NCBI GenBank assembly: GCA_903827375.1
Contig: CAIKHZ010000315.1
Location: forward strand, 1-64,000
From: Akkermansiaceae bacterium
GTDB lineage: Bacteria; Verrucomicrobiota; Verrucomicrobiia; Verrucomicrobiales; Akkermansiaceae
Reading direction: 5' to 3'
DNA length: 64,000 bases
Both the position numbers and the translations under genes were made by a program. Shown here piece by piece: positions 1 to 64,000 of this stretch. Under the pieces are notes generated by a model that was given only the letters and a program-made list of their open reading frames with translations, was not told the origin of the DNA and did no database searches. Position 1 is the first letter of the stretch; the number at the start of each line of letters is the position of its first letter.

Positions 1-189
1 ACGAAGCGGTAACAGCGGCGAATTTGCAAGTAGCGGCACCGTGAATGCTGCTTTGAGGACTGCCCAAAAATGGAGGGTTCGTAGCCGAGAAGCCGCGTGA
101 ACTTCAAATTCCAAATAGGTTGGCACGTCCATCGCTATTGGCTGGCGCGTGAGTTCAAATTTTTAGTGGGCTTTAGGGTGGAAAACGAT

Positions 190-915
190 TCAAAAATCAG
201 CAATGTCCGTGAAAATTGTGGTCGCCGTCCGCCGCTGGAGGACTTGCGCCAAGGGACTGGTGCCCGTGGCGGCCAGCGAGTGGCGAAGCGCGGCCTGCTT
301 GCCCGGGCCTGACGCGAGCACCCACACGGCACGGGCGGCGGCCAGGGGCCCGTGGCCCAGACTGATGCGCTGAGGCGGCGGCTTGGGTGCGTCAAAGACG
401 GGCAGGAATACAGCAGATAGATTCGCAGCACTTACCCCATCATCCGGGAAAAGTGACGCCACATGGCCGTCCTCGCCCATGCCTAACATCGCGAGATCGA
501 GCCTTGGCATTTCGCCGGTGGTGCAGGAGCAAACTTGCAGGATTTTGCTGGTGGCCTCCTGAGCGGCGGCGTCCGGGGCGAGTTCGCCGCGCAGACGGTG
601 AATATTTTTTTCAGGTACGGCAGCGGGTAGCAACAGCGCCTCGTGTGCCAAGCGGAAGTTGCTTTCGGGGTCGTCGGGAGGCACTCCGCGCTCGTCCGCC
701 CAGAAAAACTGCACCTGCTTGAAGTCCACTGCACGTGCCGCCGCCATGGATGCCGCCATAGCCAGCAATTTGCGCATCACCCGGCCGCCGGACAAGGCCA
801 CCGTGAAGTCGCGACCCGTGGCTGGGGTTGCCGCAATGGCATCCAACCACGCTGCCGCAGCGGCAGCCACGAGCGCGTCATCGTTTGGAAAGGAGAGGAT
901 TTGGAATTGGCTCAC
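190..915 (-). CDS. pgl: 6-phosphogluconolactonase
   Basis: 241-aa ORF; TVALSGGRVMRKLL, FFWADERGVPPDDPESNF and LGMGEDGHVASLFP are 6PGL/NagB-fold motifs; lies 15 bp downstream of zwf. Confidence 0.93.
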   Translation of the reverse strand: MSQFQILSFPNDDALVAAAAAAWLDAIAATPATGRDFTVALSGGRVMRKLLAMAASMAAARAVDFKQVQFFWADERGVPPDDPESNFRLAHEALLLPAAVPEKNIHRLRGELAPDAAAQEATSKILQVCSCTTGEMPRLDLAMLGMGEDGHVASLFPDDGVSAANLSAVFLPVFDAPKPPPQRISLGHGPLAAARAVWVLASGPGKQAALRHSLAATGTSPLAQVLQRRTATTIFTDIADF

Positions 916-930
916 GGGGATTGCTATATG

Positions 931-2523
931 TTAGGGATTGCGAGGCTCGCGCCAAGCGCGTCCTGATTGCGTTAGGAGTTCATCGGCCAGATGTGGTCCC
1001 CAGTTGCCAGCCGGATAGAACTCGCGTTTATCCAGCGGGAGGCCGTCCCAGCCGGCGCGGATCGAATCGACGATTTCCCATGCTTGTTCGACTTCATCGC
1101 GGCGGATGAACAGGGTGGCGTCGCCGATAATTGCATCCAGCAGGAGTCGCTCGTAGGCTTCTGGCGTGTACGCGCCAAACTCACTGTCATAGCTGAAATG
1201 CATCCGAACGGGGCGCAATCCGTAACCCACACCCGGCACCTTGCCGGTAAAGCGCAACGAAATGCCCTCGTCCGGCTGCAGCCGAAGCGTTAGGGCATTG
1301 GCATCGAGCAGCGGGCCGCACTGTGCCGCAAACAACACATTGGGAGTGGGCTTGAACTGAACGCGCACCTCACTGGCGCTGAGTGGCAAGGCCTTGCCGG
1401 TGCGCAGATAGATCGGCACGCCGGCCCAACGCCAGTTATCGATGAACAACTTGGCGGCCACAAAGGTTTCGACGTTGGACTGAGGATTGACTTTCGACTC
1501 GGAGCGATAGGCGGCTTGTGCCTCACCCGCTACGAAGCCCTCGCGATATTGTCCGCGCACGACGTTTGCTGCGACTTGGTCTGGGCGCAGGCGGCGCAGT
1601 GACGAGAGGAGTTTGACTTTTTCGTCGCGCACTGGTTCGGCATCCAGCGAAACGGGTGGCTCCATGGTGACCAAAGCGAGCACCTGCATGAGGTGGTTTT
1701 GGAGCATGTCGCGGAGTGCGCCAGCTTCCTCGTAATAGCCGCCGCGTGAGCCGACGCCGAGTTTCTCACTGACGGTGATTTGGATGTGATCGACGGCGTC
1801 TCGGTTCCAGAGTCGCTCGAAGATGGAATTGGCGAAGCGGAATGTGAGGATGTTCTGGACGGTTTCCTTGCCCAGATAGTGGTCGATGCGGAACACCTGT
1901 TGTTCGTGGGCAAAACGGGTGAGTTCGTGATTGAGTTTGCGGGCGGAGTCCAGATCGCGGCCGAAGGGTTTCTCGATGACCAATCGCTGCCAGAAGCCAT
2001 GGTTATCCCGGTGCAATAACTTCGCCTCATGCAGGTGCCCTGCCACCACACTGAATTGGCTCGGCGAGGTCGCTAGATAAAATAACAAATTTTGTTGCAG
2101 CTCGGGCGTCGGAAAACTCTGAATGTGCTCCGCAAGCTTGGCGTAGGCAGCAGCGTCGCCGAGGTCCCCTTGGCAGTAGTCCACCCGTTGCGCAAAAGCC
2201 TCCCACACCGGCTCATCCACCGGTTGGCTTCGCGAAAACGCCGCCAACGCCTCGCGCAATTCCGCCCGCCACGACGCCGCAGATTTTTCCCGCCGGGCGA
2301 ACCCGATGATCCGGAAATCCGACGGCATCTGCCCGTCCTTGCTCAAATGATAGAGCGCCGGCACCAGTTTGCGGGCCGTCAAGTCTCCACTGGCCCCGAA
2401 AATCACCAAGGTACACGGCTCCACCGCCTTGCGGACATGGTCGAGTCGGCAGGTCATTAATTCGTCCATGTCTTCGGTGTGGTGCATCTGGCGCCACTGT
2501 GCGGCAGTCCCGCCGGAATTCAA
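931..2523 (-). CDS. zwf: glucose-6-phosphate 1-dehydrogenase
   Basis: VIFGASGDLTARKLVPALYHL (Rossmann), RIDHYLGKETVQNI (active site), VIEKPFGRD. True start may be one of the internal Met codons (near 2487 or 2469). Confidence 0.96.
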   Translation of the reverse strand: MNSGGTAAQWRQMHHTEDMDELMTCRLDHVRKAVEPCTLVIFGASGDLTARKLVPALYHLSKDGQMPSDFRIIGFARREKSAASWRAELREALAAFSRSQPVDEPVWEAFAQRVDYCQGDLGDAAAYAKLAEHIQSFPTPELQQNLLFYLATSPSQFSVVAGHLHEAKLLHRDNHGFWQRLVIEKPFGRDLDSARKLNHELTRFAHEQQVFRIDHYLGKETVQNILTFRFANSIFERLWNRDAVDHIQITVSEKLGVGSRGGYYEEAGALRDMLQNHLMQVLALVTMEPPVSLDAEPVRDEKVKLLSSLRRLRPDQVAANVVRGQYREGFVAGEAQAAYRSESKVNPQSNVETFVAAKLFIDNWRWAGVPIYLRTGKALPLSASEVRVQFKPTPNVLFAAQCGPLLDANALTLRLQPDEGISLRFTGKVPGVGYGLRPVRMHFSYDSEFGAYTPEAYERLLLDAIIGDATLFIRRDEVEQAWEIVDSIRAGWDGLPLDKREFYPAGNWGPHLADELLTQSGRAWREPRNP

Positions 2524-2554
2524 GAGCCAACCGATTTCCGGGCCTTAGCCGACC

Positions 2555-4075
2555 TCATTTGGGACGCGGCCTGTCTTGTGGCGGTTGCGGCGGCTTGGGC
2601 GGCGGATTGCTGCCACCAAGCAGGCCGTTGAGAACGCCGCCAAGGGTGCCACCAAGGGTGCCGGCGGCAGAGTCGATGACTTCGACGCCTTTGCCGACGG
2701 CTCCAGACTCGCCGAGGATGGAACGAGTGAATTTGAGGACTTTTTCGCCGGTTTCTGGGATAACGTCGAACATGCGGTTTTGCGCGGCGTCCATCAGCCG
2801 TTTCGTTAGATCCTCCTCAGGATCGTCGAGAGTGCCGGAAATGTGCAATGGGCTCCAGAGCATGCCGCGTTCGCCGGGGAGGAAGACCACAGTTTCCGCA
2901 CCTGGGATGGCGGCGAGGGTGCCGGGTGCCAGGCCCAGGCGCAACAGTCCGTCGAGCGATCGGCCACGGATTGTCAGTTGGCCTTCGAGCCGGACGAGGC
3001 TTTCGCTGGAGAGCACCAGATTGGTCAGAGAGATCTCACCTTGCTGCCAGCGCCAATCGGCGCGGGCGTCACTGAGGTTGAGCACCCGGAAACGGCGGGT
3101 GTCGGCATAGGCGGCGAGCGAGTCGAGCATTGGCAGGGCGGTGAGCACGCCATTTTTGAGGGTGAGGGTGCCGGTGGCGAGTGGGCCGGTGCTGCGGTGT
3201 TCGATGATAAACGAGGAGGCTACGTCGCCGGTGAGGCGTTTGGACCAGTCGGCGCTGAGCAACTCATCGCATTTGATGCCGCGCAAATTTCCTTCGGCGG
3301 CATATTGTTGAAGTTTGGGAATCCACTCGCCGCTGGCATCAAGGCGTCCCTGTTTGAAGATGGACGCTGTGGCATCAGTGACAAAAAAGCCGCCGTTTTG
3401 ATAGCGAAGGCGCACTCGGTCGATGTCGATGGCGGGGAGCCAGGGCCACGGGAGTCGGAGGCGGCCGCCGTCGATTTCGGCGCGATAGGTATGCTTGTCG
3501 CTGGTTCGTTCGACGCCCACCCGCATCCCGTAGGCGAAGAGATCGCCGTCGTCGAAGGTGGCCTTGATGATGAGTTCGCGCAGGTCCAAGCCGTTGATTT
3601 CGACGGTGGTGGGAAGCCAGCCGTGTTTCGCCGGGATGGCGGATACTTCATCTGGAAACGCGATGGAGAGGGCTGAGGCATTGGAATTGGAGCGGGCATC
3701 CAAGTTGATTTCGACGCGGTTGACGCTGGCACCGTAGAGGTCCCAGACGCCGCGGCGCACGCCGGCGAGGTTCACTTCGGAGTGCAGGCGGTCGGCATGC
3801 AGCGAGCCGATCACCCCCCGGCCGTTAGCCTCAAAGGCGGCGGTGTCCACCACCAAACCATCCCAGTCGAAGCGGGTGAACTCGCCGGTCATGCCAAGCG
3901 CTTTGCTGACTTTGGCAGAGAGCAAGCGGCGGAAGCCATCGGAGTGGAGGTAGCTTTTGAGTGACCAGTAGCCGAGGGCCGCGCCGAGCACGCCGACTAC
4001 GAGGGTGGCCACGGCGAGGCGTCCCAGCCATCCGCTGGTTGGGGCTCCACGTCGTTTTCTGGATCGGCGGCTCAT
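2555..4075 (-). CDS. AsmA-like / DUF3971-like envelope protein
   Basis: 506 aa; N-terminal TM anchor (LAVATLVVGVLGAALGYWSLKSYL) followed by a long beta-rich region (EFTRFDWDGLVVDTAAFEANG...), Pro-rich C-terminus. Confidence 0.55.
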   Translation of the reverse strand: MSRRSRKRRGAPTSGWLGRLAVATLVVGVLGAALGYWSLKSYLHSDGFRRLLSAKVSKALGMTGEFTRFDWDGLVVDTAAFEANGRGVIGSLHADRLHSEVNLAGVRRGVWDLYGASVNRVEINLDARSNSNASALSIAFPDEVSAIPAKHGWLPTTVEINGLDLRELIIKATFDDGDLFAYGMRVGVERTSDKHTYRAEIDGGRLRLPWPWLPAIDIDRVRLRYQNGGFFVTDATASIFKQGRLDASGEWIPKLQQYAAEGNLRGIKCDELLSADWSKRLTGDVASSFIIEHRSTGPLATGTLTLKNGVLTALPMLDSLAAYADTRRFRVLNLSDARADWRWQQGEISLTNLVLSSESLVRLEGQLTIRGRSLDGLLRLGLAPGTLAAIPGAETVVFLPGERGMLWSPLHISGTLDDPEEDLTKRLMDAAQNRMFDVIPETGEKVLKFTRSILGESGAVGKGVEVIDSAAGTLGGTLGGVLNGLLGGSNPPPKPPQPPQDRPRPK

Positions 4076-4136
4076 AGGCGGGAGTTCAACTTGTGGTTGG
4101 GCAGGGGCATGCCGGAGGGTGGGAGGATTGAAGGCA

Positions 4137-5591
4137 TCAGGGTTTGGGCAGGTCGATGGGTGTTTCCGGGGGCGGGTTGGCTGGCAGGCTAACTGCTGAC
4201 TCTGAAATATTGCGTGCGAAGATCTTGTTCATGCGGTCGAGGTACTTCGAGAGATTGTCTTCGCGGTTGTGGGGTTGGGCCGCCAGCCGTTGCTTCAGGC
4301 TCAGGTAATCTTCGAACACACCGCTGGTTTGGCGGGCCCGGGTGATCTCAAACCAATCCAAGTAATCCCGGGCTCGGCTGGCCTTTGCTTGCAGAGTGCG
4401 TCGAGTTTCCAGCAGTTCCGCCAGCTGGACCGCAGTTTTTTGGGTCTTGTGGCGGGCAATGGCGGCAAGGGTCGTTAGATATTTTTCGATAATCGGACGG
4501 TATGACGGGAAACAGCGGTAACTGAGGCGCACCAATTCGTCCTGCGCTAAGCGGACGGCTTCGGCGCGCTCGATGGGCTTGAGGGCCTCGAGCAGTTGCC
4601 AGTCGCTGATGGGCTTGCGCTGTTGGCCGCCTTCAGCGGTGGCGAAGTTCAAGTGCAGAGCGTCGTCGAGCGCTGTCTCGGATTCCGGGATGGTCAGAAT
4701 CTCGGTGAGGGTGGGGGTGGTCAATTCGGCGAGTTGGAGGTCTCTCCACTTGGCCAGACTGGTTTCTGAGAGGTTGAGATCGGGGAAATGGCGGCGTAGC
4801 AGGGCGGGCATTTCGCCGTCGAAAGCGGCTGACTGCGAGAGGAAAGTGAGGAATCCCTCGCGGCCTTGGGGTTGCCTGAGAAGGGCCATGACGAGGGCAC
4901 CAGAGGACACGCGGAAGGTGGCGTGCATGACTCCGTCGAGTTCCTCATACTGGCTTTCATTTAAGGTGAAAAGTTCTTCAAGTTTGAACAGGCCACCGTG
5001 TTTGAAGAGAGCCTCGTACAAGCGACGGTCATTGGATTTGAGCTTCCAGGCGGTGGCCTCTCGCAAGCCCTCGACCAACCATGGCGCGACCATCAGCGGG
5101 GTTTCCGGTTGACCTGGAGTGCGACCGCGCAGAGCCCGTTCGTAGAGCAGCGCGGTGGTGATGGTGTGTTTGAAGAATTCGGATTCGATGCCTCGGCCCA
5201 GATGCACATCCAGTCGCAGATCATCGCCCGCCTCGCTGAACAACAGCTTCATCGCCACCGAACGCTGCGGCAGCGGGTCGCCCGGCTTGCCATGAAGGAA
5301 AATCGATACTGGCACTTTCCAGGCGTCTTTCTCCCCGGTGAGCAGCAATAAATCATCCTTGGTGTCCTCCGCCATCATGGCAACCGTCCCACGAAGCAAC
5401 CCGTCAGCACCGCTTACCCGGAATTGGCCGCTGCGACTCGTCGCCTGCTCAGCGCCCGGAGCTCCCGGGCTGGGAGGAGGCAGCACTGGAACCGGCAGGG
5501 TGGCCACATCCGGCACCGGCAAGGCCTGCGGGGGCTCCGCGCCGGGTGTGGCGGCGGCGAGGGCAAGCCCGAGCAGGAGGGTGGGTTTCAT
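4137..5591 (-). CDS. hypothetical exported protein
   Basis: 484 aa, signal peptide MKPTLLLGLALAAATPGAEPP; ATG overlaps the upstream gene's stop (ATGA, 5588-5591). Confidence 0.6.
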   Translation of the reverse strand: MKPTLLLGLALAAATPGAEPPQALPVPDVATLPVPVLPPPSPGAPGAEQATSRSGQFRVSGADGLLRGTVAMMAEDTKDDLLLLTGEKDAWKVPVSIFLHGKPGDPLPQRSVAMKLLFSEAGDDLRLDVHLGRGIESEFFKHTITTALLYERALRGRTPGQPETPLMVAPWLVEGLREATAWKLKSNDRRLYEALFKHGGLFKLEELFTLNESQYEELDGVMHATFRVSSGALVMALLRQPQGREGFLTFLSQSAAFDGEMPALLRRHFPDLNLSETSLAKWRDLQLAELTTPTLTEILTIPESETALDDALHLNFATAEGGQQRKPISDWQLLEALKPIERAEAVRLAQDELVRLSYRCFPSYRPIIEKYLTTLAAIARHKTQKTAVQLAELLETRRTLQAKASRARDYLDWFEITRARQTSGVFEDYLSLKQRLAAQPHNREDNLSKYLDRMNKIFARNISESAVSLPANPPPETPIDLPKP

Positions 5592-6295
5592 GGGTTGGGA
5601 GGGCTGATGGCGGGTGGTTGCGGCCCATGCGGATCGAAGGTAATGCTGTCATCGGCGAATTTAACCTTGGGGATTTCGCTGAAGCCGAGGCGGAGTTCTT
5701 CGGGGAAGACTGCCGCCAAGCCTTTGAAGGCAGGCAATACCAAGTGCAAAAACCCTTGCGGCACCGCCAACCTGCCAAAACGTCCACCACATTTTGGATA
5801 TGGCAAATAGGGATGAAACGCGCCACCATGGAATTGCACGTTGCTCGTCGGCCCATCCTCACTCTCGGATTGCTCAACCTGCAGGTACATCGAGACCGTG
5901 AAGGGATGGCCCATCACCTTGCGCTCCAGCACCACTTCTGCACGCCCATCCTCCAACCGCACCCATACGGCGTCCAGGGACACGTGCTCGGCGAACTTGC
6001 CGCCTTGCTTCGTCTGGAGCGTGCTTCGCAGCCAACGATTGACCTCGCCTTGGCTGAATTTGACCGGATACGAGTGATCAAGTGCATTTTGCAGCAGCGC
6101 CTTCACGTCAAGCGGAAGCGCCGGGCCACTCTCCGGGGAGTCGCTGCGGACGTCGCTCAAATCCTGAGGCTGGGCCATGAAATAGATGGCGACACCCAGC
6201 CCGGCTGCGAAAATCACCAGCACGAGCACAAGGGCTCTGAAGAGGCAGCCGCGCGGAGCTGTGGGGGATGTTTTCGCGTCGTTGCCGTCGTCCAT
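5588..6295 (-). CDS. hypothetical membrane-anchored protein
   Basis: 235 aa, single N-terminal TM (LFRALVLVLVIFAAGLGVAIYFM); 4-bp overlap with the next gene. Confidence 0.55.
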   Translation of the reverse strand: MDDGNDAKTSPTAPRGCLFRALVLVLVIFAAGLGVAIYFMAQPQDLSDVRSDSPESGPALPLDVKALLQNALDHSYPVKFSQGEVNRWLRSTLQTKQGGKFAEHVSLDAVWVRLEDGRAEVVLERKVMGHPFTVSMYLQVEQSESEDGPTSNVQFHGGAFHPYLPYPKCGGRFGRLAVPQGFLHLVLPAFKGLAAVFPEELRLGFSEIPKVKFADDSITFDPHGPQPPAISPPNP

Positions 6296-6443
6296 GCCGA
6301 TGGCTTAGCACGGGTCGGCGAGCTTGCCAAGGCGATTGCGTGACGGGTTCTGAGAAGAAGTTGTCAAAATTTCAGCAATTTTAGTGGCAATCATCGTCTC
6401 AGCAGTTAGATTTGTCAGGAACCATTTCCAATTCACCCCCTTC

Positions 6444-6707
6444 ATGCAACTCCACGTCCGCGCCAGCCCAAACGCCCGTCGAAGTGAAATCGTGGGTTGG
6501 GAGGAGGAGGCGCAGGTGGGGCGGGTGCTGCGGGTGCGGATTGCCGCGCCGCCGACGGAGGGCAAGGCAAATGCCGAGCTGCGCGAGTTTCTGGCGAAGT
6601 CGCTGGGTCTTTCCAAGTCAAGGGTCACCTTGGAAAAAGGCGCGTCGTCCCGCTACAAAACATTTCGCATCCCGGATGGAACCCATATACCGGCCACAAC
6701 CGGTTGA
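6444..6707 (+). CDS. DUF167 / YggU family protein
   Basis: MQLHVRASPNARRSEIVGW...RIAAPPTEGKANAELREFLAKSLGLSKSRVTLEKGASSRYKTFRI is the DUF167 signature; start trimmed from ORF 6384. Confidence 0.85.
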   Translation: MQLHVRASPNARRSEIVGWEEEAQVGRVLRVRIAAPPTEGKANAELREFLAKSLGLSKSRVTLEKGASSRYKTFRIPDGTHIPATTG

Positions 6708-6735
6708 TGGACACACGAAATCGCATTGTGCGATG

Positions 6736-7899
6736 TCACTTCTTGCTGCCGAAGCGGTAGATCGTCGTGCTCTTGAGCTCCTTGCCTGGCTTGAGAATGG
6801 TGCTGGGGAAGGTCGATTGGTTAGGTGAATCCGGATAATGCTGGGTTTCGAGGCAGAAGCCGTTGCGCAGCTCATACTTTTTGCCGGACTTGCCCGTGAG
6901 CTTGCCATCGAGGAAGTTGCCGCAATAAAATTGGATACCCGGCTCGGTGGTGAGCACTTCCATGGTGCGGCCGCTGCCCGGTTCGTACACCTTGGCAGCC
7001 AGCGTGAGCTCGCCACTCTGGTTGTCGAGCACCCAGTTGTGGTCATAGCCACCGCCAAATTTCATTTGCTCGTCCTCGGCGTTGACGCGTGCACCGATGG
7101 CAGTGGGTTTGGTGAAGTCAAACGGCGTGCCGGCCACCGGGGCGAACTTGCCGGTGGGGATGAGTCCGGCGGTAACCGGGGTGATTTTTCCGGCTGCGAG
7201 CATCAATTCGTGCCCAAGGATGTCGCCATTGCCTTCCCCCTTGAGGTTGAAATAACTATGCTGGGTGACGTTCACCGGCGTGGCCTTGTCGGTAGTGGCC
7301 GCATACTGGATTTTCCACTCGTTCTTATTGCTCAGGGAATAGGTGACGCTCAGGCTGAGGTTGCCAGGGTAGCCTTCCTCGCCGTCCTTGCTCACATAGG
7401 TGAACTTCACCCCTTGCGAACCATCCTTGTTGAGAAGTCCTTCGCCTTTCCAAACCACCTTGTCGAAGCCCTTGAGGCCACCGTGCAGCGAGCACTTGAT
7501 GCCACCGGGATCGTTGTTGGTGGCCAGCGTGTAGTCCTTCCCATTGAGACTGAACTTGCCATTGGCGATCCGATTGCCATAGCGGCCAACAATCGCCCCG
7601 AAATAGGGCGTATCCGCGATGTACTCGTCCACCGTCTTGTAGCCGAGCACGATGTCGGCGAGCTTGCCGTCACGATCCGGCGTCTCGAGGCTCAAAACGA
7701 TGGCACCGTAGGTCATGGCACGGAGTTTGACTCCATTGCTGTTGGTTAGGGTGAACACCTCCACGGCAGTGCCATCGGTGGTCTTGCCAAATGCTTCGCC
7801 TTTGGGGGCCGCAGCTTTAGGCGCGACGGCCTTGGGGGCTTCAGCAGCCAGCGCGCAGCTGCTCAGTGCGGCGATGAAAAACAGGGCGGTAGATTTCAT
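6736..7899 (-). CDS. galM: aldose 1-epimerase, exported form
   Basis: Signal peptide plus GRYGNRIANGKFSLNGKDY, CSLHGGLKGFDKVVW, VNVTQHSYFNLKGEG, TEPGIQFYCGNFLDG, LETQHYPDSPNQ. Confidence 0.93.
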   Translation of the reverse strand: MKSTALFFIAALSSCALAAEAPKAVAPKAAAPKGEAFGKTTDGTAVEVFTLTNSNGVKLRAMTYGAIVLSLETPDRDGKLADIVLGYKTVDEYIADTPYFGAIVGRYGNRIANGKFSLNGKDYTLATNNDPGGIKCSLHGGLKGFDKVVWKGEGLLNKDGSQGVKFTYVSKDGEEGYPGNLSLSVTYSLSNKNEWKIQYAATTDKATPVNVTQHSYFNLKGEGNGDILGHELMLAAGKITPVTAGLIPTGKFAPVAGTPFDFTKPTAIGARVNAEDEQMKFGGGYDHNWVLDNQSGELTLAAKVYEPGSGRTMEVLTTEPGIQFYCGNFLDGKLTGKSGKKYELRNGFCLETQHYPDSPNQSTFPSTILKPGKELKSTTIYRFGSKK

Positions 7900-8279
7900 A
7901 GTCAGTTCGGGTTCGTTGATTGGTTGGTTGTGGGTGAATCGGACAACTTCGGCCGCAGAGTCCGGTTTTCAGACACCGGCTTCAAGCACAATGTCCAACT
8001 TTTTGCGGGTTCCGACCGAGGCATGCCTAACAAATCATTTCGTAAAAAAGACATGAATTTCGCTTATTAGACATTGCCTCATCACCTAGTTTACTGTTTG
8101 CATAAGCATGAAGTTTGCACCCTGCATCGGCATCCCGGCATCGGGATTCAGTCTCAGGCTCGTATTTCACTAACCCCCCCCAATAACCCAACTCTCCCCC
8201 ACGGGCCGCATTGTGCCTCGTGTCTCAGTTGGCGTCAATAGACCCAGTTCGCACTTTAGCCCAATCAGAAGTCAAAAAC

Positions 8280-11200
8280 ATGAAACCTAACACCCGTATT
8301 CAAAAACCCAACAGGAGGTCCGGTCGCTGGCTGGCGAGTGCCTCATTCGCCCTCACAGCCCTGGCCTGTGTGGTTCCGGCCATGGCCGCGAGCAAGTACT
8401 GGGACACCGCCACCACCGCAAACCTCCAGTTCGGCAACGGCAACTGGGACACCGGCAGTACCACGCTGTGGAGCACTGCTACGGGCGGCAGCAGTCCGCT
8501 GGTGAGCTGGGCCAACGATGACGATGCGTTTTTCCAAACCGCAGGGGCCAACGTCGTGACCATCACCTCGTCGGTTAGGGCGAAGAGTTTCACCATCACC
8601 ACCAACTCCACGGTCCTCACACTCAATGGCGGTACTTTGCAACTCGGAAGTGCCGGGGCCAACGGCAACCTGACAGTGGGCGGCAACCAGGATACTTCGG
8701 TGATCAGTTCCAACGTGCAACTTCTCGGCAGCAACCCGACTTGGAACATTGGCCGGATTCTAGCAATCACCGGGCCGATCTCGGAAAGCGGCGGTTCCTA
8801 CGGCTTCACCCAAGCCACCGGCACATCAACCCTCAAGCTCTCCGCCGGCAACACCTATACCGGCAACACCACCGTCAACGCCGGCACACTGAATCTGACT
8901 ACATTCACCGGTGCCTCCCCCAATTCCAACGTCACAGTGGCCGCCGCTGGCACTCTGAGTCTCGACAGCGCGTCTGGCACCTACGCCGCCTCGGTCACCC
9001 GTGCCAAGGGCGTCACCCTCAACGGCGGCACCCTGATTGTCACGGGGGCAGCGGCCGGCAATACCAGCGATGCGATCACTAACGCGCTGACCCTTGGCTC
9101 TGGCAGTTCGGTGGTGACTGTCACGCCGAATGCCGCGACAAATGCCCAGTTGCAGGCGGCCAGCTTGCTTCGCAACGTCGCCGGCGGAGTGCTTTTCCGC
9201 GGTGCGAACCTCGGCAACAATACCCTGGCATCCACAACCGCCAACACCGGCAATATCAATTTCACCAACGCTCCCACCTTGGTTGGCGGCAGTGGCAGCG
9301 CCGGCAGCACCACCGTCAGCATCCTGCCTTATGCGATAGGTGACAATGCCGTGGCTGGCACCGGGACTGATTTGGTAACTTACGATGCCAACGGCGTTCG
9401 CCGCCTGGCCAGCAGCGAATACCTCACAACGCTGGCTGCGGGGAATGCCACTCTGGATAACGTCAAACTCACCACTGCCCTAACCGGCATCAACAGCGCC
9501 ACCACCGCCAACGCATTGGTGTTAGGCACGGGTGGCAGTCTCGACGGCAGCGACTTGCTCAGTCTGAACAGCGGCGCGATCGTGGCCCTCGACAACACCA
9601 GCATCGGCAATACCACCCCGGGCAGTCTTGCCCTTGGCGGTGCTGAGGGCTGCGTGACGGTCATCACCGGCAAAACCCTCACCATTGGCAGCGCCCTGAG
9701 CGGCACCAACGGCCTGAGTAAAATGGGGGCCGGTATTCTGGTTCTCAACGGCAGCAACAGCGGGCTGAGCGGCACGACGACCTTGGCCCTCGGCACCCTC
9801 AAACTCGGCAATACCAACGCTCTGGGTACAGGCACCTTGACCATCCTCGGCGGCACACTCGATAGCACCGTGGCCAACCTGGTCAACGCCGGTAGCAACC
9901 CGCAAAATTGGAATAGCAATTTCACTTTCACCGGTACCCAAAACCTCAACCTTGGCACCGGCGCGGTCACCCTCAATGTCGCGCCTACTGTCACCGTCTC
10001 AGCCAAGACACTGACGGTCGGTGGGGCCATCACCGGCACCGGCCTTACTCTAACCAAGGCAGGGGCTGGCACCATGGAGCTTTCCTCAACGGGCAGCACA
10101 CTGAACAACCTAATCGTCTCCGCAGGCACCTTCAATCTGGACAATGCGCTGGTGACCCCGTCTTTGGTCTTGCAGAATGCCACCGACCCGCTCGACATCA
10201 AGGGTACCACTCCGAGTTTCCTGATGAACTCCGGAACACTAACCGTCCCGGGCAGATGGCGCTTGGCCCACGACGGCAATTATGCTCTGGCCACCATCAC
10301 CGGCGGAACGATCAACCACACCGGCGGAGCGTCGCTTGAACTCGGCTTCAACCAAGGGCGCTGCGCGGTGACGTTTGGTGGCACGGCCATCTACAACGGC
10401 AGCGGACGAACCCTCGACATGTCGAATGCGAACTCCTGCAATACTCTAACTGTCGTTAAGGACACCGCCAGCGCCACCTTTGGCGCGATCAATATCAACA
10501 CCACCAACGGCGGAGCCAACCAATACGGAATCATCAAAGTTTCAGATACGGCATCCTTGACAGGCACCTCGATGCAAGTTGGCGTGAGCCAAAACCAAAA
10601 CAATGCCAACGTGTCCCTGGCCACGGTGAACCAAACTGGCGGCACCGTCACCATCAACGGCACCGTCACGCTGGCGTCAAGCAACGTCCTGCTCAATACC
10701 ACGCTCGGCACCCTCAATCTGCAGGGTACCTATAACCTGGCAGGCGGTACTCTAAGCGCTACCCAAATCTTGGGCGGAAATGGCACCGGTGTCGGTGCCC
10801 AGGCCCGGTTGGATTTCCATGGTGGCATCTTAGCAGTCAATGCTGCCGCGACCACGCTACAGACGGCTGATTTCATCAAGCTAGCCAACACCGCCGCAAA
10901 TGATGGCAAAGCCTATATCTATGAAGGGGGATCTATCGACACTGGCAGCAAGTCGGTCACGATCAACCAGCCATTGTTGGCACCCACCGGATCCGGCGTG
11001 GCGAGTATCCCATTCTCAGGCACAGTGACCACCGGCTTCTTCGTCGCGCCCGCCGTGCGAATTACTCGTGGCACCCTCGACACCACTGGCACCGGCGCAA
11101 CCGCCACCGCAGAAATCAATCCCCTAACGGGCGCCTTCACCGGGATCACCATCACCAACCCCGGAACCGATTACACGGTCCCACCCACCGTGGTGTTGGA

Positions 11201-14063
11201 CTTTTCCCAAGGCGTTGGCATCACTCCAGGCACGCCACTATTGGCCGCAAATTCCTCCTACACCGGCGGCCTGACCAAATTGGGCAGCGGCACCCTAACA
11301 CTTAAAGGTGCCAGCACCTATGTCGGCAACACAACGGTGCAGACTGGCACGCTGCTGGTGAGCAACGCAAGCGGATCCGGCACAGGCAGCGGCAACGTGA
11401 GTGTGAAGTCTGGTGCAAGCCTGGGTGGCACCGGCAGCATTGCCGGATCAGTCACGGCGGAAAGCGGTTCAAGCACCTTCTTCAACCTAACCACCAGTGC
11501 CGTCGGGGCCAATGATAAATTATTGGTCGGCGGCAATTTGACGCTAAACAGCAACTCCGTGAAAATTGCCGGCCCGGCCAGCCCAGCCAATCTGGATCAA
11601 TCGGCGGACTATGTGCTCATGAGCATCGCTGGAGCCTCCGGCATCACTGGCGACTTCAATCCGGCACCGTCCTGGGTCGGAACCCAGCCGGCAAACGCGG
11701 CGTTTTATAGTGTTGTGACAGATCACGTCAATAAGCAGGTGCTGCTGCATTACCAAGTGGCCACCTCCTACACAATCTCAGCGTCAGCCGGAAGCGGCGG
11801 CTCGATTAGCCCGCTGGGAGACATCGCGGTGGTGTCTGGCAACGGCCAGTCCTTCACGATCACTCCGGATTCGTTTGACTACATCAGCGATGTGTTGGTG
11901 GACGGATCTTCGGTCGGAGCCGTGACGAGTTATGCGTTCACCAATGTGACTGCCGGCCATACCATCGCAGCGAGCTTCACCCACATCCCTAGCCAGACAA
12001 TCAGCGCAACAGCTAACAGCGGTGGAACGATCAGCCCGAGCGGTGACGTTGTCGTCAGCGGCGGAGCCAATCAGACGTTTGCAGTTAGCCCAAGCACCGG
12101 CTATAAAATCACCGATGTGGTGGTCGATGGCGCATCCCAAGGTGCCGTCACCTCTTATACCTTCACACACCTCACCGATCCCCACACGATCACAGCCAGT
12201 TTCACCGCACTGGCTCAGTACACGATCAGCGCCACGGCCGGCAGCGGCGGTTCCATCACACCGCTAGGGGTCGCCACCAAGTATGAGGCGCAGAGCCAAG
12301 CCTACACCATCACTGCCAACTTTGGCTATAGTATCGCCAGCGTCCTGATCGATGGCGCTAACAACCCGGCGGCGGTCAGCAGCGGCACCTACACATTCAG
12401 TAACCTAGCTGCGTCACACACGATAGACGTCACTTTCGCAGCTAAACCGCTGTTTGCGGTGTCCGGGCAAGTGACCAAATCCAGCGATGGGACGCCCATC
12501 GCGGGTGCCACGGTTTATGCATCGACCACTGCGAACGCATCCGCCAACCCGGCACTCGTCCTAACGACGGATGGCTCCGGCTACTACAATGCCAACTTGT
12601 TCAACGGCGCTTGGAATATCTGTGCTTCCGCCACCGGCTTCACCACCTCTGCCGACGCCACGGTCACGGTCAACAGCGCGCCTCTAGCAGGCCCGAATAT
12701 CCCCCTCAGCGCCAGCGGCAAGAACATCCCAGAGATGAACAACCTGCTCTTCGCGCTCTATGGCAGCGACTTGGTTGCCAACGGTGCCACCACCAACCCA
12801 TGGCCGCTGGAGCATCCCATGGGCCCGACCGCCTCCCGCATGGGAACCCCGTCGCTCACGACCGTCGATGCCCTGCAATGGGAGAAAAACACATACAGCA
12901 CCAATGACGGCTACACGATCGGCACCTACAACGCCGCGATCCCGGCCTCGGGGATCACTGCCACTGCGGTGATCCAACCGACGTACACGGGTGCCCTGAG
13001 TGGTGAGTCTCGCGGTGAAGTGATCGATATGTTCTACAGCGAGTTGTATCTGGCTGTGGCCCACGGCAATACTCAGGGGGTCGCGGAAGGGACGGTCTTC
13101 GTGACTTGGAGAGGCTACAGTTCGCACAACACCGGGTATGTGATTCCCAATGGCCAGAAAACCATTCTCAGTTTGGTGGTGCAGCAGAACGGCAGCATGG
13201 CGCTCTTTGCCAACGGGGTTCAGAAATGGACGGCCTCATCGGGTGTTGACTATTCGACGATCCAGCAATCCGGGCTCGGTGGCAATGCCAAGAGCATCAG
13301 TGTGGGACGCAATGCATGGGATGGCTGGTCCACCTTCAACGGCAACATCGGTGCCGCCTTCCTGTGGAAAACCGCACTGGGCGAGCCCGAGCGAAACACC
13401 TTTGAGGTGGAACTCGGTGGTGCCTTCGGTATCCCCATCAGCCATGATATCACAGCCAGCGCCGGTGCCAATGGGTCAATCAACCCGGCGGGTATCACTC
13501 TTGTAGCCGATGGCACGGACCAAACGTATAACTTTACGGCGCTGGCAGGCTTTGTGCCCGATCAAGTGACCATCGATGGCGGTACCCCGCTGCAGGCCGG
13601 CCCAAGTTATACATTCACCCATGTCACTGCCAGTGGCCACACCATCGCGGTTACCTTCAAAACCCAGCCGGCAGATCTGTTCGGGGCTTGGATCAACAGC
13701 CCGGCATTCAACTCGCCGCCTCTCAGTGACGCCCAGAAGTTGCCAGAAGCCGATCCGGACGGAGACGGTCTGACCAACTTCCAGGAATTTGCCTTCGGCC
13801 TCAATCCAGTTCTCGCCACCTCGGCCAACCCGATCAGCGCGCCCCTCGACAAGGCGAATCACACGTTCAGTTACACCCGCCTATCAACAAGTGGGTTGGC
13901 CTACACCGTGTGGACCTCCACCGACCTGCAGACGTGGACCGGCCCGGCCGTCGTGACCGAGAATATCGGCACGCCTAACAGTGATGGTGTGGTCACCGTC
14001 GAGGTCACCCTTACCTCGCCGCCACCAGGAGGCAACTTGTTCGTTCGCGTTGCCGCGCAGTAA
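8280..14063 (+). CDS. giant exported protein with autotransporter-associated beta-strand repeats, InlB-type B-repeats and a LamG-like segment
   Basis: ~1,927 aa after trimming the start from 8211. Many NTYTGNTTVNAGTL / LTKLGSGTLTLKGASTYVGNTTVQTGTLLVSNASGSG repeats, four TISA..SGGSISP..G repeats, a carboxypeptidase-regulatory-like segment, C-terminal DPDGDGLTNFQEFAFGLNP. Confidence 0.88.
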   Translation: MKPNTRIQKPNRRSGRWLASASFALTALACVVPAMAASKYWDTATTANLQFGNGNWDTGSTTLWSTATGGSSPLVSWANDDDAFFQTAGANVVTITSSVRAKSFTITTNSTVLTLNGGTLQLGSAGANGNLTVGGNQDTSVISSNVQLLGSNPTWNIGRILAITGPISESGGSYGFTQATGTSTLKLSAGNTYTGNTTVNAGTLNLTTFTGASPNSNVTVAAAGTLSLDSASGTYAASVTRAKGVTLNGGTLIVTGAAAGNTSDAITNALTLGSGSSVVTVTPNAATNAQLQAASLLRNVAGGVLFRGANLGNNTLASTTANTGNINFTNAPTLVGGSGSAGSTTVSILPYAIGDNAVAGTGTDLVTYDANGVRRLASSEYLTTLAAGNATLDNVKLTTALTGINSATTANALVLGTGGSLDGSDLLSLNSGAIVALDNTSIGNTTPGSLALGGAEGCVTVITGKTLTIGSALSGTNGLSKMGAGILVLNGSNSGLSGTTTLALGTLKLGNTNALGTGTLTILGGTLDSTVANLVNAGSNPQNWNSNFTFTGTQNLNLGTGAVTLNVAPTVTVSAKTLTVGGAITGTGLTLTKAGAGTMELSSTGSTLNNLIVSAGTFNLDNALVTPSLVLQNATDPLDIKGTTPSFLMNSGTLTVPGRWRLAHDGNYALATITGGTINHTGGASLELGFNQGRCAVTFGGTAIYNGSGRTLDMSNANSCNTLTVVKDTASATFGAININTTNGGANQYGIIKVSDTASLTGTSMQVGVSQNQNNANVSLATVNQTGGTVTINGTVTLASSNVLLNTTLGTLNLQGTYNLAGGTLSATQILGGNGTGVGAQARLDFHGGILAVNAAATTLQTADFIKLANTAANDGKAYIYEGGSIDTGSKSVTINQPLLAPTGSGVASIPFSGTVTTGFFVAPAVRITRGTLDTTGTGATATAEINPLTGAFTGITITNPGTDYTVPPTVVLDFSQGVGITPGTPLLAANSSYTGGLTKLGSGTLTLKGASTYVGNTTVQTGTLLVSNASGSGTGSGNVSVKSGASLGGTGSIAGSVTAESGSSTFFNLTTSAVGANDKLLVGGNLTLNSNSVKIAGPASPANLDQSADYVLMSIAGASGITGDFNPAPSWVGTQPANAAFYSVVTDHVNKQVLLHYQVATSYTISASAGSGGSISPLGDIAVVSGNGQSFTITPDSFDYISDVLVDGSSVGAVTSYAFTNVTAGHTIAASFTHIPSQTISATANSGGTISPSGDVVVSGGANQTFAVSPSTGYKITDVVVDGASQGAVTSYTFTHLTDPHTITASFTALAQYTISATAGSGGSITPLGVATKYEAQSQAYTITANFGYSIASVLIDGANNPAAVSSGTYTFSNLAASHTIDVTFAAKPLFAVSGQVTKSSDGTPIAGATVYASTTANASANPALVLTTDGSGYYNANLFNGAWNICASATGFTTSADATVTVNSAPLAGPNIPLSASGKNIPEMNNLLFALYGSDLVANGATTNPWPLEHPMGPTASRMGTPSLTTVDALQWEKNTYSTNDGYTIGTYNAAIPASGITATAVIQPTYTGALSGESRGEVIDMFYSELYLAVAHGNTQGVAEGTVFVTWRGYSSHNTGYVIPNGQKTILSLVVQQNGSMALFANGVQKWTASSGVDYSTIQQSGLGGNAKSISVGRNAWDGWSTFNGNIGAAFLWKTALGEPERNTFEVELGGAFGIPISHDITASAGANGSINPAGITLVADGTDQTYNFTALAGFVPDQVTIDGGTPLQAGPSYTFTHVTASGHTIAVTFKTQPADLFGAWINSPAFNSPPLSDAQKLPEADPDGDGLTNFQEFAFGLNPVLATSANPISAPLDKANHTFSYTRLSTSGLAYTVWTSTDLQTWTGPAVVTENIGTPNSDGVVTVEVTLTSPPPGGNLFVRVAAQ

Positions 14064-14100
14064 ACGGTTTTTCCGGAGTTTCTGGTTTTCTCTGGAAACG

Positions 14101-14132
14101 GCGGGGCGGTTGACGCTGGTCAACCGCCCCGC
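14101..14132 (+). terminator. strong hairpin downstream of the adhesin gene
   Basis: GCGGGGCGGTTGAC-GCTG-GTCAACCGCCCCGC, perfect 14-bp arms; followed by TTGCTTC, not a true U-run. Confidence 0.65.
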
Positions 14133-14459
14133 TTGCTTCATACTGGCAAGGTAGTTATCACGAGAAGTTCCAGGTCTCGGCCAGCGGCACCGCCGCCGCC
14201 CACATCGTCATCTGCGGCATCCCCGATGCCGCCGGCACACTCTCCCAGTCATCGACGGCGAGATGGGCGATGGCTGAGAGCTTGGCAATTGGGTCCTAGC
14301 ACTGGCGGTGGATTCCGCGCAGCACGCGAGAATTTCGCACTAGAGAAACAATCAGGAGTTGCCAGAGGGCGGTCACACGCCCTAGTGTCGGCGGTCTTCG
14401 CAACGCCCTGCCGCAGGCTCGCCGTCACGCAATCCACCTCTCAGCCGCATCGCCAACCC

Positions 14460-15971
14460 ATGAATCTGTTCCGCAAGAAACCTATCGAGCTCATCGTCGC
14501 CAGCGCTTGCTCGACGGAGGCATTTTACGACAGCCCGACGCTCAAGCGCTCGCTGAGTGCGTTCCAACTCGTCATGTTGGGCATCGGAGTGGTCATCGGG
14601 GCGGGCCTGTTTTCGCTCACCGGCAAGGTGGCGGCGGACAATGCCGGCCCAGGGGTGGTGCTTTCGTTCGTGGTCAGTGGTGTTGCTTGTGCCTTCGCTG
14701 GCTTGTGTTATGCGGAATTTGCCTCGGCAGTGCCGGTGGCGGGCAGCGCGTACTCGTATTCGTACGCCACCATGGGTGAGTTGATGGCGTGGATTATTGG
14801 CTGGGATCTGGTGATGGAATACGCGATCGGGGCTGCCACAGTGGCAGTGAGCTGGTCGGCGTATTTTGTGAAATTTTGTCATCAAATGAATAGGGACATC
14901 CCACTGCAATGGGCGCTCTCGCCGTTTGACTCAGAGACGCTAAAGGACGGCACAGTGATCCACGGGATCGCCAATTTGCCCGCTGCGGCGATCGTGGTGG
15001 TGATGTCGCTGTTATTGATTCGTGGCACCAAGGAAAGCGCGTTGTTCAACACGATCATGGTCGCCGTCAAACTCATGATCGTGCTGTTGGTCATTGGCAT
15101 CGGCTGGGCCTACATCAATCCGGCCAACCACAGTCCGATGATTCCGGAGCGCATCTCCGAGGTGGTCAATGGCCACACGATCTATCACTTTGGCTGGCAG
15201 GGCGTGCTCACCGGTGCGGGCATGATTTTCTTCGCCTACATTGGCTTTGACGCGGTTTCCACTGCTGCCCAGGAGGCCAAGAACCCGCAGCGCGACCTGC
15301 CGATCGGTATTCTCGGTTCCTTATTTATTTGCACGATCCTCTACATCCTGTTCTCGTGGGTCATCACCGGGTTGGCCAATTACACCGAGTTTCACGGCGT
15401 GGTGGACAAGCTCGCGCCGGTAGCCACCGCCTTGGGCCATCTTCCCAAACAGTTCCATTGGCTCCAACAACTCATCGTGCCGGCGATTTTAGCCGGTTTT
15501 TCCTCGGTAATCATGGTGCTTTTGTTGGGTCAGAGCCGGGTTTTCATCACGATGTCGCAGGACGGTTTGCTGCCGAAGTTTTTTTCCGACATTCACCCGA
15601 CGCGTCACACTCCGTGGAAAAGCAACGCGTTATTTGCGGGGTTGGTGGGTACGGCTGTGGCATTTTTGCCGGGCAATTTATTTGGTGAAATGTGCAGTGT
15701 GGGCACGTTGCTGGCGTTTGTGCTTGTGTGCATCGGAGTGATTGTATTGCGCCGCACCAACCCCGACCTGCCGCGGAAGTTCCGCTGCCCGTGGGTTCCA
15801 GTGGTGCCGATCATCGGGGCGTTGCTGTGCCTAGGCATGATGGCATTCCTATCGCCCGATACATGGTTGCGCCTGTTCATTTGGATGGCCGCTGGCCTCA
15901 TCATCTACGCCTTCTACAGTCGCAAGCGCAGCAAATTGGCATCAGAGTCCAGCAAACAACTTCGTTTTTGA
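14460..15971 (+). CDS. APC-family amino-acid permease (cationic amino acid transporter-like)
   Basis: LSAFQLVMLGIGVVIGAGLFSLTGKVAADNAGPGVVLSFVVSGVACAFAGLCYAEFA; ~12 hydrophobic segments; N-terminal part of ORF 14133 is an upstream extension. Confidence 0.92.
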   Translation: MNLFRKKPIELIVASACSTEAFYDSPTLKRSLSAFQLVMLGIGVVIGAGLFSLTGKVAADNAGPGVVLSFVVSGVACAFAGLCYAEFASAVPVAGSAYSYSYATMGELMAWIIGWDLVMEYAIGAATVAVSWSAYFVKFCHQMNRDIPLQWALSPFDSETLKDGTVIHGIANLPAAAIVVVMSLLLIRGTKESALFNTIMVAVKLMIVLLVIGIGWAYINPANHSPMIPERISEVVNGHTIYHFGWQGVLTGAGMIFFAYIGFDAVSTAAQEAKNPQRDLPIGILGSLFICTILYILFSWVITGLANYTEFHGVVDKLAPVATALGHLPKQFHWLQQLIVPAILAGFSSVIMVLLLGQSRVFITMSQDGLLPKFFSDIHPTRHTPWKSNALFAGLVGTAVAFLPGNLFGEMCSVGTLLAFVLVCIGVIVLRRTNPDLPRKFRCPWVPVVPIIGALLCLGMMAFLSPDTWLRLFIWMAAGLIIYAFYSRKRSKLASESSKQLRF

Positions 15972-16024
15972 TAACGGAACCAGAATTTGTGGTGAACGAG
16001 TCAAGTTTCTCAACGGGCGACGAG

Positions 16025-18835
16025 CTAGGCTGACTTCGACTGAGTTCTGGGGGATGGTGTTCCGGTTCCGCCACCACGCCAGATGAGGCGCAGGGCATCG
16101 AGGCGGAGGCGGGGGGCGATGAGGGCGGTTAGGGATTCATCGCGGCAGACTTGGAGATCGGCGAGTTCGGCGGCTGACACTTGAGGGTTTCGGGTTGCGA
16201 GGTCGGCGAGGCGCTCGAGTTCCGCGTTGAGTGTGTCCTCGGCGAGTTTGTGGGCGGCATCCGCGGGGGCTCGGGCGGCGGTAGCGGCGAGTCGGTGGGC
16301 TGAGGCGAGCATTTTTGGAAAAATCTCGCTGCGGAAAGCGGGTTGGTTCACCAGGCGGCGAGGGTCGCCGGGAATCAGCGCGGCGCTGGGCGGAGCTGTG
16401 TCCGACTCGTTGCCGTGGTGATCGACGAGGATGTGGATGGGGGTGGGTGGCAGGAAGCGGTCGAGGTGCAGGCGGGTGGGAGCTAGCACTTCGAGCACGA
16501 AGGCGCATTCAAGCAGAATCGCCTTGCCGTGACCGGCGTGCCAATGGGCAAAGGACGCGTTGCCCAACTCGCTATCGAGGAGATGATCCAGAGCGCCTAG
16601 AAATACCGGGTGATCTGCGGTGAAAAACGTTAGATCCTCACGGGCTAGGGCGGTGGAGCGGTCGAAGGTGGCGGCCAATCCGTCGGGGGGCAGATCGGCG
16701 AAGACTTCGCTGAGGCGTTGGCCGCGCTCAAAGTGATAGGTTCGGGGGCTCAGGTCGGCGACGTCGAGGCCCAGGTGGTCGAAGAGCCAGATGGCGAAGC
16801 GTTCGAATCGCAGGTCGCGATCGGCCGCACGCAGGGATTCGAGCAAGGCCGTGGCTTTGGCCGGTGAAGGAGCGCTGAGTTCGAGCAGGCGGTCGTGGCC
16901 AGTGGCGAGTTCACGGGAGACTTGGGCCTTGAGATCGCGGCTGCGAGCCAGAAAGACTTGGAACTTTTTGGAGGAGGCGGCGGTATTTTGGAGGGCGTCG
17001 AGTTCTGGCAGGAGCGCGCTGGCGAGGGAGGTGGCTCCCTTGAGCGGATGGCTGAAAGCATCGAGCCCTTCATGGAGCCAGAGGGCCTGAAGTTCGGAGG
17101 GGCTGCGCAGGCCGTATGGCACATGAATGTGAATGGTGCCGCTCTGGCCAATGCGATCGAGGCGGCCGATGCGCTGCTCTAGCAACTCAGGGTCGCGCGG
17201 CAACCCGAACAGCACGAGTTGGCGCGCAAACTGGAAATTGCGCCCTTCGCTGCCGATTTCCGAACACACCAGCAGACGTGCGCCCTCGGGGTCGGCGAAC
17301 CAAGCGGCATTGCGGTCGCGTTGGAGGAGGCTGAGGTCTTCATGAAACAGGGCTGTATCGACTTGGATTTCGGCGAGAAGTTTCTGCTGGATCGCGATAG
17401 CGGCCTCGGGTGATCCGGTGATGAGCAGGATTTTTTCGCTCTGAGGCAGGCTCCGAAGCAGAGTGGCGAGCCAGCGGTAAGGAGAAGCCCCCTTGGCCAG
17501 TGGGTGGAGGTGGGGTTGGCGCTGCGGAAACCCGCTGAGTTGGTCCCGGGTATTGCGAAACAAGACCCGGCCAGTCCCGAATGAGTCGATCAGCTCGGCT
17601 ACCAGTGGCGCCCGGGCAGCCATGTCGCCACTTTGCAGCGCCGCCAAATGTCCTGCAGCGCGAGGGGATCGGGCGCCGAAGGCATCGAGATCGGCCGACA
17701 GTTCGCCGCGCTGGAGGGCATCCACCACTGCGGCGAGCGGACCGTAGCTGCGGGTTTCCTCCAAAAATGCCTCGAGATCCGCGTGGCGATCGGGATCCAA
17801 CAAGCGAAGGCGGGCAAAATGACCGGTTGGCCCGAGTTGTTGGGGCGTGGCGGTCAATAGCAACAGCGATGGAATGTTGCGGGAAAGCGCCTCGACCATC
17901 GCGTAGGCGGCGGAGGGTTCGTTGGGCGACCATTCCAGGTGATGGGCTTCATCGACGATGAGCATCTCGAAGTCGGCGGCGCAGACCTGTGCTGTGCGAT
18001 TTGGCGATTCAGCTAGAAAGGAGCTGGCGGCGAGGATGAGTTGGGCATCGAGAAAGGGATTGGCATCGGCGGCATGGGCTTCCAGCGAGAGACAGCGGTC
18101 TTCGTCGTAAATGGCGAAGCGCAGGTTGAAGCGGCGCAGCAACTCAATGAACCACTGGTGGATGAGCGGCTCGGGAACTAAAATCAGGATGCGTCCGGCC
18201 CGGCCGGTGAGGTGCAGCCGTTGCAATATCAGGCAAGCCTCGATGGTCTTGCCGAGGCCCACCTCGTCGGCTAACAAAACCCGCGGGTGCAGCCGGGCTG
18301 CGGTTTCGGCGACGATGGCCAACTGGTGAGGGAGCAGTTCGATTCGGGCTCCGGCGAACCCGCGTGCTGGAGCGTGGCGGATGCGACTGTTCCAGACGAG
18401 GGCCTGCATGCGGCCGTCAAAGGAACGCGGAGGGTCACACAACCCGGCGAGCAGGCGTTTGTCCGGACGCACGAAACTCAGCGAATCTAGCAACTCTCCT
18501 TCGACCAATTGGCGTCCGCCACCGTGGTAAGTTAGAACACCCTCATGCGCGAAGACCCTCTCCACCGTGAGACGTTGGCCAGCGCGGTCGGCGACTGTAT
18601 CGCCGACCCCGAAGCTCGCACGGACAAGCGGGGCGGTGCCAAACGCATAAGTGCGGCTGGTTTCGGCGGCGGGAAAGCGCAGAGTAACCGTGTCGCCATC
18701 GACGGCCCGAACAACGCCGAGTCCCAAGGCGGGTTCTGAAGTGGAGAGCCAGCGTTGGCCGGGGGCGGGGTGGTGCATGTGGGAAAAGTTCAGAACTTGC
18801 AGGTGGGGCAACGCCCGGCCGGATTGACCAAGCAT
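16025..18835 (-). CDS. rapA: RapA-like SNF2-family helicase (RNA polymerase-associated)
   Basis: PHQLAIVAETAARLHPRVLLADEVGLGKTIEACLILQRL, ILVPEPLIHQWFIELLRRFNLRFAIYDEDR, IVDEAHHLEW, LLTATPQQLG, SEIGSEGRNFQFARQLVLFGLPRDPELLEQRIGRLDRIGQ. Confidence 0.92.
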   Translation of the reverse strand: MLGQSGRALPHLQVLNFSHMHHPAPGQRWLSTSEPALGLGVVRAVDGDTVTLRFPAAETSRTYAFGTAPLVRASFGVGDTVADRAGQRLTVERVFAHEGVLTYHGGGRQLVEGELLDSLSFVRPDKRLLAGLCDPPRSFDGRMQALVWNSRIRHAPARGFAGARIELLPHQLAIVAETAARLHPRVLLADEVGLGKTIEACLILQRLHLTGRAGRILILVPEPLIHQWFIELLRRFNLRFAIYDEDRCLSLEAHAADANPFLDAQLILAASSFLAESPNRTAQVCAADFEMLIVDEAHHLEWSPNEPSAAYAMVEALSRNIPSLLLLTATPQQLGPTGHFARLRLLDPDRHADLEAFLEETRSYGPLAAVVDALQRGELSADLDAFGARSPRAAGHLAALQSGDMAARAPLVAELIDSFGTGRVLFRNTRDQLSGFPQRQPHLHPLAKGASPYRWLATLLRSLPQSEKILLITGSPEAAIAIQQKLLAEIQVDTALFHEDLSLLQRDRNAAWFADPEGARLLVCSEIGSEGRNFQFARQLVLFGLPRDPELLEQRIGRLDRIGQSGTIHIHVPYGLRSPSELQALWLHEGLDAFSHPLKGATSLASALLPELDALQNTAASSKKFQVFLARSRDLKAQVSRELATGHDRLLELSAPSPAKATALLESLRAADRDLRFERFAIWLFDHLGLDVADLSPRTYHFERGQRLSEVFADLPPDGLAATFDRSTALAREDLTFFTADHPVFLGALDHLLDSELGNASFAHWHAGHGKAILLECAFVLEVLAPTRLHLDRFLPPTPIHILVDHHGNESDTAPPSAALIPGDPRRLVNQPAFRSEIFPKMLASAHRLAATAARAPADAAHKLAEDTLNAELERLADLATRNPQVSAAELADLQVCRDESLTALIAPRLRLDALRLIWRGGGTGTPSPRTQSKSA

Positions 18836-18853
18836 GGCCGGCTGGCAAATTCC

Positions 18854-19711
18854 TTAGGCCCGCAGATCGTGCTGGACGACTTCGCCGGGGCGGGTGCTGG
18901 TGTTAGGCCAGAGTTTTCGGCCCGGATAGATCGAAGTGTGGATGCCGGTGTGAACGTGGTCCCCGACAATGGCACCGAATTTGCGCCGACCCGTGTCCAA
19001 CAGCTCGCCACCGACCATCGAGCGGTGGTTTTTCCCGTCATGACGGAAGTTGGAAACGATCGTGCCGGCACCGAAGTTGACGGCCTCGCCTAACACGGAA
19101 TCGCCGACGTACGATAGGTGACCGACGTTGGTGCGGGACAAAATCAGCGAGTTCTTGATCTCCACGGACTGGCCGATGTGGCAGGCGTCGCCAATGCTGG
19201 TGTGGCCGCGGATATAACAATTCGGGCCGATCCGGCACTTGGCCCCCACCACCACGTTGCCCTCGATGAACACCCCGGGCAAAATCCGTGAACCCGCGCC
19301 CAAATGGACAATTCCCTCCAGCACCGCCGACGGATGAACCTCCCCGAGCAACTCGGATTTTTCCAGACCACCCACGTAGGCCTCGTTGGCCCGCAAAAAA
19401 TCCCAAGGGTGGCGGATGACAAACGAGCGCGTCGCCGCAACGGCTCGCGATGGATCGGGAGTGGCGCCACGCCACGCCAAAGGATTGAGAAAGGCGTCCA
19501 CCAGAGTGTCGGTGGCTCCTGTCAAAGCAGTTAGGTCCAAGGTTGCCAGCCAAGCGTGCGGGTGAAGGGAAATCGCCTCGTTAGCCAGTCCGGCGTTGGC
19601 GACGGCCATCTTCTGGTGTTGCCACAGCGGGATGTTGCCAATGGGAAACTCCTCGATGCTGCGGGTGAGTGACAGCGGCTCACAGTCGGATGAGGCTCGG
19701 GAATCCATCAC
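18854..19711 (-). CDS. left-handed beta-helix acyl/acetyltransferase (GlmU C-terminal-like)
   Basis: Hexapeptide-rich: IHLGAGSRILPGVFIEGNVVVGAKCRIGPNCYIRGHTSIGDACHIGQSVEIKNSLILSRTNVGHLSYVGDSVLGEAVNFGAGTIVSNFRHDGKNH; no N-terminal uridyltransferase domain. Confidence 0.82.
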   Translation of the reverse strand: MMDSRASSDCEPLSLTRSIEEFPIGNIPLWQHQKMAVANAGLANEAISLHPHAWLATLDLTALTGATDTLVDAFLNPLAWRGATPDPSRAVAATRSFVIRHPWDFLRANEAYVGGLEKSELLGEVHPSAVLEGIVHLGAGSRILPGVFIEGNVVVGAKCRIGPNCYIRGHTSIGDACHIGQSVEIKNSLILSRTNVGHLSYVGDSVLGEAVNFGAGTIVSNFRHDGKNHRSMVGGELLDTGRRKFGAIVGDHVHTGIHTSIYPGRKLWPNTSTRPGEVVQHDLRA

Positions 19712-19719
19712 GGGGCAGG

Positions 19720-21072
19720 TTAGCGGATTTCGTCGGTGATGGCACTGGCGAATTTGCTCACCCAGATGCGCACTTGTTCGATGTCCTTGTGCTCGACGAG
19801 AACGCGGATTTTATTCTCGGTGCCCGAATAGCGGATCAAGTGGCGGCCGTTGTCGCCAAACGCCTCAGTCGCCTGGCTCATCAACCGCTGCAGTTTGGGC
19901 AGACTTTCCAAGGGCGGCTTGGCCACCAGCGGGATGTTGGCGAGCTGCGTCGGGTATTCCTGCATCACTGCGGCGAGTTGGTTCAGGGTGGCATTGCGGG
20001 CATGCATCATTCGCAGCACTTGCAGCGCACTGAGGATTCCGTCGCCGGTGGTCGCATGATCCGCGAAAATGAGGTGGCCGGAATTCTCGCCGCCAAACGA
20101 ATACCCGTGCTTGCGAATGCACTCGATGACGCTGCGGTCGCCCACTGCGGTGGTTTCAAGTTTGATGCCGTGCTGGGCCATTGCCTCCCGCAGCCCCAGA
20201 TTACTCATCACCGTGGCCACCAGCGTGTTATGACGCAATTTCCCTTGCTCTTTCAGACTGATTGCACACAGCGCCAGAATCCGGTCGCCACTCACCACTT
20301 GACCGCTGGCATCGGTGAAAATGACACGGTCGGCGTCGCCATCGAAGGAAATGCCGAGGTCTGCGTTGTGGCGGCGTACCAGCTCGCCGGCGGTTTCCGG
20401 ATAGAGAGCGCCGCAGCCTTCGTTGATATTGATGCCGTCGGGCTGGCAGCCGGTGACAATGACCTCCGCGCCGAGTTCCTTGAAAATGAGCGGGGCAATG
20501 AAATACGCCGCCCCATGCCCGCAATCGACCACCACCTTGAGCCCGTGCAAGGGCACGTTGTCCGCCGTCTGCTTCGAAAATTCAATGTAGCGGCCTCGCG
20601 CGTCGTCAATCCGGTGCGCCTTGCCAATCTGGCGGGCCGGCAGAGGATCTGACTCTGGCTCCAAGCGCAGCACGTGGCTCTCAATGGACGTTTCCAGCTC
20701 ATCAGATAACTTGTAGCCGTCTGGCCCGAATATCTTCATCCCGTTGTCCTCGTACGGATTGTGCGAGGCGGTGATCATGATGCCCGCCGCCGCGCCCATC
20801 GACTTCGTCAAATGCGCCACCGCTGGCGTCGGCATCGGCCCAACCATGAACACGTCCATGCCCATCGACACCAGTCCGCTGGTGAGCGCCGTTTCCAGCA
20901 TGTAACCCGAAATCCGCGTGTCTTTGCCGACCAGTACCCGGTTGCGGTTGACGCCGGATGAGCGCAGCACTCGTGCCACTGCCTTGCCTAGCAACAGGGC
21001 AACCTCGGCGGTGATGGGAAATTCATTGGCACGGCCACGTATGCCGTCAGTTCCAAAAAGTTTTTGTTTCAT
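19720..21072 (-). CDS. glmM: phosphoglucosamine mutase
   Basis: MKQKLFGTDGIRGRANEFPIT, GIMITASHNPYEDNGMKIFG (phosphoserine loop), SFDGDADRV, GGENSGHLIF; start trimmed from ORF 21162. Confidence 0.95.
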   Translation of the reverse strand: MKQKLFGTDGIRGRANEFPITAEVALLLGKAVARVLRSSGVNRNRVLVGKDTRISGYMLETALTSGLVSMGMDVFMVGPMPTPAVAHLTKSMGAAAGIMITASHNPYEDNGMKIFGPDGYKLSDELETSIESHVLRLEPESDPLPARQIGKAHRIDDARGRYIEFSKQTADNVPLHGLKVVVDCGHGAAYFIAPLIFKELGAEVIVTGCQPDGININEGCGALYPETAGELVRRHNADLGISFDGDADRVIFTDASGQVVSGDRILALCAISLKEQGKLRHNTLVATVMSNLGLREAMAQHGIKLETTAVGDRSVIECIRKHGYSFGGENSGHLIFADHATTGDGILSALQVLRMMHARNATLNQLAAVMQEYPTQLANIPLVAKPPLESLPKLQRLMSQATEAFGDNGRHLIRYSGTENKIRVLVEHKDIEQVRIWVSKFASAITDEIR

Positions 21073-21650
21073 AGGGGAGAGAGGATTGTTCAGATATCCT
21101 TGAACAGGGGAAGGTAAAAAATGCGCGATTTGAAGAAAACAGCGTCCACCGCAGGCCATCATGACGGCAGTTCGGACGGTGGCCAGAACACGGCCAAGGA
21201 CTGAAAATCAACAAAATTCCTAAAGACGGGCTAGAGCATCGCAGCCTCCTGCCTGTGTCACAAGGCCAAAGACCGCCGGACTGTGCAGGATTTTCAGGTT
21301 CACGGGCGTTCGTTCTTGCCAAAGCCACAAAACTCAATAGCCTCCGCCCTGAGCAGGTTTTTCCTCCCCTCCGATGCCCGCATCCGGCCTTCCGCCTTGC
21401 ACCCACAACCGGGTGACACCGGTCGGACGGCAACCCGGAATCCAGAACATCTTGTCTCAAACGGGCGGCGGCGCAAGCTGATCCGCTCCGACCTTGGTGA
21501 TGTCCGGTCCGCACCGTAGTGGAACCTCACCCCGGCACCAATAAGCCGGCCGTCGGAGAGGATTGGTCAGCACGCAGGTCCATACCAGCACCGCCGGGCT
21601 CTCCGCCCGCCGCGCCGGGCCGCCCGAAACCACGACACCCATGCTAAACC

Positions 21651-22757
21651 ATGTCGAATGCAACACAACACTCCCACAATCCGGGAGACCCCAAACGACG
21701 CCGCTCCCGCGGCGGCCAAAACCGACGCAACAACAACCAACAGAATAGCCGCGGCCAAGGCCGCGATTCCTCCCGTGACCGCGACAACCGCGGCCAGACG
21801 CAGAATCGCAACCCCAACGCCCCAAGCAACCCAAGCAACGTGCCGCTGCGCAAGTACGCCCCTATCAAACTCAAGTGGTGGCAAAAACTGCTCCAACTCG
21901 TCAGCTTCGGTGTCTATAAAGCGCCGACCCGTCCGACCCAGCGTTCCGCCCGCCCGCCCGAGCCCGCCAAACCGGCGCTCGAGACAAAGGTGAAAACCAA
22001 CACCCGCAATCTGCGCAGCGGTGAAGCTGAAACCGATTCGGGTGGCGAACGCCGCGACGGTGAACGTCGGCGCGACCGTGGCCAGGACCGTGGCCAGGAC
22101 CGCAGCCAGGACCGCAACCAAGACCGTGGCAGTGCCCGCAATGGCGAGCGCAGTCGGGGTGGTGACCGGTCCAGCGTGGAATCAGCACGAGTGTACGTTG
22201 GCAATTTGTCCTATGACGTCTCGGAAAGCGACTTGCAGGATCTTTTCAAAGGGATCGGCGGAGTGCGCAACGTGGAGATCGTTTACAATCGCAGTACCCA
22301 CCGCTCAAAAGGATACGGCTTTGTGGAAATGCTCCACATGGACGAAGCCAAACGCGCCGTGGAAGTGCTCCACGATCAGCCGTTCATGGGCCGCAAATTG
22401 ACCGTCTCCGGTGCCCAATCCAAGGGCCTCGATGATCGCGAAGACAAGGAAGAACGAGATGATCGCCCGGAGCGCCCGGAGCGCCCGGAACGGCGTCCCC
22501 GTGCCGCAGTGTCAGATGTCGTGGTGCCCGCCGCCATGGCGAGCGCCGAAGCAGAACCCACCGTGACCCCCGAGAGCCTCGAAGCTAGCGCTGAAATCCT
22601 CACCATCATCGAAACAGTCCCTGCACCAGAAGTCGAGGTTGCCGTCGAAGCCCCACAAGCTGAGGTCGCCGTCGAGCCTCTGCCAGTCGAGCCACCTGCT
22701 GAAGCCTGTGTTGCAGCAGTCTTCACTGCTGCGGAAACTCAGGTGCCAGTCGCATAA
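21651..22757 (+). CDS. RRM-domain RNA-binding protein with long low-complexity tails
   Basis: VYVGNLSYDVSESDLQDLFKGIGGVRNVEIVYNRSTHRSKGYGFVEM (RNP2/RNP1); N-terminal R/N/Q/G/D-rich region, C-terminal acidic Val/Pro/Glu tail. Confidence 0.9.
   Translation: MSNATQHSHNPGDPKRRRSRGGQNRRNNNQQNSRGQGRDSSRDRDNRGQTQNRNPNAPSNPSNVPLRKYAPIKLKWWQKLLQLVSFGVYKAPTRPTQRSARPPEPAKPALETKVKTNTRNLRSGEAETDSGGERRDGERRRDRGQDRGQDRSQDRNQDRGSARNGERSRGGDRSSVESARVYVGNLSYDVSESDLQDLFKGIGGVRNVEIVYNRSTHRSKGYGFVEMLHMDEAKRAVEVLHDQPFMGRKLTVSGAQSKGLDDREDKEERDDRPERPERPERRPRAAVSDVVVPAAMASAEAEPTVTPESLEASAEILTIIETVPAPEVEVAVEAPQAEVAVEPLPVEPPAEACVAAVFTAAETQVPVA
22074..22133 (+). repeat. 12-bp coding tandem repeat (GACCGTGGCCAG-like x5)
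   Basis: gaccgtggccag / gaccgtggccag / gaccgcagccag / gaccgcaaccaa / gaccgtggcagt encoding DRGQ DRGQ DRSQ DRNQ DRGS. Confidence 0.85.
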
Positions 22758-22784
22758 CCCAAATTTGCGCCTCGTCGCATTCCC

Positions 22785-22822
22785 AAAGCCCCGTCCGGCC
22801 CCGCCGGGCCGGGCTTTTTTTT
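22785..22822 (+). terminator. rho-independent terminator after the RRM gene
   Basis: AAAGCCCCGTCCGGCCCCGCCGGGCCGGGCTTTTTTTT: GC-rich inverted repeat plus 8-T run. Confidence 0.85.
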
Positions 22823-22968
22823 GTAAACAGTCACCCTCTCAATTGCTAGGATTCAATCAATTGGAAAATTAGAGACGCGGGCCTTGACCTTCGGGTGGCG
22901 GTGTGCCTAGCGTCGCCGCGCCGAGGCACGCGCCATGGCCGTATCTCCGCCAAATTTTCGCAGACAAT

Positions 22969-24147
22969 ATGAACATTCACGAATACCAAGCCAAGGAACT
23001 TTTTGATAGATTCGGTGTGCCCAGCCCCAAGGGCAAGGCGGCCGCCACCCCCAAGGAGGCCTACGACGCCGCCAAATGGCTGGATGTGTCCAATTTAGTG
23101 GTCAAGGCCCAGGTGCATGCCGGGGGGCGGGGCAAAGGGGTGTTCAAGAGTGGCTTCAAAGGGGGGGTGCAGTTGGTGGATTCTGCGGAGGCGGTGCGGG
23201 AGGTGGCGGCGAAGATGCTGGGAGAGGTGCTGGTGACGAAGCAGACCGGGGAGGCCGGGCGCTTGGTGCGCAAGGTGATGGTGACGGAAACCGTGAACAT
23301 TGAGCGGGAGATTTATCTGGCGATTCTGATGGACCGTGAGTCGCGCCGTCCGGTGATTATCGCCTCGACGGAAGGCGGCATGGACATTGAGGAAGTGGCG
23401 GCAAAGACGCCGGAGAAGATCATCCGGGAGTCGGTCCATCCGTTGGCCGGGCTGCAAGCCTATCAGGTCCGCAAACTCTGTGAGGCGCTCGGTTTCAATA
23501 CCACGGCCCGGCAGTTCGGGCGCTTGTTGCACGCGCTTTACAAGCTGTTCATCGAGTGCGATTGCTCGATGGTTGAGATCAATCCAGTGGTGGTGACCAC
23601 GGATGACCATGTGTACGCGTTGGATGCGAAGTTCAACTTTGATGACAATGCGTTGTTCCGGCACCCGGAGATTTTAGCGATGCGCGATCCGGAGGAAGAA
23701 GACCCGCGGGAAGTAATGGCGTCGGAATTCGGCCTCAACTACATCGGCTTGGATGGCAATATTGCCTGTTTGGTGAATGGGGCCGGGCTGGCGATGGCCA
23801 CGATGGACATCATCAAGTACTACGGAGGGGATCCGGCGAATTTCCTCGATGTGGGCGGCGGCGCCACCAAGGAACAAGTGGTGGCCGCCTTCAAGATCAT
23901 TCTTGGCGACCCGGCGGTCAAAGGCATCTTGGTCAATATCTTTGGCGGCATCATGGATTGTGATGTGATTGCCAACGGCATCGTTGAGGCCACCCGCGAG
24001 GTCGGCTTGAGTCTGCCTTTAGTGGTGCGCCTCGAAGGCAACAACGTCGAGGCCGGCCGCCGGACGCTTGCCAGTTCGCAGGTCGCCCTGGTAACCGCCA
24101 CCACGATGGCTGATGCCGCCCAGAAAATCGTTGCTGCGGTCAAATAG
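22969..24147 (+). CDS. sucC: succinyl-CoA synthetase (ADP-forming) beta subunit
   Basis: [74 protein letters not shown]; start trimmed from ORF 22903. Confidence 0.96.
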
Positions 24148-24193
24148 TCCGTCGCTCTAAATATAACCATTTCATCCCACCTACATTTTTCCC

Positions 24194-25099
24194 ATGTCTA
24201 TTCTCGTTGACGAAACCACCAAGGTTCTAGTTCAGGGCATCACCGGCAGTTTTGGTGCCCGCCATGCTCAGCTCAGTATTGATTACGGCACGCAGATTGT
24301 TGCCGGGGTCACTCCGGCCAAGGGCGGGCAAACGTTCGACCACGCCGGCAAGAAAGTGCCCATCTACGACACCGTGTCGGCCGCCGCCAAGGAAAGCGGT
24401 GCCACTGTATCGGTTATTTTCGTGCCGCCAGCCTATGCTGGTGACGCCATTTTGGAAGCGGTGGACGCCGGACTTGATCTGGTGGTTTGCATCACGGAAG
24501 GCATTCCGGTGATGGATATGATGCGGGTGCGCGCCATGATGGTCGGGAGCAAGACGCGGTTGGTGGGACCCAACTGCCCGGGCATTGTCACGCCGGGGCA
24601 TGGCGAGAAAAGCTACGGCGGTTGCCGCATCGGCATATCTCCCGGCTACATTCACAAGCGCGGCAACGTCGGCGTGGTATCTCGCTCCGGCACACTCACC
24701 TATGAGGCGGTGTGGCAATTGACGCAGGCCGGGTATGGGCAGAGCACCTGTGTGGGGATTGGTGGAGACCCGATCAACGGCACCTCACATATCGACGTGC
24801 TCAAGATGTTTAATGACGACCCGGAGACGGAAGCCATCATCATGATCGGTGAAATCGGCGGCAATGCCGAAGCCGAAGCCGCGCGCTGGGCCAAGGAATT
24901 TTGCAAAAAACCCATCGCTGGCTTCATCGCTGGTGCCACAGCGCCGGCCGGGCGCCGCATGGGCCATGCTGGGGCCATTGTAGGCGGTGAGGAAGACACC
25001 GCCCGCGCCAAGAAACGCATTCTAGCCGAGTGCGGGATTGCTGTGGCAGAGACTCCCAGCGTCATGGCCAGCACCTTGCTGCAACACTGGGGCAAATAA
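24194..25099 (+). CDS. sucD: succinyl-CoA synthetase alpha subunit
   Basis: MSILVDETTKVLVQGITGSFGARHA, GPNCPGIVTPG, VSRSGTLTYEAVWQLTQAGYGQSTCVGIGGDP, GHAGAIVGG. Confidence 0.96.
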   Translation: MSILVDETTKVLVQGITGSFGARHAQLSIDYGTQIVAGVTPAKGGQTFDHAGKKVPIYDTVSAAAKESGATVSVIFVPPAYAGDAILEAVDAGLDLVVCITEGIPVMDMMRVRAMMVGSKTRLVGPNCPGIVTPGHGEKSYGGCRIGISPGYIHKRGNVGVVSRSGTLTYEAVWQLTQAGYGQSTCVGIGGDPINGTSHIDVLKMFNDDPETEAIIMIGEIGGNAEAEAARWAKEFCKKPIAGFIAGATAPAGRRMGHAGAIVGGEEDTARAKKRILAECGIAVAETPSVMASTLLQHWGK

Positions 25100-25121
25100 G
25101 CCGCCCCAGTCTCAATCACAC

Positions 25122-25161
25122 AAAAAAAGCCCGATCCGTCATGTGGACAGATCGGGCTTTT
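25122..25161. terminator. bidirectional intrinsic terminator
   Basis: AAAAAAAGCCCGATC...GATCGGGCTTTT between convergent sucD (+) and a small lipoprotein gene (-). Confidence 0.88.
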
Positions 25162-25177
25162 GTGATTGAAGGCAGGA

Positions 25178-25297
25178 TTATTTGCCGCTGTGATGACTCA
25201 CGGCTGGCGCTGGTGCGGGAGCCGGGGGTTTTGATGTGCAGGCAGAAGCGAACAGTGAGGCCGCAGCGGCAAGGATGGCGAGCTTGATGAATTTCAT
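25178..25297 (-). CDS. small (39 aa) predicted lipoprotein
   Basis: MKFIKLAILAAAASLFASACTSKPPAPAPAPAVSHHSGK: signal peptide, lipobox-like FASAC, Pro/Ala linker; start trimmed from ORF 25363. Confidence 0.65.
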   Translation of the reverse strand: MKFIKLAILAAAASLFASACTSKPPAPAPAPAVSHHSGK

Positions 25298-25466
25298 TGC
25301 TTTGATTAGTTGGTTGTTCTTGCGCGCTCCCACTAGGAAGCGCTCGCGCCAAACAATGGACATTTCGCCGGAATTGGCAAGTGAAATAGTTAATTTTTCC
25401 TTATTTTATGGTTTTTCTCATCCTTTTGGCTGGGTTAGGCCATGGAAGGGCTGATTTTTTGGAAGT

Positions 25467-27050
25467 TCACGCTTGGGCGGATTCTTCGATCACGATGCGA
25501 GGAAACACCGGTTTTGGCTTGCCGATGGCGTGTCCGTCGGGCAACAGGCCCCAGTGCAAGTCGGCGAGTTTGAGGCTCGTCAGGGAGGGTAAATTGAGCT
25601 GGGCGGCGAGCTTGGCGGCCGCGTCCGGGAGGATTGGGGAGAGCAGGACGGCGGCGTGTGCCACGCTTTCGGCTAGGTGATAGAGCACGGTGGCGAGTCG
25701 CTCATGGTTGGCTGGATCCTTATTGAGCTCCCACGGTTTCATCCGCTCGGCGTAGCCATTGCAGTGCACGACGTGACGGCTGATAGCCTCGAGTCCGCGT
25801 GAGATATCGCATTCGTCCATCGCGGCTTGATAGGCAGCGGTGGAGTCAGTTAGGGAAGCTTGCAGGGCGGTTTCGTCAGAGGTGAAGGGGGCTCCGTGAT
25901 GGAGGATGCCATCGGTAAAGCGCTGGCTCATGTTGAGGGCGCGGTTGCAGAGGTTGCCTGTTTCGTTAGCCAGCTCGGTGTTGAAGAGCATAACGAGGCG
26001 GTCCAGATCGAAGTCTGAGTCCTTGCCGGTGACGATATCGCGCATCAGGTAGTAGCGCAGGGCATCGACGCCGAAGGAATCGGCGAGAACGTTAGGATCG
26101 ACGATATTGCCGGTGGACTTGGAGAGTTTGTCGCCGCTCTTGCTGTTCCAGAAGCCGTGAACGAGGAGGCGGGGGATTTGGGCATCCGGGAAGCCCATGG
26201 CATGGAGCATGCACAGCCAGTAAATGCCGTGGGCGGGCACCAGAATGTCCTTGCCGATGAGATGGGTGCTGCGGCTGCCAGCGACGTTCCAGAGTTTTTC
26301 AAAATTCGGGAGGCCGGCATCCGGCGCGGCGTGATAGCCAGCGAAGGAGATATAGTTGATGAGCGCGTCGAACCAGACGTAGGTGACGAATGAGGCGTCG
26401 AATGGCAGTTCGATGCCCCAGCGCAGGCGTTCCTTGGGGCGGGAGATGCACAGATCTGTATCGCCGGAACGCTCCAGAGCATTCAGCAACTCGGTCCTTC
26501 GGAAGGCCGGAGTGATGACGTCGGGGTGGCTCTCGATGAATGATTTGAGCCAGCCAGTGTGCTCGCTGAGCTTGAAATACCAGTTCTCTTCTTCGACAAT
26601 GTTGACCTCGCCCCACTGCGGTCCGAAGTTGCCGCTTTCATCGCGATCGCGGTCCTGGAGGAATTGTTCCTGCCGCACTGAGTAAGGGGCGGAGTGGGAT
26701 TTTTTGTAAAGTTGGCCGTTTTGTTGGAGATCGCTCAGGATCCCCTGCACACAGGACTTGTGGCGGGGGTCGGTGGTCTCCGCCCAGCCGTCGTAATGGA
26801 CGCCGAGTTTCTCCCAAAGGTTGAGAAACTGCTTGGTGGTGCGTTTGACAAATGTGGCTGGGTGAACTCCCTCTCGTTCTGCGGTTTGTTGGACTTTTTG
26901 GCCGTGCTGATCTACTCCAGTTAGGAAATAGGCATCCTCGCCACGCAGCCGTCGGTAGCGGATGATGACATCGGCTAGCACCTTCTCATAGGCATGGCCG
27001 ATGTGCGGCGCGCCGTTGGTGTAGTCGATGGCGGTGGTGAGGTAAAACAT
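25467..27050 (-). CDS. metG: methionyl-tRNA synthetase
   Basis: MFYLTTAIDYTNGAPHIGHAYEKVLADVIIRYRRLRG (HIGH motif), KLSKSTGNIVDP (KMSKS-like); start trimmed from ORF 27149. Confidence 0.95.
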   Translation of the reverse strand: MFYLTTAIDYTNGAPHIGHAYEKVLADVIIRYRRLRGEDAYFLTGVDQHGQKVQQTAEREGVHPATFVKRTTKQFLNLWEKLGVHYDGWAETTDPRHKSCVQGILSDLQQNGQLYKKSHSAPYSVRQEQFLQDRDRDESGNFGPQWGEVNIVEEENWYFKLSEHTGWLKSFIESHPDVITPAFRRTELLNALERSGDTDLCISRPKERLRWGIELPFDASFVTYVWFDALINYISFAGYHAAPDAGLPNFEKLWNVAGSRSTHLIGKDILVPAHGIYWLCMLHAMGFPDAQIPRLLVHGFWNSKSGDKLSKSTGNIVDPNVLADSFGVDALRYYLMRDIVTGKDSDFDLDRLVMLFNTELANETGNLCNRALNMSQRFTDGILHHGAPFTSDETALQASLTDSTAAYQAAMDECDISRGLEAISRHVVHCNGYAERMKPWELNKDPANHERLATVLYHLAESVAHAAVLLSPILPDAAAKLAAQLNLPSLTSLKLADLHWGLLPDGHAIGKPKPVFPRIVIEESAQA

Positions 27051-27070
27051 GGGATGAGGAAAAGAGTCGG

Positions 27071-27214
27071 ACGATTGATGATTGCCGATTGATGAACGTT
27101 GATTGCTGATGTGAGCTTGGACCCGAGATTCAGCACAAAGCAACCTCACTTCAAAAATCGTTCGACTGAGGTCACGCTGATGTCAAAAATCAACAATGGT
27201 CAATCGTCAATCAC
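27071..27214. repeat. imperfect inverted AT-rich repeat (GATTGATGATTGCCGATTGATG... / ...CAACAATGGTCAATCGTCAATCAC)
   Basis: Arms 27071-27110 and 27184-27214 are approximate reverse complements; intergenic between metG and the foldase gene. Confidence 0.5.
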
Positions 27215-27234
27215 CGCAGCGATCTTCTGTTGTT

Positions 27235-28914
27235 CTAGCGACTTCTATTCAACTGCTCAATTTTAGCGTCTTCGACGCGTGAGGCGAGCCAGGAGTCGAA
27301 CACGAACATTTCGTTTTGGGTGGTAGCGGAGCTCAGTTCAGCATCGATGCTGGTTGCGCTGTTGGGATCCTTGACAACCTCGCGCTTGATGACGTGGAGG
27401 ACGAAGGCGCGATCAGATTCGATGACGACGTCGGCCATCGAGCCGGGATCGACGTTGGAAGCGGCTTGGAAAAGGTTCTTCGGCTCTGTGGCACCGTCTG
27501 GTTTGTAGGTGCTGGTGACGTTGGTGACGGTCTTGCTGCCGGTTAGTTCGGCATCCTTGGCGGCATCTGCAAAGGTTTTACCTTCAGCCAAGGCGGTCTT
27601 AATTTTAGCAGAGGCGGCCTCGGCGGCAGCTTTGAGGTTGTCTGCGGCCTTTTGAGCGATGTATTTGGCGCGGGCCTCAGCGCGGGCTTCGCCGAAGGAT
27701 TTTTCGCGGGCCTTTTCCTCACCGTCGAGGCGGGCGATGAGCCACTGGTTTTCGCCAACGGCGATGGGTTGGTGGAATTTTGAGATCGGATCGGAGGTCT
27801 CGCTGATTTGGAAAAGTTCATCCACGGCCTTGCCGCCACGGGATGAAGCCCGCACGTTGATGGCCAGATCGGCTGGGGCATCGGCCAAGGTGAAAAAATC
27901 CGTGGTTTTAATTTCCCAGCCGTTCTCTTTGGCCAAATCCTCGAAGCCACTGCCTTTGGCATCTTCGAGTTTGTCAGTGAAATCCGATACGAGCTTGTCG
28001 GCTTCTGTATTTTTCTCACGGCGCTTCTCGGCGAGGGTAGCCGCCTTGAGGGCTTTAGCCTCGTCTTTTTTCTTTTTTGCGGCGGCCTTGGCTTCGTCGG
28101 TGGCGGCGGCTTCGGCGAGGGTTTCGGGTGCTTCCGCATCGGCACTCGCGTCATCGGCGGGGGGCTCCGGGGTTACCAGCACGTAGGAGAACTTGCGGCG
28201 CGGAGTGGTTTTGAAACCGTCCTTGATGGGTTCCCAATAACTTTTAATCTCCTCCTCGGTGGGCTGAATCTTATCCTCAAACGGACCCAAGGGGAGGCAG
28301 GCAAGATCGGCGGTAATTTGTTGTTTGGCGAGGGCCAATGTCTTGGCGGCGGCATCACGGTCGCTGCCCAAACCGGCGCTGAGGAGGGTCTTGAGCTTCT
28401 TTGCAGCGAGCAGGTCGTCTGCAAAATCTAGCAGGTCATTTTCGGTCAGCGCGAGCTGCCCCATCCCTCTCTCAATAAATGCCCGATATTTTTTTTCATC
28501 GAAAGTTTTGTTGGTCCCGGCGAACGCTTTCATCGAACGAATGAAGGTGGATACTTCCTCGGCACCCGGATGGATGCCGAACTTCTCCTTGGCGTCGCGC
28601 AGCAGCAAGCGGCCAGTGAAGAACTTTTCCGGAAGGTCATTTTCGGTTTTAAAGCCTTTGGCAAGTTCCATCACAAACCCATAGGGAGCATAGTCGCCGG
28701 AACTGAAAAGCATCTGTGCCAGTTTCACCGGCCCACTGCCGAGGCGGTTTAGATCCTTGTCGCTGTAGGATCGTCCGGCCACCCGGAGGATGCTCGTTCC
28801 GCCGCCAGCATAATTTCTGCGGCCTCTGGAAAAGTCGCCGAACACGAATGCCGCAGCCACCAGCACCAGCCCGAAGACCAGCAGTCCTTTGTATCTGTGA
28901 ATTTTTTCGATCAT
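27235..28914 (-). CDS. PpiD/SurA-like peptidyl-prolyl isomerase, membrane-anchored
   Basis: MIEKIHRYKGLLVFGLVLVAAAFVFGDF anchor, SurA_N-like ILRVAGRSYSDKDLNRLGS, parvulin-type C-terminal region with a long Ala/Lys/Glu-rich insertion. Confidence 0.68.
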   Translation of the reverse strand: MIEKIHRYKGLLVFGLVLVAAAFVFGDFSRGRRNYAGGGTSILRVAGRSYSDKDLNRLGSGPVKLAQMLFSSGDYAPYGFVMELAKGFKTENDLPEKFFTGRLLLRDAKEKFGIHPGAEEVSTFIRSMKAFAGTNKTFDEKKYRAFIERGMGQLALTENDLLDFADDLLAAKKLKTLLSAGLGSDRDAAAKTLALAKQQITADLACLPLGPFEDKIQPTEEEIKSYWEPIKDGFKTTPRRKFSYVLVTPEPPADDASADAEAPETLAEAAATDEAKAAAKKKKDEAKALKAATLAEKRREKNTEADKLVSDFTDKLEDAKGSGFEDLAKENGWEIKTTDFFTLADAPADLAINVRASSRGGKAVDELFQISETSDPISKFHQPIAVGENQWLIARLDGEEKAREKSFGEARAEARAKYIAQKAADNLKAAAEAASAKIKTALAEGKTFADAAKDAELTGSKTVTNVTSTYKPDGATEPKNLFQAASNVDPGSMADVVIESDRAFVLHVIKREVVKDPNSATSIDAELSSATTQNEMFVFDSWLASRVEDAKIEQLNRSR

Positions 28915-29059
28915 GCAATGGGGGCCTGTCGATTTCACAGGCGCGCCGAGTTAAGGGCGGAGCGGCCCCGGCGGCAATCGCAAATTTCGAGACTGGCAAG
29001 ATTCATGGTGCCAGCCCCCCAAGGGATGCACGCTAGGCTGAGGTGAGCCGAGTTAGAAA

Positions 29060-29098
29060 ATCGAATATAGGGACAGAGAAATTGCCCCGTTATTCGAT
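29060..29098. promoter_or_regulatory. inverted repeat ATCGAATA...TATTCGAT
   Basis: Perfect 8-bp arms at 29060-29067 and 29091-29098 in the leader of the chorismatase-like operon. Confidence 0.4.
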
Positions 29099-29207
29099 GG
29101 ACACTGAGGCCGCGGAAGAAATTTTAAGGCTTGTAGGGGGGATTGAGCCACACCATCCGACGAAATCGGCTATTAAGCGGAGCACGACGCAAAAACTCTG
29201 ATTTTCC

Positions 29208-29237
29208 GAAATATAGGGCCGAGTCGGTCCGTATTTC
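29208..29237. promoter_or_regulatory. hairpin ending 7 nt before the start codon at 29245
   Basis: GAAATA-TA-GGGCCG-AGT-CGGTCC-G-TATTTC; outer 6-bp and inner 6-bp arms (one G-U). Confidence 0.45.
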
Positions 29238-29244
29238 CCCGCAC

Positions 29245-30372
29245 ATGAAGCAGCACATACAGACCCTTGGTGAGATCATTACGGAAACCTTCGGATCGCT
29301 TTGGAGCCGCGCGGTTCCAAAGGCCGGCTGGACCGAGTTTTTGTTAGGATCTGTGCCGGGTATCGGTTCAACTCCGGCCAGCTGGCTGGCCGACTTGTCC
29401 GGTTTTCTGGAGCAAACCGGTGCCACCTTGGTGGAGCTTGATGGGTTCGGCGATGCACAGCTGATGGGCGAGATGGGGGCGGCGCTGGCGGCTTCGCCTT
29501 TTGCGAGGTTTCCGGTGTCATTGCTCATCAACGACAGCAACCACGGCCCGCTTGCCGGCGGCTTGTTAGTCAGGGCGCTGCTCGGGGTGGAGGTGGAGCC
29601 GGTGGTCTATCAAGGTACAATGATCGGTTTCCGTTTTGAGGATGAAAACGCGGAGTATTGTTATCTGGGCGGGTTGGTGCCGCCGGATGGCGGGCAAGAC
29701 GGGGCGGGGCAGACGACGCAAGTGATGACGATGATCAAAGGGGCGCTGGAAGCCAATGGGATGGTGTTTCGGGATGTGGTGCGCACTTGGTATTATTTGG
29801 ATGGTATTTTATCATGGTATGATGATTTCAACCGGGCGCGCACCGAGTTTTTCAAGAAGCATGACGTGTTTTCATTGCGGATGCCGGCGAGCACGGGCAT
29901 TGGCATCGCCAATGCCTCGGGCAAACGGGTGCTGGCCAAGGTCCATGCCTTGCGCCCGAAGCACGACGGGCAGGGTGTGCGGGTGGCAGAGTCGCCGCTG
30001 CAGGGCTGTGCCTATGCGTACGGGAGTGCCTTCAGCCGGGCGCTGGAATTGAGCACGCAGGAGAGCCGCACCTTGCATATCTCGGGTAGTGCGAGCATTG
30101 CTCCCGGTGGCGAAACCGAATTTATTGATGACGTGCAGGCGCAGATTGATCGGACGTTGGAGGTGGTGGAAGCCATCTTGCACAAGGCCGGTATGGAGTG
30201 GTCTGATGCGGTGCGCGGCATTGCGTATTTCCGTGAAGCGAAGGACATGGCGCTGTGGGCTGGTGCCCGCCAATCGCTTGGGCTGCCGCCGCAAGTGGAG
30301 ATTGTTGTGCATGCTGATGTGTGCCGAGATAACCTGCTGTTTGAGCTCGAACTGGAAGCTGCGACGGCATGA
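29245..30372 (+). CDS. chorismatase (FkbO/Hyg5/XanB2-like) / RidA-fold enzyme
   Basis: 375 aa: TQVMTMIKGALEANGMVFRDVVRTWYYLDGILSWYDDFNRARTEFF, MPASTGIGIANASGKRVLAKVHALRP, LHISGSASIAPGGETEFIDDVQAQIDRTLEVVEAILHKAGMEWSDAVRGIAYF; start trimmed from ORF 29143. Confidence 0.65.
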   Translation: MKQHIQTLGEIITETFGSLWSRAVPKAGWTEFLLGSVPGIGSTPASWLADLSGFLEQTGATLVELDGFGDAQLMGEMGAALAASPFARFPVSLLINDSNHGPLAGGLLVRALLGVEVEPVVYQGTMIGFRFEDENAEYCYLGGLVPPDGGQDGAGQTTQVMTMIKGALEANGMVFRDVVRTWYYLDGILSWYDDFNRARTEFFKKHDVFSLRMPASTGIGIANASGKRVLAKVHALRPKHDGQGVRVAESPLQGCAYAYGSAFSRALELSTQESRTLHISGSASIAPGGETEFIDDVQAQIDRTLEVVEAILHKAGMEWSDAVRGIAYFREAKDMALWAGARQSLGLPPQVEIVVHADVCRDNLLFELELEAATA

Positions 30373-31940
30373 GACGGCTCGCATCGATGCTCTGGGCGTT
30401 GAGTGCGGGTTTGACCCTGGCCGCACCTTCATCTGGATCCTCGATGCCACACCAGCCCTTTGAAACCGCTTGGTTCTCCACGCCCCCGAGCCGGATCGAC
30501 ACTCTGGTGTTTGCCCGTCTCGCTAAGGACGGCTTGGCCCCAGCTCTGCCTTGCTCCGACGCCGTGTTTGTCCGCCGCGTCTTTCTTGACGTCATCGGCA
30601 CCCTGCCTAACGAGGAGGAGGTGACCGCCTTCCTAGCCGACAAGGCGTCCGACAAGCGTGCCAAGCTGCTTGAAGCGCTGTTCACTCGCGAGGAATTTGC
30701 CGATTTTTGGGCGTTGAAGTGGTGCGACCTGCTGCGGGTGAAGGCCGAGTTTCCGATCAATTTGTGGCCCAATCCGGCGCAGGCTTATCACCACCTGCTG
30801 CGCAATTGTGTGCGCGACAACCTGCCGATGGACCGCTTCGCCCGCGGCCTCCTCACCGCCGCCGGCAGCAATATGCGGGTCGCTCAATCGAATTTTTTCC
30901 GGGCCGTGCAAAGCCGCGAGCCGCGGGCGCTGGCGGCTGCCGTGTCGCTCGCCTTCATGGGCGTGCGCCAGGAATCCTGGACGCCCGCTGAGCTCGACGC
31001 GCTGAGTGTTTGTTTTTCTCGCGTCGGCTACAAATCCACCAAGGAGTGGAAGGAGGAAATCGTGTTTTTCGATGAAGACAAGCCGGCGGCCAAGGCCCCG
31101 GTGAAAATGCCCGACGGCCAGATGCTCAGCCTGCCGCCCGAACGTGACCCCCGCGCGGCCTTCGCCGATTGGTTGCTCCAGCCTAACAACCCGTGGTTTG
31201 CCCGCAATCTCGCCAACCGCGCTTGGTACTGGCTGCTCGGCCGCGGCATTATTCAGGAACCTGACGACGTCCGCAAAGACAACCCGCCGTCCCATCCTGA
31301 GTTGTTAGCGTATCTTGAAAAGGAACTCATCGGCCATGGCTACGACATGCGGCATTTGTTCCGGCTCATCGTCAATTCCAGAACCTATCAACTTTCCAGC
31401 ATCCCGGCGGTTGCGGATCCCCGGGCCATCGAGCTGTTCGGGGCCTATCCGATCCGGCGGCTTGATGCCGAGGTGCTCATTGACGCGATTTGCGCGGTGA
31501 CGGGCACCAGCGAGACGTATTCGAGCGTCATTCCCGAACCGTTCACGTTTTTGCCGGAAGGGTCGCACGCCATCGGTTTGCCGGATGGGAGCATCAGCAG
31601 TTCATTTCTCGAGTTGTTTGGGCGGCCGTCGCGCGATTCCGGGCTGGAGGCCGAGCGCAACTCAAATCCCAATCCCGCACAACGCCTGCATTTTCTCAAC
31701 TCCTCGCAGATTCGGGCCAAAATCGACCAAAGCACGCTCCTGAGAAAATTGCTGCGGAAGGCCGCCGCACCTAACATCGCTGCCGGACAGATTTATGCGA
31801 CCCTCCTGTGTCGGCCGCCCACAGCGGAGGAAACCACCTTGGTGCGCGAAACCCTGGCTGCCACCACCAACCGCAAGGAGGCCCTTGTCGATCTCATCTG
31901 GGCCTTGCTCAACACCACCGAATTCCTATGTCGCCACTAG
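30369..31940 (+). CDS. DUF1549/DUF1553-type exported protein
   Basis: IDTLVFARLAKDGLAPALPCSDAVFVRRVFLDVIGTLPNEEEVTAFL, NPWFARNLANRAWYWLLGRGIIQEPDDVRKDNPPSHPELLAYLEKELIGHGYDMRHLFRLIVNSRTYQLS. Confidence 0.88.
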   Translation: MRRLASMLWALSAGLTLAAPSSGSSMPHQPFETAWFSTPPSRIDTLVFARLAKDGLAPALPCSDAVFVRRVFLDVIGTLPNEEEVTAFLADKASDKRAKLLEALFTREEFADFWALKWCDLLRVKAEFPINLWPNPAQAYHHLLRNCVRDNLPMDRFARGLLTAAGSNMRVAQSNFFRAVQSREPRALAAAVSLAFMGVRQESWTPAELDALSVCFSRVGYKSTKEWKEEIVFFDEDKPAAKAPVKMPDGQMLSLPPERDPRAAFADWLLQPNNPWFARNLANRAWYWLLGRGIIQEPDDVRKDNPPSHPELLAYLEKELIGHGYDMRHLFRLIVNSRTYQLSSIPAVADPRAIELFGAYPIRRLDAEVLIDAICAVTGTSETYSSVIPEPFTFLPEGSHAIGLPDGSISSSFLELFGRPSRDSGLEAERNSNPNPAQRLHFLNSSQIRAKIDQSTLLRKLLRKAAAPNIAAGQIYATLLCRPPTAEETTLVRETLAATTNRKEALVDLIWALLNTTEFLCRH

Positions 31941-33319
31941 ATCCGTTATGCCTTGAGCACTCATCGCCGGAGCCCGTCCGCCACGGGCAGCCGATGTCGC
32001 GGCGCCTCGCGTTGCAGCTTGCACTGGGGAGTTCCGCCAGCATCCTGTTTTCAAACCAACCGATGTTTGCGGCTGGGGCCACACCCACTGGCAAGGGGCT
32101 CGATCACCCCGGGCGGGCAAAATCCGTCATTCAAATCTGGATGTGGGGAGGCCCCTGCCACCTCGATACTTTTGACCCGAAACCCGATGCTGGAGCCGAT
32201 TACTGCGGGGCGTTTGTCAAGCCGATCGAAACCAAAGTTTCCGGCACCCGCATCAATGAATTGTTGCCCTTGTTGGCCGGCCAAGCCGACAAATACGCGA
32301 TTTTACGCGGCATGACCCACGGTCTCAACGGTCATGAAACCGCTTCCTACGTGATGCAAACCGGCCATCCCGAGGGTGGGCGCATTGTCTATCCTTCGGT
32401 GGGGGCCGTCGCATCGCTCTTCAAAGGGGTGGCGGCCGGCTACAAAGGCCAAATCCCGCCCTACATCGTGCTAACCGAACCCCAGGGCCGCTTTTCCGAG
32501 GCTGGCTTTCTCGGGTCCCGTTACAAGCCGTTTGCCACCGGTGGCAATCCCGCTAAAACCCCCTTCGCCGTCGAAGGCATCGTCGCCGAAGGCTTCAGCG
32601 TAGAGCGCCAACGTGCCCGCCGCGACCTGTTGCACCGCATGGATACCCTCGCCAACGCCGCGCCAAAACATCCGGCGGTGGTCGCCATGCGCCGCGCCGA
32701 AGAGGAAGCCTATGATTTGATTCTGGGCGACGGTGCCAAGACGTTCGATCTCAACCAGGAAAGCCCGGAATTGCGCGATAAGTACGGCCGAAGCACCTTC
32801 GGTCAGACCTGCCTGATGGCACGCCGCTTGGTGGAACTCGGCGTCCCCTACATCACAATCAATTACAAGGGTTGGGACACTCACAAACAACATTTCCAAA
32901 TCATGCGCCGCCAACTCCCGGAAATGGACAAGGGCGTCGGCACCCTCATCGAGGACCTCTCCGCCCGCGGATTGCTCGATAGCACCATCGTCTGGTGGGG
33001 CGGAGAATTCGGCCGTACCCCCAAAGTCCAAAATGAATCCCCCTGGAACGGCGGCCGCAACCATCACGGCAAAGCGTTCTGCCACATGGTCGCAGGCGGT
33101 GGCTTCCGCGGCGGCCACGTCGTCGGCGCCACCGACGCCCGCGGCGAAGAAGTGACCGAGCGCCCGATCTATCCATGGGACCTGGTCGGCAGCATCTATC
33201 AACTCATGGGAATTGATACCGAGGCGACCCTGCCGCATCCCCTCGGCCTCACCGCCCGAGTCATCCCAGGCAAGGACGAAAAACTCCAAAGCGGTGGCCG
33301 CTTAGCGGAAATTATGTGA
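31928..33319 (+). CDS. DUF1501 protein, Tat-type signal
   Basis: MSRRLALQLALGSSASI (twin Arg), SVIQIWMWGGPCHLDTFDPKP, TIVWWGGEFGRTPKVQN...GRNHHGKAFCHMVAGGGFRGGHVVGATD; 13-bp overlap with the preceding gene. Confidence 0.92.
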   Translation: MSPLDPLCLEHSSPEPVRHGQPMSRRLALQLALGSSASILFSNQPMFAAGATPTGKGLDHPGRAKSVIQIWMWGGPCHLDTFDPKPDAGADYCGAFVKPIETKVSGTRINELLPLLAGQADKYAILRGMTHGLNGHETASYVMQTGHPEGGRIVYPSVGAVASLFKGVAAGYKGQIPPYIVLTEPQGRFSEAGFLGSRYKPFATGGNPAKTPFAVEGIVAEGFSVERQRARRDLLHRMDTLANAAPKHPAVVAMRRAEEEAYDLILGDGAKTFDLNQESPELRDKYGRSTFGQTCLMARRLVELGVPYITINYKGWDTHKQHFQIMRRQLPEMDKGVGTLIEDLSARGLLDSTIVWWGGEFGRTPKVQNESPWNGGRNHHGKAFCHMVAGGGFRGGHVVGATDARGEEVTERPIYPWDLVGSIYQLMGIDTEATLPHPLGLTARVIPGKDEKLQSGGRLAEIM

Positions 33320-35664
33320 GCGTTTTCCCGATCATGCCCCTCATCCCTAACACCCAATCCGACGGATCGTCGGCTGGCTGGTTCCTGCACCGCGTGGTCT
33401 GGCTTCTAGCGGTTTTGCTGGCGCTGCCCGCTTGGTCCCAGCAAAAAGGGGCTGGCCAAGCCACTCCCGTCATCGGTTATGCCTTGCCGGCTGGCGGCCG
33501 CCAGGGCAGCCGCTTTGAGGTCACCGTGGGTGGTGCCAATCTTTCTGGTGCGAACACCGCGCTCATTTCCGGGGGCGGGGCGAGTGTTGAGGTGCTGAAA
33601 ATTTTCAAGCCGCTGGCTGCTCCTCGGGAAAAGGCGATTCGCGAGGCGCTGCTAGCGGAGCGTGAGAAAATGAAGGCGGGAAAGCGCACGCCCGGCTTCA
33701 CCCGTGATGAAGATTTGCTCAGCCAAATCGCCCGCAAGGCCGGATTTTCCGACGACGAAGTGGCCGCCTTTCGCGAAACCGTGGCGCAACGCCGCGACCC
33801 CAAACACCAACTCAATCCCCAACTCGTCGAACGCGTCACCCTTCGCGTCACCCTCGCTCCCGACGCACTTCCCGGCAACCGGGAAATCCGCCTACTCACC
33901 CCGGCCGGCCTATCCAATCCATTGGTGTTCCAAGTCGGCGTGCTGCCGGAAATCATGGAAATCGAGCCTAACAACACCACCGAGCAAGCTGCTGCCTCCC
34001 CGGTGACCCTCCCCGCCGTCATCAACGGGCGCATTTTGCCTGGCGACGTGGATTATTTTTCCTTCGACGGGCGCAAAGGCAGGCACCTGACGGTGGCGGT
34101 GGCGGCCCGCGAGCTCATCCCCTATCTGGCTGACGCAGTGCCGGGCTGGTTCCAGGCCACCATCACTCTGATGGATGCCAAGGGCCACGAAGTCGCCTTC
34201 AGCGATGACTTTGGCTACCGGCCCGACCCGTTGCTGTGTGTTAGCCTGCCGGCCGACGGACGCTACACGCTGCGGATTCGTGACTCGATTTGCCGCGGCC
34301 GCGAGGATTTTATCTATCGGATCAGCGTGGGCGAACTCCCCTGCCTAACAGAGCAATTCCCCACTGGCGGTCAAATCCACACCCGGGTGGATGTGCGGGT
34401 GGCTGGCTGGAATTTGCCAGAGCGCAAGTTGGCGGTGGATGCCGGCGACACACCAGGATTGCTAAACATCGGTTTGCATGCGCCGGCCATCGGGTTTGTG
34501 CAGTTTGAAGCCGGCCGTTTTCCCGAGTTCACCGAAGCGACTGACGGCAAAGCCCCCTCAAATCTGAGCTTCCCCTGCACCATTAACGCCATCATCAGCC
34601 ACCCCGGCGAACATGACGTCTTCCCGCTGCACTTGCCGGCGGGTGCCGAGGTTGTAGCGGAAATCCGCGCCCGCAGGCTCGGTTCTCCCCTAGATTCCAT
34701 GCTGCGCGTCACCGATGCCGACGGCAAACTCATCGCTTCCAACGATGACTGCGACGACCCTTCCGCGGGCTTGGAAACCCACCACGCCGATTCCCGCGTC
34801 GCCTTCACCCCGTCGCATGACGGGATCTATCAATTTCACGTGTCCGACACCCAGGGCAAGGGCAGCCCCGCCCATGCCTACCGACTCACCATCGCCCCCC
34901 CGCAACCCGATTTTAAACTGCGCATCGTGCCATCGAGCATCAATGGGCGGGCCGGCAGCATGGTGCCAATCACCGCACAGGTGTTGCGCTTGGATGGCTT
35001 CAGCGGCGAAATCACACTGTCGTTGAAGGATGCGCCTGCGGGATTTGAGTTGGTTGGCGGCAAGGTGCCAGCCGGCACCGACTCACTGCGGCTGACGTTG
35101 AAATTTCCTGATGAAGAAAGCCGGGTGCCGGAGTCGCTGGCCATTGAGGGGCACGCCCGCATCAATAACGCGGATGTCGTGCACCGGGCGCTCGCCGCCG
35201 AGGACCGCATGCAGGCATTTTTCTATCGCCATTTGGTGCCTGCCGAGGAATTGTTAGCATGGGTGCTGCCGCGGCCGCCAGGCACCAAACGCGCACCGGT
35301 CACACCGGCGGGCATGGAGAGATTTCGGGCCGCGTGTGCGGCCGGGGTGAGTATTCCGGCAGGTGGCACCGCCACCCTTCGCTTGCCCGGGCTGGGTGCC
35401 ATCGCTAACAACCGCCCGCTGAAGTTTGCACTCAACGCCCCGCCTCCTGGCATCACCATGGAAACCCAGCCCAGTGGCAATGCCATCGATTTCAAGTTCC
35501 GAGCCGACGCCGCGAAAACCAAACCCGGCCCACTGGGCAACCTCATTGTGAGTGTGTTCACCGAGGTCCAACCGCGCCAAGTCGAGGGCAAACCCGCCAA
35601 ACCCGCCCAGCCCGTCCTCGTCGCCACCCTCCCGCCCATCCCTTGCAAGGTCAGCCCGAAGTAG
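33316..35664 (+). CDS. exported protein with bacterial pre-peptidase C-terminal (PPC)-type domains
   Basis: EIEPNNTTEQAAASPVTLPAVINGRILPGDVDYFSFDGRKGRHLTVAV and NAIISHPGEHDVFPLHLPAGAEVVAEIRARRLGSPLDSMLRVTDADG; GTG start overlaps the DUF1501 stop (GTGA). Confidence 0.75.
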   Translation: MSVFPIMPLIPNTQSDGSSAGWFLHRVVWLLAVLLALPAWSQQKGAGQATPVIGYALPAGGRQGSRFEVTVGGANLSGANTALISGGGASVEVLKIFKPLAAPREKAIREALLAEREKMKAGKRTPGFTRDEDLLSQIARKAGFSDDEVAAFRETVAQRRDPKHQLNPQLVERVTLRVTLAPDALPGNREIRLLTPAGLSNPLVFQVGVLPEIMEIEPNNTTEQAAASPVTLPAVINGRILPGDVDYFSFDGRKGRHLTVAVAARELIPYLADAVPGWFQATITLMDAKGHEVAFSDDFGYRPDPLLCVSLPADGRYTLRIRDSICRGREDFIYRISVGELPCLTEQFPTGGQIHTRVDVRVAGWNLPERKLAVDAGDTPGLLNIGLHAPAIGFVQFEAGRFPEFTEATDGKAPSNLSFPCTINAIISHPGEHDVFPLHLPAGAEVVAEIRARRLGSPLDSMLRVTDADGKLIASNDDCDDPSAGLETHHADSRVAFTPSHDGIYQFHVSDTQGKGSPAHAYRLTIAPPQPDFKLRIVPSSINGRAGSMVPITAQVLRLDGFSGEITLSLKDAPAGFELVGGKVPAGTDSLRLTLKFPDEESRVPESLAIEGHARINNADVVHRALAAEDRMQAFFYRHLVPAEELLAWVLPRPPGTKRAPVTPAGMERFRAACAAGVSIPAGGTATLRLPGLGAIANNRPLKFALNAPPPGITMETQPSGNAIDFKFRADAAKTKPGPLGNLIVSVFTEVQPRQVEGKPAKPAQPVLVATLPPIPCKVSPK

Positions 35665-35746
35665 ATCGTTGTGCTCCCGAGTAAGGCACCTGAAAGTTCA
35701 TAGTAGGTGCCGCGTATTTCCCCAGCCGATTCCATTTTCCGCCACC

Positions 35747-37609
35747 ATGAGAAGGATCCGTCCACTTGCCCTGCTTGCCATGCTCCTGCTCGGGACCATC
35801 GGTTTGCCCGCAGCAGAATCACACCTCGTCCTGGTGGAATGCGAGGCCTTTGCATCCCTCGGAGGCTGGGTGATCGACCAACAATTCATGGATCAGATGG
35901 GCTCGCCTTATCTGCTCGCCCACGGACTGGGTCGGCCGGTGGCCGACGCCACCACCACAGTTAACGTCACCACGCCAGGAAGCTATCGCGTGTGGGTCCG
36001 CACCAAAGACTGGGTCGCCCCATGGCAAGCCCCCGGCAACCCGGGGCGCTTCCAACTCGCAATTGACGGCAAACCGCTGGCCATCACCTTCGGCACCCAA
36101 GGCGCTGAGTGGCACTGGCAGGACGGCGGTCTGATCAAACTGGCCAGCTCAGCAAAACTTGCGCTCCACGACCTAACCGGGTTTGAGGGCCGCTGTGACG
36201 CTATCTTGTTCAGCTTCGACCCCAACTACACACCGCCTAACATGGTCCCCGAAATGACCCCGTGGCGACGGCACCTGCTCGGCCAGCCTGATGCCCCCGA
36301 AGACGCTGGCTGCCACGACCTCGTTGTTATCGGAGGCGGAATGGCCGGCACCTGTGCCGCGCTAGCAGCCGCTCGCCTAGGCCTTGATGTCGCCCTGGTT
36401 CAGGACCGTCCGGTGCTCGGTGGTAACAATTCCTCGGAAGTCCGCGTCTGGCTCAACGGCAATACCTGTTTCCCCCCATACCCGCTGATCGGCGCAATCG
36501 TCAAGGAACTTGAACCCGCCAAACGCGCCCATTACGGCGAGTCTAACAGCGCAGACAAATATGAGGACCAACGACGCCTCGACCTCGTCCGCAACCAACC
36601 AAACCTCACCCTGCTCACCGAGTACCGCGTCAACGAAGTGACCGCCTGCAACCAACAGATCACTGCGGTGACCGCCCAGCACACGCGCAGCAGCCGCCGC
36701 ATTGAGCTGCGCGGCCGTTGGTTCGTTGATGCCACTGGCGACGGCGCAGTCGGCGCTCGTGCCGGTGCCGACTTCGATATGACTCTGGCAGGCCACATGG
36801 GTGTTTCTAATCTCTGGTACCCACAACTCGACTGCGGCTGCGACGATAAGGACGCAATCAATTCCGCGCTGGCTGATACCGGCCAGCCCTCACCGTTCGC
36901 GCGGTGCCCGTGGGCAGTTGATTTATCTAATAAACCATTCCCTGGCCGCACAGGAGACCATGGATTGCAAAACCTAGGGGTCTGGTATTGGGAGTCGGGT
37001 TTCGACCGTCACCCGATCGACGAGGCCGAGTTGATGCGCGACCAGAATCTACGGGCGATGTATGGAGCATGGGACGCGCTCAAGAACGTAGATAACCTCT
37101 ATCCAAATCATCGTTTGGGCTGGGCGGCATTCATAGCTGGCAAGCGGGAATCGCGCCGCTTGCTCGGCGATCTGGTCGCTGCGGAAACGGATTTTCGCAA
37201 GGCTGTGCCCTATCCTGATGGCTGCGTCCCATGCACCTGGCCGATCGACCTGCACTTGTCTGATCCGAAATTCCGCGCCGCCAATGGCGGGGATGCCATC
37301 CTTTCCAGCGCCACCACCAGCAAGGAGTATCATTACGCCGGGCCTTACTGGTTGCCGTATCGTTGCCTGTACAGCCGCAACATGAACAACCTGTTCATGG
37401 CCGGGCGCGACATCAGCGTGACTCATCAGGCCCTCGGCCCGGTACGAGTCATGCGCACTTGTGGCATGATGGGTGAGGTGGTCGGCATGGCCGCCGCTAT
37501 CTGCAAGCGCCATAACACGTCCCCCCGCGGGGTCTATCAAGAACACCTCACGGATCTTCAGGAACTCATGAAGCAAGGTGCCGCCAAGCCACAGCAGTCG
37601 GCCCGTTAG
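35747..37609 (+). CDS. exported FAD-dependent oxidoreductase with N-terminal beta-sandwich/carbohydrate-binding-like domain
   Basis: Signal peptide MRRIRPLALLAMLLLGTIGLPAAE; LVVIGGGMAGTCAALAAARLGLDVALVQDRPVLGGNNSSEVRV (FAD_oxidored Rossmann); start trimmed from ORF 35552. Confidence 0.83.
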   Translation: MRRIRPLALLAMLLLGTIGLPAAESHLVLVECEAFASLGGWVIDQQFMDQMGSPYLLAHGLGRPVADATTTVNVTTPGSYRVWVRTKDWVAPWQAPGNPGRFQLAIDGKPLAITFGTQGAEWHWQDGGLIKLASSAKLALHDLTGFEGRCDAILFSFDPNYTPPNMVPEMTPWRRHLLGQPDAPEDAGCHDLVVIGGGMAGTCAALAAARLGLDVALVQDRPVLGGNNSSEVRVWLNGNTCFPPYPLIGAIVKELEPAKRAHYGESNSADKYEDQRRLDLVRNQPNLTLLTEYRVNEVTACNQQITAVTAQHTRSSRRIELRGRWFVDATGDGAVGARAGADFDMTLAGHMGVSNLWYPQLDCGCDDKDAINSALADTGQPSPFARCPWAVDLSNKPFPGRTGDHGLQNLGVWYWESGFDRHPIDEAELMRDQNLRAMYGAWDALKNVDNLYPNHRLGWAAFIAGKRESRRLLGDLVAAETDFRKAVPYPDGCVPCTWPIDLHLSDPKFRAANGGDAILSSATTSKEYHYAGPYWLPYRCLYSRNMNNLFMAGRDISVTHQALGPVRVMRTCGMMGEVVGMAAAICKRHNTSPRGVYQEHLTDLQELMKQGAAKPQQSAR

Positions 37610-37826
37610 GGTAGCCCGGCTGTTTTCTAGGGTATGATTGCAAGGAACGCGGCAGGTGATGCGAAAGGTGTGATCGCACTAACACATAGGGAATTAAACT
37701 TCCTTGCTCGTTTGTTAGTAACCACTCCATTTTCAGAGAGTTATCAAACCAGCTTTTTGGCATCTTGGCCCCTCCTCTACAGGGGGCTGACGCCGATTTC
37801 AAAAAACGGCTCATGCACGCGACGAT

Positions 37827-37866
37827 TCTCCGGCGGGATGCCGGAGACAGCCGCCAAGATGGCGGC
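37827..37866. repeat. REP-like tandem hairpins
   Basis: TCTCCGGC-GGGAT-GCCGGAGA followed after 2 nt by GCCGCC-AAGAT-GGCGGC; perfect arms, both loops 5 nt. Confidence 0.7.
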
Positions 37867-38069
37867 GCTCCCCCTCCGCCACAGACAGTCGGTCATTTTT
37901 CTCCCGGGTAATATGCACCGGGAACGCCGAGCCCCAACTCGGCGAGAACCCGCTTTGCAGGCCAAGTTCCTCAATTTTCCACACCCTCAGCCAGCGCCCG
38001 GTTCGGGTGCTAAAGGAAAGAGAAGAATAGTCAATGCCACCCGGTACCCACCCAGACCATCATCACCTA

Positions 38070-39608
38070 TCAGCGGTGCGGATTGCCTTGCCAGAGGTCC
38101 GCGATCACGGCGTATCCCGTGGCGTCCTGGTCCTTGAGTTCACAACGGATGAACGGGTAGTGATCGTTGACCAGGAAGTAGCTTTCCATGAGCTCGGCGA
38201 AGTATTCTTTCTCACTGGTCATGGCTGGCAGCGAGACCCGCTTGCCGTCGAAGCGGAGGACTGAGTTGTATTTGCCGTCCTTTTTTGCCTGGTCGTATGC
38301 GGCCGCAATCTTCCTGCCCAGATCGGAATCCTTTTGCGCGTGGCGATCATAGTAGGCGAGCGCCACTTGGTGGAGCACATCGGATTGCTGGAGCATGGAC
38401 CAGTCCATCATCCGTTGTGGATCCCCTATCTCAACCGCGCCCAGCTTGTCGGGATTCACTCCTTCGAGCTGCAACTTCGCACTGTCACCGCAATACTGCA
38501 GATAGGGCCCCTTGCGTCCATATTCGAGCCAGACCGGAATCGCGTGCAATTGCTTCTGCCCCTCGACGGAAATGAAATGATCGATCACGTGCAGCTTGTA
38601 GTTGAGAATCTTCACCATGGCTGTGCAGAGACCCGGCTGCCTAGCCAATTGCGGGTTGACGTAAACCGTCCAGCCATCGACGTCCCGTTTGTCGTATTGA
38701 CTGGTTGGGATATATTTCCCTTTGGCCGGGCCGGAGGCTTTTGCGGTGGCGGCTGCGGCTTGGGGGTGGTCCAGATAGGTGGCGAGGGATGTTTCCAGGC
38801 GAATAATTTGCCGGGGATCCACTCCCCAATACCGTTCAACCAGTCGTGCCATCGCGGGGTCCTGCTCGCGCAATTCGGCCCGCACAAACGGGTAGATGTC
38901 ATTGACTCCGAAATAGGCTTCTGAGCTTTCCGCCAGATATTCCATGCGGTTAGTCCGGGCGTAATGCGAGCCGACTCCGCCATCCCAGATCTTCACCTTC
39001 TCATTGATTCCGGATTTCATCATGCGCTGATAATTGGCCTCGCATTCTGCGTTGCCATAGTCATGACCCTTGCCGATGAAATGGTGGTCATAGCCGTGTG
39101 TCATCTCGTGGAAGATAACGAACGGATGGCGGTAGCTGTCACCGACATACCCTTTGGCGCTGAGCGAAATCATCGAATCCGGGTCCTTCGGCAGTTTGTA
39201 GCCGCGCTCAAGCAGCCATGCGGTTTCCGGATGATAGGACAGGCCGACCTTTTCATCGTACTCGATCCAGATGGGCGTGTGCTCCTGCAGGTTGCAGACC
39301 GCGGTGGCGGGAGCGGCCAGTTTGATCTGGTAGAGATCCCATTTCAAATGTCCGAAGGTTTTGGCCATTTGTTCGGGATACTGCTTGAGGACATCGCGAT
39401 TTGTGTAGATCGTCCAGCCCTCCATATTCCGAACTTCAAACCGCTCGGCGCTGACCGGCTGGACGACTGGGCCAGTCACCGGATCCTCATTTGCCTGCTG
39501 GGCTCTGGCGGTCGGCAGCAAGCAGATGATGGACCACAAGACTGAGGTGCGTCTTGTGATGGATTGTGGTTTCCGGAAATAACGACGAGGGGGGCACTTG
39601 GCTTCCAT
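38070..39608 (-). CDS. exported tandem-domain gluzincin-like metallopeptidase; second domain degenerate
   Basis: VIFHEMTHGYDHHFIG...RMEYLAESSEAYFGVNDIYPFVRAELREQDPAMARLVERYWG in domain 1; SDVLHQVALAYYDRH...KEYFAELMESYFLVNDHYPFIRCELKDQDATGYAVIADLWQ in domain 2; Met199 of ORF 38070-40202 followed by a signal-like SVLWSIICLLPTARA. Confidence 0.65.
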   Translation of the reverse strand: MEAKCPPRRYFRKPQSITRRTSVLWSIICLLPTARAQQANEDPVTGPVVQPVSAERFEVRNMEGWTIYTNRDVLKQYPEQMAKTFGHLKWDLYQIKLAAPATAVCNLQEHTPIWIEYDEKVGLSYHPETAWLLERGYKLPKDPDSMISLSAKGYVGDSYRHPFVIFHEMTHGYDHHFIGKGHDYGNAECEANYQRMMKSGINEKVKIWDGGVGSHYARTNRMEYLAESSEAYFGVNDIYPFVRAELREQDPAMARLVERYWGVDPRQIIRLETSLATYLDHPQAAAATAKASGPAKGKYIPTSQYDKRDVDGWTVYVNPQLARQPGLCTAMVKILNYKLHVIDHFISVEGQKQLHAIPVWLEYGRKGPYLQYCGDSAKLQLEGVNPDKLGAVEIGDPQRMMDWSMLQQSDVLHQVALAYYDRHAQKDSDLGRKIAAAYDQAKKDGKYNSVLRFDGKRVSLPAMTSEKEYFAELMESYFLVNDHYPFIRCELKDQDATGYAVIADLWQGNPHR

Positions 39609-39656
39609 TGCCAGTGAACGGTGTCGGGCACTTGGATCTTTCAGCACGGACCTACA

Positions 39657-39854
39657 CGACACCAACTGCACTGGGTGGTCCGCCGCCCTTCCCTCCCCAC
39701 TTGGTAGATCTGTATATCCGTGACTCGTTCCCCAGAAACGAATCTTGTCCCATAAGGCCTTTGTTACTTCGTGCTTTGCAATGTAGACCTTATTTACTGC
39801 AACATCGTGCAACGGAAAGTCCTCGCCTGGTTGAAAATGCCTAATCCCGGTCAT
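39657..39854 (-). pseudogene. fragment of a formylglycine-generating enzyme (FGE-sulfatase/SUMF1) domain
   Basis: FQPGEDFPLHDVAVNKVYIAKHEVTKALWDKIRFWGTSHGYTDLPSGEGRAADHPVQLVS resembles the N-terminal FGE segment; catalytic part absent. Confidence 0.65.
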
Positions 39855-40007
39855 GGGGAAATAGAGACTGTCCCGGACGGGAGCCTGGTGATTCCGATAG
39901 AAGTTTTCAAGTTTGGCAAGCATTACGCCAGGGTTTTTTGAATCGAAAAGATCTGTTGGTCCATTACCGAACTTCCGTCCGTTTTGAGTTTTCTTGAAAT
40001 TCTCGAC

Positions 40008-40549
40008 CGTCATCTGCCGACAATAGAACTGATGAAAACAGACCGGCAGCTCAGGACGGTTCCAGCATTTTCGCCAGCCACTGATGAGACTGTGCAGGTT
40101 GTTGTAATAGGTGAGGCCGCCGCCGATGTTGGAGTATCCTTGGTTCCAGATGCAGCCGCGGATGGCATAGGGGATCACGGGGTTGAGCTTGCCGTTGAAC
40201 ATCCCTTCTTACCCGGACCTTCGGTGATGATAATCCGTTAGGGAGCGGCATTCGCCTCGAGCGGGTCGAGTGTTAGCAGCCACTTGCCATCCTTGCCAGC
40301 CTGCGCGGTCTGCTGCTGTCCGGCAAATGCCACCGTCACCATGGTGCCCGGTTTGCTGCAGCCCCAGACTGGCAGTTTCATCTGGCGTTGCAGGATCGCG
40401 TTATCGGCAAAGGGTGCGCCCATCTCGATGGCGGGGCTGGGTTTAGCCGCAGGCTTGACCTCCTCCGCTCGCGCCACCAGGGGAGCGAGCAGCATGGCTG
40501 CGGCGGCGAGGGTAAGTAACATCGATGAGCGTGACAGTGGATGATTCAT
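40008..40549 (-). pseudogene. internally deleted sialate O-acetylesterase gene
   Basis: N-terminal piece MNHPLSRSSMLLTLAAAAMLLAPLVARA...GAPFADNAILQRQMKLPVWGCSKPGTMVTVAFAGQQQTAQAGKDGKWLLTLDPLEANAAP* then, out of frame, MFNGKLNPVIPYAIRGCIWNQGYSN...LISGWRKCW; the GQSNM block is missing. Confidence 0.75.
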
Positions 40550-40601
40550 ATATCTGCTAGAGGCATTCATGGCTTGTAGGGATATTTCTCGCAGGTCTGG
40601 A

Positions 40602-43600
40602 TCAGGGCCGGTTCCGTTTCATGACGATGAGCGGGGATTTCCAGCCGGCGGGGTTTTTCTCGCTGAAGCCGCCGGCTTCGACGGCGAGGTATTCCGTGCC
40701 GTCGATGGTCCGCAGCGTCATCTTGAGCGCCTGCCAGCGGGTCATGTCTATCAGGGTATCGCCGGACCAGATCCGGGTCGCCTTGTCTGTAATGCCATCC
40801 TCCTTGAGGGTAAGTCCCCCGAAGGGTGCGTTGTTGATGGGGGCCGGTTTGGCGGGATCGAAGGCTTCAAGCGCCGGAACCATTGCGACGGCGGTCCATG
40901 AACCTAGCAGCTGCGGGTTGGCGACGAACTTGCCGTCGTAGTGGAAGCGGTCGTCGGTGGTTTGGAACTCCTTGTTTTCAGGATCCTGCTTTTCCTGCCA
41001 TGCGGCGGAGAGCATCGGGATGACTGTCGCGGATTTTCGGAACGCGGCGTCATCCAGCGGCGGGAGTTTCATTTCCTCGATCCACATGCTGAAGACCCCC
41101 TGAGGGACCGGTGGCATGGTTGCAATCGCCCGGTCACCGTAGCGGAGGAAGGTGGTGGCGGCGAGGGTGACGGGGCCATTGCCAAACTCATCGAGGAGCT
41201 CCTTGGTGATGAAGGCACCGCGGAGGGTGCCGCCGCTGCCCCGGCCGATGCCTTCCTTGACCTCGACCAACGGTTTGCCGTTGAGGTAGAGCCGGTAGCC
41301 ATCGCCAGCACCAACATATAAGCCGGTGCTGACAACGATTCGATAGAGGTATCCCGGTTGGGGCGGCGGGAGCCGAAAAGTGCCGCGAACTAACAGGACT
41401 TCCTTATCCCACAGGGTGCGCATCGGGTCCGGAGAACTGAATCTGCCGCGCGGGTCCGGGTCGGTGACCACCTTGCCTTGATACTGGCCAAACGGAGCCT
41501 GCCCTTTTTTCCAACCGGCCTGGGCGGGGTCGAATCCGGGGGTGAACCAATTCTCCATTCCCTGCGGGTAAGTCACCTTGCGATAGCGCCATGGCGAGAG
41601 GTCGTATTTTTGCTTTTCCGGCGGATCGAAGGTGAAGAAATCCCAGCTGGCATCCTTCAGGTTCGGGTCGAAAAGATGCCAGTCGTAGTCGTGGACGCCC
41701 ACCTTGCGATAAAGCCCGGCCAAGGGGTCGAAGGCGGTGGTGATGTTGCTGCTTTGACGGGTGGCCTGGGCTTCGGCCAGCAGGTAATCGCGGTTATTGC
41801 CGATGTATTCGTACACGAGTTGGTCGCGGATGATCGGGCCGATCGCCTGTTGCAACTCGGGGCCGAAATTCGCCGGGTTGGCGGAGAGGAAGATCGAGGA
41901 GTATGGCAATAGTTGCTCTGGGTAGAGTTCCTTGCCGAGTTTGTAAAGCAGGTCATAGCCGCCTGGTGCGCCGGCCAAGGTGTTAGCTAGAAATTCCAAT
42001 TGTGAGTCATAGGTCTTGGTGATGTCCTGGCCGCCGGGGGCGGTTTTCACGCCATCGAAGCCCGTGTAGGCCGCCTTCAGGGACTCGACCGCCAGTTGTT
42101 GCACCTCGGGGGGGGCCGCGCGGATGCTGGCTAACATTTCCTCCCACTCGACTGAGCAGGTCGCGTTGAAACGTTGGCAGGTGCGCAGCGTTTCCCCGAT
42201 GGCAGGCAGGATTTTCTGATAGCAATGCGGGTCGGCAGCAACCCGGCAGAGCGCGTTGAGCGCGGCACTTTGCAGCCACCATTCCTGATGTTTGAGGTAG
42301 GGTAGAATGAGGTCGAAGTGCGAGGCGATAACGTTGGCAGGGAGCCGTCCGAAGAGATTGAGAACGGCGTCCTTCACCCACCACGATTCCTCCGGGTCCT
42401 TGAGCATTGCGACTAACAGGTCAAGCATCGCAGGTTGGACAAAGGCTGCCAGCGAATCACCCGTTAGATTGGTGGCAACCGCGTGGATCGCGGCGCAGCG
42501 GACGCGCACATCTTTGGAGCGGATGAACTCAAGCACGAGGGCGGGCCGGGCCTTGCCACCGCCGGGGATCGCCTTGCCGAGGTACAGGGTGTCGAGGCCC
42601 ATGGCCTTGCGGGCGGCTATCAGGCGCACGAAATGATCGGGGTGATGGACGTAGCGGCGCAATGTGTCGTCGCTGACGTCGGGTTGGGTCATGCGGACGA
42701 GCAACGGGCGACCGGAGTCATTGGCGAGGGTTTCGTTGGAAAAATCCGCACGTTTGCCATCGGGGAAGGCGGCCGGTTGGATCGAGTCGAAGGCGTCGTC
42801 GGCCTGGGTGCCCCACGGGCGCTTCGGGAGTGGGTAGGGCTTGGAGAATTTTGACGGCGGCGCGCCGGTGATGCGCAATGTTTTGCGGGGGATCGTATAG
42901 GTGAGCGCATAGCCGGCACCCCACGCGACGGTGTCATAGTCGGCCCCGCCGAGGATACCGAAGGATCCGTCGAAGCGGCGGGACAACTCGTAATGCCAGC
43001 GCCGGTTGTCCATGAACTCCCGGTATTGGGCCGGCATTTTCTGTTGGAGCAGGCCCATCGCAGCGCTGCGCCAGATTTCACCGATGCCGCCGCCGGTATG
43101 GCCGTGGAGCATGCAGGTGGTGGTGTAGAAGCTGGTCAGCGCGGCGGCATCGCGGGCACCGGCGTAAACTGACTGCTCGCCATTGGGTGTTAGAGACGCG
43201 GCAGCGGCCATGGCGAAGGCGAGGTTGCCGTTCTTGCCGTTGTCAACTAGGCCGTTTTCCGGCCGGTTGTCGCCGTAGGGATTGTTGCCTCGACCGGCCC
43301 AGCGGAAAAAGTGGCTCAGCGCCCCGAGCAGCGCATGGTCGGGCACGTTCGCGCCGCACTCCTTGGCCAGCAGCAGGAAGGTGACCACTGCGGTGCCGCC
43401 GGCGTTGAGGTGACCGCCGCCGCCGCCATAGGTGACCGCCGCCACCCCGCCGCGGCCGGCCCAACCGTCGAGGTATTGTGCCTTCACCGCGCTGTTCACC
43501 CAACCTTGGATGGTTGGCAGGACCTCCTGGTCGCCGGTGCGCAGGTAGTATTCACACAGTGGGATGCCACCGTAGCCAAGGTGCCAGGCGTAGGCGGGAG

Positions 43601-44237
43601 CGTTCCTGGCGCTGCCCCTCGCCCATCCTCGCACGGCCTCGAGGTCCTGTTCCTCGCCTGTCGAAAGTAGGAACAACATGCCGATGGCACCGAAGCTCTT
43701 GCCAGGTCCGGCCGCCCGCGTGTAGTCGGCAAAACCACGCACAATCATATCAGACTTGGGACAATTGAGTGGCCAGGTTTTGCTATAGGTGCCGAGCACG
43801 GGAATTTGGACGACGACTTCCTGGGGCGGGACCTCCGGCCCATCCCTGACAACCAGTTTGATCAGTCCGTCGGCGGCCTCTGCCGCGGTAATGACGTCGC
43901 CGAGTTGGATGCGCGGGTCGATGTCCTTGAGCTTCTGACCGTTGATCGTCTCGATAATCTGGCCTTTGTTAAGCTTGCCGGTTGCGGCTGCGGGAGAATC
44001 TGGCTCGACGTTTTTGACCTTCATCACGAAGGCGGGTTGGTGCAACTCAATGCCGATGCCGACCGGCCCAAATCGGTCGATTGTCTGGAGCGAGGCCGTC
44101 TCCGAAGGCGCTGTGGAGAACAGCGGGGGTACCTTGTAGAAGCCCGTGACGGGCGCTTCCGCCGCAGCGCAGTGGGCGACACAGGAGAAGAAAAGCATCG
44201 CCAGTGGAAGGCGAAAAATTCGATGGTAGTGGGTCAT
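40602..44237 (-). CDS. large exported PDZ + alpha/alpha-toroid + HEAT protein (DUF6288-like) with C-terminal galactose-binding-like domain
   Basis: ~1,211 aa; PDZ-like FVMKVKNVEPDSPAAATGKLNKGQIIETINGQKLKDIDPRIQLGD, GYGGIPLCEYYLRTGD, HEAT-like helices, C-terminal VHDYDWHLFDPN...GDGYRLYLNGKPLVEV...WIEEMKLPPL. Confidence 0.7.
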   Translation of the reverse strand: MTHYHRIFRLPLAMLFFSCVAHCAAAEAPVTGFYKVPPLFSTAPSETASLQTIDRFGPVGIGIELHQPAFVMKVKNVEPDSPAAATGKLNKGQIIETINGQKLKDIDPRIQLGDVITAAEAADGLIKLVVRDGPEVPPQEVVVQIPVLGTYSKTWPLNCPKSDMIVRGFADYTRAAGPGKSFGAIGMLFLLSTGEEQDLEAVRGWARGSARNAPAYAWHLGYGGIPLCEYYLRTGDQEVLPTIQGWVNSAVKAQYLDGWAGRGGVAAVTYGGGGGHLNAGGTAVVTFLLLAKECGANVPDHALLGALSHFFRWAGRGNNPYGDNRPENGLVDNGKNGNLAFAMAAAASLTPNGEQSVYAGARDAAALTSFYTTTCMLHGHTGGGIGEIWRSAAMGLLQQKMPAQYREFMDNRRWHYELSRRFDGSFGILGGADYDTVAWGAGYALTYTIPRKTLRITGAPPSKFSKPYPLPKRPWGTQADDAFDSIQPAAFPDGKRADFSNETLANDSGRPLLVRMTQPDVSDDTLRRYVHHPDHFVRLIAARKAMGLDTLYLGKAIPGGGKARPALVLEFIRSKDVRVRCAAIHAVATNLTGDSLAAFVQPAMLDLLVAMLKDPEESWWVKDAVLNLFGRLPANVIASHFDLILPYLKHQEWWLQSAALNALCRVAADPHCYQKILPAIGETLRTCQRFNATCSVEWEEMLASIRAAPPEVQQLAVESLKAAYTGFDGVKTAPGGQDITKTYDSQLEFLANTLAGAPGGYDLLYKLGKELYPEQLLPYSSIFLSANPANFGPELQQAIGPIIRDQLVYEYIGNNRDYLLAEAQATRQSSNITTAFDPLAGLYRKVGVHDYDWHLFDPNLKDASWDFFTFDPPEKQKYDLSPWRYRKVTYPQGMENWFTPGFDPAQAGWKKGQAPFGQYQGKVVTDPDPRGRFSSPDPMRTLWDKEVLLVRGTFRLPPPQPGYLYRIVVSTGLYVGAGDGYRLYLNGKPLVEVKEGIGRGSGGTLRGAFITKELLDEFGNGPVTLAATTFLRYGDRAIATMPPVPQGVFSMWIEEMKLPPLDDAAFRKSATVIPMLSAAWQEKQDPENKEFQTTDDRFHYDGKFVANPQLLGSWTAVAMVPALEAFDPAKPAPINNAPFGGLTLKEDGITDKATRIWSGDTLIDMTRWQALKMTLRTIDGTEYLAVEAGGFSEKNPAGWKSPLIVMKRNRP

Positions 44238-44308
44238 GGTAGGATCCGAGGATTCGTTTGCTGAAAACATCTCAGCTGCTTTGTGTGTCTTGAAAATCAG
44301 TAGTCCAG

Positions 44309-44342
44309 ATGCGGAATGACGAGGCTGACAAGCCGTCCGCAT
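44309..44342. other. intergenic hairpin upstream of the DUF6288-like gene
   Basis: ATGCGGAATGACGAGGCT-GACA-AGCCGTCCGCAT, arms pair with small bulges. Confidence 0.35.
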
Positions 44343-44419
44343 TGTGGAGATAACAAGGCAGGAGTGAGGGAAAAACTAACAAGTGACGGCGTTTTCATGC
44401 AGTTCATCCCATCAGGTTC

Positions 44420-45640
44420 TCATTTTGTCATATCCGCCATGGCATCGGCAAAGGCCTTGCCAATGCGGGCCATGATCTTCGCAGAGCCGAGATAATGGTA
44501 GGTCGCATTCGACACGCCGATCTCCATCAGCTTCCATTCTTCGGGGGTATAGACTGTTTTGAGAAACGCGTCGATGGCAGCCTTCTGTTCATCTTTCCCG
44601 AGTTTTGAGCCCTTGAGTTCACGCGATTTTTCCTTCACCTTCTGCCATCGGCACTGCAGTTCCTCCAACTTGGGCTCCCAGAACTTCTCGAGCTGGACGG
44701 CCGCCACCTTGCCCTTGAATTCCGGCATGGCGGCGGGTGCGGCCATCGCCTTGCGGAACTCTCGCAACCAGGGAATGTGAGGCGGATCGATGTCGCGCGA
44801 CCGCTCCGTATCGAGCTCCCCGTTAATACCTAACACCCCGATGACGGCTCGCATCTCCGGCGCGCCAAGGTCCTTGCGAATATCACGGATCAGACAAGCC
44901 AACAGACGGCTGTATTCATCGTATCCGCCGGGTTGCCCAGGGGTCGGATAGGTTTCCGTATTCCCGAAATCACTGCAGCCCTGCAGCCACACAAAACCAG
45001 CGACCTCGTATCCTTGGGCCGGGTCATACTCGGGATCAACCCGCTTGATATCACCCAGCACCAACTTGGCATGCGCGATCATCTTGCGGTAGCAATTTCC
45101 AGCGCGCTCGGCATATTCCGCCTCTGCCTTCCGGGTATCCTCGTTGTTCTTCCGCAGTTGCTCCAGGCGCTTCGCCTGCGCCGCATGCACCCCGGCACTG
45201 GGTGGCCGGAAATCATAGCACAAGTTCGTGCCGCCCCAAGATGTCTTGATGAGCAGGACCGGCTCGCCAAGATGCTCCTGCATATAAATACCAAAGGTCA
45301 GCTCGGGACCGATCTTTGGCCCGCTCCGCTCGGCACCGAAACCCGCCGTCAACTTCCCGAACTTCTCCTCCTCACCGGTGCCGAGTGACGAAATCCAGAC
45401 GTTCTCAATAACCCGCGGGGTGTCGTTCTCATTGACCATTTTCTTGAGCATCGGCGCGGTTGCCGGGTCCATCGCAAGGCATGGGAACGTGGTGAGCTTG
45501 CAGTGCCCCTGCATGTTCGACTGGCCCGCCATGAGATATACCTTCAGCGGCTTGGCTGCCGCCTGACTCGCGACCGCCGGCATCAGGCTGGCAACGACTG
45601 CGAAAATCGCACACCTCACACTCTGTCCAAAGTTTCTCAT
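44420..45640 (-). CDS. SASA-domain carbohydrate O-acetylesterase
   Basis: Signal peptide, KPLKVYLMAGQSNMQGH (block I Ser), GPELTFGIYMQEHLGEPVLLIKTSWGGTNLCYDFRPPSAG, FVWLQGCSDFGN; ATGA overlap with the upstream gene. Confidence 0.85.
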   Translation of the reverse strand: MRNFGQSVRCAIFAVVASLMPAVASQAAAKPLKVYLMAGQSNMQGHCKLTTFPCLAMDPATAPMLKKMVNENDTPRVIENVWISSLGTGEEEKFGKLTAGFGAERSGPKIGPELTFGIYMQEHLGEPVLLIKTSWGGTNLCYDFRPPSAGVHAAQAKRLEQLRKNNEDTRKAEAEYAERAGNCYRKMIAHAKLVLGDIKRVDPEYDPAQGYEVAGFVWLQGCSDFGNTETYPTPGQPGGYDEYSRLLACLIRDIRKDLGAPEMRAVIGVLGINGELDTERSRDIDPPHIPWLREFRKAMAAPAAMPEFKGKVAAVQLEKFWEPKLEELQCRWQKVKEKSRELKGSKLGKDEQKAAIDAFLKTVYTPEEWKLMEIGVSNATYHYLGSAKIMARIGKAFADAMADMTK

Positions 45641-48087
45641 GGCGTTCCTATCTTTATGTTATTTGAATGATCCACATTCTCGGATGCATGCGCAATAAAA
45701 TCCGTCAAACCCACCAACTTCGGCGCATCCGTGCTGGCTTCGATGTCATCGATAAGCTTGTTGATATCCTTGTTCCCCCCGCCGGCGTCCTGGCTAATTT
45801 CCTTCAACTGCGGCAACACCTCCTTGGCGTTCGCGCCATACTTGCGTAATGCACTCATGCAGCCCGGCACCCGCTTGCCACTGCCCCAGCGATCAAACTC
45901 CATGACCGACACGCAGAGGGGCATACCCTCGCGAATGTGAAGCCGTGCGAGAAGTTCGAGGCCGGCCAACCGTACGCCGTCGCCAAACATCTCGTCGCTA
46001 GGTGCCAGCTTCTCAGTCGCCTTGACAATATCCGGCAGCAACCTCGCCAGATCGCGCTCACTCAACTTGTCATATATCCCCTTCCCCACGCCCGAACGCA
46101 CGACGCTATCCTCATTCTCCAAAGCCGACTGGACAGCCGGATAGAGCAATTGGCGATCCACGCCCTCCAGTGAGTCGGCAAGGATGCTTTGAGGACCATC
46201 GTGGACGCCGGGGGACCGAGCAAACAGAGTCACACAGGCGTCACGTTGGGCCAACCTTCTCGGGTCAGCAGGATTCGGGCGGACCATCATCGCCAGCAAA
46301 TCATTAACACTGGCGTTGCGCGCCGCCGTGCCCAAATTCATCAATGCTTTGCATGCCAGACCTTGCAGCCATGGATCTGAATCCTTAAGCAAAGCTATCA
46401 GCTGTGGCAGCGCTGCGTCGGCCTTCGGCCCCAAATTGCCCAGCGCTTCGCAAGCACCGTAGCGGGTATACAGATCGGTTCCGGCCAACATCTTGGTGAG
46501 GACCGAAACAATATCCGCCTGCCGCCGGCTCAGCGCTTGGGCCGAGCGATGACGCACTGCTGGCGACCAGCTAGACAAGCCGGCCAGCAACTCGTCGTTG
46601 GTGCGCGCATCGTATCCGCTTTTGCCGTTCACAGGAAAATAGTCACGCCCCGCTGATATAACCTTATCCACCTCACTGGCATTCAAGGCCACAACCGAAG
46701 ATAACTTTCTGCCCGTTAGGTATAGGCTTTTCAATGGCAGCGCATAGGCTAACAAATACGCACCGGTGCAATCCCATCGAGTGTACTTGCCATGCTCCTG
46801 TTCACCACCGGGTTCTCCCTGATAGTCAAAACTGCCATCCCAGCCACGGGCCAAGTCATAGTACCACGCCTGTTCTTTGATATAAGCGCCGGTTGCCAGC
46901 GGACCGGAGCGTGAGACACCAGGCAAGGCCCACAGGACATTAAAGAAATTGCCGGTGTGGCCCTTTTCCCGCTCATCATACGCTGCCGTGCCCATTCTGG
47001 AGAAAAACGACGACGCCTCGCGGTCGTCCAAGAGGTCGAACAACACCGCCGCGCTGGAGCATTTTCCGTTATCCTCATGCGCCATCCACGGCCCGTGATC
47101 ACCATACGGGATCCCCCCTTTGTTGACATATCTGCGCAGAAAACTTGCGGCCTTGGTGATGGCCCGGTCCAAGCCCGGATCATCAACACCGGCCTGCCGG
47201 GCCAGCACCATTGCAATGGTCAGACTGAGTCCCGGCTGGTTCATGCACCCGTAGCCATTCAAGTTGCCATCCGGCCTGGCAAACTTGTGGCCCCAGGTCC
47301 CGACGCCACTCTGGCCACCAGCCGACTCCAGAGCCAAGCGCTTTAAGCCATCGAGCACCGACACGTCGTGGGTTGCCAGAACATATTCTGCTAGAAACAT
47401 GATCGCATATCCGTAGTGCCACGTCGCGTACTGCTCTACCCGGTAGGCGGCCACCTTTTTGGCGTAGTCAGCCAGCATGGGTCTGTACTCATCCTTACCG
47501 CTGGCCACCAGCGCCAGCGCGTTAAGATCGTTAGGAATTGATACGCCGCCGAGGCCCTTTTTGACAATGGCCAGACAGCCTCGATCAAAGATCTTGCTGG
47601 ACTTCGGGCAATCGTATGGGGCGGTGCCACTGTAGGTACCCATGACAGGCAGTTTGAGCCCAACCGTGGCGATCTCGCCGGCATGCCAGCGCATCAACTT
47701 TAGCAGACCGCCGGCTGCTTCTTGTTCTGCGATTGTGATAGCTTTAGCGAGTTCGATGCGGGCATCAGCGTCGAACGGTCTTTCACCGATCCCCAGAATC
47801 ACATCGCCACAATTGAGAACCCCGTCGGCTGGTGAATCCTTGGCAACTTTGGTCACAAGGATCTGCCGCGCCTCGATGGTGCGGCCATTCGAGCCATAGA
47901 CCCAGCCACGCGCCCCGGTGGCACCGAGAGTCCAGTCATGAGTGACGTCAAGACTGCCCTGTGGAATCTTGCCGCCCTGGGTAAAATCTGGAATGGGCAA
48001 CTTCTCGCGCGATTTCGGTGCCCCGCAGACAACGGGCACGATGGAAAGCGCCGTTGCCGCAGCTGACAACACAAATAAATTTCTCAT
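45637..48087 (-). CDS. exported PDZ + toroid + HEAT protein (DUF6288-like), shorter paralog
   Basis: ILVTKVAKDSPADGVLNCGDVILGIGERPFDADARIELAKAI (PDZ-like), LKLPVMGTYSGTAPYDCPKS, KMLAGTDLYTRYGACEALGNLGPKADAALPQLIALLKDSDPWLQGLACKALMNLG (HEAT). Confidence 0.72.
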   Translation of the reverse strand: MRNLFVLSAAATALSIVPVVCGAPKSREKLPIPDFTQGGKIPQGSLDVTHDWTLGATGARGWVYGSNGRTIEARQILVTKVAKDSPADGVLNCGDVILGIGERPFDADARIELAKAITIAEQEAAGGLLKLMRWHAGEIATVGLKLPVMGTYSGTAPYDCPKSSKIFDRGCLAIVKKGLGGVSIPNDLNALALVASGKDEYRPMLADYAKKVAAYRVEQYATWHYGYAIMFLAEYVLATHDVSVLDGLKRLALESAGGQSGVGTWGHKFARPDGNLNGYGCMNQPGLSLTIAMVLARQAGVDDPGLDRAITKAASFLRRYVNKGGIPYGDHGPWMAHEDNGKCSSAAVLFDLLDDREASSFFSRMGTAAYDEREKGHTGNFFNVLWALPGVSRSGPLATGAYIKEQAWYYDLARGWDGSFDYQGEPGGEQEHGKYTRWDCTGAYLLAYALPLKSLYLTGRKLSSVVALNASEVDKVISAGRDYFPVNGKSGYDARTNDELLAGLSSWSPAVRHRSAQALSRRQADIVSVLTKMLAGTDLYTRYGACEALGNLGPKADAALPQLIALLKDSDPWLQGLACKALMNLGTAARNASVNDLLAMMVRPNPADPRRLAQRDACVTLFARSPGVHDGPQSILADSLEGVDRQLLYPAVQSALENEDSVVRSGVGKGIYDKLSERDLARLLPDIVKATEKLAPSDEMFGDGVRLAGLELLARLHIREGMPLCVSVMEFDRWGSGKRVPGCMSALRKYGANAKEVLPQLKEISQDAGGGNKDINKLIDDIEASTDAPKLVGLTDFIAHASENVDHSNNIKIGTP

Positions 48088-48142
48088 AGCTGAAGGTTTC
48101 ACAGATCGAGGATTTTGATATCTATTAGATCGAATGCAAGGA

Positions 48143-49396
48143 TCACTGGCGTTTGGCATCCCCCGCGCCATCCACCGCGCCTTGCTGCTGCTTCATCAAA
48201 TCCGCCATGGCCTCGGCAAACGCCTTGCCAATCTGTGCAATGATCTTTGAGGAACCTAGATAATGATAGGCCTGGTTGGATTTCCCCTTCGTGAGAATTT
48301 CCTGCTCCTTCGGCGTGAAGAGTTCATCGTTGTATTTCTCCACCGCCGCCCTTTGTTCCTCAGCGCTGAGCTTTCCCTCTTTAGCCAACTTCTTGGACAA
48401 TCCCTTGACTTTCTCAGACCTGGCGACCAATTCGCCCAATTCAGAATCCCAGTACTTCTCAGTTAGCACAGCCTCAACATTCCCCTTGAATTCAAGCATC
48501 CCGGCGGGAGCTGCCATTGCCTTGCGGAAGTTCGGCAATATCCCCCGGGTCCGATCCGGCTTGGCGGCTTCGATTTTCTCGGTGACGGGGCCGTCGATTC
48601 CCAACACACCAATCACGAATGGCAACTTCGGCGCGTCGAGATCCTTGCGTACATCACGGATGAAATGACACAGCAGATCCCTATAAAGATCGTAACCGCC
48701 GGATTTGTTCCTGTCTGGATAGACATCGCTGGCAACCAAGTCATTGAACCCCTGGAACCAGACAAAACCAGCCAACTCGCACCCCTCGCTTCTGCTATAG
48801 GCCGGATAAACCTTGGCGGGATCAGCGAGCACCTTTTTAACATCATCGATCATCTCGTGGTAAAAATGGCCGGTGGCCACCTTCTTCTTCTCCTTATCCT
48901 CCGCGCTCTTCTTATCGGCGGACTTTTCATCCCACACGAAAGGACCGCCACTTGGAGACCGGAAGTCGGTGTGCAAACTCTTTCCACCCCAGGCAGTCTT
49001 GATAATTAAAATCGGCTCGTTGATCTGCTTCTGCATATAAATCCCGAAAGTGAATTCCGGGCCGATTTGCGGACCATGCCCCTGGGCACCAAAGTCTGTC
49101 GTCAGCTTGCCCTGCTTATACAAAGGAGTCGGCCCCTTCTCCCCTCCACCTTTGGAAGTGAAAAACGCGATGTGGACGTCATCACACACGCGTGGAGTTC
49201 CGTCGGCATTTCGCATTTCCTTGAGCAACGGCGCGGTCTTGGGATCCATGCCTATATGGTCAAATGTGCTGACCGCAGCATGTCCCTCCATGTTGGATTG
49301 CCCGGCCAGAATGAATACTTTAAGCGGCTTGGCGGCCGCCTGACTGGAAACGCAAGCCGTCAAGCCGACAATTCCTGCGATGATGATACGCTTCAT
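48143..49396 (-). CDS. SASA-domain carbohydrate O-acetylesterase
   Basis: SQAAAKPLKVFILAGQSNMEGHAAVSTFDHIGMDPKTAPLL, GPEFTFGIYMQKQINEPILIIKTAWGGKSLHTDFRSPSGG, FVWFQGFNDL; close paralog of 44420-45640. Confidence 0.85.
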   Translation of the reverse strand: MKRIIIAGIVGLTACVSSQAAAKPLKVFILAGQSNMEGHAAVSTFDHIGMDPKTAPLLKEMRNADGTPRVCDDVHIAFFTSKGGGEKGPTPLYKQGKLTTDFGAQGHGPQIGPEFTFGIYMQKQINEPILIIKTAWGGKSLHTDFRSPSGGPFVWDEKSADKKSAEDKEKKKVATGHFYHEMIDDVKKVLADPAKVYPAYSRSEGCELAGFVWFQGFNDLVASDVYPDRNKSGGYDLYRDLLCHFIRDVRKDLDAPKLPFVIGVLGIDGPVTEKIEAAKPDRTRGILPNFRKAMAAPAGMLEFKGNVEAVLTEKYWDSELGELVARSEKVKGLSKKLAKEGKLSAEEQRAAVEKYNDELFTPKEQEILTKGKSNQAYHYLGSSKIIAQIGKAFAEAMADLMKQQQGAVDGAGDAKRQ

Positions 49397-49428
49397 ATTC
49401 TGTGCCGTGTGTCTCATTGGTATGGTAG

Positions 49429-52245
49429 TTAGCCGTGGTTGATCGAAAATTGAATGACTGAGGTGGAATCGAGTTCCAACCAGATGACCAGAGATTGCTG
49501 TCCGTTAGTGTCGCGGACGATGCCCTGCCGCAATCCCGTGCCGGGGGGGACAAGCTTGCCATTGATAGAAACTCGCGCCGCGCTATCGGGTTGCCAGTGG
49601 CTGATGACGAAACACGGGTTGTGGACCGGAGTGTCTGTGGAACCCTCCAGCGCACACGAGATGACATTGTCAGTTGCCGCCAGCAGGTAGGCCCGCTGCG
49701 AGGAATCGTACCCCTTGGTTTCGCAGCCGCTTGCTGCAGTGAGCGCCGGAGGATGCTGCCATGACTTCGCCAGAGGCACGAGTTTCGTTACCTCTTGGTT
49801 AGTGAAACCATATAAAATGAGACTGCCGGTATGATTCGCCCCGCCAAGGGCCGCGTGCGTCACGCGGTCGTCGGAAACGGCGTAGCGTCCATCCGACGGG
49901 TTCAGTCCGACGGGCCAGTGGTTCCATGGCCCGGCAAATGGATCGGGCGTGTGCTTGGACTGCTCGTCGGCACCCCACGTGGTGATTTCAGCCCCTTCCT
50001 GATAGATCGAAAAGATTTTCCAGATGGACTTGAAGTTGATTCGCTTGATGCAGGCGTCCTTGATGGGATTAACTGGCACATGATTAGGTGGTGCCCACGT
50101 TAGATCCGCACTTTTACCGCTGAGATTGGCGAGACTGAGAGCCGTTAGCTCCATATTGTCGAGGCAGGAGGTGCCCGGCTGGGAAAGAAATTGTGTATCC
50201 TGCCACTCGCCGCCCGGAGTGTCCACAAAACGGACTCCGACCCCGTCCGGGTAAATCGTATAATATTCGTCGGCCCAGACGTTCGTACGCGGAAACACAT
50301 ATCCGACGTCGATCGCCGGGTAACGCCAATGAACGACCACCCGGGCATCGGTATTCTCTATCAGTTGACAGAAGTTGAAGCGGCCCCGCTTATCCGCCAT
50401 GTGCTCGGCGCAGCCGTGCGGTCCACTAATCTCCCAACTTTGGTCTGCCATCCACCGGTTATTCTCAGTCACCCAGCCTGAGCCAAGGCCAGTCCCCTGC
50501 CAGAACACCACGCGGCCAGGCGTGGTATCGAAGCGCACCACGATGTCTCTATAGGCACTCGGCCGCCAGAGGTTGTCCCAAAGTTCGTGATACCTCAGGG
50601 TTTGGCAGGTCGCGCCAAATTTCCGCGCGGGCGAGCCGTCCGCATCACCCGGCAGGATCCTCCTATCCAAATCGGGCTTGGTCAACTCCGCAGCCGACGG
50701 GCAGAGCGACTCAAACGACTTGGCGATTTCCCCGGCCGACAATGCGCGGTCGTGGATGATGACCTCGTCAATGAGTCCCTCGATGCCGTAAACGAGCGGC
50801 ATGTTATCTCTGGCGGCAAACTTGCTATGCGATACGGGATCCGATACGCGCTGGGCGTCGCCGTTCAAGCCGATGAGCAGGTCCCGGTCCGGCAGCGCGA
50901 TGGGTCCCGTCGCCGCCTTGGAGGAGACAAGCCGGCCATCGACGTACAGGCACATCCGGCCACGGCCATAAGTGGCAGCAAGATGCGTCCATCGGTACGT
51001 CGGCAGAGCATCCTCCTTGCGGACAGTTGCCTTGGCCTCTAACACACCACCGCCGACTTGCTGGCCGTTGACTTTGAAAATCGGACGGCCGTAGGGATCA
51101 ATACCTAACATATATCCTTCGACCTTCCATGGCCTGTACACATACGGGTCGCGATAGCCATGCTTGTAATCCTCCGCGCAGATTGGCTCGCCTGCCGATT
51201 GGTGGACAATACCGGCGTCATTCCACGGATAGGCACCAAGGGCGACCCATGCCTCTAGCGTCAACTCATCCTTGATAGCCGGGGCCTTGTCCTTGGGCAA
51301 TGTTACCTTGGAGAAATAGCCATCGAACGCCAGAGCCGTGCCGGAAACTCCCATTTTCCAAAGTGTCTTATTGCCAGAGATGGGACAGGCGATCCCATGA
51401 ACCGCATCGATCGTTTCATCGCGGTTAGGTGAAAGTCCATCGTTGAACTTGAACCACGCCGCCGGAGTACCAACGTCGGCATTCCGCAAGGCTGAGCCGG
51501 CAACTGCTGGGGCAAGCTTGCTAGCATGCCTAGGTTGGGTCAACGAGAGTTCAGAGATTCCCTCGGGCGACAGAGCGAGCTCCTGCACCGTGGCGTTCGC
51601 GGTGTCGTTGAATTCGTCGAGCCTCGATGTACCGATGCGTATTTCCCGCCGCACTTTGCCATCCGGCGTGACGATGAAGAGTTCGTGTATCTCCTCAGTC
51701 ATCACAACACTGGCCGGATCCGGTACATGCCGCCAGTGAACAACGATCCGCTCGGGCCGGTCCTCGACCAAGCGGACGTAGGAACAAAGACACATCGGGT
51801 CCTCGCGACTTTCAGCAAGCGGCTTGAACAGATATTTGCCGCGAGCCGTCTGGAAGTACGGCAGATATCCAGTGGCCCTGCTGAACACAAGCCGCCTTCC
51901 CTCCGCGATGTTGACGACCAGATCGGCGTACTTCCCCCAACGAATCTGCCCCGGCTTGGGCGGCTTGGGCGCTTCATCGGCCTTGTCCACTTGGCTGGCG
52001 GCAAACGTCTTGGCAGCATTGACGGGGATTCGTCCGAGCACTTCCGATGAAGGCGGCTGAGTGTAGTCGAGCTTCGTGTGATAGGCATAGAAGTCCGCGC
52101 CCTGCACAAAACCAACGAGTGCCGGAATATGCGCTGCAACAAGCGAAATTCTTAATGAAAGCTTCAACCAAAAAGGGTAGATAAATACGATTGTAGCGGC
52201 GTTTCTATCCACGGATTTCAGATTGAAGAGGGATGCGCTGATCAC
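49429..52245 (-). CDS. exported LamG/concanavalin-domain protein with duplicated flanking beta domains
   Basis: 938 aa, GTG start; AWFKFNDGLSPNRDETIDAVHGIA...LTLEAWVALGAYPWNDAGIVHQ...YRWTHLAATYGRGRMCLYVDGRLV...YGIEGLIDEVIIHDRALSAGEIAKSFE. Confidence 0.8.
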   Translation of the reverse strand: MISASLFNLKSVDRNAATIVFIYPFWLKLSLRISLVAAHIPALVGFVQGADFYAYHTKLDYTQPPSSEVLGRIPVNAAKTFAASQVDKADEAPKPPKPGQIRWGKYADLVVNIAEGRRLVFSRATGYLPYFQTARGKYLFKPLAESREDPMCLCSYVRLVEDRPERIVVHWRHVPDPASVVMTEEIHELFIVTPDGKVRREIRIGTSRLDEFNDTANATVQELALSPEGISELSLTQPRHASKLAPAVAGSALRNADVGTPAAWFKFNDGLSPNRDETIDAVHGIACPISGNKTLWKMGVSGTALAFDGYFSKVTLPKDKAPAIKDELTLEAWVALGAYPWNDAGIVHQSAGEPICAEDYKHGYRDPYVYRPWKVEGYMLGIDPYGRPIFKVNGQQVGGGVLEAKATVRKEDALPTYRWTHLAATYGRGRMCLYVDGRLVSSKAATGPIALPDRDLLIGLNGDAQRVSDPVSHSKFAARDNMPLVYGIEGLIDEVIIHDRALSAGEIAKSFESLCPSAAELTKPDLDRRILPGDADGSPARKFGATCQTLRYHELWDNLWRPSAYRDIVVRFDTTPGRVVFWQGTGLGSGWVTENNRWMADQSWEISGPHGCAEHMADKRGRFNFCQLIENTDARVVVHWRYPAIDVGYVFPRTNVWADEYYTIYPDGVGVRFVDTPGGEWQDTQFLSQPGTSCLDNMELTALSLANLSGKSADLTWAPPNHVPVNPIKDACIKRINFKSIWKIFSIYQEGAEITTWGADEQSKHTPDPFAGPWNHWPVGLNPSDGRYAVSDDRVTHAALGGANHTGSLILYGFTNQEVTKLVPLAKSWQHPPALTAASGCETKGYDSSQRAYLLAATDNVISCALEGSTDTPVHNPCFVISHWQPDSAARVSINGKLVPPGTGLRQGIVRDTNGQQSLVIWLELDSTSVIQFSINHG

Positions 52246-54674
52246 TTCTGGACTCCCAGTTGCGGAATCTTCATCTCTTCCAGTGAAACACTCAATGGAG
52301 GGCCAACCGGAATGAAAGCACCGGCTGTGCGGTTGCTCATCGGAAAATGACTCACCGCGATGGTCACCTTGCCACCTTTGAATTCATCGCGAAAATCAGT
52401 CCAGACGTGCCCGCCGCGAGGTTTTCTCCCTTCTCTCCGCCAAGCGGCAACGCCGACCCTCGAGTCTGACAGAAGCTTGCCGTTGATATAGATTGCATAA
52501 CCCTCACCCGAGTTGGCATGCACGCTGCCCGTGACCCTGATGCGGTAGCGGTAACTCTCCTTCAACGGCGGCAGATCAAAACTGCGGCGCATCAGCAACA
52601 CGTCCCCCTTGAATCCCGTTTTTGGCTCACTCCGCTTAGCGCTCTTGTACCAATCCGGGGTGGGGACCGGCGGTTCGTCACCTAGCACCCCGAACGGTGA
52701 CCCGCCGCTTTTCCAAGCGGCTTGCTTCACGTCAAAGTCGGGCGAAAACCACTTCTCCATGCCGGCCGGGCAGGTCAGTTTTAGGTCACTGATCCCCTTC
52801 CCTTTCTCATCGGTAGCTGGCAGATCAAAGCTATAGTAATCCCACAACATGCCATCGATATCTCCGCCGATAGGTTTCCAATCGTAGTCATGGATACCGG
52901 CCACACGGAAATATTCGGCAGCTTCGTCCAAGGTGTCATCTATATATGACGGCGTTCTTGTCGGCTTATCCCCCTTGAGCGCCTCCAACAATGACGGTTC
53001 ATATCGCGGACTGGTCACGAATGCCACCAACGCGCCATCCAAAATAATCGGTTTGACCGCCGCCAGCGAGGCGGCTTTCTGATCATCGGTCGGCCCTAGC
53101 TTCGCAGCATCAGCCGCCACTTTGGTGGCTGCTAACGCTTGCCTATCCGACGTCGAAACCTCCTCAGCCTTGCCGCCGAGCATACGCACCATGGCCCGCC
53201 CCATGGTCTCGCCGACGAGCATGTATGTCTCTGCATTGCGGTTGTAGTGATAGTCCTGTTCGCGGGGTGACTCGATCACTTCACGCCAGAAATCCCGGGT
53301 ATCAACCGATGCCACCGTGCCTGCAAACTCCGGATGCTGCTTGGGATCGCCCACTGCCATCTGGGCTTCCCAGACGCCTTTCCATGGCCCGTCACCCAGC
53401 TGGCACCCATGGAATCCGACCGTTGCCACGACCACCGGCATCTTCGGCACCCGAAACTCCTTGCGAAGGTCGTTGATGAGGTTAACCAAATTCTTCTCAT
53501 ATTCTTCCTTTGTCGAACCGCTGTCCTTATGTCCTTGAAACCAACCGAAGCCAGCTATCTCATAACCCTGCCCCTTGTAACCCGGTACAACCTTGTCAAT
53601 CTTGTCGAGCGTTTCATGAACCCCCTTGACCATCAAGCGGTACTCCAATCCTTCGTTTTCGTCAGCAGATTCCGCCCTGCCACTCGACGGCGGCCGGAAA
53701 TCAAAACCCAATGAGCGGTTTCCTTGCGCCGTCTTGATCAGCAATACCTGCTCGTCATGATAGGTACCCATGACATAACCAAATCCGAGTTCCGGGCCAA
53801 TCGATTTCCCATTGTTCGAGGTTGCGGAAAGCGGCGAACCAGCACCTTCCGGATGCAAACGGGCTTCCTTGTAAAACACGTCGTTGCGCATAGTCCATTT
53901 GCCAGCATCATCCAGCAGATAGGTGAATTTATGGTCCTGCTTCGTCACCGTCTCGAGGTCGCCCTTGCCCTCCAGGTCAACTTGCTCCAACCAGAACGCC
54001 GCTGAACCGCCCTTGAAGTAGGTGATCGTGATCGGATACCGCTTGCCCGGGTCTAGGGCCACCTTGGCGAGCACTGGCTTGCCGCCCGGTTCCTTGCGGT
54101 ACACCTCTTTGCCTTCGAGGAGAACGACATTGTGACTGCTGTCTTCAAATCCCGCATGAACGGTGTAGGTTCCGGCGGTCGGCACGTCAATGAATGCGCT
54201 AACAACCACTGTGTGAGGACCATCCATCGCAGGCAGTTTTTCGGACGCCGTCCCCAAGGCCACCGTGGCTGTCTTGGCGGGTGCCGATCTGGTGCAATCC
54301 ACCTTGACGTCGAAAGCTCCCTTGATGAGTGAGACCTTGGCGCCTTTCGAGGCGTTCGCATCGGCCGACTGATAGATACCATGAGCGGCGAGTCCGAAGC
54401 CGCCGATCGGCATGACGCCGGGGATAATGGCCGGATCAGCCGAGAGAAAAACACTCGGATAGAGCGGCCGGGCACCGCTGATATCCCCCATACCAACCAT
54501 GTTGGATTGTCCGGCAAGAATATATACCTTGACCGGCTTGGTGACATCACCCGGCTTGCCATCGGGCTTGGGCAAATTTACAGGAATGTCATTTGCCGCT
54601 GTGGCTTGAAGAACAAGTCCCGCCAGCGCTACTGCGGCGAACTTGCATAGGGATGTTCTGTGAGTCATGTTCAT
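52242..54674 (-). CDS. SASA-type esterase with an inserted PA14-like region and C-terminal galactose-binding-like domain
   Basis: KPVKVYILAGQSNMVGMGD, then TAGTYTVHAGFEDSSHNVVLLEGKEVYRKEPGGKP...YPITITYFKGGSAAFWLEQV, then GPELGFGYVMGTYHDEQVLLIKTAQGNRSLGFDFRPPSSGR, FGWFQGHKDSG. Confidence 0.82.
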   Translation of the reverse strand: MNMTHRTSLCKFAAVALAGLVLQATAANDIPVNLPKPDGKPGDVTKPVKVYILAGQSNMVGMGDISGARPLYPSVFLSADPAIIPGVMPIGGFGLAAHGIYQSADANASKGAKVSLIKGAFDVKVDCTRSAPAKTATVALGTASEKLPAMDGPHTVVVSAFIDVPTAGTYTVHAGFEDSSHNVVLLEGKEVYRKEPGGKPVLAKVALDPGKRYPITITYFKGGSAAFWLEQVDLEGKGDLETVTKQDHKFTYLLDDAGKWTMRNDVFYKEARLHPEGAGSPLSATSNNGKSIGPELGFGYVMGTYHDEQVLLIKTAQGNRSLGFDFRPPSSGRAESADENEGLEYRLMVKGVHETLDKIDKVVPGYKGQGYEIAGFGWFQGHKDSGSTKEEYEKNLVNLINDLRKEFRVPKMPVVVATVGFHGCQLGDGPWKGVWEAQMAVGDPKQHPEFAGTVASVDTRDFWREVIESPREQDYHYNRNAETYMLVGETMGRAMVRMLGGKAEEVSTSDRQALAATKVAADAAKLGPTDDQKAASLAAVKPIILDGALVAFVTSPRYEPSLLEALKGDKPTRTPSYIDDTLDEAAEYFRVAGIHDYDWKPIGGDIDGMLWDYYSFDLPATDEKGKGISDLKLTCPAGMEKWFSPDFDVKQAAWKSGGSPFGVLGDEPPVPTPDWYKSAKRSEPKTGFKGDVLLMRRSFDLPPLKESYRYRIRVTGSVHANSGEGYAIYINGKLLSDSRVGVAAWRREGRKPRGGHVWTDFRDEFKGGKVTIAVSHFPMSNRTAGAFIPVGPPLSVSLEEMKIPQLGVQK

Positions 54675-54731
54675 ATATTTTCTGCTAACTTGTCTTCGCT
54701 GCCAGATGTCACAATGCCAAATTCAAGATTT

Positions 54732-56846
54732 TCACTTCACCGGCCTGAGCGTGAATTCTTTGACGGTCACCCCGCGACTTCCGTCTTGGAGCATGAAGTG
54801 GATAACATTCTTGCCGCTGACCAAGGAGAGTCCTACCGGCTGGGTCTGCTGCCACTTGCCAACGGTGTAGGGCACCCCGATTTCAACCGGCTCTTTGGCA
54901 TCATTCGATGCAAACTGGAACTTCTGGCCTTCTTGTACTGTCACCACCGAGGCAGTCAGAGCGTACCCGCCAGCGTGCGCTGCCTCAACTGCGTACTCGG
55001 CCGTGAAGCCACCACCGCAATGCAATTGCATACCGCCCCCGAAACTCTTCATGGCCACCATGGGTCCCGTTGCCTTGCTGTAAGCCACTACCGGAATGAT
55101 CATGGCTCCGTCCGGTCCGACTGATACCTTCTGGTCCACTTCAGCCAATTTGGACTGCTCAACCTTGGCCTTTTGCTTCGACTCATTGGCCTCGGCAAGC
55201 TCCTGACCGAGCGGCCCTAACCCCACCGCCGTGGCCGCAATCGCAGCCGTTTGGTAGTGCGCCATGCCGCTCCAGAAGCCACCGGCGACGTGTTGACGGT
55301 CGTTGTATGCTTGCTCGCCAAGGGCGCGACTGATCCACTGTGCCCGCAGCACTTTCCTGTAATCTTGTGGTTTAGCCCGCGCCTGCGTCTCCAACAGAAA
55401 GTCTGACCCGCTTCGCGGAGTCTCATCCTTTTCCCACCAACTGTGCGGGAAACCCGCGCCGAGGTTAACCACCCAGCCTTTCGGCGTCCAATGACTCAGT
55501 GCAGCATGAGCGTGCTGGGTCACGCCCCAAGTCGGAATACCAAAACTGCGCAACATAAACCGCCCAAAGAACGCGCGACGGCCACACACTCCCCCATCCT
55601 TGATGATATTCTGATAGTTCTGGAGCGATGGCAGATCATACTTTTGGTTTTGTGAACCATACTGGACATCCGTCCTGACGGACATGGAGTAGCGCCAGCC
55701 ATAGTCCGGGTTATATATATGATCGGGCCGGTAGTTTCTGAGCATCTCTCGCCCCCATGCCAATATGGAATCCGGCGCATCGCAATCGACAACTTTCCGA
55801 TATTCCCAGACACTGAGGTTTCCAAAAACAGAATCCAACTCGCCATCGAGGCTCGCCTTTTCATAATGCAGATAGCGTTTCACTGGGTCAACGATTGCCG
55901 GCGCATTGACTTGGTCCTGAGGGTTGGATTGAGGGACCGGCACGGCATGTTCGAGACTGGTGGCCAGCGCCAAGCGCTGAAATGCCCCTTCGGAGGCCTT
56001 CTGGCTAGCATGTTGGATCGCCACGTATATCTCCATCGCCCGGCCGTACTTGCCGAACTTGGCACCTCCCGATTCGAGCATCTGTTTCATCAAGGCGGGG
56101 TCAGTCAAAAGCTTTTCTACCAGAGCCTCCTGCTCCTTACCCTGTTGGGCGAACCCGGCCAAGCCCTGCGGCGTCGCTTCGGCGAGGACGGCACACTTCA
56201 CGAGTTTCGCGTCCGATTGGTCACTCGATAGGAACGGCTCGATTGCCGTCAGGATGCCAGTGGCTGCCGCTTGCTCATCACTGCGTGCCTGGGCCAGGGC
56301 GGCCTGGGCTGCCTGATTCTCTTGGAGCACCCTCGGCTCGTCGATTTTCGCCTTGGCCACCGCATCCTGAGACTTCCTGAGTTCGATGGCTCCTTGGTCT
56401 CCGTCCGCCTTCGCCTTGGCTAACTCTTCCTGCGCTGCCTGCCGGGCTGCATCATCTTTCGCATGCTTGATCTTCTCCTGAGCAGCGGCCACAGCCTTGG
56501 CCGCTTTGCTGACCCAGCCCTTCCGATGCTCCAACAGACCCATCGGCTTCTGGTTGGCATCCAAGGCCGACTGCTTGGCGTTAGCCTCTGCCAAGGCCGC
56601 TTTGGTTGCACCACGGGCCTTCTCCAAAGCCGTCCTGTGCGGCTCGCTGACATTCGGCAGGGCTTTCCCAACTTCTGCCTGCAAGGCTTTGAGCAATTCG
56701 GCATATTTGGCTAACAACCTATCTCCTTCCGCAGTGAGCGAAGTCTCCACCTCAGCTTTCTTTGCGGCTGCAGTGACGTTCATAACACCCAATGGCATCA
56801 CCACCAGTAGGCACCCCATAACCAACAGTCTGTTCATTTTCATCAT
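54732..56846 (-). CDS. exported coiled-coil + transglutaminase-like protein
   Basis: N-terminal Ala/Lys/Glu/Gln coiled coil; KDGGVCGRRAFFGRFMLRSFGIPTWGVTQHAHAALSHWTPKGWVVNLGAGFPHSWW (candidate Cys/His), C-terminal VSGKNVIHFMLQDGSRGVTVKEFTLRPVK. Confidence 0.7.
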   Translation of the reverse strand: MMKMNRLLVMGCLLVVMPLGVMNVTAAAKKAEVETSLTAEGDRLLAKYAELLKALQAEVGKALPNVSEPHRTALEKARGATKAALAEANAKQSALDANQKPMGLLEHRKGWVSKAAKAVAAAQEKIKHAKDDAARQAAQEELAKAKADGDQGAIELRKSQDAVAKAKIDEPRVLQENQAAQAALAQARSDEQAAATGILTAIEPFLSSDQSDAKLVKCAVLAEATPQGLAGFAQQGKEQEALVEKLLTDPALMKQMLESGGAKFGKYGRAMEIYVAIQHASQKASEGAFQRLALATSLEHAVPVPQSNPQDQVNAPAIVDPVKRYLHYEKASLDGELDSVFGNLSVWEYRKVVDCDAPDSILAWGREMLRNYRPDHIYNPDYGWRYSMSVRTDVQYGSQNQKYDLPSLQNYQNIIKDGGVCGRRAFFGRFMLRSFGIPTWGVTQHAHAALSHWTPKGWVVNLGAGFPHSWWEKDETPRSGSDFLLETQARAKPQDYRKVLRAQWISRALGEQAYNDRQHVAGGFWSGMAHYQTAAIAATAVGLGPLGQELAEANESKQKAKVEQSKLAEVDQKVSVGPDGAMIIPVVAYSKATGPMVAMKSFGGGMQLHCGGGFTAEYAVEAAHAGGYALTASVVTVQEGQKFQFASNDAKEPVEIGVPYTVGKWQQTQPVGLSLVSGKNVIHFMLQDGSRGVTVKEFTLRPVK

Positions 56847-57106
56847 TTTGCTTGTTTTGGCAACGCCAATCCCAACCTAGCGCAGACGAGGATTGACCAT
56901 CTCACAGCACTCCTTGTCAAGGACGGTTTCTTTGCCAACCAACCCATCTACTGGGCTGGTCTAGAGGTTACCCGCGAATGGCTTCTGGAGAGAATGATGA
57001 AAGGCAGTGGTATCAACACCTCGGAGCCGTTTTATACGGCCTTGTCGAAAGCCTCCCGCAAGAGATTTCGTATGATAGAGAACTGCGGGTTGCCAAGGCG
57101 GGACCG

Positions 57107-57190
57107 AGCCTGTTCACGAAGAAGCGTTATTGCGATTTCGAACTGGAGTTGGATTTCAAGATGGGCGCGAAGGCGAAGGCGAACAGCGAC
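57107..57190 (+). pseudogene. relic of a DUF1080 (3-keto-disaccharide hydrolase) domain
   Basis: SLFTKKRYCDFELELDFKMGAKAKANSD resembles the LWTKKxYGDFxLxLEWKxxxxANSG signature; flanks do not continue the domain. Confidence 0.5.
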
Positions 57191-57305
57191 CGGTGGATCA
57201 GGTGTTTGGCAAGCCTGATTCGAAATGATCCCGGTTTGATGATTCACAAATTGAGTGTTGGCAAGGTGGGGCGGATGGGTCATCTTGTCGGTGAACTCCT
57301 CCGTT

Positions 57306-57590
57306 ATGAAATCAAGACAACCCTTTCAAATTTCACGGGCAATCAGCAGACTCGCCTTCGCCATCATCGCCGCATCCACGACCAGTTGTGTGGTGGTGCC
57401 GCCGCCGACCCGCGTTGTCGTTAGACCTTATCATCCACACGACGTGGTGGTTCAAGCAGATGGTTACGTGGCAGTGCTTCCCGGCGAAGCGGTCATTCGT
57501 TTCTGGCACGGTGAGCGTTGCTGGTATTACCACGGCCGTTACTACCGCCGCCACCCCCACCGCCAAGGATACATCCTGATCCGCTCGTAA
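57306..57590 (+). CDS. small predicted lipoprotein
   Basis: 94 aa: MKSRQPFQISRAISRLAFAIIAASTTSCVVVPPPTRVVV (lipobox-like Cys), YYHGRYYRRHPHRQGYI C-terminus; start trimmed. Confidence 0.55.
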   Translation: MKSRQPFQISRAISRLAFAIIAASTTSCVVVPPPTRVVVRPYHPHDVVVQADGYVAVLPGEAVIRFWHGERCWYYHGRYYRRHPHRQGYILIRS

Positions 57591-57634
57591 TTCCTGGAGG
57601 TTCGAATCTGAGTCGCTGATCCAACCATTCTGCC

Positions 57635-58216
57635 ATGATCATCAATCCCGACCCGGAGAACTCTGTCCGCCTTGAGGCTCTGGCACAGCAGGCGAAACGG
57701 TACGCCCTGCACATGATGCGCAGCACGGGTAGTGTCCCGCCGACGGTGATCGCTGACACCGCGGACGGCTTCATTTTCTGCATGCCATCCGGGATGCCGG
57801 ATGAGGCGGCGAAAGACCGCTTCGCCGATATCGCAAGGTTCCTGGCCATCGCCCACAACGCCCGTGCCATCGTGATGGTGGTCGAGGCGTGGGTGAGGAT
57901 GGCCAAGCCCGGCATCCAGCTGGATACCGTCACGCCTCCGTCGCAGTCACCGGACCGCCAGGAGATGGTGGTGCTGATGCTGGAGGATCAGGCGCGGTCC
58001 TCCACCGGCTTGCTGCCAATCATGCGTGAAGATTCCGGGGTGTTCCGGGAATTTGGACAAAGCCCGGAGCTCAATTTCACTTCCACCACTGGCCGCTTCA
58101 CCGGACTGATGCCAAAGCACATGCCAAGTGCCGACGAGGTGGCCATGGCGAAGACCCAACTCCTGAAACTCGGGATGTGCGTGGTGAATCAGGGAAATGA
58201 TCCATCGCTGAATTGA
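57635..58216 (+). CDS. conserved-looking hypothetical cytoplasmic protein
   Basis: 193 aa, no signal peptide, protein-like composition (RFADIARFLAIAHNARAIVMVVEAWVRM). Confidence 0.55.
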   Translation: MIINPDPENSVRLEALAQQAKRYALHMMRSTGSVPPTVIADTADGFIFCMPSGMPDEAAKDRFADIARFLAIAHNARAIVMVVEAWVRMAKPGIQLDTVTPPSQSPDRQEMVVLMLEDQARSSTGLLPIMREDSGVFREFGQSPELNFTSTTGRFTGLMPKHMPSADEVAMAKTQLLKLGMCVVNQGNDPSLN

Positions 58217-58329
58217 AGGGATAGCCCGCAGCCACAGGACTGCGCTCGGGGGCGGCCTCAAGGTCGGCCTCTGTGGGCCGGGAGACACCGAATATTTACC
58301 CTCAGCCAAGGCGCCTGAAATGGAATATC

Positions 58330-58375
58330 CGCTACAGGGCACCTTTTGCGCAGCGACGGTCACAGACCGCCGCTA
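58330..58375. repeat. short intergenic repeat-like segment
   Basis: CCGCTACAG occurs twice (~58329 and ~58370), flanking the mini-hairpin CGGTC-ACA-GACCG at 58357-58369. Confidence 0.35.
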
Positions 58376-58399
58376 CAGAAAGTCTGACAGGACAGAGTC

Positions 58400-59353
58400 T
58401 CACTTACCGGTCCACTCGCCGAAGTTGCGGAACTTCTGATAGCGCTGGTCGAGCAGCGCGCCGATAGATAGATTTGCGAGTTCTGCGAGGTGACGCAAGA
58501 TACAATCTCGGAACGCGCTGGCTGCGGCGTGATGGTCGTAATGGGCACCACCAGTGGGTTCCTCAATGACATCATCGATGAGCCCAAGTTGTTTGAGATC
58601 GGGGGCGACGAGTTTCATGGCAGCCGCGGCTTCCGGGGCATGCTTGCGGTGTTTCCAAAGGATGGCAGCGCAACCTTCCGGACTGATGACCGAGTAGTAG
58701 GCATTTTCCATCATGATGACCCTGTCGGCTACACCGATGCCCAAGGCTCCTCCAGACCCTCCCTCGCCTAGAACCACAGCGATGGTGGGGACGCGCAACA
58801 GCATCATTTCGCGCAAATTGAAAGCGATGGACTCGGCGATGTTGCGTTCTTCGGCACCGATGCCGGGAAAGGCACCGGGGGTATCGATGAGAGTGATGAC
58901 GGGAAGGCCGAACTTCTCGGCAAGCTTCATCAAGCGCATCGCTTTGCGATAGCCTTCGGGGTGAGCGCTCCCAAAGTTGCGGCGGAGATTTTCCTTGGTA
59001 TTGCGGCCCTTTTGGTGTCCGACAATGACGACCCTCTGGCCTCCGATGCGGGCAAAGCCGCCGGGCATGGCGTGGTCGTCGCCAATGTGGCGGTCGCCGT
59101 GGAGTTCACAAAAATCAGTGAAGGCGTTAGCCACGTAGTCCAGCATAAACGGCCGGTTGGTGTGGCGGGCAATCTGAACACGCTGCCAGGGCGAAAGATT
59201 CTGATAGATCGAAGCTCGGGTATCGGCAAGTTGTCCCTCCAGAGTGGCCAACTCAGCGGAGAGGTCGAGGTTTGAAGAGATGGCTTTAGCGCGGAGTTTT
59301 TCCAACTCACGTTCGAGATCAGCGATGGGCTTTTCGAATTCGAGGACTTGCAT
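58400..59353 (-). CDS. accA: acetyl-CoA carboxylase carboxyltransferase subunit alpha
   Basis: LEFEKPIADLERELEKL, LSPWQRVQIARHTNRPFMLDYV, LHGDRHIGDDHAMPGGFARIGGQRVVIVGHQKGRNTKENLRRNFGSAHPEGYRKAMRLM, GEGGSGGALGIGVADRVIMMENAYYSVISPEGCA. Confidence 0.97.
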   Translation of the reverse strand: MQVLEFEKPIADLERELEKLRAKAISSNLDLSAELATLEGQLADTRASIYQNLSPWQRVQIARHTNRPFMLDYVANAFTDFCELHGDRHIGDDHAMPGGFARIGGQRVVIVGHQKGRNTKENLRRNFGSAHPEGYRKAMRLMKLAEKFGLPVITLIDTPGAFPGIGAEERNIAESIAFNLREMMLLRVPTIAVVLGEGGSGGALGIGVADRVIMMENAYYSVISPEGCAAILWKHRKHAPEAAAAMKLVAPDLKQLGLIDDVIEEPTGGAHYDHHAAASAFRDCILRHLAELANLSIGALLDQRYQKFRNFGEWTGK

Positions 59354-59419
59354 GAGGAAGGGGCGGATTTGCAGAATATAAATTTGGGTGACAAGCAGAG
59401 ATGGTCAGACCGCTAGCGC

Positions 59420-60409
59420 TCAATGAGCAGGGAGGCGAATTTCCACCGTGTTACCGACGCGGGTGAGCAGGAAAAGTTCCTCGACGTCGGGAGGACTCAG
59501 AAAAATACCGCGAGATCCCGCATCTTCCGCCGTATAGGCCCGGATTTGCAGCGGCAACTTGGCAAGCTGGATGGCTTTTCCAAGGGCCGGAGGGCCCTTG
59601 GCGTCCCCTTTGGCGTCCTTGACATCCCCTTTAGCGTCGGTTTTGGTTTTAGGTTTTATTTTCGGCTTGGTCTCAGTTTTGGCGTGAGGCTTGGCCTCAG
59701 GCTTGCTTCGGCGGGCGTCGATCTGACCGATTTTTGAGCTGATGGTGGTGTGCTGGCTGGTGAGTTTTCCGGCAGCATTGAGGTTTACGATGGGGTATTC
59801 GCAGATAAAACGACCGCCATCCCAGAGTGAGATCGACTTGCGTTGGGGTTCGATCAGGAGCCGGTATTCCAAGGGCATGACGAGCAGCTCCTCGCCGGGC
59901 ACGAGATTCTTGAGTTCCTGCAGACCATTGAGAAGCATCATGAAATCCAAGGTGGTTTTGTAATGGGCGGCGATTCCCAGAAACGAATCGCCGCGCTTGA
60001 CGATGTGGGTTTGTTTACCCGCCATCTGGTTGGTCGAGAGGATGTCATCGAGATTCATCTCACCGACAATGTGGCGGGCGATGGGCGCGGAGGATGAACT
60101 GGGGTAGATATTGACGACGGTATTGAGCTTGTCGCGAGCCTCGGCCAATTTGCCCAGCGCGATGAATTCGTGAGCTTTTTGAAACGTCTTCTCGCCGGGG
60201 TCAACGTCGGGCATTTCGGCCGCGTTGACGCTTTCAGTAAACTCAGCGTCAGGCTGCGGACTCATCACCACTGCGGGATTTGGCACGATCTTTTCAAACA
60301 CCCCACCCATTGGACGCACTGCCATGTGATAGGCAAACATGCCGGTGAAGCCGATGGCGCCGATGACGGCCGCAGCGGCTAGCAATTTGACGAAAGTCCA
60401 GAGGCTCAT
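59420..60409 (-). CDS. LysM protein with a degenerate L,D-transpeptidase (YkuD)-like C-terminus
   Basis: TM anchor; LysM THIVKRGDSFLGIAAHYKTTLDFMMLLNGLQELKNLVPGEELLVM; C-terminal DAGSRGIFLSPPDVEELFLLTRVGNTVEIRL; Lys/Pro-rich insertion. Confidence 0.7.
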   Translation of the reverse strand: MSLWTFVKLLAAAAVIGAIGFTGMFAYHMAVRPMGGVFEKIVPNPAVVMSPQPDAEFTESVNAAEMPDVDPGEKTFQKAHEFIALGKLAEARDKLNTVVNIYPSSSSAPIARHIVGEMNLDDILSTNQMAGKQTHIVKRGDSFLGIAAHYKTTLDFMMLLNGLQELKNLVPGEELLVMPLEYRLLIEPQRKSISLWDGGRFICEYPIVNLNAAGKLTSQHTTISSKIGQIDARRSKPEAKPHAKTETKPKIKPKTKTDAKGDVKDAKGDAKGPPALGKAIQLAKLPLQIRAYTAEDAGSRGIFLSPPDVEELFLLTRVGNTVEIRLPAH

Positions 60410-60423
60410 CGGCGATTCATGGC

Positions 60424-60960
60424 TCAGAGAAGTCCACGCCGCTTAAAATCAAACGCGTTGATCTCGTGCGAACGAATGATCATGTCAAAGGAAAACTTCA
60501 AAATCGCCACCTCCCAAGCATCATCCACCCCTTCAATGATTGCACGCGTCGGATTGCCCGTGCGCCGAATGTCTTCCAACACCCGCTCGCGTACCGCATC
60601 CATCGAATCGTGAATGATTTCCTCGTGAACCTGGCCCCGCCGGAATTGAAATCCGTATTGCAAAAACGCTAAATTCTTTCCCTCGCTGCGGAATTTGTCG
60701 ATCAATTCGTCCATCCGGGCTCGAGCTGTGGCGTCAAATCCCTCCAACTCAATTTCCCGGTAGGGAGCAGGCCGCAGGATGCGCGGACGCATCGCCTCGA
60801 CCTCGCCGGTGCGAATGCGCACCTGCCCGACCTGGTCCATCAACTCGCTGATGATTTGAAATTCAAAGCGCGTTTCGCCGAATGTTTCGATGCGCCGATC
60901 CGGCTCGCGCAGCACGCGGGTGGTTTCGAGAGCGTATTGGATGTCGTCGGGCGTGTGCAT
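60424..60960 (-). CDS. hypothetical cytoplasmic protein
   Basis: 178 aa after trimming to MHTPDDIQYALETTRVLREPDRRIETFGETRFEFQII. Confidence 0.6.
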   Translation of the reverse strand: MHTPDDIQYALETTRVLREPDRRIETFGETRFEFQIISELMDQVGQVRIRTGEVEAMRPRILRPAPYREIELEGFDATARARMDELIDKFRSEGKNLAFLQYGFQFRRGQVHEEIIHDSMDAVRERVLEDIRRTGNPTRAIIEGVDDAWEVAILKFSFDMIIRSHEINAFDFKRRGLL

Positions 60961-60999
60961 GGGTAAACCAATGTCCGGCAGAATGCCCGAATTGCAAAG

Positions 61000-61035
61000 A
61001 AAAGGGCGGACACCACCTGGGGAGTCCACCCTTTT
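61000..61035 (-). terminator. intrinsic terminator downstream of acpP
   Basis: AAAAGGGCGGAC...GTCCACCCTTTT, 12-nt arms with one mismatch/wobble pair and flanking A/T runs. Confidence 0.8.
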
Positions 61036-61057
61036 CAAAACAAACCGGCCGATGGTA

Positions 61058-61300
61058 TCAGCCTTGTTGGTTGTTGATGTAGGTGATGACATCGCCCACG
61101 GATTGAAGCTTTTCGGCTTCCTCGTCGGGCACTTCGATGTCGAACTCTTCTTCAAAAGCCATCACAAGTTCCACGGTGTCGAGCGAGTCGGCACCAAGGT
61201 CCTCGACAAACTTTGCTTCTGCGGTCACTTGATCGGCACTCACGCCGAGCTGGTCGACGATGATGTCCTTCACTCGGGCTTCGATACTTTTATCAGACAT
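61058..61300 (-). CDS. acpP: acyl carrier protein
   Basis: [69 protein letters not shown] phosphopantetheine site. Confidence 0.98.
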
Positions 61301-61411
61301 AGGCTACTGTGGTGTTTATGGTTGGCGTCGGGGCTGGCTTAACGTGTTGGGGTGGGGCTTGGCAACTCCTAAAAATGCTCAGAACACGAAAAATTTCAAA
61401 GGAGCACGAAT

Positions 61412-62266
61412 TCAGTCCGGTTTCTGATCGGTTTCTGCGCTTGCCTCGGGTGTAGCTTCGGGTGAGGCAGTGGAGGGTTGGGGGAAAGTGACGGTGGCAT
61501 ATTCGATCACTTCGCCGGAGAAGTTTGAGCGGAGCCTTTGCATGAGTTTTTCCGCTGGCTCGCCGTCCTCCTTGTTGAATCCGCCGTACGTCAGTCCGTC
61601 GAGGCGAATGCGCCCTGCGCCACTGGCACCGGAGTAAGCAACAAAGGCCAAGCCCTTGCCGTCCCACTTGCGCAGGTCGAGAAATTTCATATCGGAGTAG
61701 GGGACCCGGCGGCCGCGCTGGTCAGTGATGGACTCGGCATCGGCGACGATGGAGCGGCGCAAGGTACGCAACAGGACGAAAGTGATGGCGAGGGTCAGTG
61801 ATGAGCAAATCCAGAAAACGACCCATTGTTCCTTAATTTTTCTAGCATCGTAGGGTTCCTCGGGGACGGTTTCATTGATGCCGCGGGTCTTGGTGTATTC
61901 GCGCCAGAGCAGGTTCCACTGCGTTTGCATGCGTCCGTAGTCCTGTAATACCTCAGGCCAAGCCATCGGGAGGTTTAGGTGAGACGGCAAAACCGAGCGG
62001 TCCGCCGGGAAATCCACCGTTTGAGCGGCGGCATGCTGTTTCCAAGCCTCTGGAGTTAGGGAGCCGCCTTGGTTCATCTTGGAAAATTCCACACCAGCCT
62101 TTTCGAAAGCCTTTTTCAGATAGTAAACTTCGTTTTTTTTGCAATATCCGCTCGAGCCGTCGATGAAAAACATCACCGCAAACACGCCGAACATGAGCAT
62201 CATCACCGAGGCTCGGAAAAGAAACCAGCGGGTCGGCTTGCAAACAATCGTCTCAGTGTCAGTCAT
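61412..62266 (-). CDS. hypothetical two-TM membrane protein
   Basis: 284 aa; TM segments FRASVMMLMFGVFAVMFFI and WVVFWICSSLTLAITFVLL; start trimmed from ORF 62452. Confidence 0.6.
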   Translation of the reverse strand: MTDTETIVCKPTRWFLFRASVMMLMFGVFAVMFFIDGSSGYCKKNEVYYLKKAFEKAGVEFSKMNQGGSLTPEAWKQHAAAQTVDFPADRSVLPSHLNLPMAWPEVLQDYGRMQTQWNLLWREYTKTRGINETVPEEPYDARKIKEQWVVFWICSSLTLAITFVLLRTLRRSIVADAESITDQRGRRVPYSDMKFLDLRKWDGKGLAFVAYSGASGAGRIRLDGLTYGGFNKEDGEPAEKLMQRLRSNFSGEVIEYATVTFPQPSTASPEATPEASAETDQKPD

Positions 62267-62417
62267 CGTTGCAGCAAACAAACCCTCGCCAGATCGGCTT
62301 GGCAAGCCACAATCACCCGGGTTCTGACGTTTTTTTGCCAGACCTGCCACATTTTCCTGAATTTCTTGTCGATTACCGCTTGCAGCTGGCTCGCTCATTG
62401 GATACGCAGGGGCCGTT

Positions 62418-63449
62418 ATGCCAATTGCCACTCCTGCCCAATACCGTGCCATGCTCGACGCCGCCCAACAAGGCGGTTACGCCTATCCGGCGGTCAACGT
62501 CACCTCCATCATCACCATCAACGGGGCCCTTCGCGCATTCGCAGAGGCCAAGTCCGATGGCATCATCCAAGTATCCACCGGGGGCGGCAAGTTCGCCTCG
62601 GGTTCCAGCGTGGGCGACGAAGCGTTCGGTGCCATTGTGTTAGCCGAAGCCGCCCACCGCTTGGCAGAAAAATACAACGTGCTCGTTGCCCTGCACACCG
62701 ACCACTGCCAGCCCGGCAAGGTGGAATCGTTCTTGCGGCCGCTGCTGGATGCCTCTCGCCAGCGCATCGCCGAGGGCAAAGGCCCGCTGTTCCAGAGCCA
62801 CATGCTGGACGCCTCCGAACTGGCGTTAGCAGACAACATGGAACTTTCCAAAAAGCTCCTCAAGGAGTGCGCCGAACTGGACATTATCCTCGAAGTGGAA
62901 GCCGGCGTTGTGGGTGGCGAAGAGGATGGCCACGACACCTCCGGCACCCCTGCTGACAAACTCTACACCACCCCGGCGGATATGCTCACCGTCTATGAAA
63001 CACTCCAACCCCTCGGCCGCTTCCTCTTCGCCGCCACCTTCGGAAACGTCCACGGTGCCTACAAACCCGGGGCTGTCAAACTCATGCCCACCATCCTTCG
63101 CGACGGCCAGAAAGCTGTCACCGACAAACACGGTGCCGCCGCCGAGATGGATCTAGTGTTCCACGGCGGCTCCGGCTCGGAACTCACTGATATCCGCGAA
63201 ACCCTCGACTACGGCGTCGTCAAGATGAACATCGACACTGATACCCAATACGCCTTCACCCGCCCCATCGTCACCCACATCTGCCAAAACATCGAAGGCG
63301 TGCTCAAAATCGATGGCGAAGTGGGCGATAAAAAAGCCTACGACCCCCGCGGCTACCTAAAAAAGGCTGAAATCGGCCTCGCCAACCGCCTCAAGGTCGC
63401 TTGTGACGACCTGCGATCCACCGGACGCAGCATCGCCGGCAGCGTCTGA
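62418..63449 (+). CDS. fba: class II fructose-bisphosphate aldolase
   Basis: YAYPAVNVTSIITINGALRAFAEAKSDGIIQVSTGG, VALHTDHCQPGKVE, LEVEAGVVGGEEDGHD, FGNVHGAYKPG, LVFHGGSGS, GVVKMNIDTDTQYAF. Confidence 0.94.
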   Translation: MPIATPAQYRAMLDAAQQGGYAYPAVNVTSIITINGALRAFAEAKSDGIIQVSTGGGKFASGSSVGDEAFGAIVLAEAAHRLAEKYNVLVALHTDHCQPGKVESFLRPLLDASRQRIAEGKGPLFQSHMLDASELALADNMELSKKLLKECAELDIILEVEAGVVGGEEDGHDTSGTPADKLYTTPADMLTVYETLQPLGRFLFAATFGNVHGAYKPGAVKLMPTILRDGQKAVTDKHGAAAEMDLVFHGGSGSELTDIRETLDYGVVKMNIDTDTQYAFTRPIVTHICQNIEGVLKIDGEVGDKKAYDPRGYLKKAEIGLANRLKVACDDLRSTGRSIAGSV

Positions 63450-63499
63450 CCGACCCCGGCAGTCCAGAGCCAATTCGGTCGATTTGACGGAAGATAGGC

Positions 63500-63590
63500 A
63501 TCCTTCCTGTCATGGACGACGGGCTTCCAGCCTGGCGTTTCATGCGCAGGACAGGTGGTACGCCCTATTGTCCGATCAATATGCTCGAAA
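63500..63590. repeat. candidate dispersed intergenic repeat
   Basis: Non-coding segment ...CATGGACGACGGGCTTCCAGCCTGGCGTTTCATGCGCAGGACAGGTGGTACGCCC...; no second copy in this window, resemblance is from recollection. Confidence 0.25.
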
Positions 63591-63777
63591 CTGACGTATC
63601 AGGCTCATTTTTCCAGGAGAAGATCGGACGAAATCCAGCGCCCGCCGGAGCATGCGAGTCAAGTCATGGGCCTTTTGGCATGGCCCAATGACGGATTTTT
63701 TCCTAAATCACTTGGCAAAGCAAGCTGGATAGCTACCTTCCGCCCGCAGATGGCTCCGAGAATTATCCTCTGAATCC

Positions 63778-64000
63778 ATGGAAGAAAAACACAGACACCG
63801 CACCCGGAAGAAACGAAGCAGCAGACCCAGAGGGACGATAGATCGGCTGTTAGGCTCACCCTTGTTTATCGTGCTTGGTGCCATCTTCCTGCTCATCGGC
63901 ATCTATTCGTCCCTGTCGGCCACCAAGGGCTCCCATGGCCTGTATGATATGCTCTTGACTCATTTCTCCCCGGCGGCAGACGATGTTCCAAGCGGCCCGG
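63778..64000 (+). CDS. N-terminus of a membrane protein, truncated by the window end
   Basis: ATG at 63778: MEEKHRHRTRKKRSSRPRGTIDRLLGSPLFIVLGAIFLLIGIYSSLSATKGSHGLYDMLLTHFSPAADDVPSGP, open to the edge; basic N-terminus plus one TM. Confidence 0.55.
   Translation, partial: MEEKHRHRTRKKRSSRPRGTIDRLLGSPLFIVLGAIFLLIGIYSSLSATKGSHGLYDMLLTHFSPAADDVPSGP

Follow-up and report, generated by a model that had tools for sequence, protein, structure and literature searches.

What does a bacterium do with a long row of exported proteins in which esterases are plentiful and recognised polysaccharide-cleaving enzymes are absent? The question is raised by a minus-strand locus in a 64,000-nucleotide stretch of DNA (the window) from a lake bacterium related to Akkermansia (Akkermansiaceae). 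Recalcitrant polysaccharides that contain fucose and rhamnose are consumed on a large scale by PVC bacteria, many of whose exported genes lack assignment. An initial annotation of the locus had listed eight genes, and open reading frames are present at all eight places (8/8). Seven of them, between 40602 and 56846, are intact and stand with corrections, while the eighth, 38070-40202, is not a real gene. The 4-bp overlaps reported at 45637-45640 and 52242-52245 were confirmed, and the remaining spacings among the seven do not exceed 77 bp; going by this layout, the seven genes likely form one operon. All seven proteins have signal-like N-terminal segments by inspection, and the dN/dS values against a sister MAG (0.06-0.16) indicate that all seven genes are under purifying selection. 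In the order of transcription the features are:

54732..56846, minus strand: gene 1, exported coiled-coil protein with a transglutaminase-like core (Cys421, His447) and a C-terminal CBM6/CBM35 module (at about 55124-54735); dN/dS 0.16
52242..54674, minus strand: gene 2 (SASA3), SASA esterase whose catalytic domain carries an insert (Pfam PF03629, E 3.4e-18); dN/dS 0.10
49429..52245, minus strand: gene 3, LamG protein (Pfam PF13385, E 5e-17), overlapping gene 2 by 4 bp; dN/dS 0.14
48143..49417, minus strand: gene 4 (SASA2), SASA esterase (PF03629, E 9e-20); dN/dS 0.13
45637..48171, minus strand: gene 5, DUF6288 protein (Pfam PF19805, E 6e-141), overlapping gene 6 by 4 bp; the true start may be 48087, downstream of the ORF start; dN/dS 0.09
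44420..45640, minus strand: gene 6 (SASA1), SASA esterase (PF03629, E 2e-16)
40602..44342, minus strand: gene 7, large DUF6288 protein with PDZ, toroid and HEAT parts (PF19805, E 2e-118); dN/dS 0.12
40021..40549, minus strand: remnant of a fourth SASA-type esterase gene, from a blastn comparison of the sister locus L037 with the window
38070..39449, minus strand: tandem M90-like gluzincin, in the same reading frame as the SASA remnant

The identity of the three esterases is well supported by Pfam (E 2e-16 to 9e-20), with scores of 60.7, 71.7 and 66.5 bits against a PF03629 cut-off of 24.8. This family comprises sialate O-acetylesterases and acetylxylan-esterase-like proteins, and its catalytic motifs GQSN, WxQG (WFQG in SASA3) and YHY occur in all three proteins; SASA2 also weakly matches the solved esterases 2apj and 1zmb. 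SASA1 is 49% identical to SASA2, whose family has 52 members in 35 loci, and 99.5% identical to its counterpart in L037. SASA3 departs from the family in two respects. The insert described as PA14-like does lie in its catalytic domain, but Pfam does not recognise it, and an extra C-terminal domain of about 270 residues (aa 539-806) is common to SASA3 and the DUF6288 protein of gene 7 (aa 833-1100; 36% identity). The LamG call for gene 3 was likewise borne out by Pfam; the LamG domain sits between two copies of one further domain (internal repeat, E 1e-6), and a homologue (35%) is found in L091, within a DUF6288/SASA/GH95 locus. The operon thus contains glycan-binding-type modules of two kinds, LamG and CBM6/35. 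As for the esterase reported as decayed, an intact gene (987 aa, SASA match E 3e-10) occupies the same position in L037. The window copy has lost 560 bp internally at 40204/40205, its homology to L037 stops at 40021, and its broken frame runs by accident into the gluzincin, so that ORF 38070-40202 is not one gene; an FGE fragment had also been reported here, for which we found no Pfam match at E<=0.1.

As the initial annotation had stated, Pfam finds no glycoside hydrolase (GH), lyase or sulfatase in the window operon, and there is no SusC/D or regulator among the eight ORFs and ten flanking genes scanned. The conclusion it drew, that the locus is unlike a standard PUL, fails, because homologous loci carry GH95, GH106, GH78, GH28 and sulfatases, and thus include genes of fucosidase and rhamnosidase families. 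In one such locus (L042) SASA, transglutaminase-like, DUF6288, sulfatase-cluster and GH95 genes lie on one strand; others read GH106-GH28-DUF6288-SASA-sulfatase (L133) and SASA-DUF6288-GH78 (L130), and a paralogous locus in the bacterium's own genome (C267) reads SASA-GH95-DUF6288. Lack of a SusC/SusD pair and a regulator does set the window apart from a Bacteroidota-type PUL. However, PUL-like fucosidase/rhamnosidase/sulfatase loci occur in Verrucomicrobiota (PMC8857213, PMC13174399), and since SusCD is reported absent from them (PMC8857213), its absence here is uninformative. Like those loci, the window genes are exported, degradative and arranged in one row, and the homologous DUF6288 loci bring in GH95, GH78, GH106 and sulfatases; unlike them, the window operon consists mostly of SASA and DUF6288 genes.

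We favour, with a probability of roughly 0.6, the reading of the locus as an exported glycan-processing operon and as an esterase-rich variant of the PVC PUL-like loci, in which DUF6288 is a toroid enzyme beside O-acetylesterases. Of the earlier proposal, an exported set of SASA and DUF6288 genes, with the transglutaminase-like gene, that probably removes acetyl groups from a glycan is supported, and the set is conserved. The SASA proteins would take O-acetyl groups off a polysaccharide or glycoprotein that contains fucose or rhamnose, and the DUF6288 toroid would then act on the exposed chain as a hydrolase, lyase or epimerase, with its PDZ and HEAT parts serving for docking. The transglutaminase-like protein, anchored to the glycan through its CBM, would work on a peptide or amide portion. 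Other loci of the genome would provide the depolymerising GHs and sulfatases. An annotation that looks only for GH, PL and sulfatase genes overlooks loci such as this one.

Both DUF6288 proteins match PF19805 over its full length (396.6 and 470.7 bits; cut-off 26.3), and Pfam finds PDZ and HEAT in both, in keeping with the original PDZ-HEAT (DUF6288-like) calls; the family has hundreds of matches across PVC genomes, and our literature search, over 5.39 million papers, found no mention of it and no described function. An AlphaFold model of gene 5 (pLDDT 89) predicts a PDZ domain, an (alpha/alpha) toroid and HEAT repeats. Since Foldseek searches with the whole protein were swamped by HEAT solenoids, the toroid was modelled alone and compared with the PDB. 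It matched MmpH, GH88, GH76, GH47 and AGE-type epimerases at the superfamily level only (TM about 0.45, best E 2e-3, none below 1e-3), together with squalene-hopene cyclase and complement thioester (C3d-type) domains, neither of which acts on sugars. The predicted fold is thus like that of the toroid carbohydrate enzymes, whereas DUF6288 carries PDZ and HEAT parts and has neither a Pfam GH match nor sequence similarity to known toroid GH families (GH88, GH95, GH76). A relationship to GH95 was also considered and rejected after an hhalign profile comparison (probability 0.7%). In the model, the invariant His, Glu, Lys, Asn and Arg residues of the family gather in the toroid loops more than in PDZ or HEAT (the invariant polar loop positions are E262, H295, Y307, N311, K351, H359, H365, N368, R401 and H405), as would be expected of an active site. 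We tentatively propose, at somewhat short of even odds, that DUF6288 is a new GH or PL family of PDZ/HEAT-bearing (alpha/alpha) toroid carbohydrate-cleaving enzymes, often paired with O-acetylesterases, expanded in some PVC genomes to about 20 copies, and filling a missing step for acetylated fucose-/rhamnose-rich polysaccharides. Its position beside acetylesterases and in GH/sulfatase clusters makes it a candidate new family of carbohydrate-active enzymes that can be tested directly.

It is unlikely that DUF6288 is instead a non-catalytic scaffold, whose PDZ and HEAT parts recruit SASA, sulfatases and other enzymes to the cell surface or a substrate, the toroid being a binding or structural element. 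PDZ and HEAT are protein-interaction domains, giant paralogues fuse DUF6288 to PA14, Big, LamG and cadherin-like repeats, and the C3d-type toroids among the fold matches agree with such a role; the clustering of the invariant residues in the toroid loops argues against it.

A further reading, along the lines of the initial annotation, is a glycoprotein-processing role: the esterases would deacetylate glycans, and the peptide would be cleaved or modified by the transglutaminase-like protein and, in other loci, by gluzincins. For gene 1 the transglutaminase call is plausible in that six homologues all share Cys421 and His447, and weak in that gene 1 itself has no Pfam match to Transglut_core (PF01841), one paralogue matching at only E 0.11. 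Its homologues adjoin SASA in L042 (57-58% identity), in L102 and in two loci of its own genome (C95 and C202). The C-terminus of gene 1 has profile matches to PDB sequences at E 1.3e-15 and 1.5e-7, the latter to a domain of exo-beta-D-glucosaminidase; CBM6 entries were also matched, and one paralogue passes the CBM_6 cut-off. This module had gone unmentioned in the initial annotation, and its presence points to a glycan-bound role for the protein. The tandem gluzincin described there is real: its first copy has an intact HEMTH motif, the second is degenerate, and the Pfam M90 match is weak (E 1e-3; 19.1 bits against a cut-off of 26.2). A homologue (30%) in the same genome (C304), lying after two DUF6288 genes, matches M90 at E 3e-10 (40.4 bits). 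The window gluzincin, the reported 'protease' end of the locus, is probably a separate gene outside the conserved set, a neighbour fused in frame to the broken esterase. A role in glycoprotein processing is in accord with the conserved Cys/His core, the five places where transglutaminase-like genes adjoin SASA, the gluzincin domains next to DUF6288 elsewhere, in C304 and L084, and the DPP-IV-like and M24 peptidases of L059. Nevertheless, we regard it as rather improbable, given that in the sister genome the gluzincin is not among the conserved genes, only three loci have one, the third transglutaminase catalytic residue is not conserved, and transglutaminase-like genes occur in only 4 of 74 DUF6288 loci.

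The combination of SASA and DUF6288, with transglutaminase-like genes in places, recurs in many other PVC genomes, and the linkage of SASA to DUF6288 extends across PVC phyla. Across 79 PVC loci, SASA genes make up 27 of the 139 genes (19%) within 1 kb of DUF6288 versus 5 of 213 (2%) at 5-10 kb (Fisher P=1e-7), and 38 of the 41 SASA genes within 5 kb are co-oriented with DUF6288. A directly adjacent same-strand SASA gene is present in 23 of 74 DUF6288 loci, more than half of the 74 having none within 5 kb; separately drawn genomes repeat the linkage (SASA adjoins DUF6288 in L128 and L135). Sulfatase enrichment near DUF6288 was not significant (P=0.10). That the two families lie side by side simply by abundance, PVC genomes being rich in both, is suggested by the own genome, where DUF6288 genes number 21 and SASA matches run to dozens, but it is highly improbable because of the distance decay and the co-orientation, and SASA density is low in most sampled genomes (7-29 matches in 9 of 10).

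The sister locus L037 is 94% identical to the window locus. The flanks had raised a suspicion of horizontal transfer of the cassette, as the left flank of L037 (cbb3 FixO) was not found in the window's own genome and the right flank of the window (57000-63000) is mostly missing from the L037 genome. However, the 16-36 kb part of the window is equally 92-94% identical to the L037 genome, which rules out such a transfer and indicates vertical inheritance; the missing flank may reflect rearrangement or MAG incompleteness. No relative of the locus was found in the viral contigs searched, and promoter and terminator scans gave counts not above those of shuffled sequence. Overlaps of 4 bp occur in 10 of 39 SASA/DUF6288 pairs in our set versus 49 of 387 other same-strand pairs, a suggestive difference.

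We scanned GTDB genomes for DUF6288 (PF19805) and kept the best matches as 79 loci, which belong to PVC bacteria (Verrucomicrobiota including Kiritimatiellia, Planctomycetota and Lentisphaerae) wherever a title names a group. Adjacency was counted over 74 loci, excluding the sister genome and one relative. A gene of the SASA acetylesterase family (PF03629) directly adjoins DUF6288 on the same strand in 23 of the 74 loci and lies within 5 kb in 32, and of 41 SASA genes nearby, 38 point the same way as DUF6288. The SASA share among DUF6288 neighbours is 19.4% within 1 kb and then, bin by bin out to 10 kb, 7.5, 4.6, 4.6 and 0% (27/139 versus 5/213, P=1e-7 for the decay), figures that are indicative, as the 79 best-match loci are phylogenetically non-independent and ORFs were called mechanically. 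Of the co-occurrence across PVC genomes that the initial annotation had proposed to check, the pairing of SASA with DUF6288 is found. Nine of ten sampled genomes, of 3-8 Mb, have only 7-29 SASA matches each, and the association was repeated in separately drawn genomes (loci L128, L130, L133 and L135).

The window, from an assembly of 6.1 Mb in 370 contigs to which the Akkermansiaceae MAG Ki1-2-2m_bin-203 is 92-94% identical across tens of kilobases, which makes the host an Akkermansiaceae species, contains the following row:

56846 to 40602, minus strand: seven genes, namely, transglutaminase-like (TGase-like), SASA3, LamG, SASA2, DUF6288b (gene 5), SASA1 and DUF6288a (gene 7)

Since the successive intergenic distances are short or overlapping (57, -4, 11, about 55 or, if the longest ORF is taken, -29, then -4 and 77 bp), a single transcript is likely. 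Against the sister-genome locus L037, dN/dS is 0.06-0.16 in all seven genes, indicating that they are functional rather than debris. SASA1 (44420-45640 versus L037:12536-13756) has a dS of 0.037, compared with 0.15-0.30 in its neighbours in the operon, pointing to a recent event of local recombination or gene conversion.

The L037 row closes with an intact SASA-type esterase of 987 aa. In the window this gene has lost 560 bp internally (joined at 40204/40205), homology to L037 ends at 40021, and the open frame then crosses other DNA before entering a tandem gluzincin. The eighth ORF reported initially therefore exists as a frame, but it is a broken SASA plus the gluzincin and not a single continuing gene. 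The gluzincin weakly resembles M90; contig C304 in the window's own genome has a 30% homologue that follows two DUF6288 genes, and a third gluzincin domain sits between DUF6288 genes in L084. It may be an occasional partner, and lies outside the conserved gene set.

PDZ and HEAT have sequence-level support in DUF6288. AlphaFold modelling of gene 5 from an alignment of 58 sequences (mean pLDDT 89, pTM 0.89) places a PDZ domain, an all-helical toroid and HEAT repeats in that order; residues 60-500, toroid plus PDZ, were modelled at pLDDT 90.7. The toroid matches (alpha/alpha) toroids in the PDB, namely, squalene-hopene cyclase, methylmannose polysaccharide hydrolase MmpH, GH88/GH105, AprG, AGE-type epimerases, GH76, GH47 and complement thioester domains, with all E above 1e-3 and TM at most 0.47, so the modelled likeness is one of fold only; we found no sequence link of DUF6288 to any solved toroid or to GH95. 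Residues invariant among the 58 homologues include E262, H295, Y307, N311, K351, Y356, H359, H365, N368, R401, H405, W414, W436 and R442, the majority falling within or next to long toroid loops of the model, and the simplest reading is a putative active site. Among the possibilities of hydrolase, lyase, epimerase and binding scaffold, we favour an enzyme. Gene 7 is a divergent member.

This genome also encodes giant proteins in which DUF6288 is joined to PA14, Ig-like, LamG and cadherin-like repeats, consistent with predicted export. The 6.1-Mb genome has 21 full-length DUF6288 matches, a large unexplained expansion, several in ORFs of 1442-3464 aa; those of the large ORFs that were scanned carry PA14, Big, YDG and cadherin-like repeats. 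Many members of genus g2 in the same family (2.2-3.5-Mb genomes; L126, L127) have a single divergent protein of DUF6288 type, ~1480 aa long, with PDZ, an NPCBM-like match and a different gene context.

At its C-terminus the TGase-like protein has a CBM6/35 module, and its homologues adjoin SASA in L042, L102 and two further contigs of the genome, C95 and C202. Cys421 and His447 are invariant; its catalysis is uncertain because no third triad residue is. On C95 and C202 (L117, L119) lie two TGase-like paralogues, both with a CBM6-like C-terminus and both directly adjoining SASA; no DUF6288 match was found on either contig. In the LamG protein, LamG is flanked by two copies of one domain without assignment. 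A C-terminal domain of ~270 aa is common to SASA3 and gene 7 and recurs on other SASA or DUF6288 proteins (L025, L079, L095, L101, L107), suggesting a common substrate or partner.

GH95, GH78 and GH106 are fucosidase or rhamnosidase families. Loci combining DUF6288 with glycan-degrading genes are as follows:

L042, one strand: SASA, TGase-like (57% to the window's), DUF6288, sulfatases, GH95
L091: two DUF6288, several SASA, a sulfatase-cluster gene, a homologue of the window's LamG protein, GH95
L133: GH106, GH28/GH5, DUF6288, SASA, sulfatase
L130: SASA, DUF6288, GH78
L131: two sulfatases, DUF6288, GH95-like
C267 (the window's own genome): SASA, GH95, DUF6288

A sulfatase lies within 5 kb of DUF6288 in 23 of the 74 loci, an excess over distant neighbours that is not significant (P=0.10). 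Verrucomicrobiota are described as consuming fucose/rhamnose-type sugars and as having PUL-like loci without SusCD (PMC8857213; PMC13174399), and the initial argument that absence of SusC/D speaks against a PUL is therefore void. Next to the locus (30369-33319) lies a gene pair, PSCyt2/PSD1 and DUF1501, of a kind typical for PVC bacteria; PSCyt genes are reported near sulfatases in freshwater Verrucomicrobia (PMC5615132).

The locus resembles verrucomicrobial glycan-degradation loci in kind and differs in being GH-poor and esterase-rich, and is best filed as such a variant with an uncharacterised core family. Its support comprises a conserved set of exported proteins, esterase motifs, modules of glycan-binding type, a predicted toroid fold and a genomic tie to glycan-degrading genes. 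The SASA enzymes would first deacetylate a glycan, on which, once exposed, the DUF6288 toroid would act with PDZ/HEAT docking; the TGase-like protein may act on a linked peptide or amide.

Elsewhere in the window, a dispersed repeat of ~150 bp (27065-27213) has about 30 copies or pieces across the sister genome, mostly 85-92% identical, and a second short repeat lies at 58347-58379; both appear MITE- or REP-like. Most DNA around a 193-aa ORF without assigned function (57635-58216) found no match in the sister genome, where the ORF itself has DNA copies of 80-88% at two sites.
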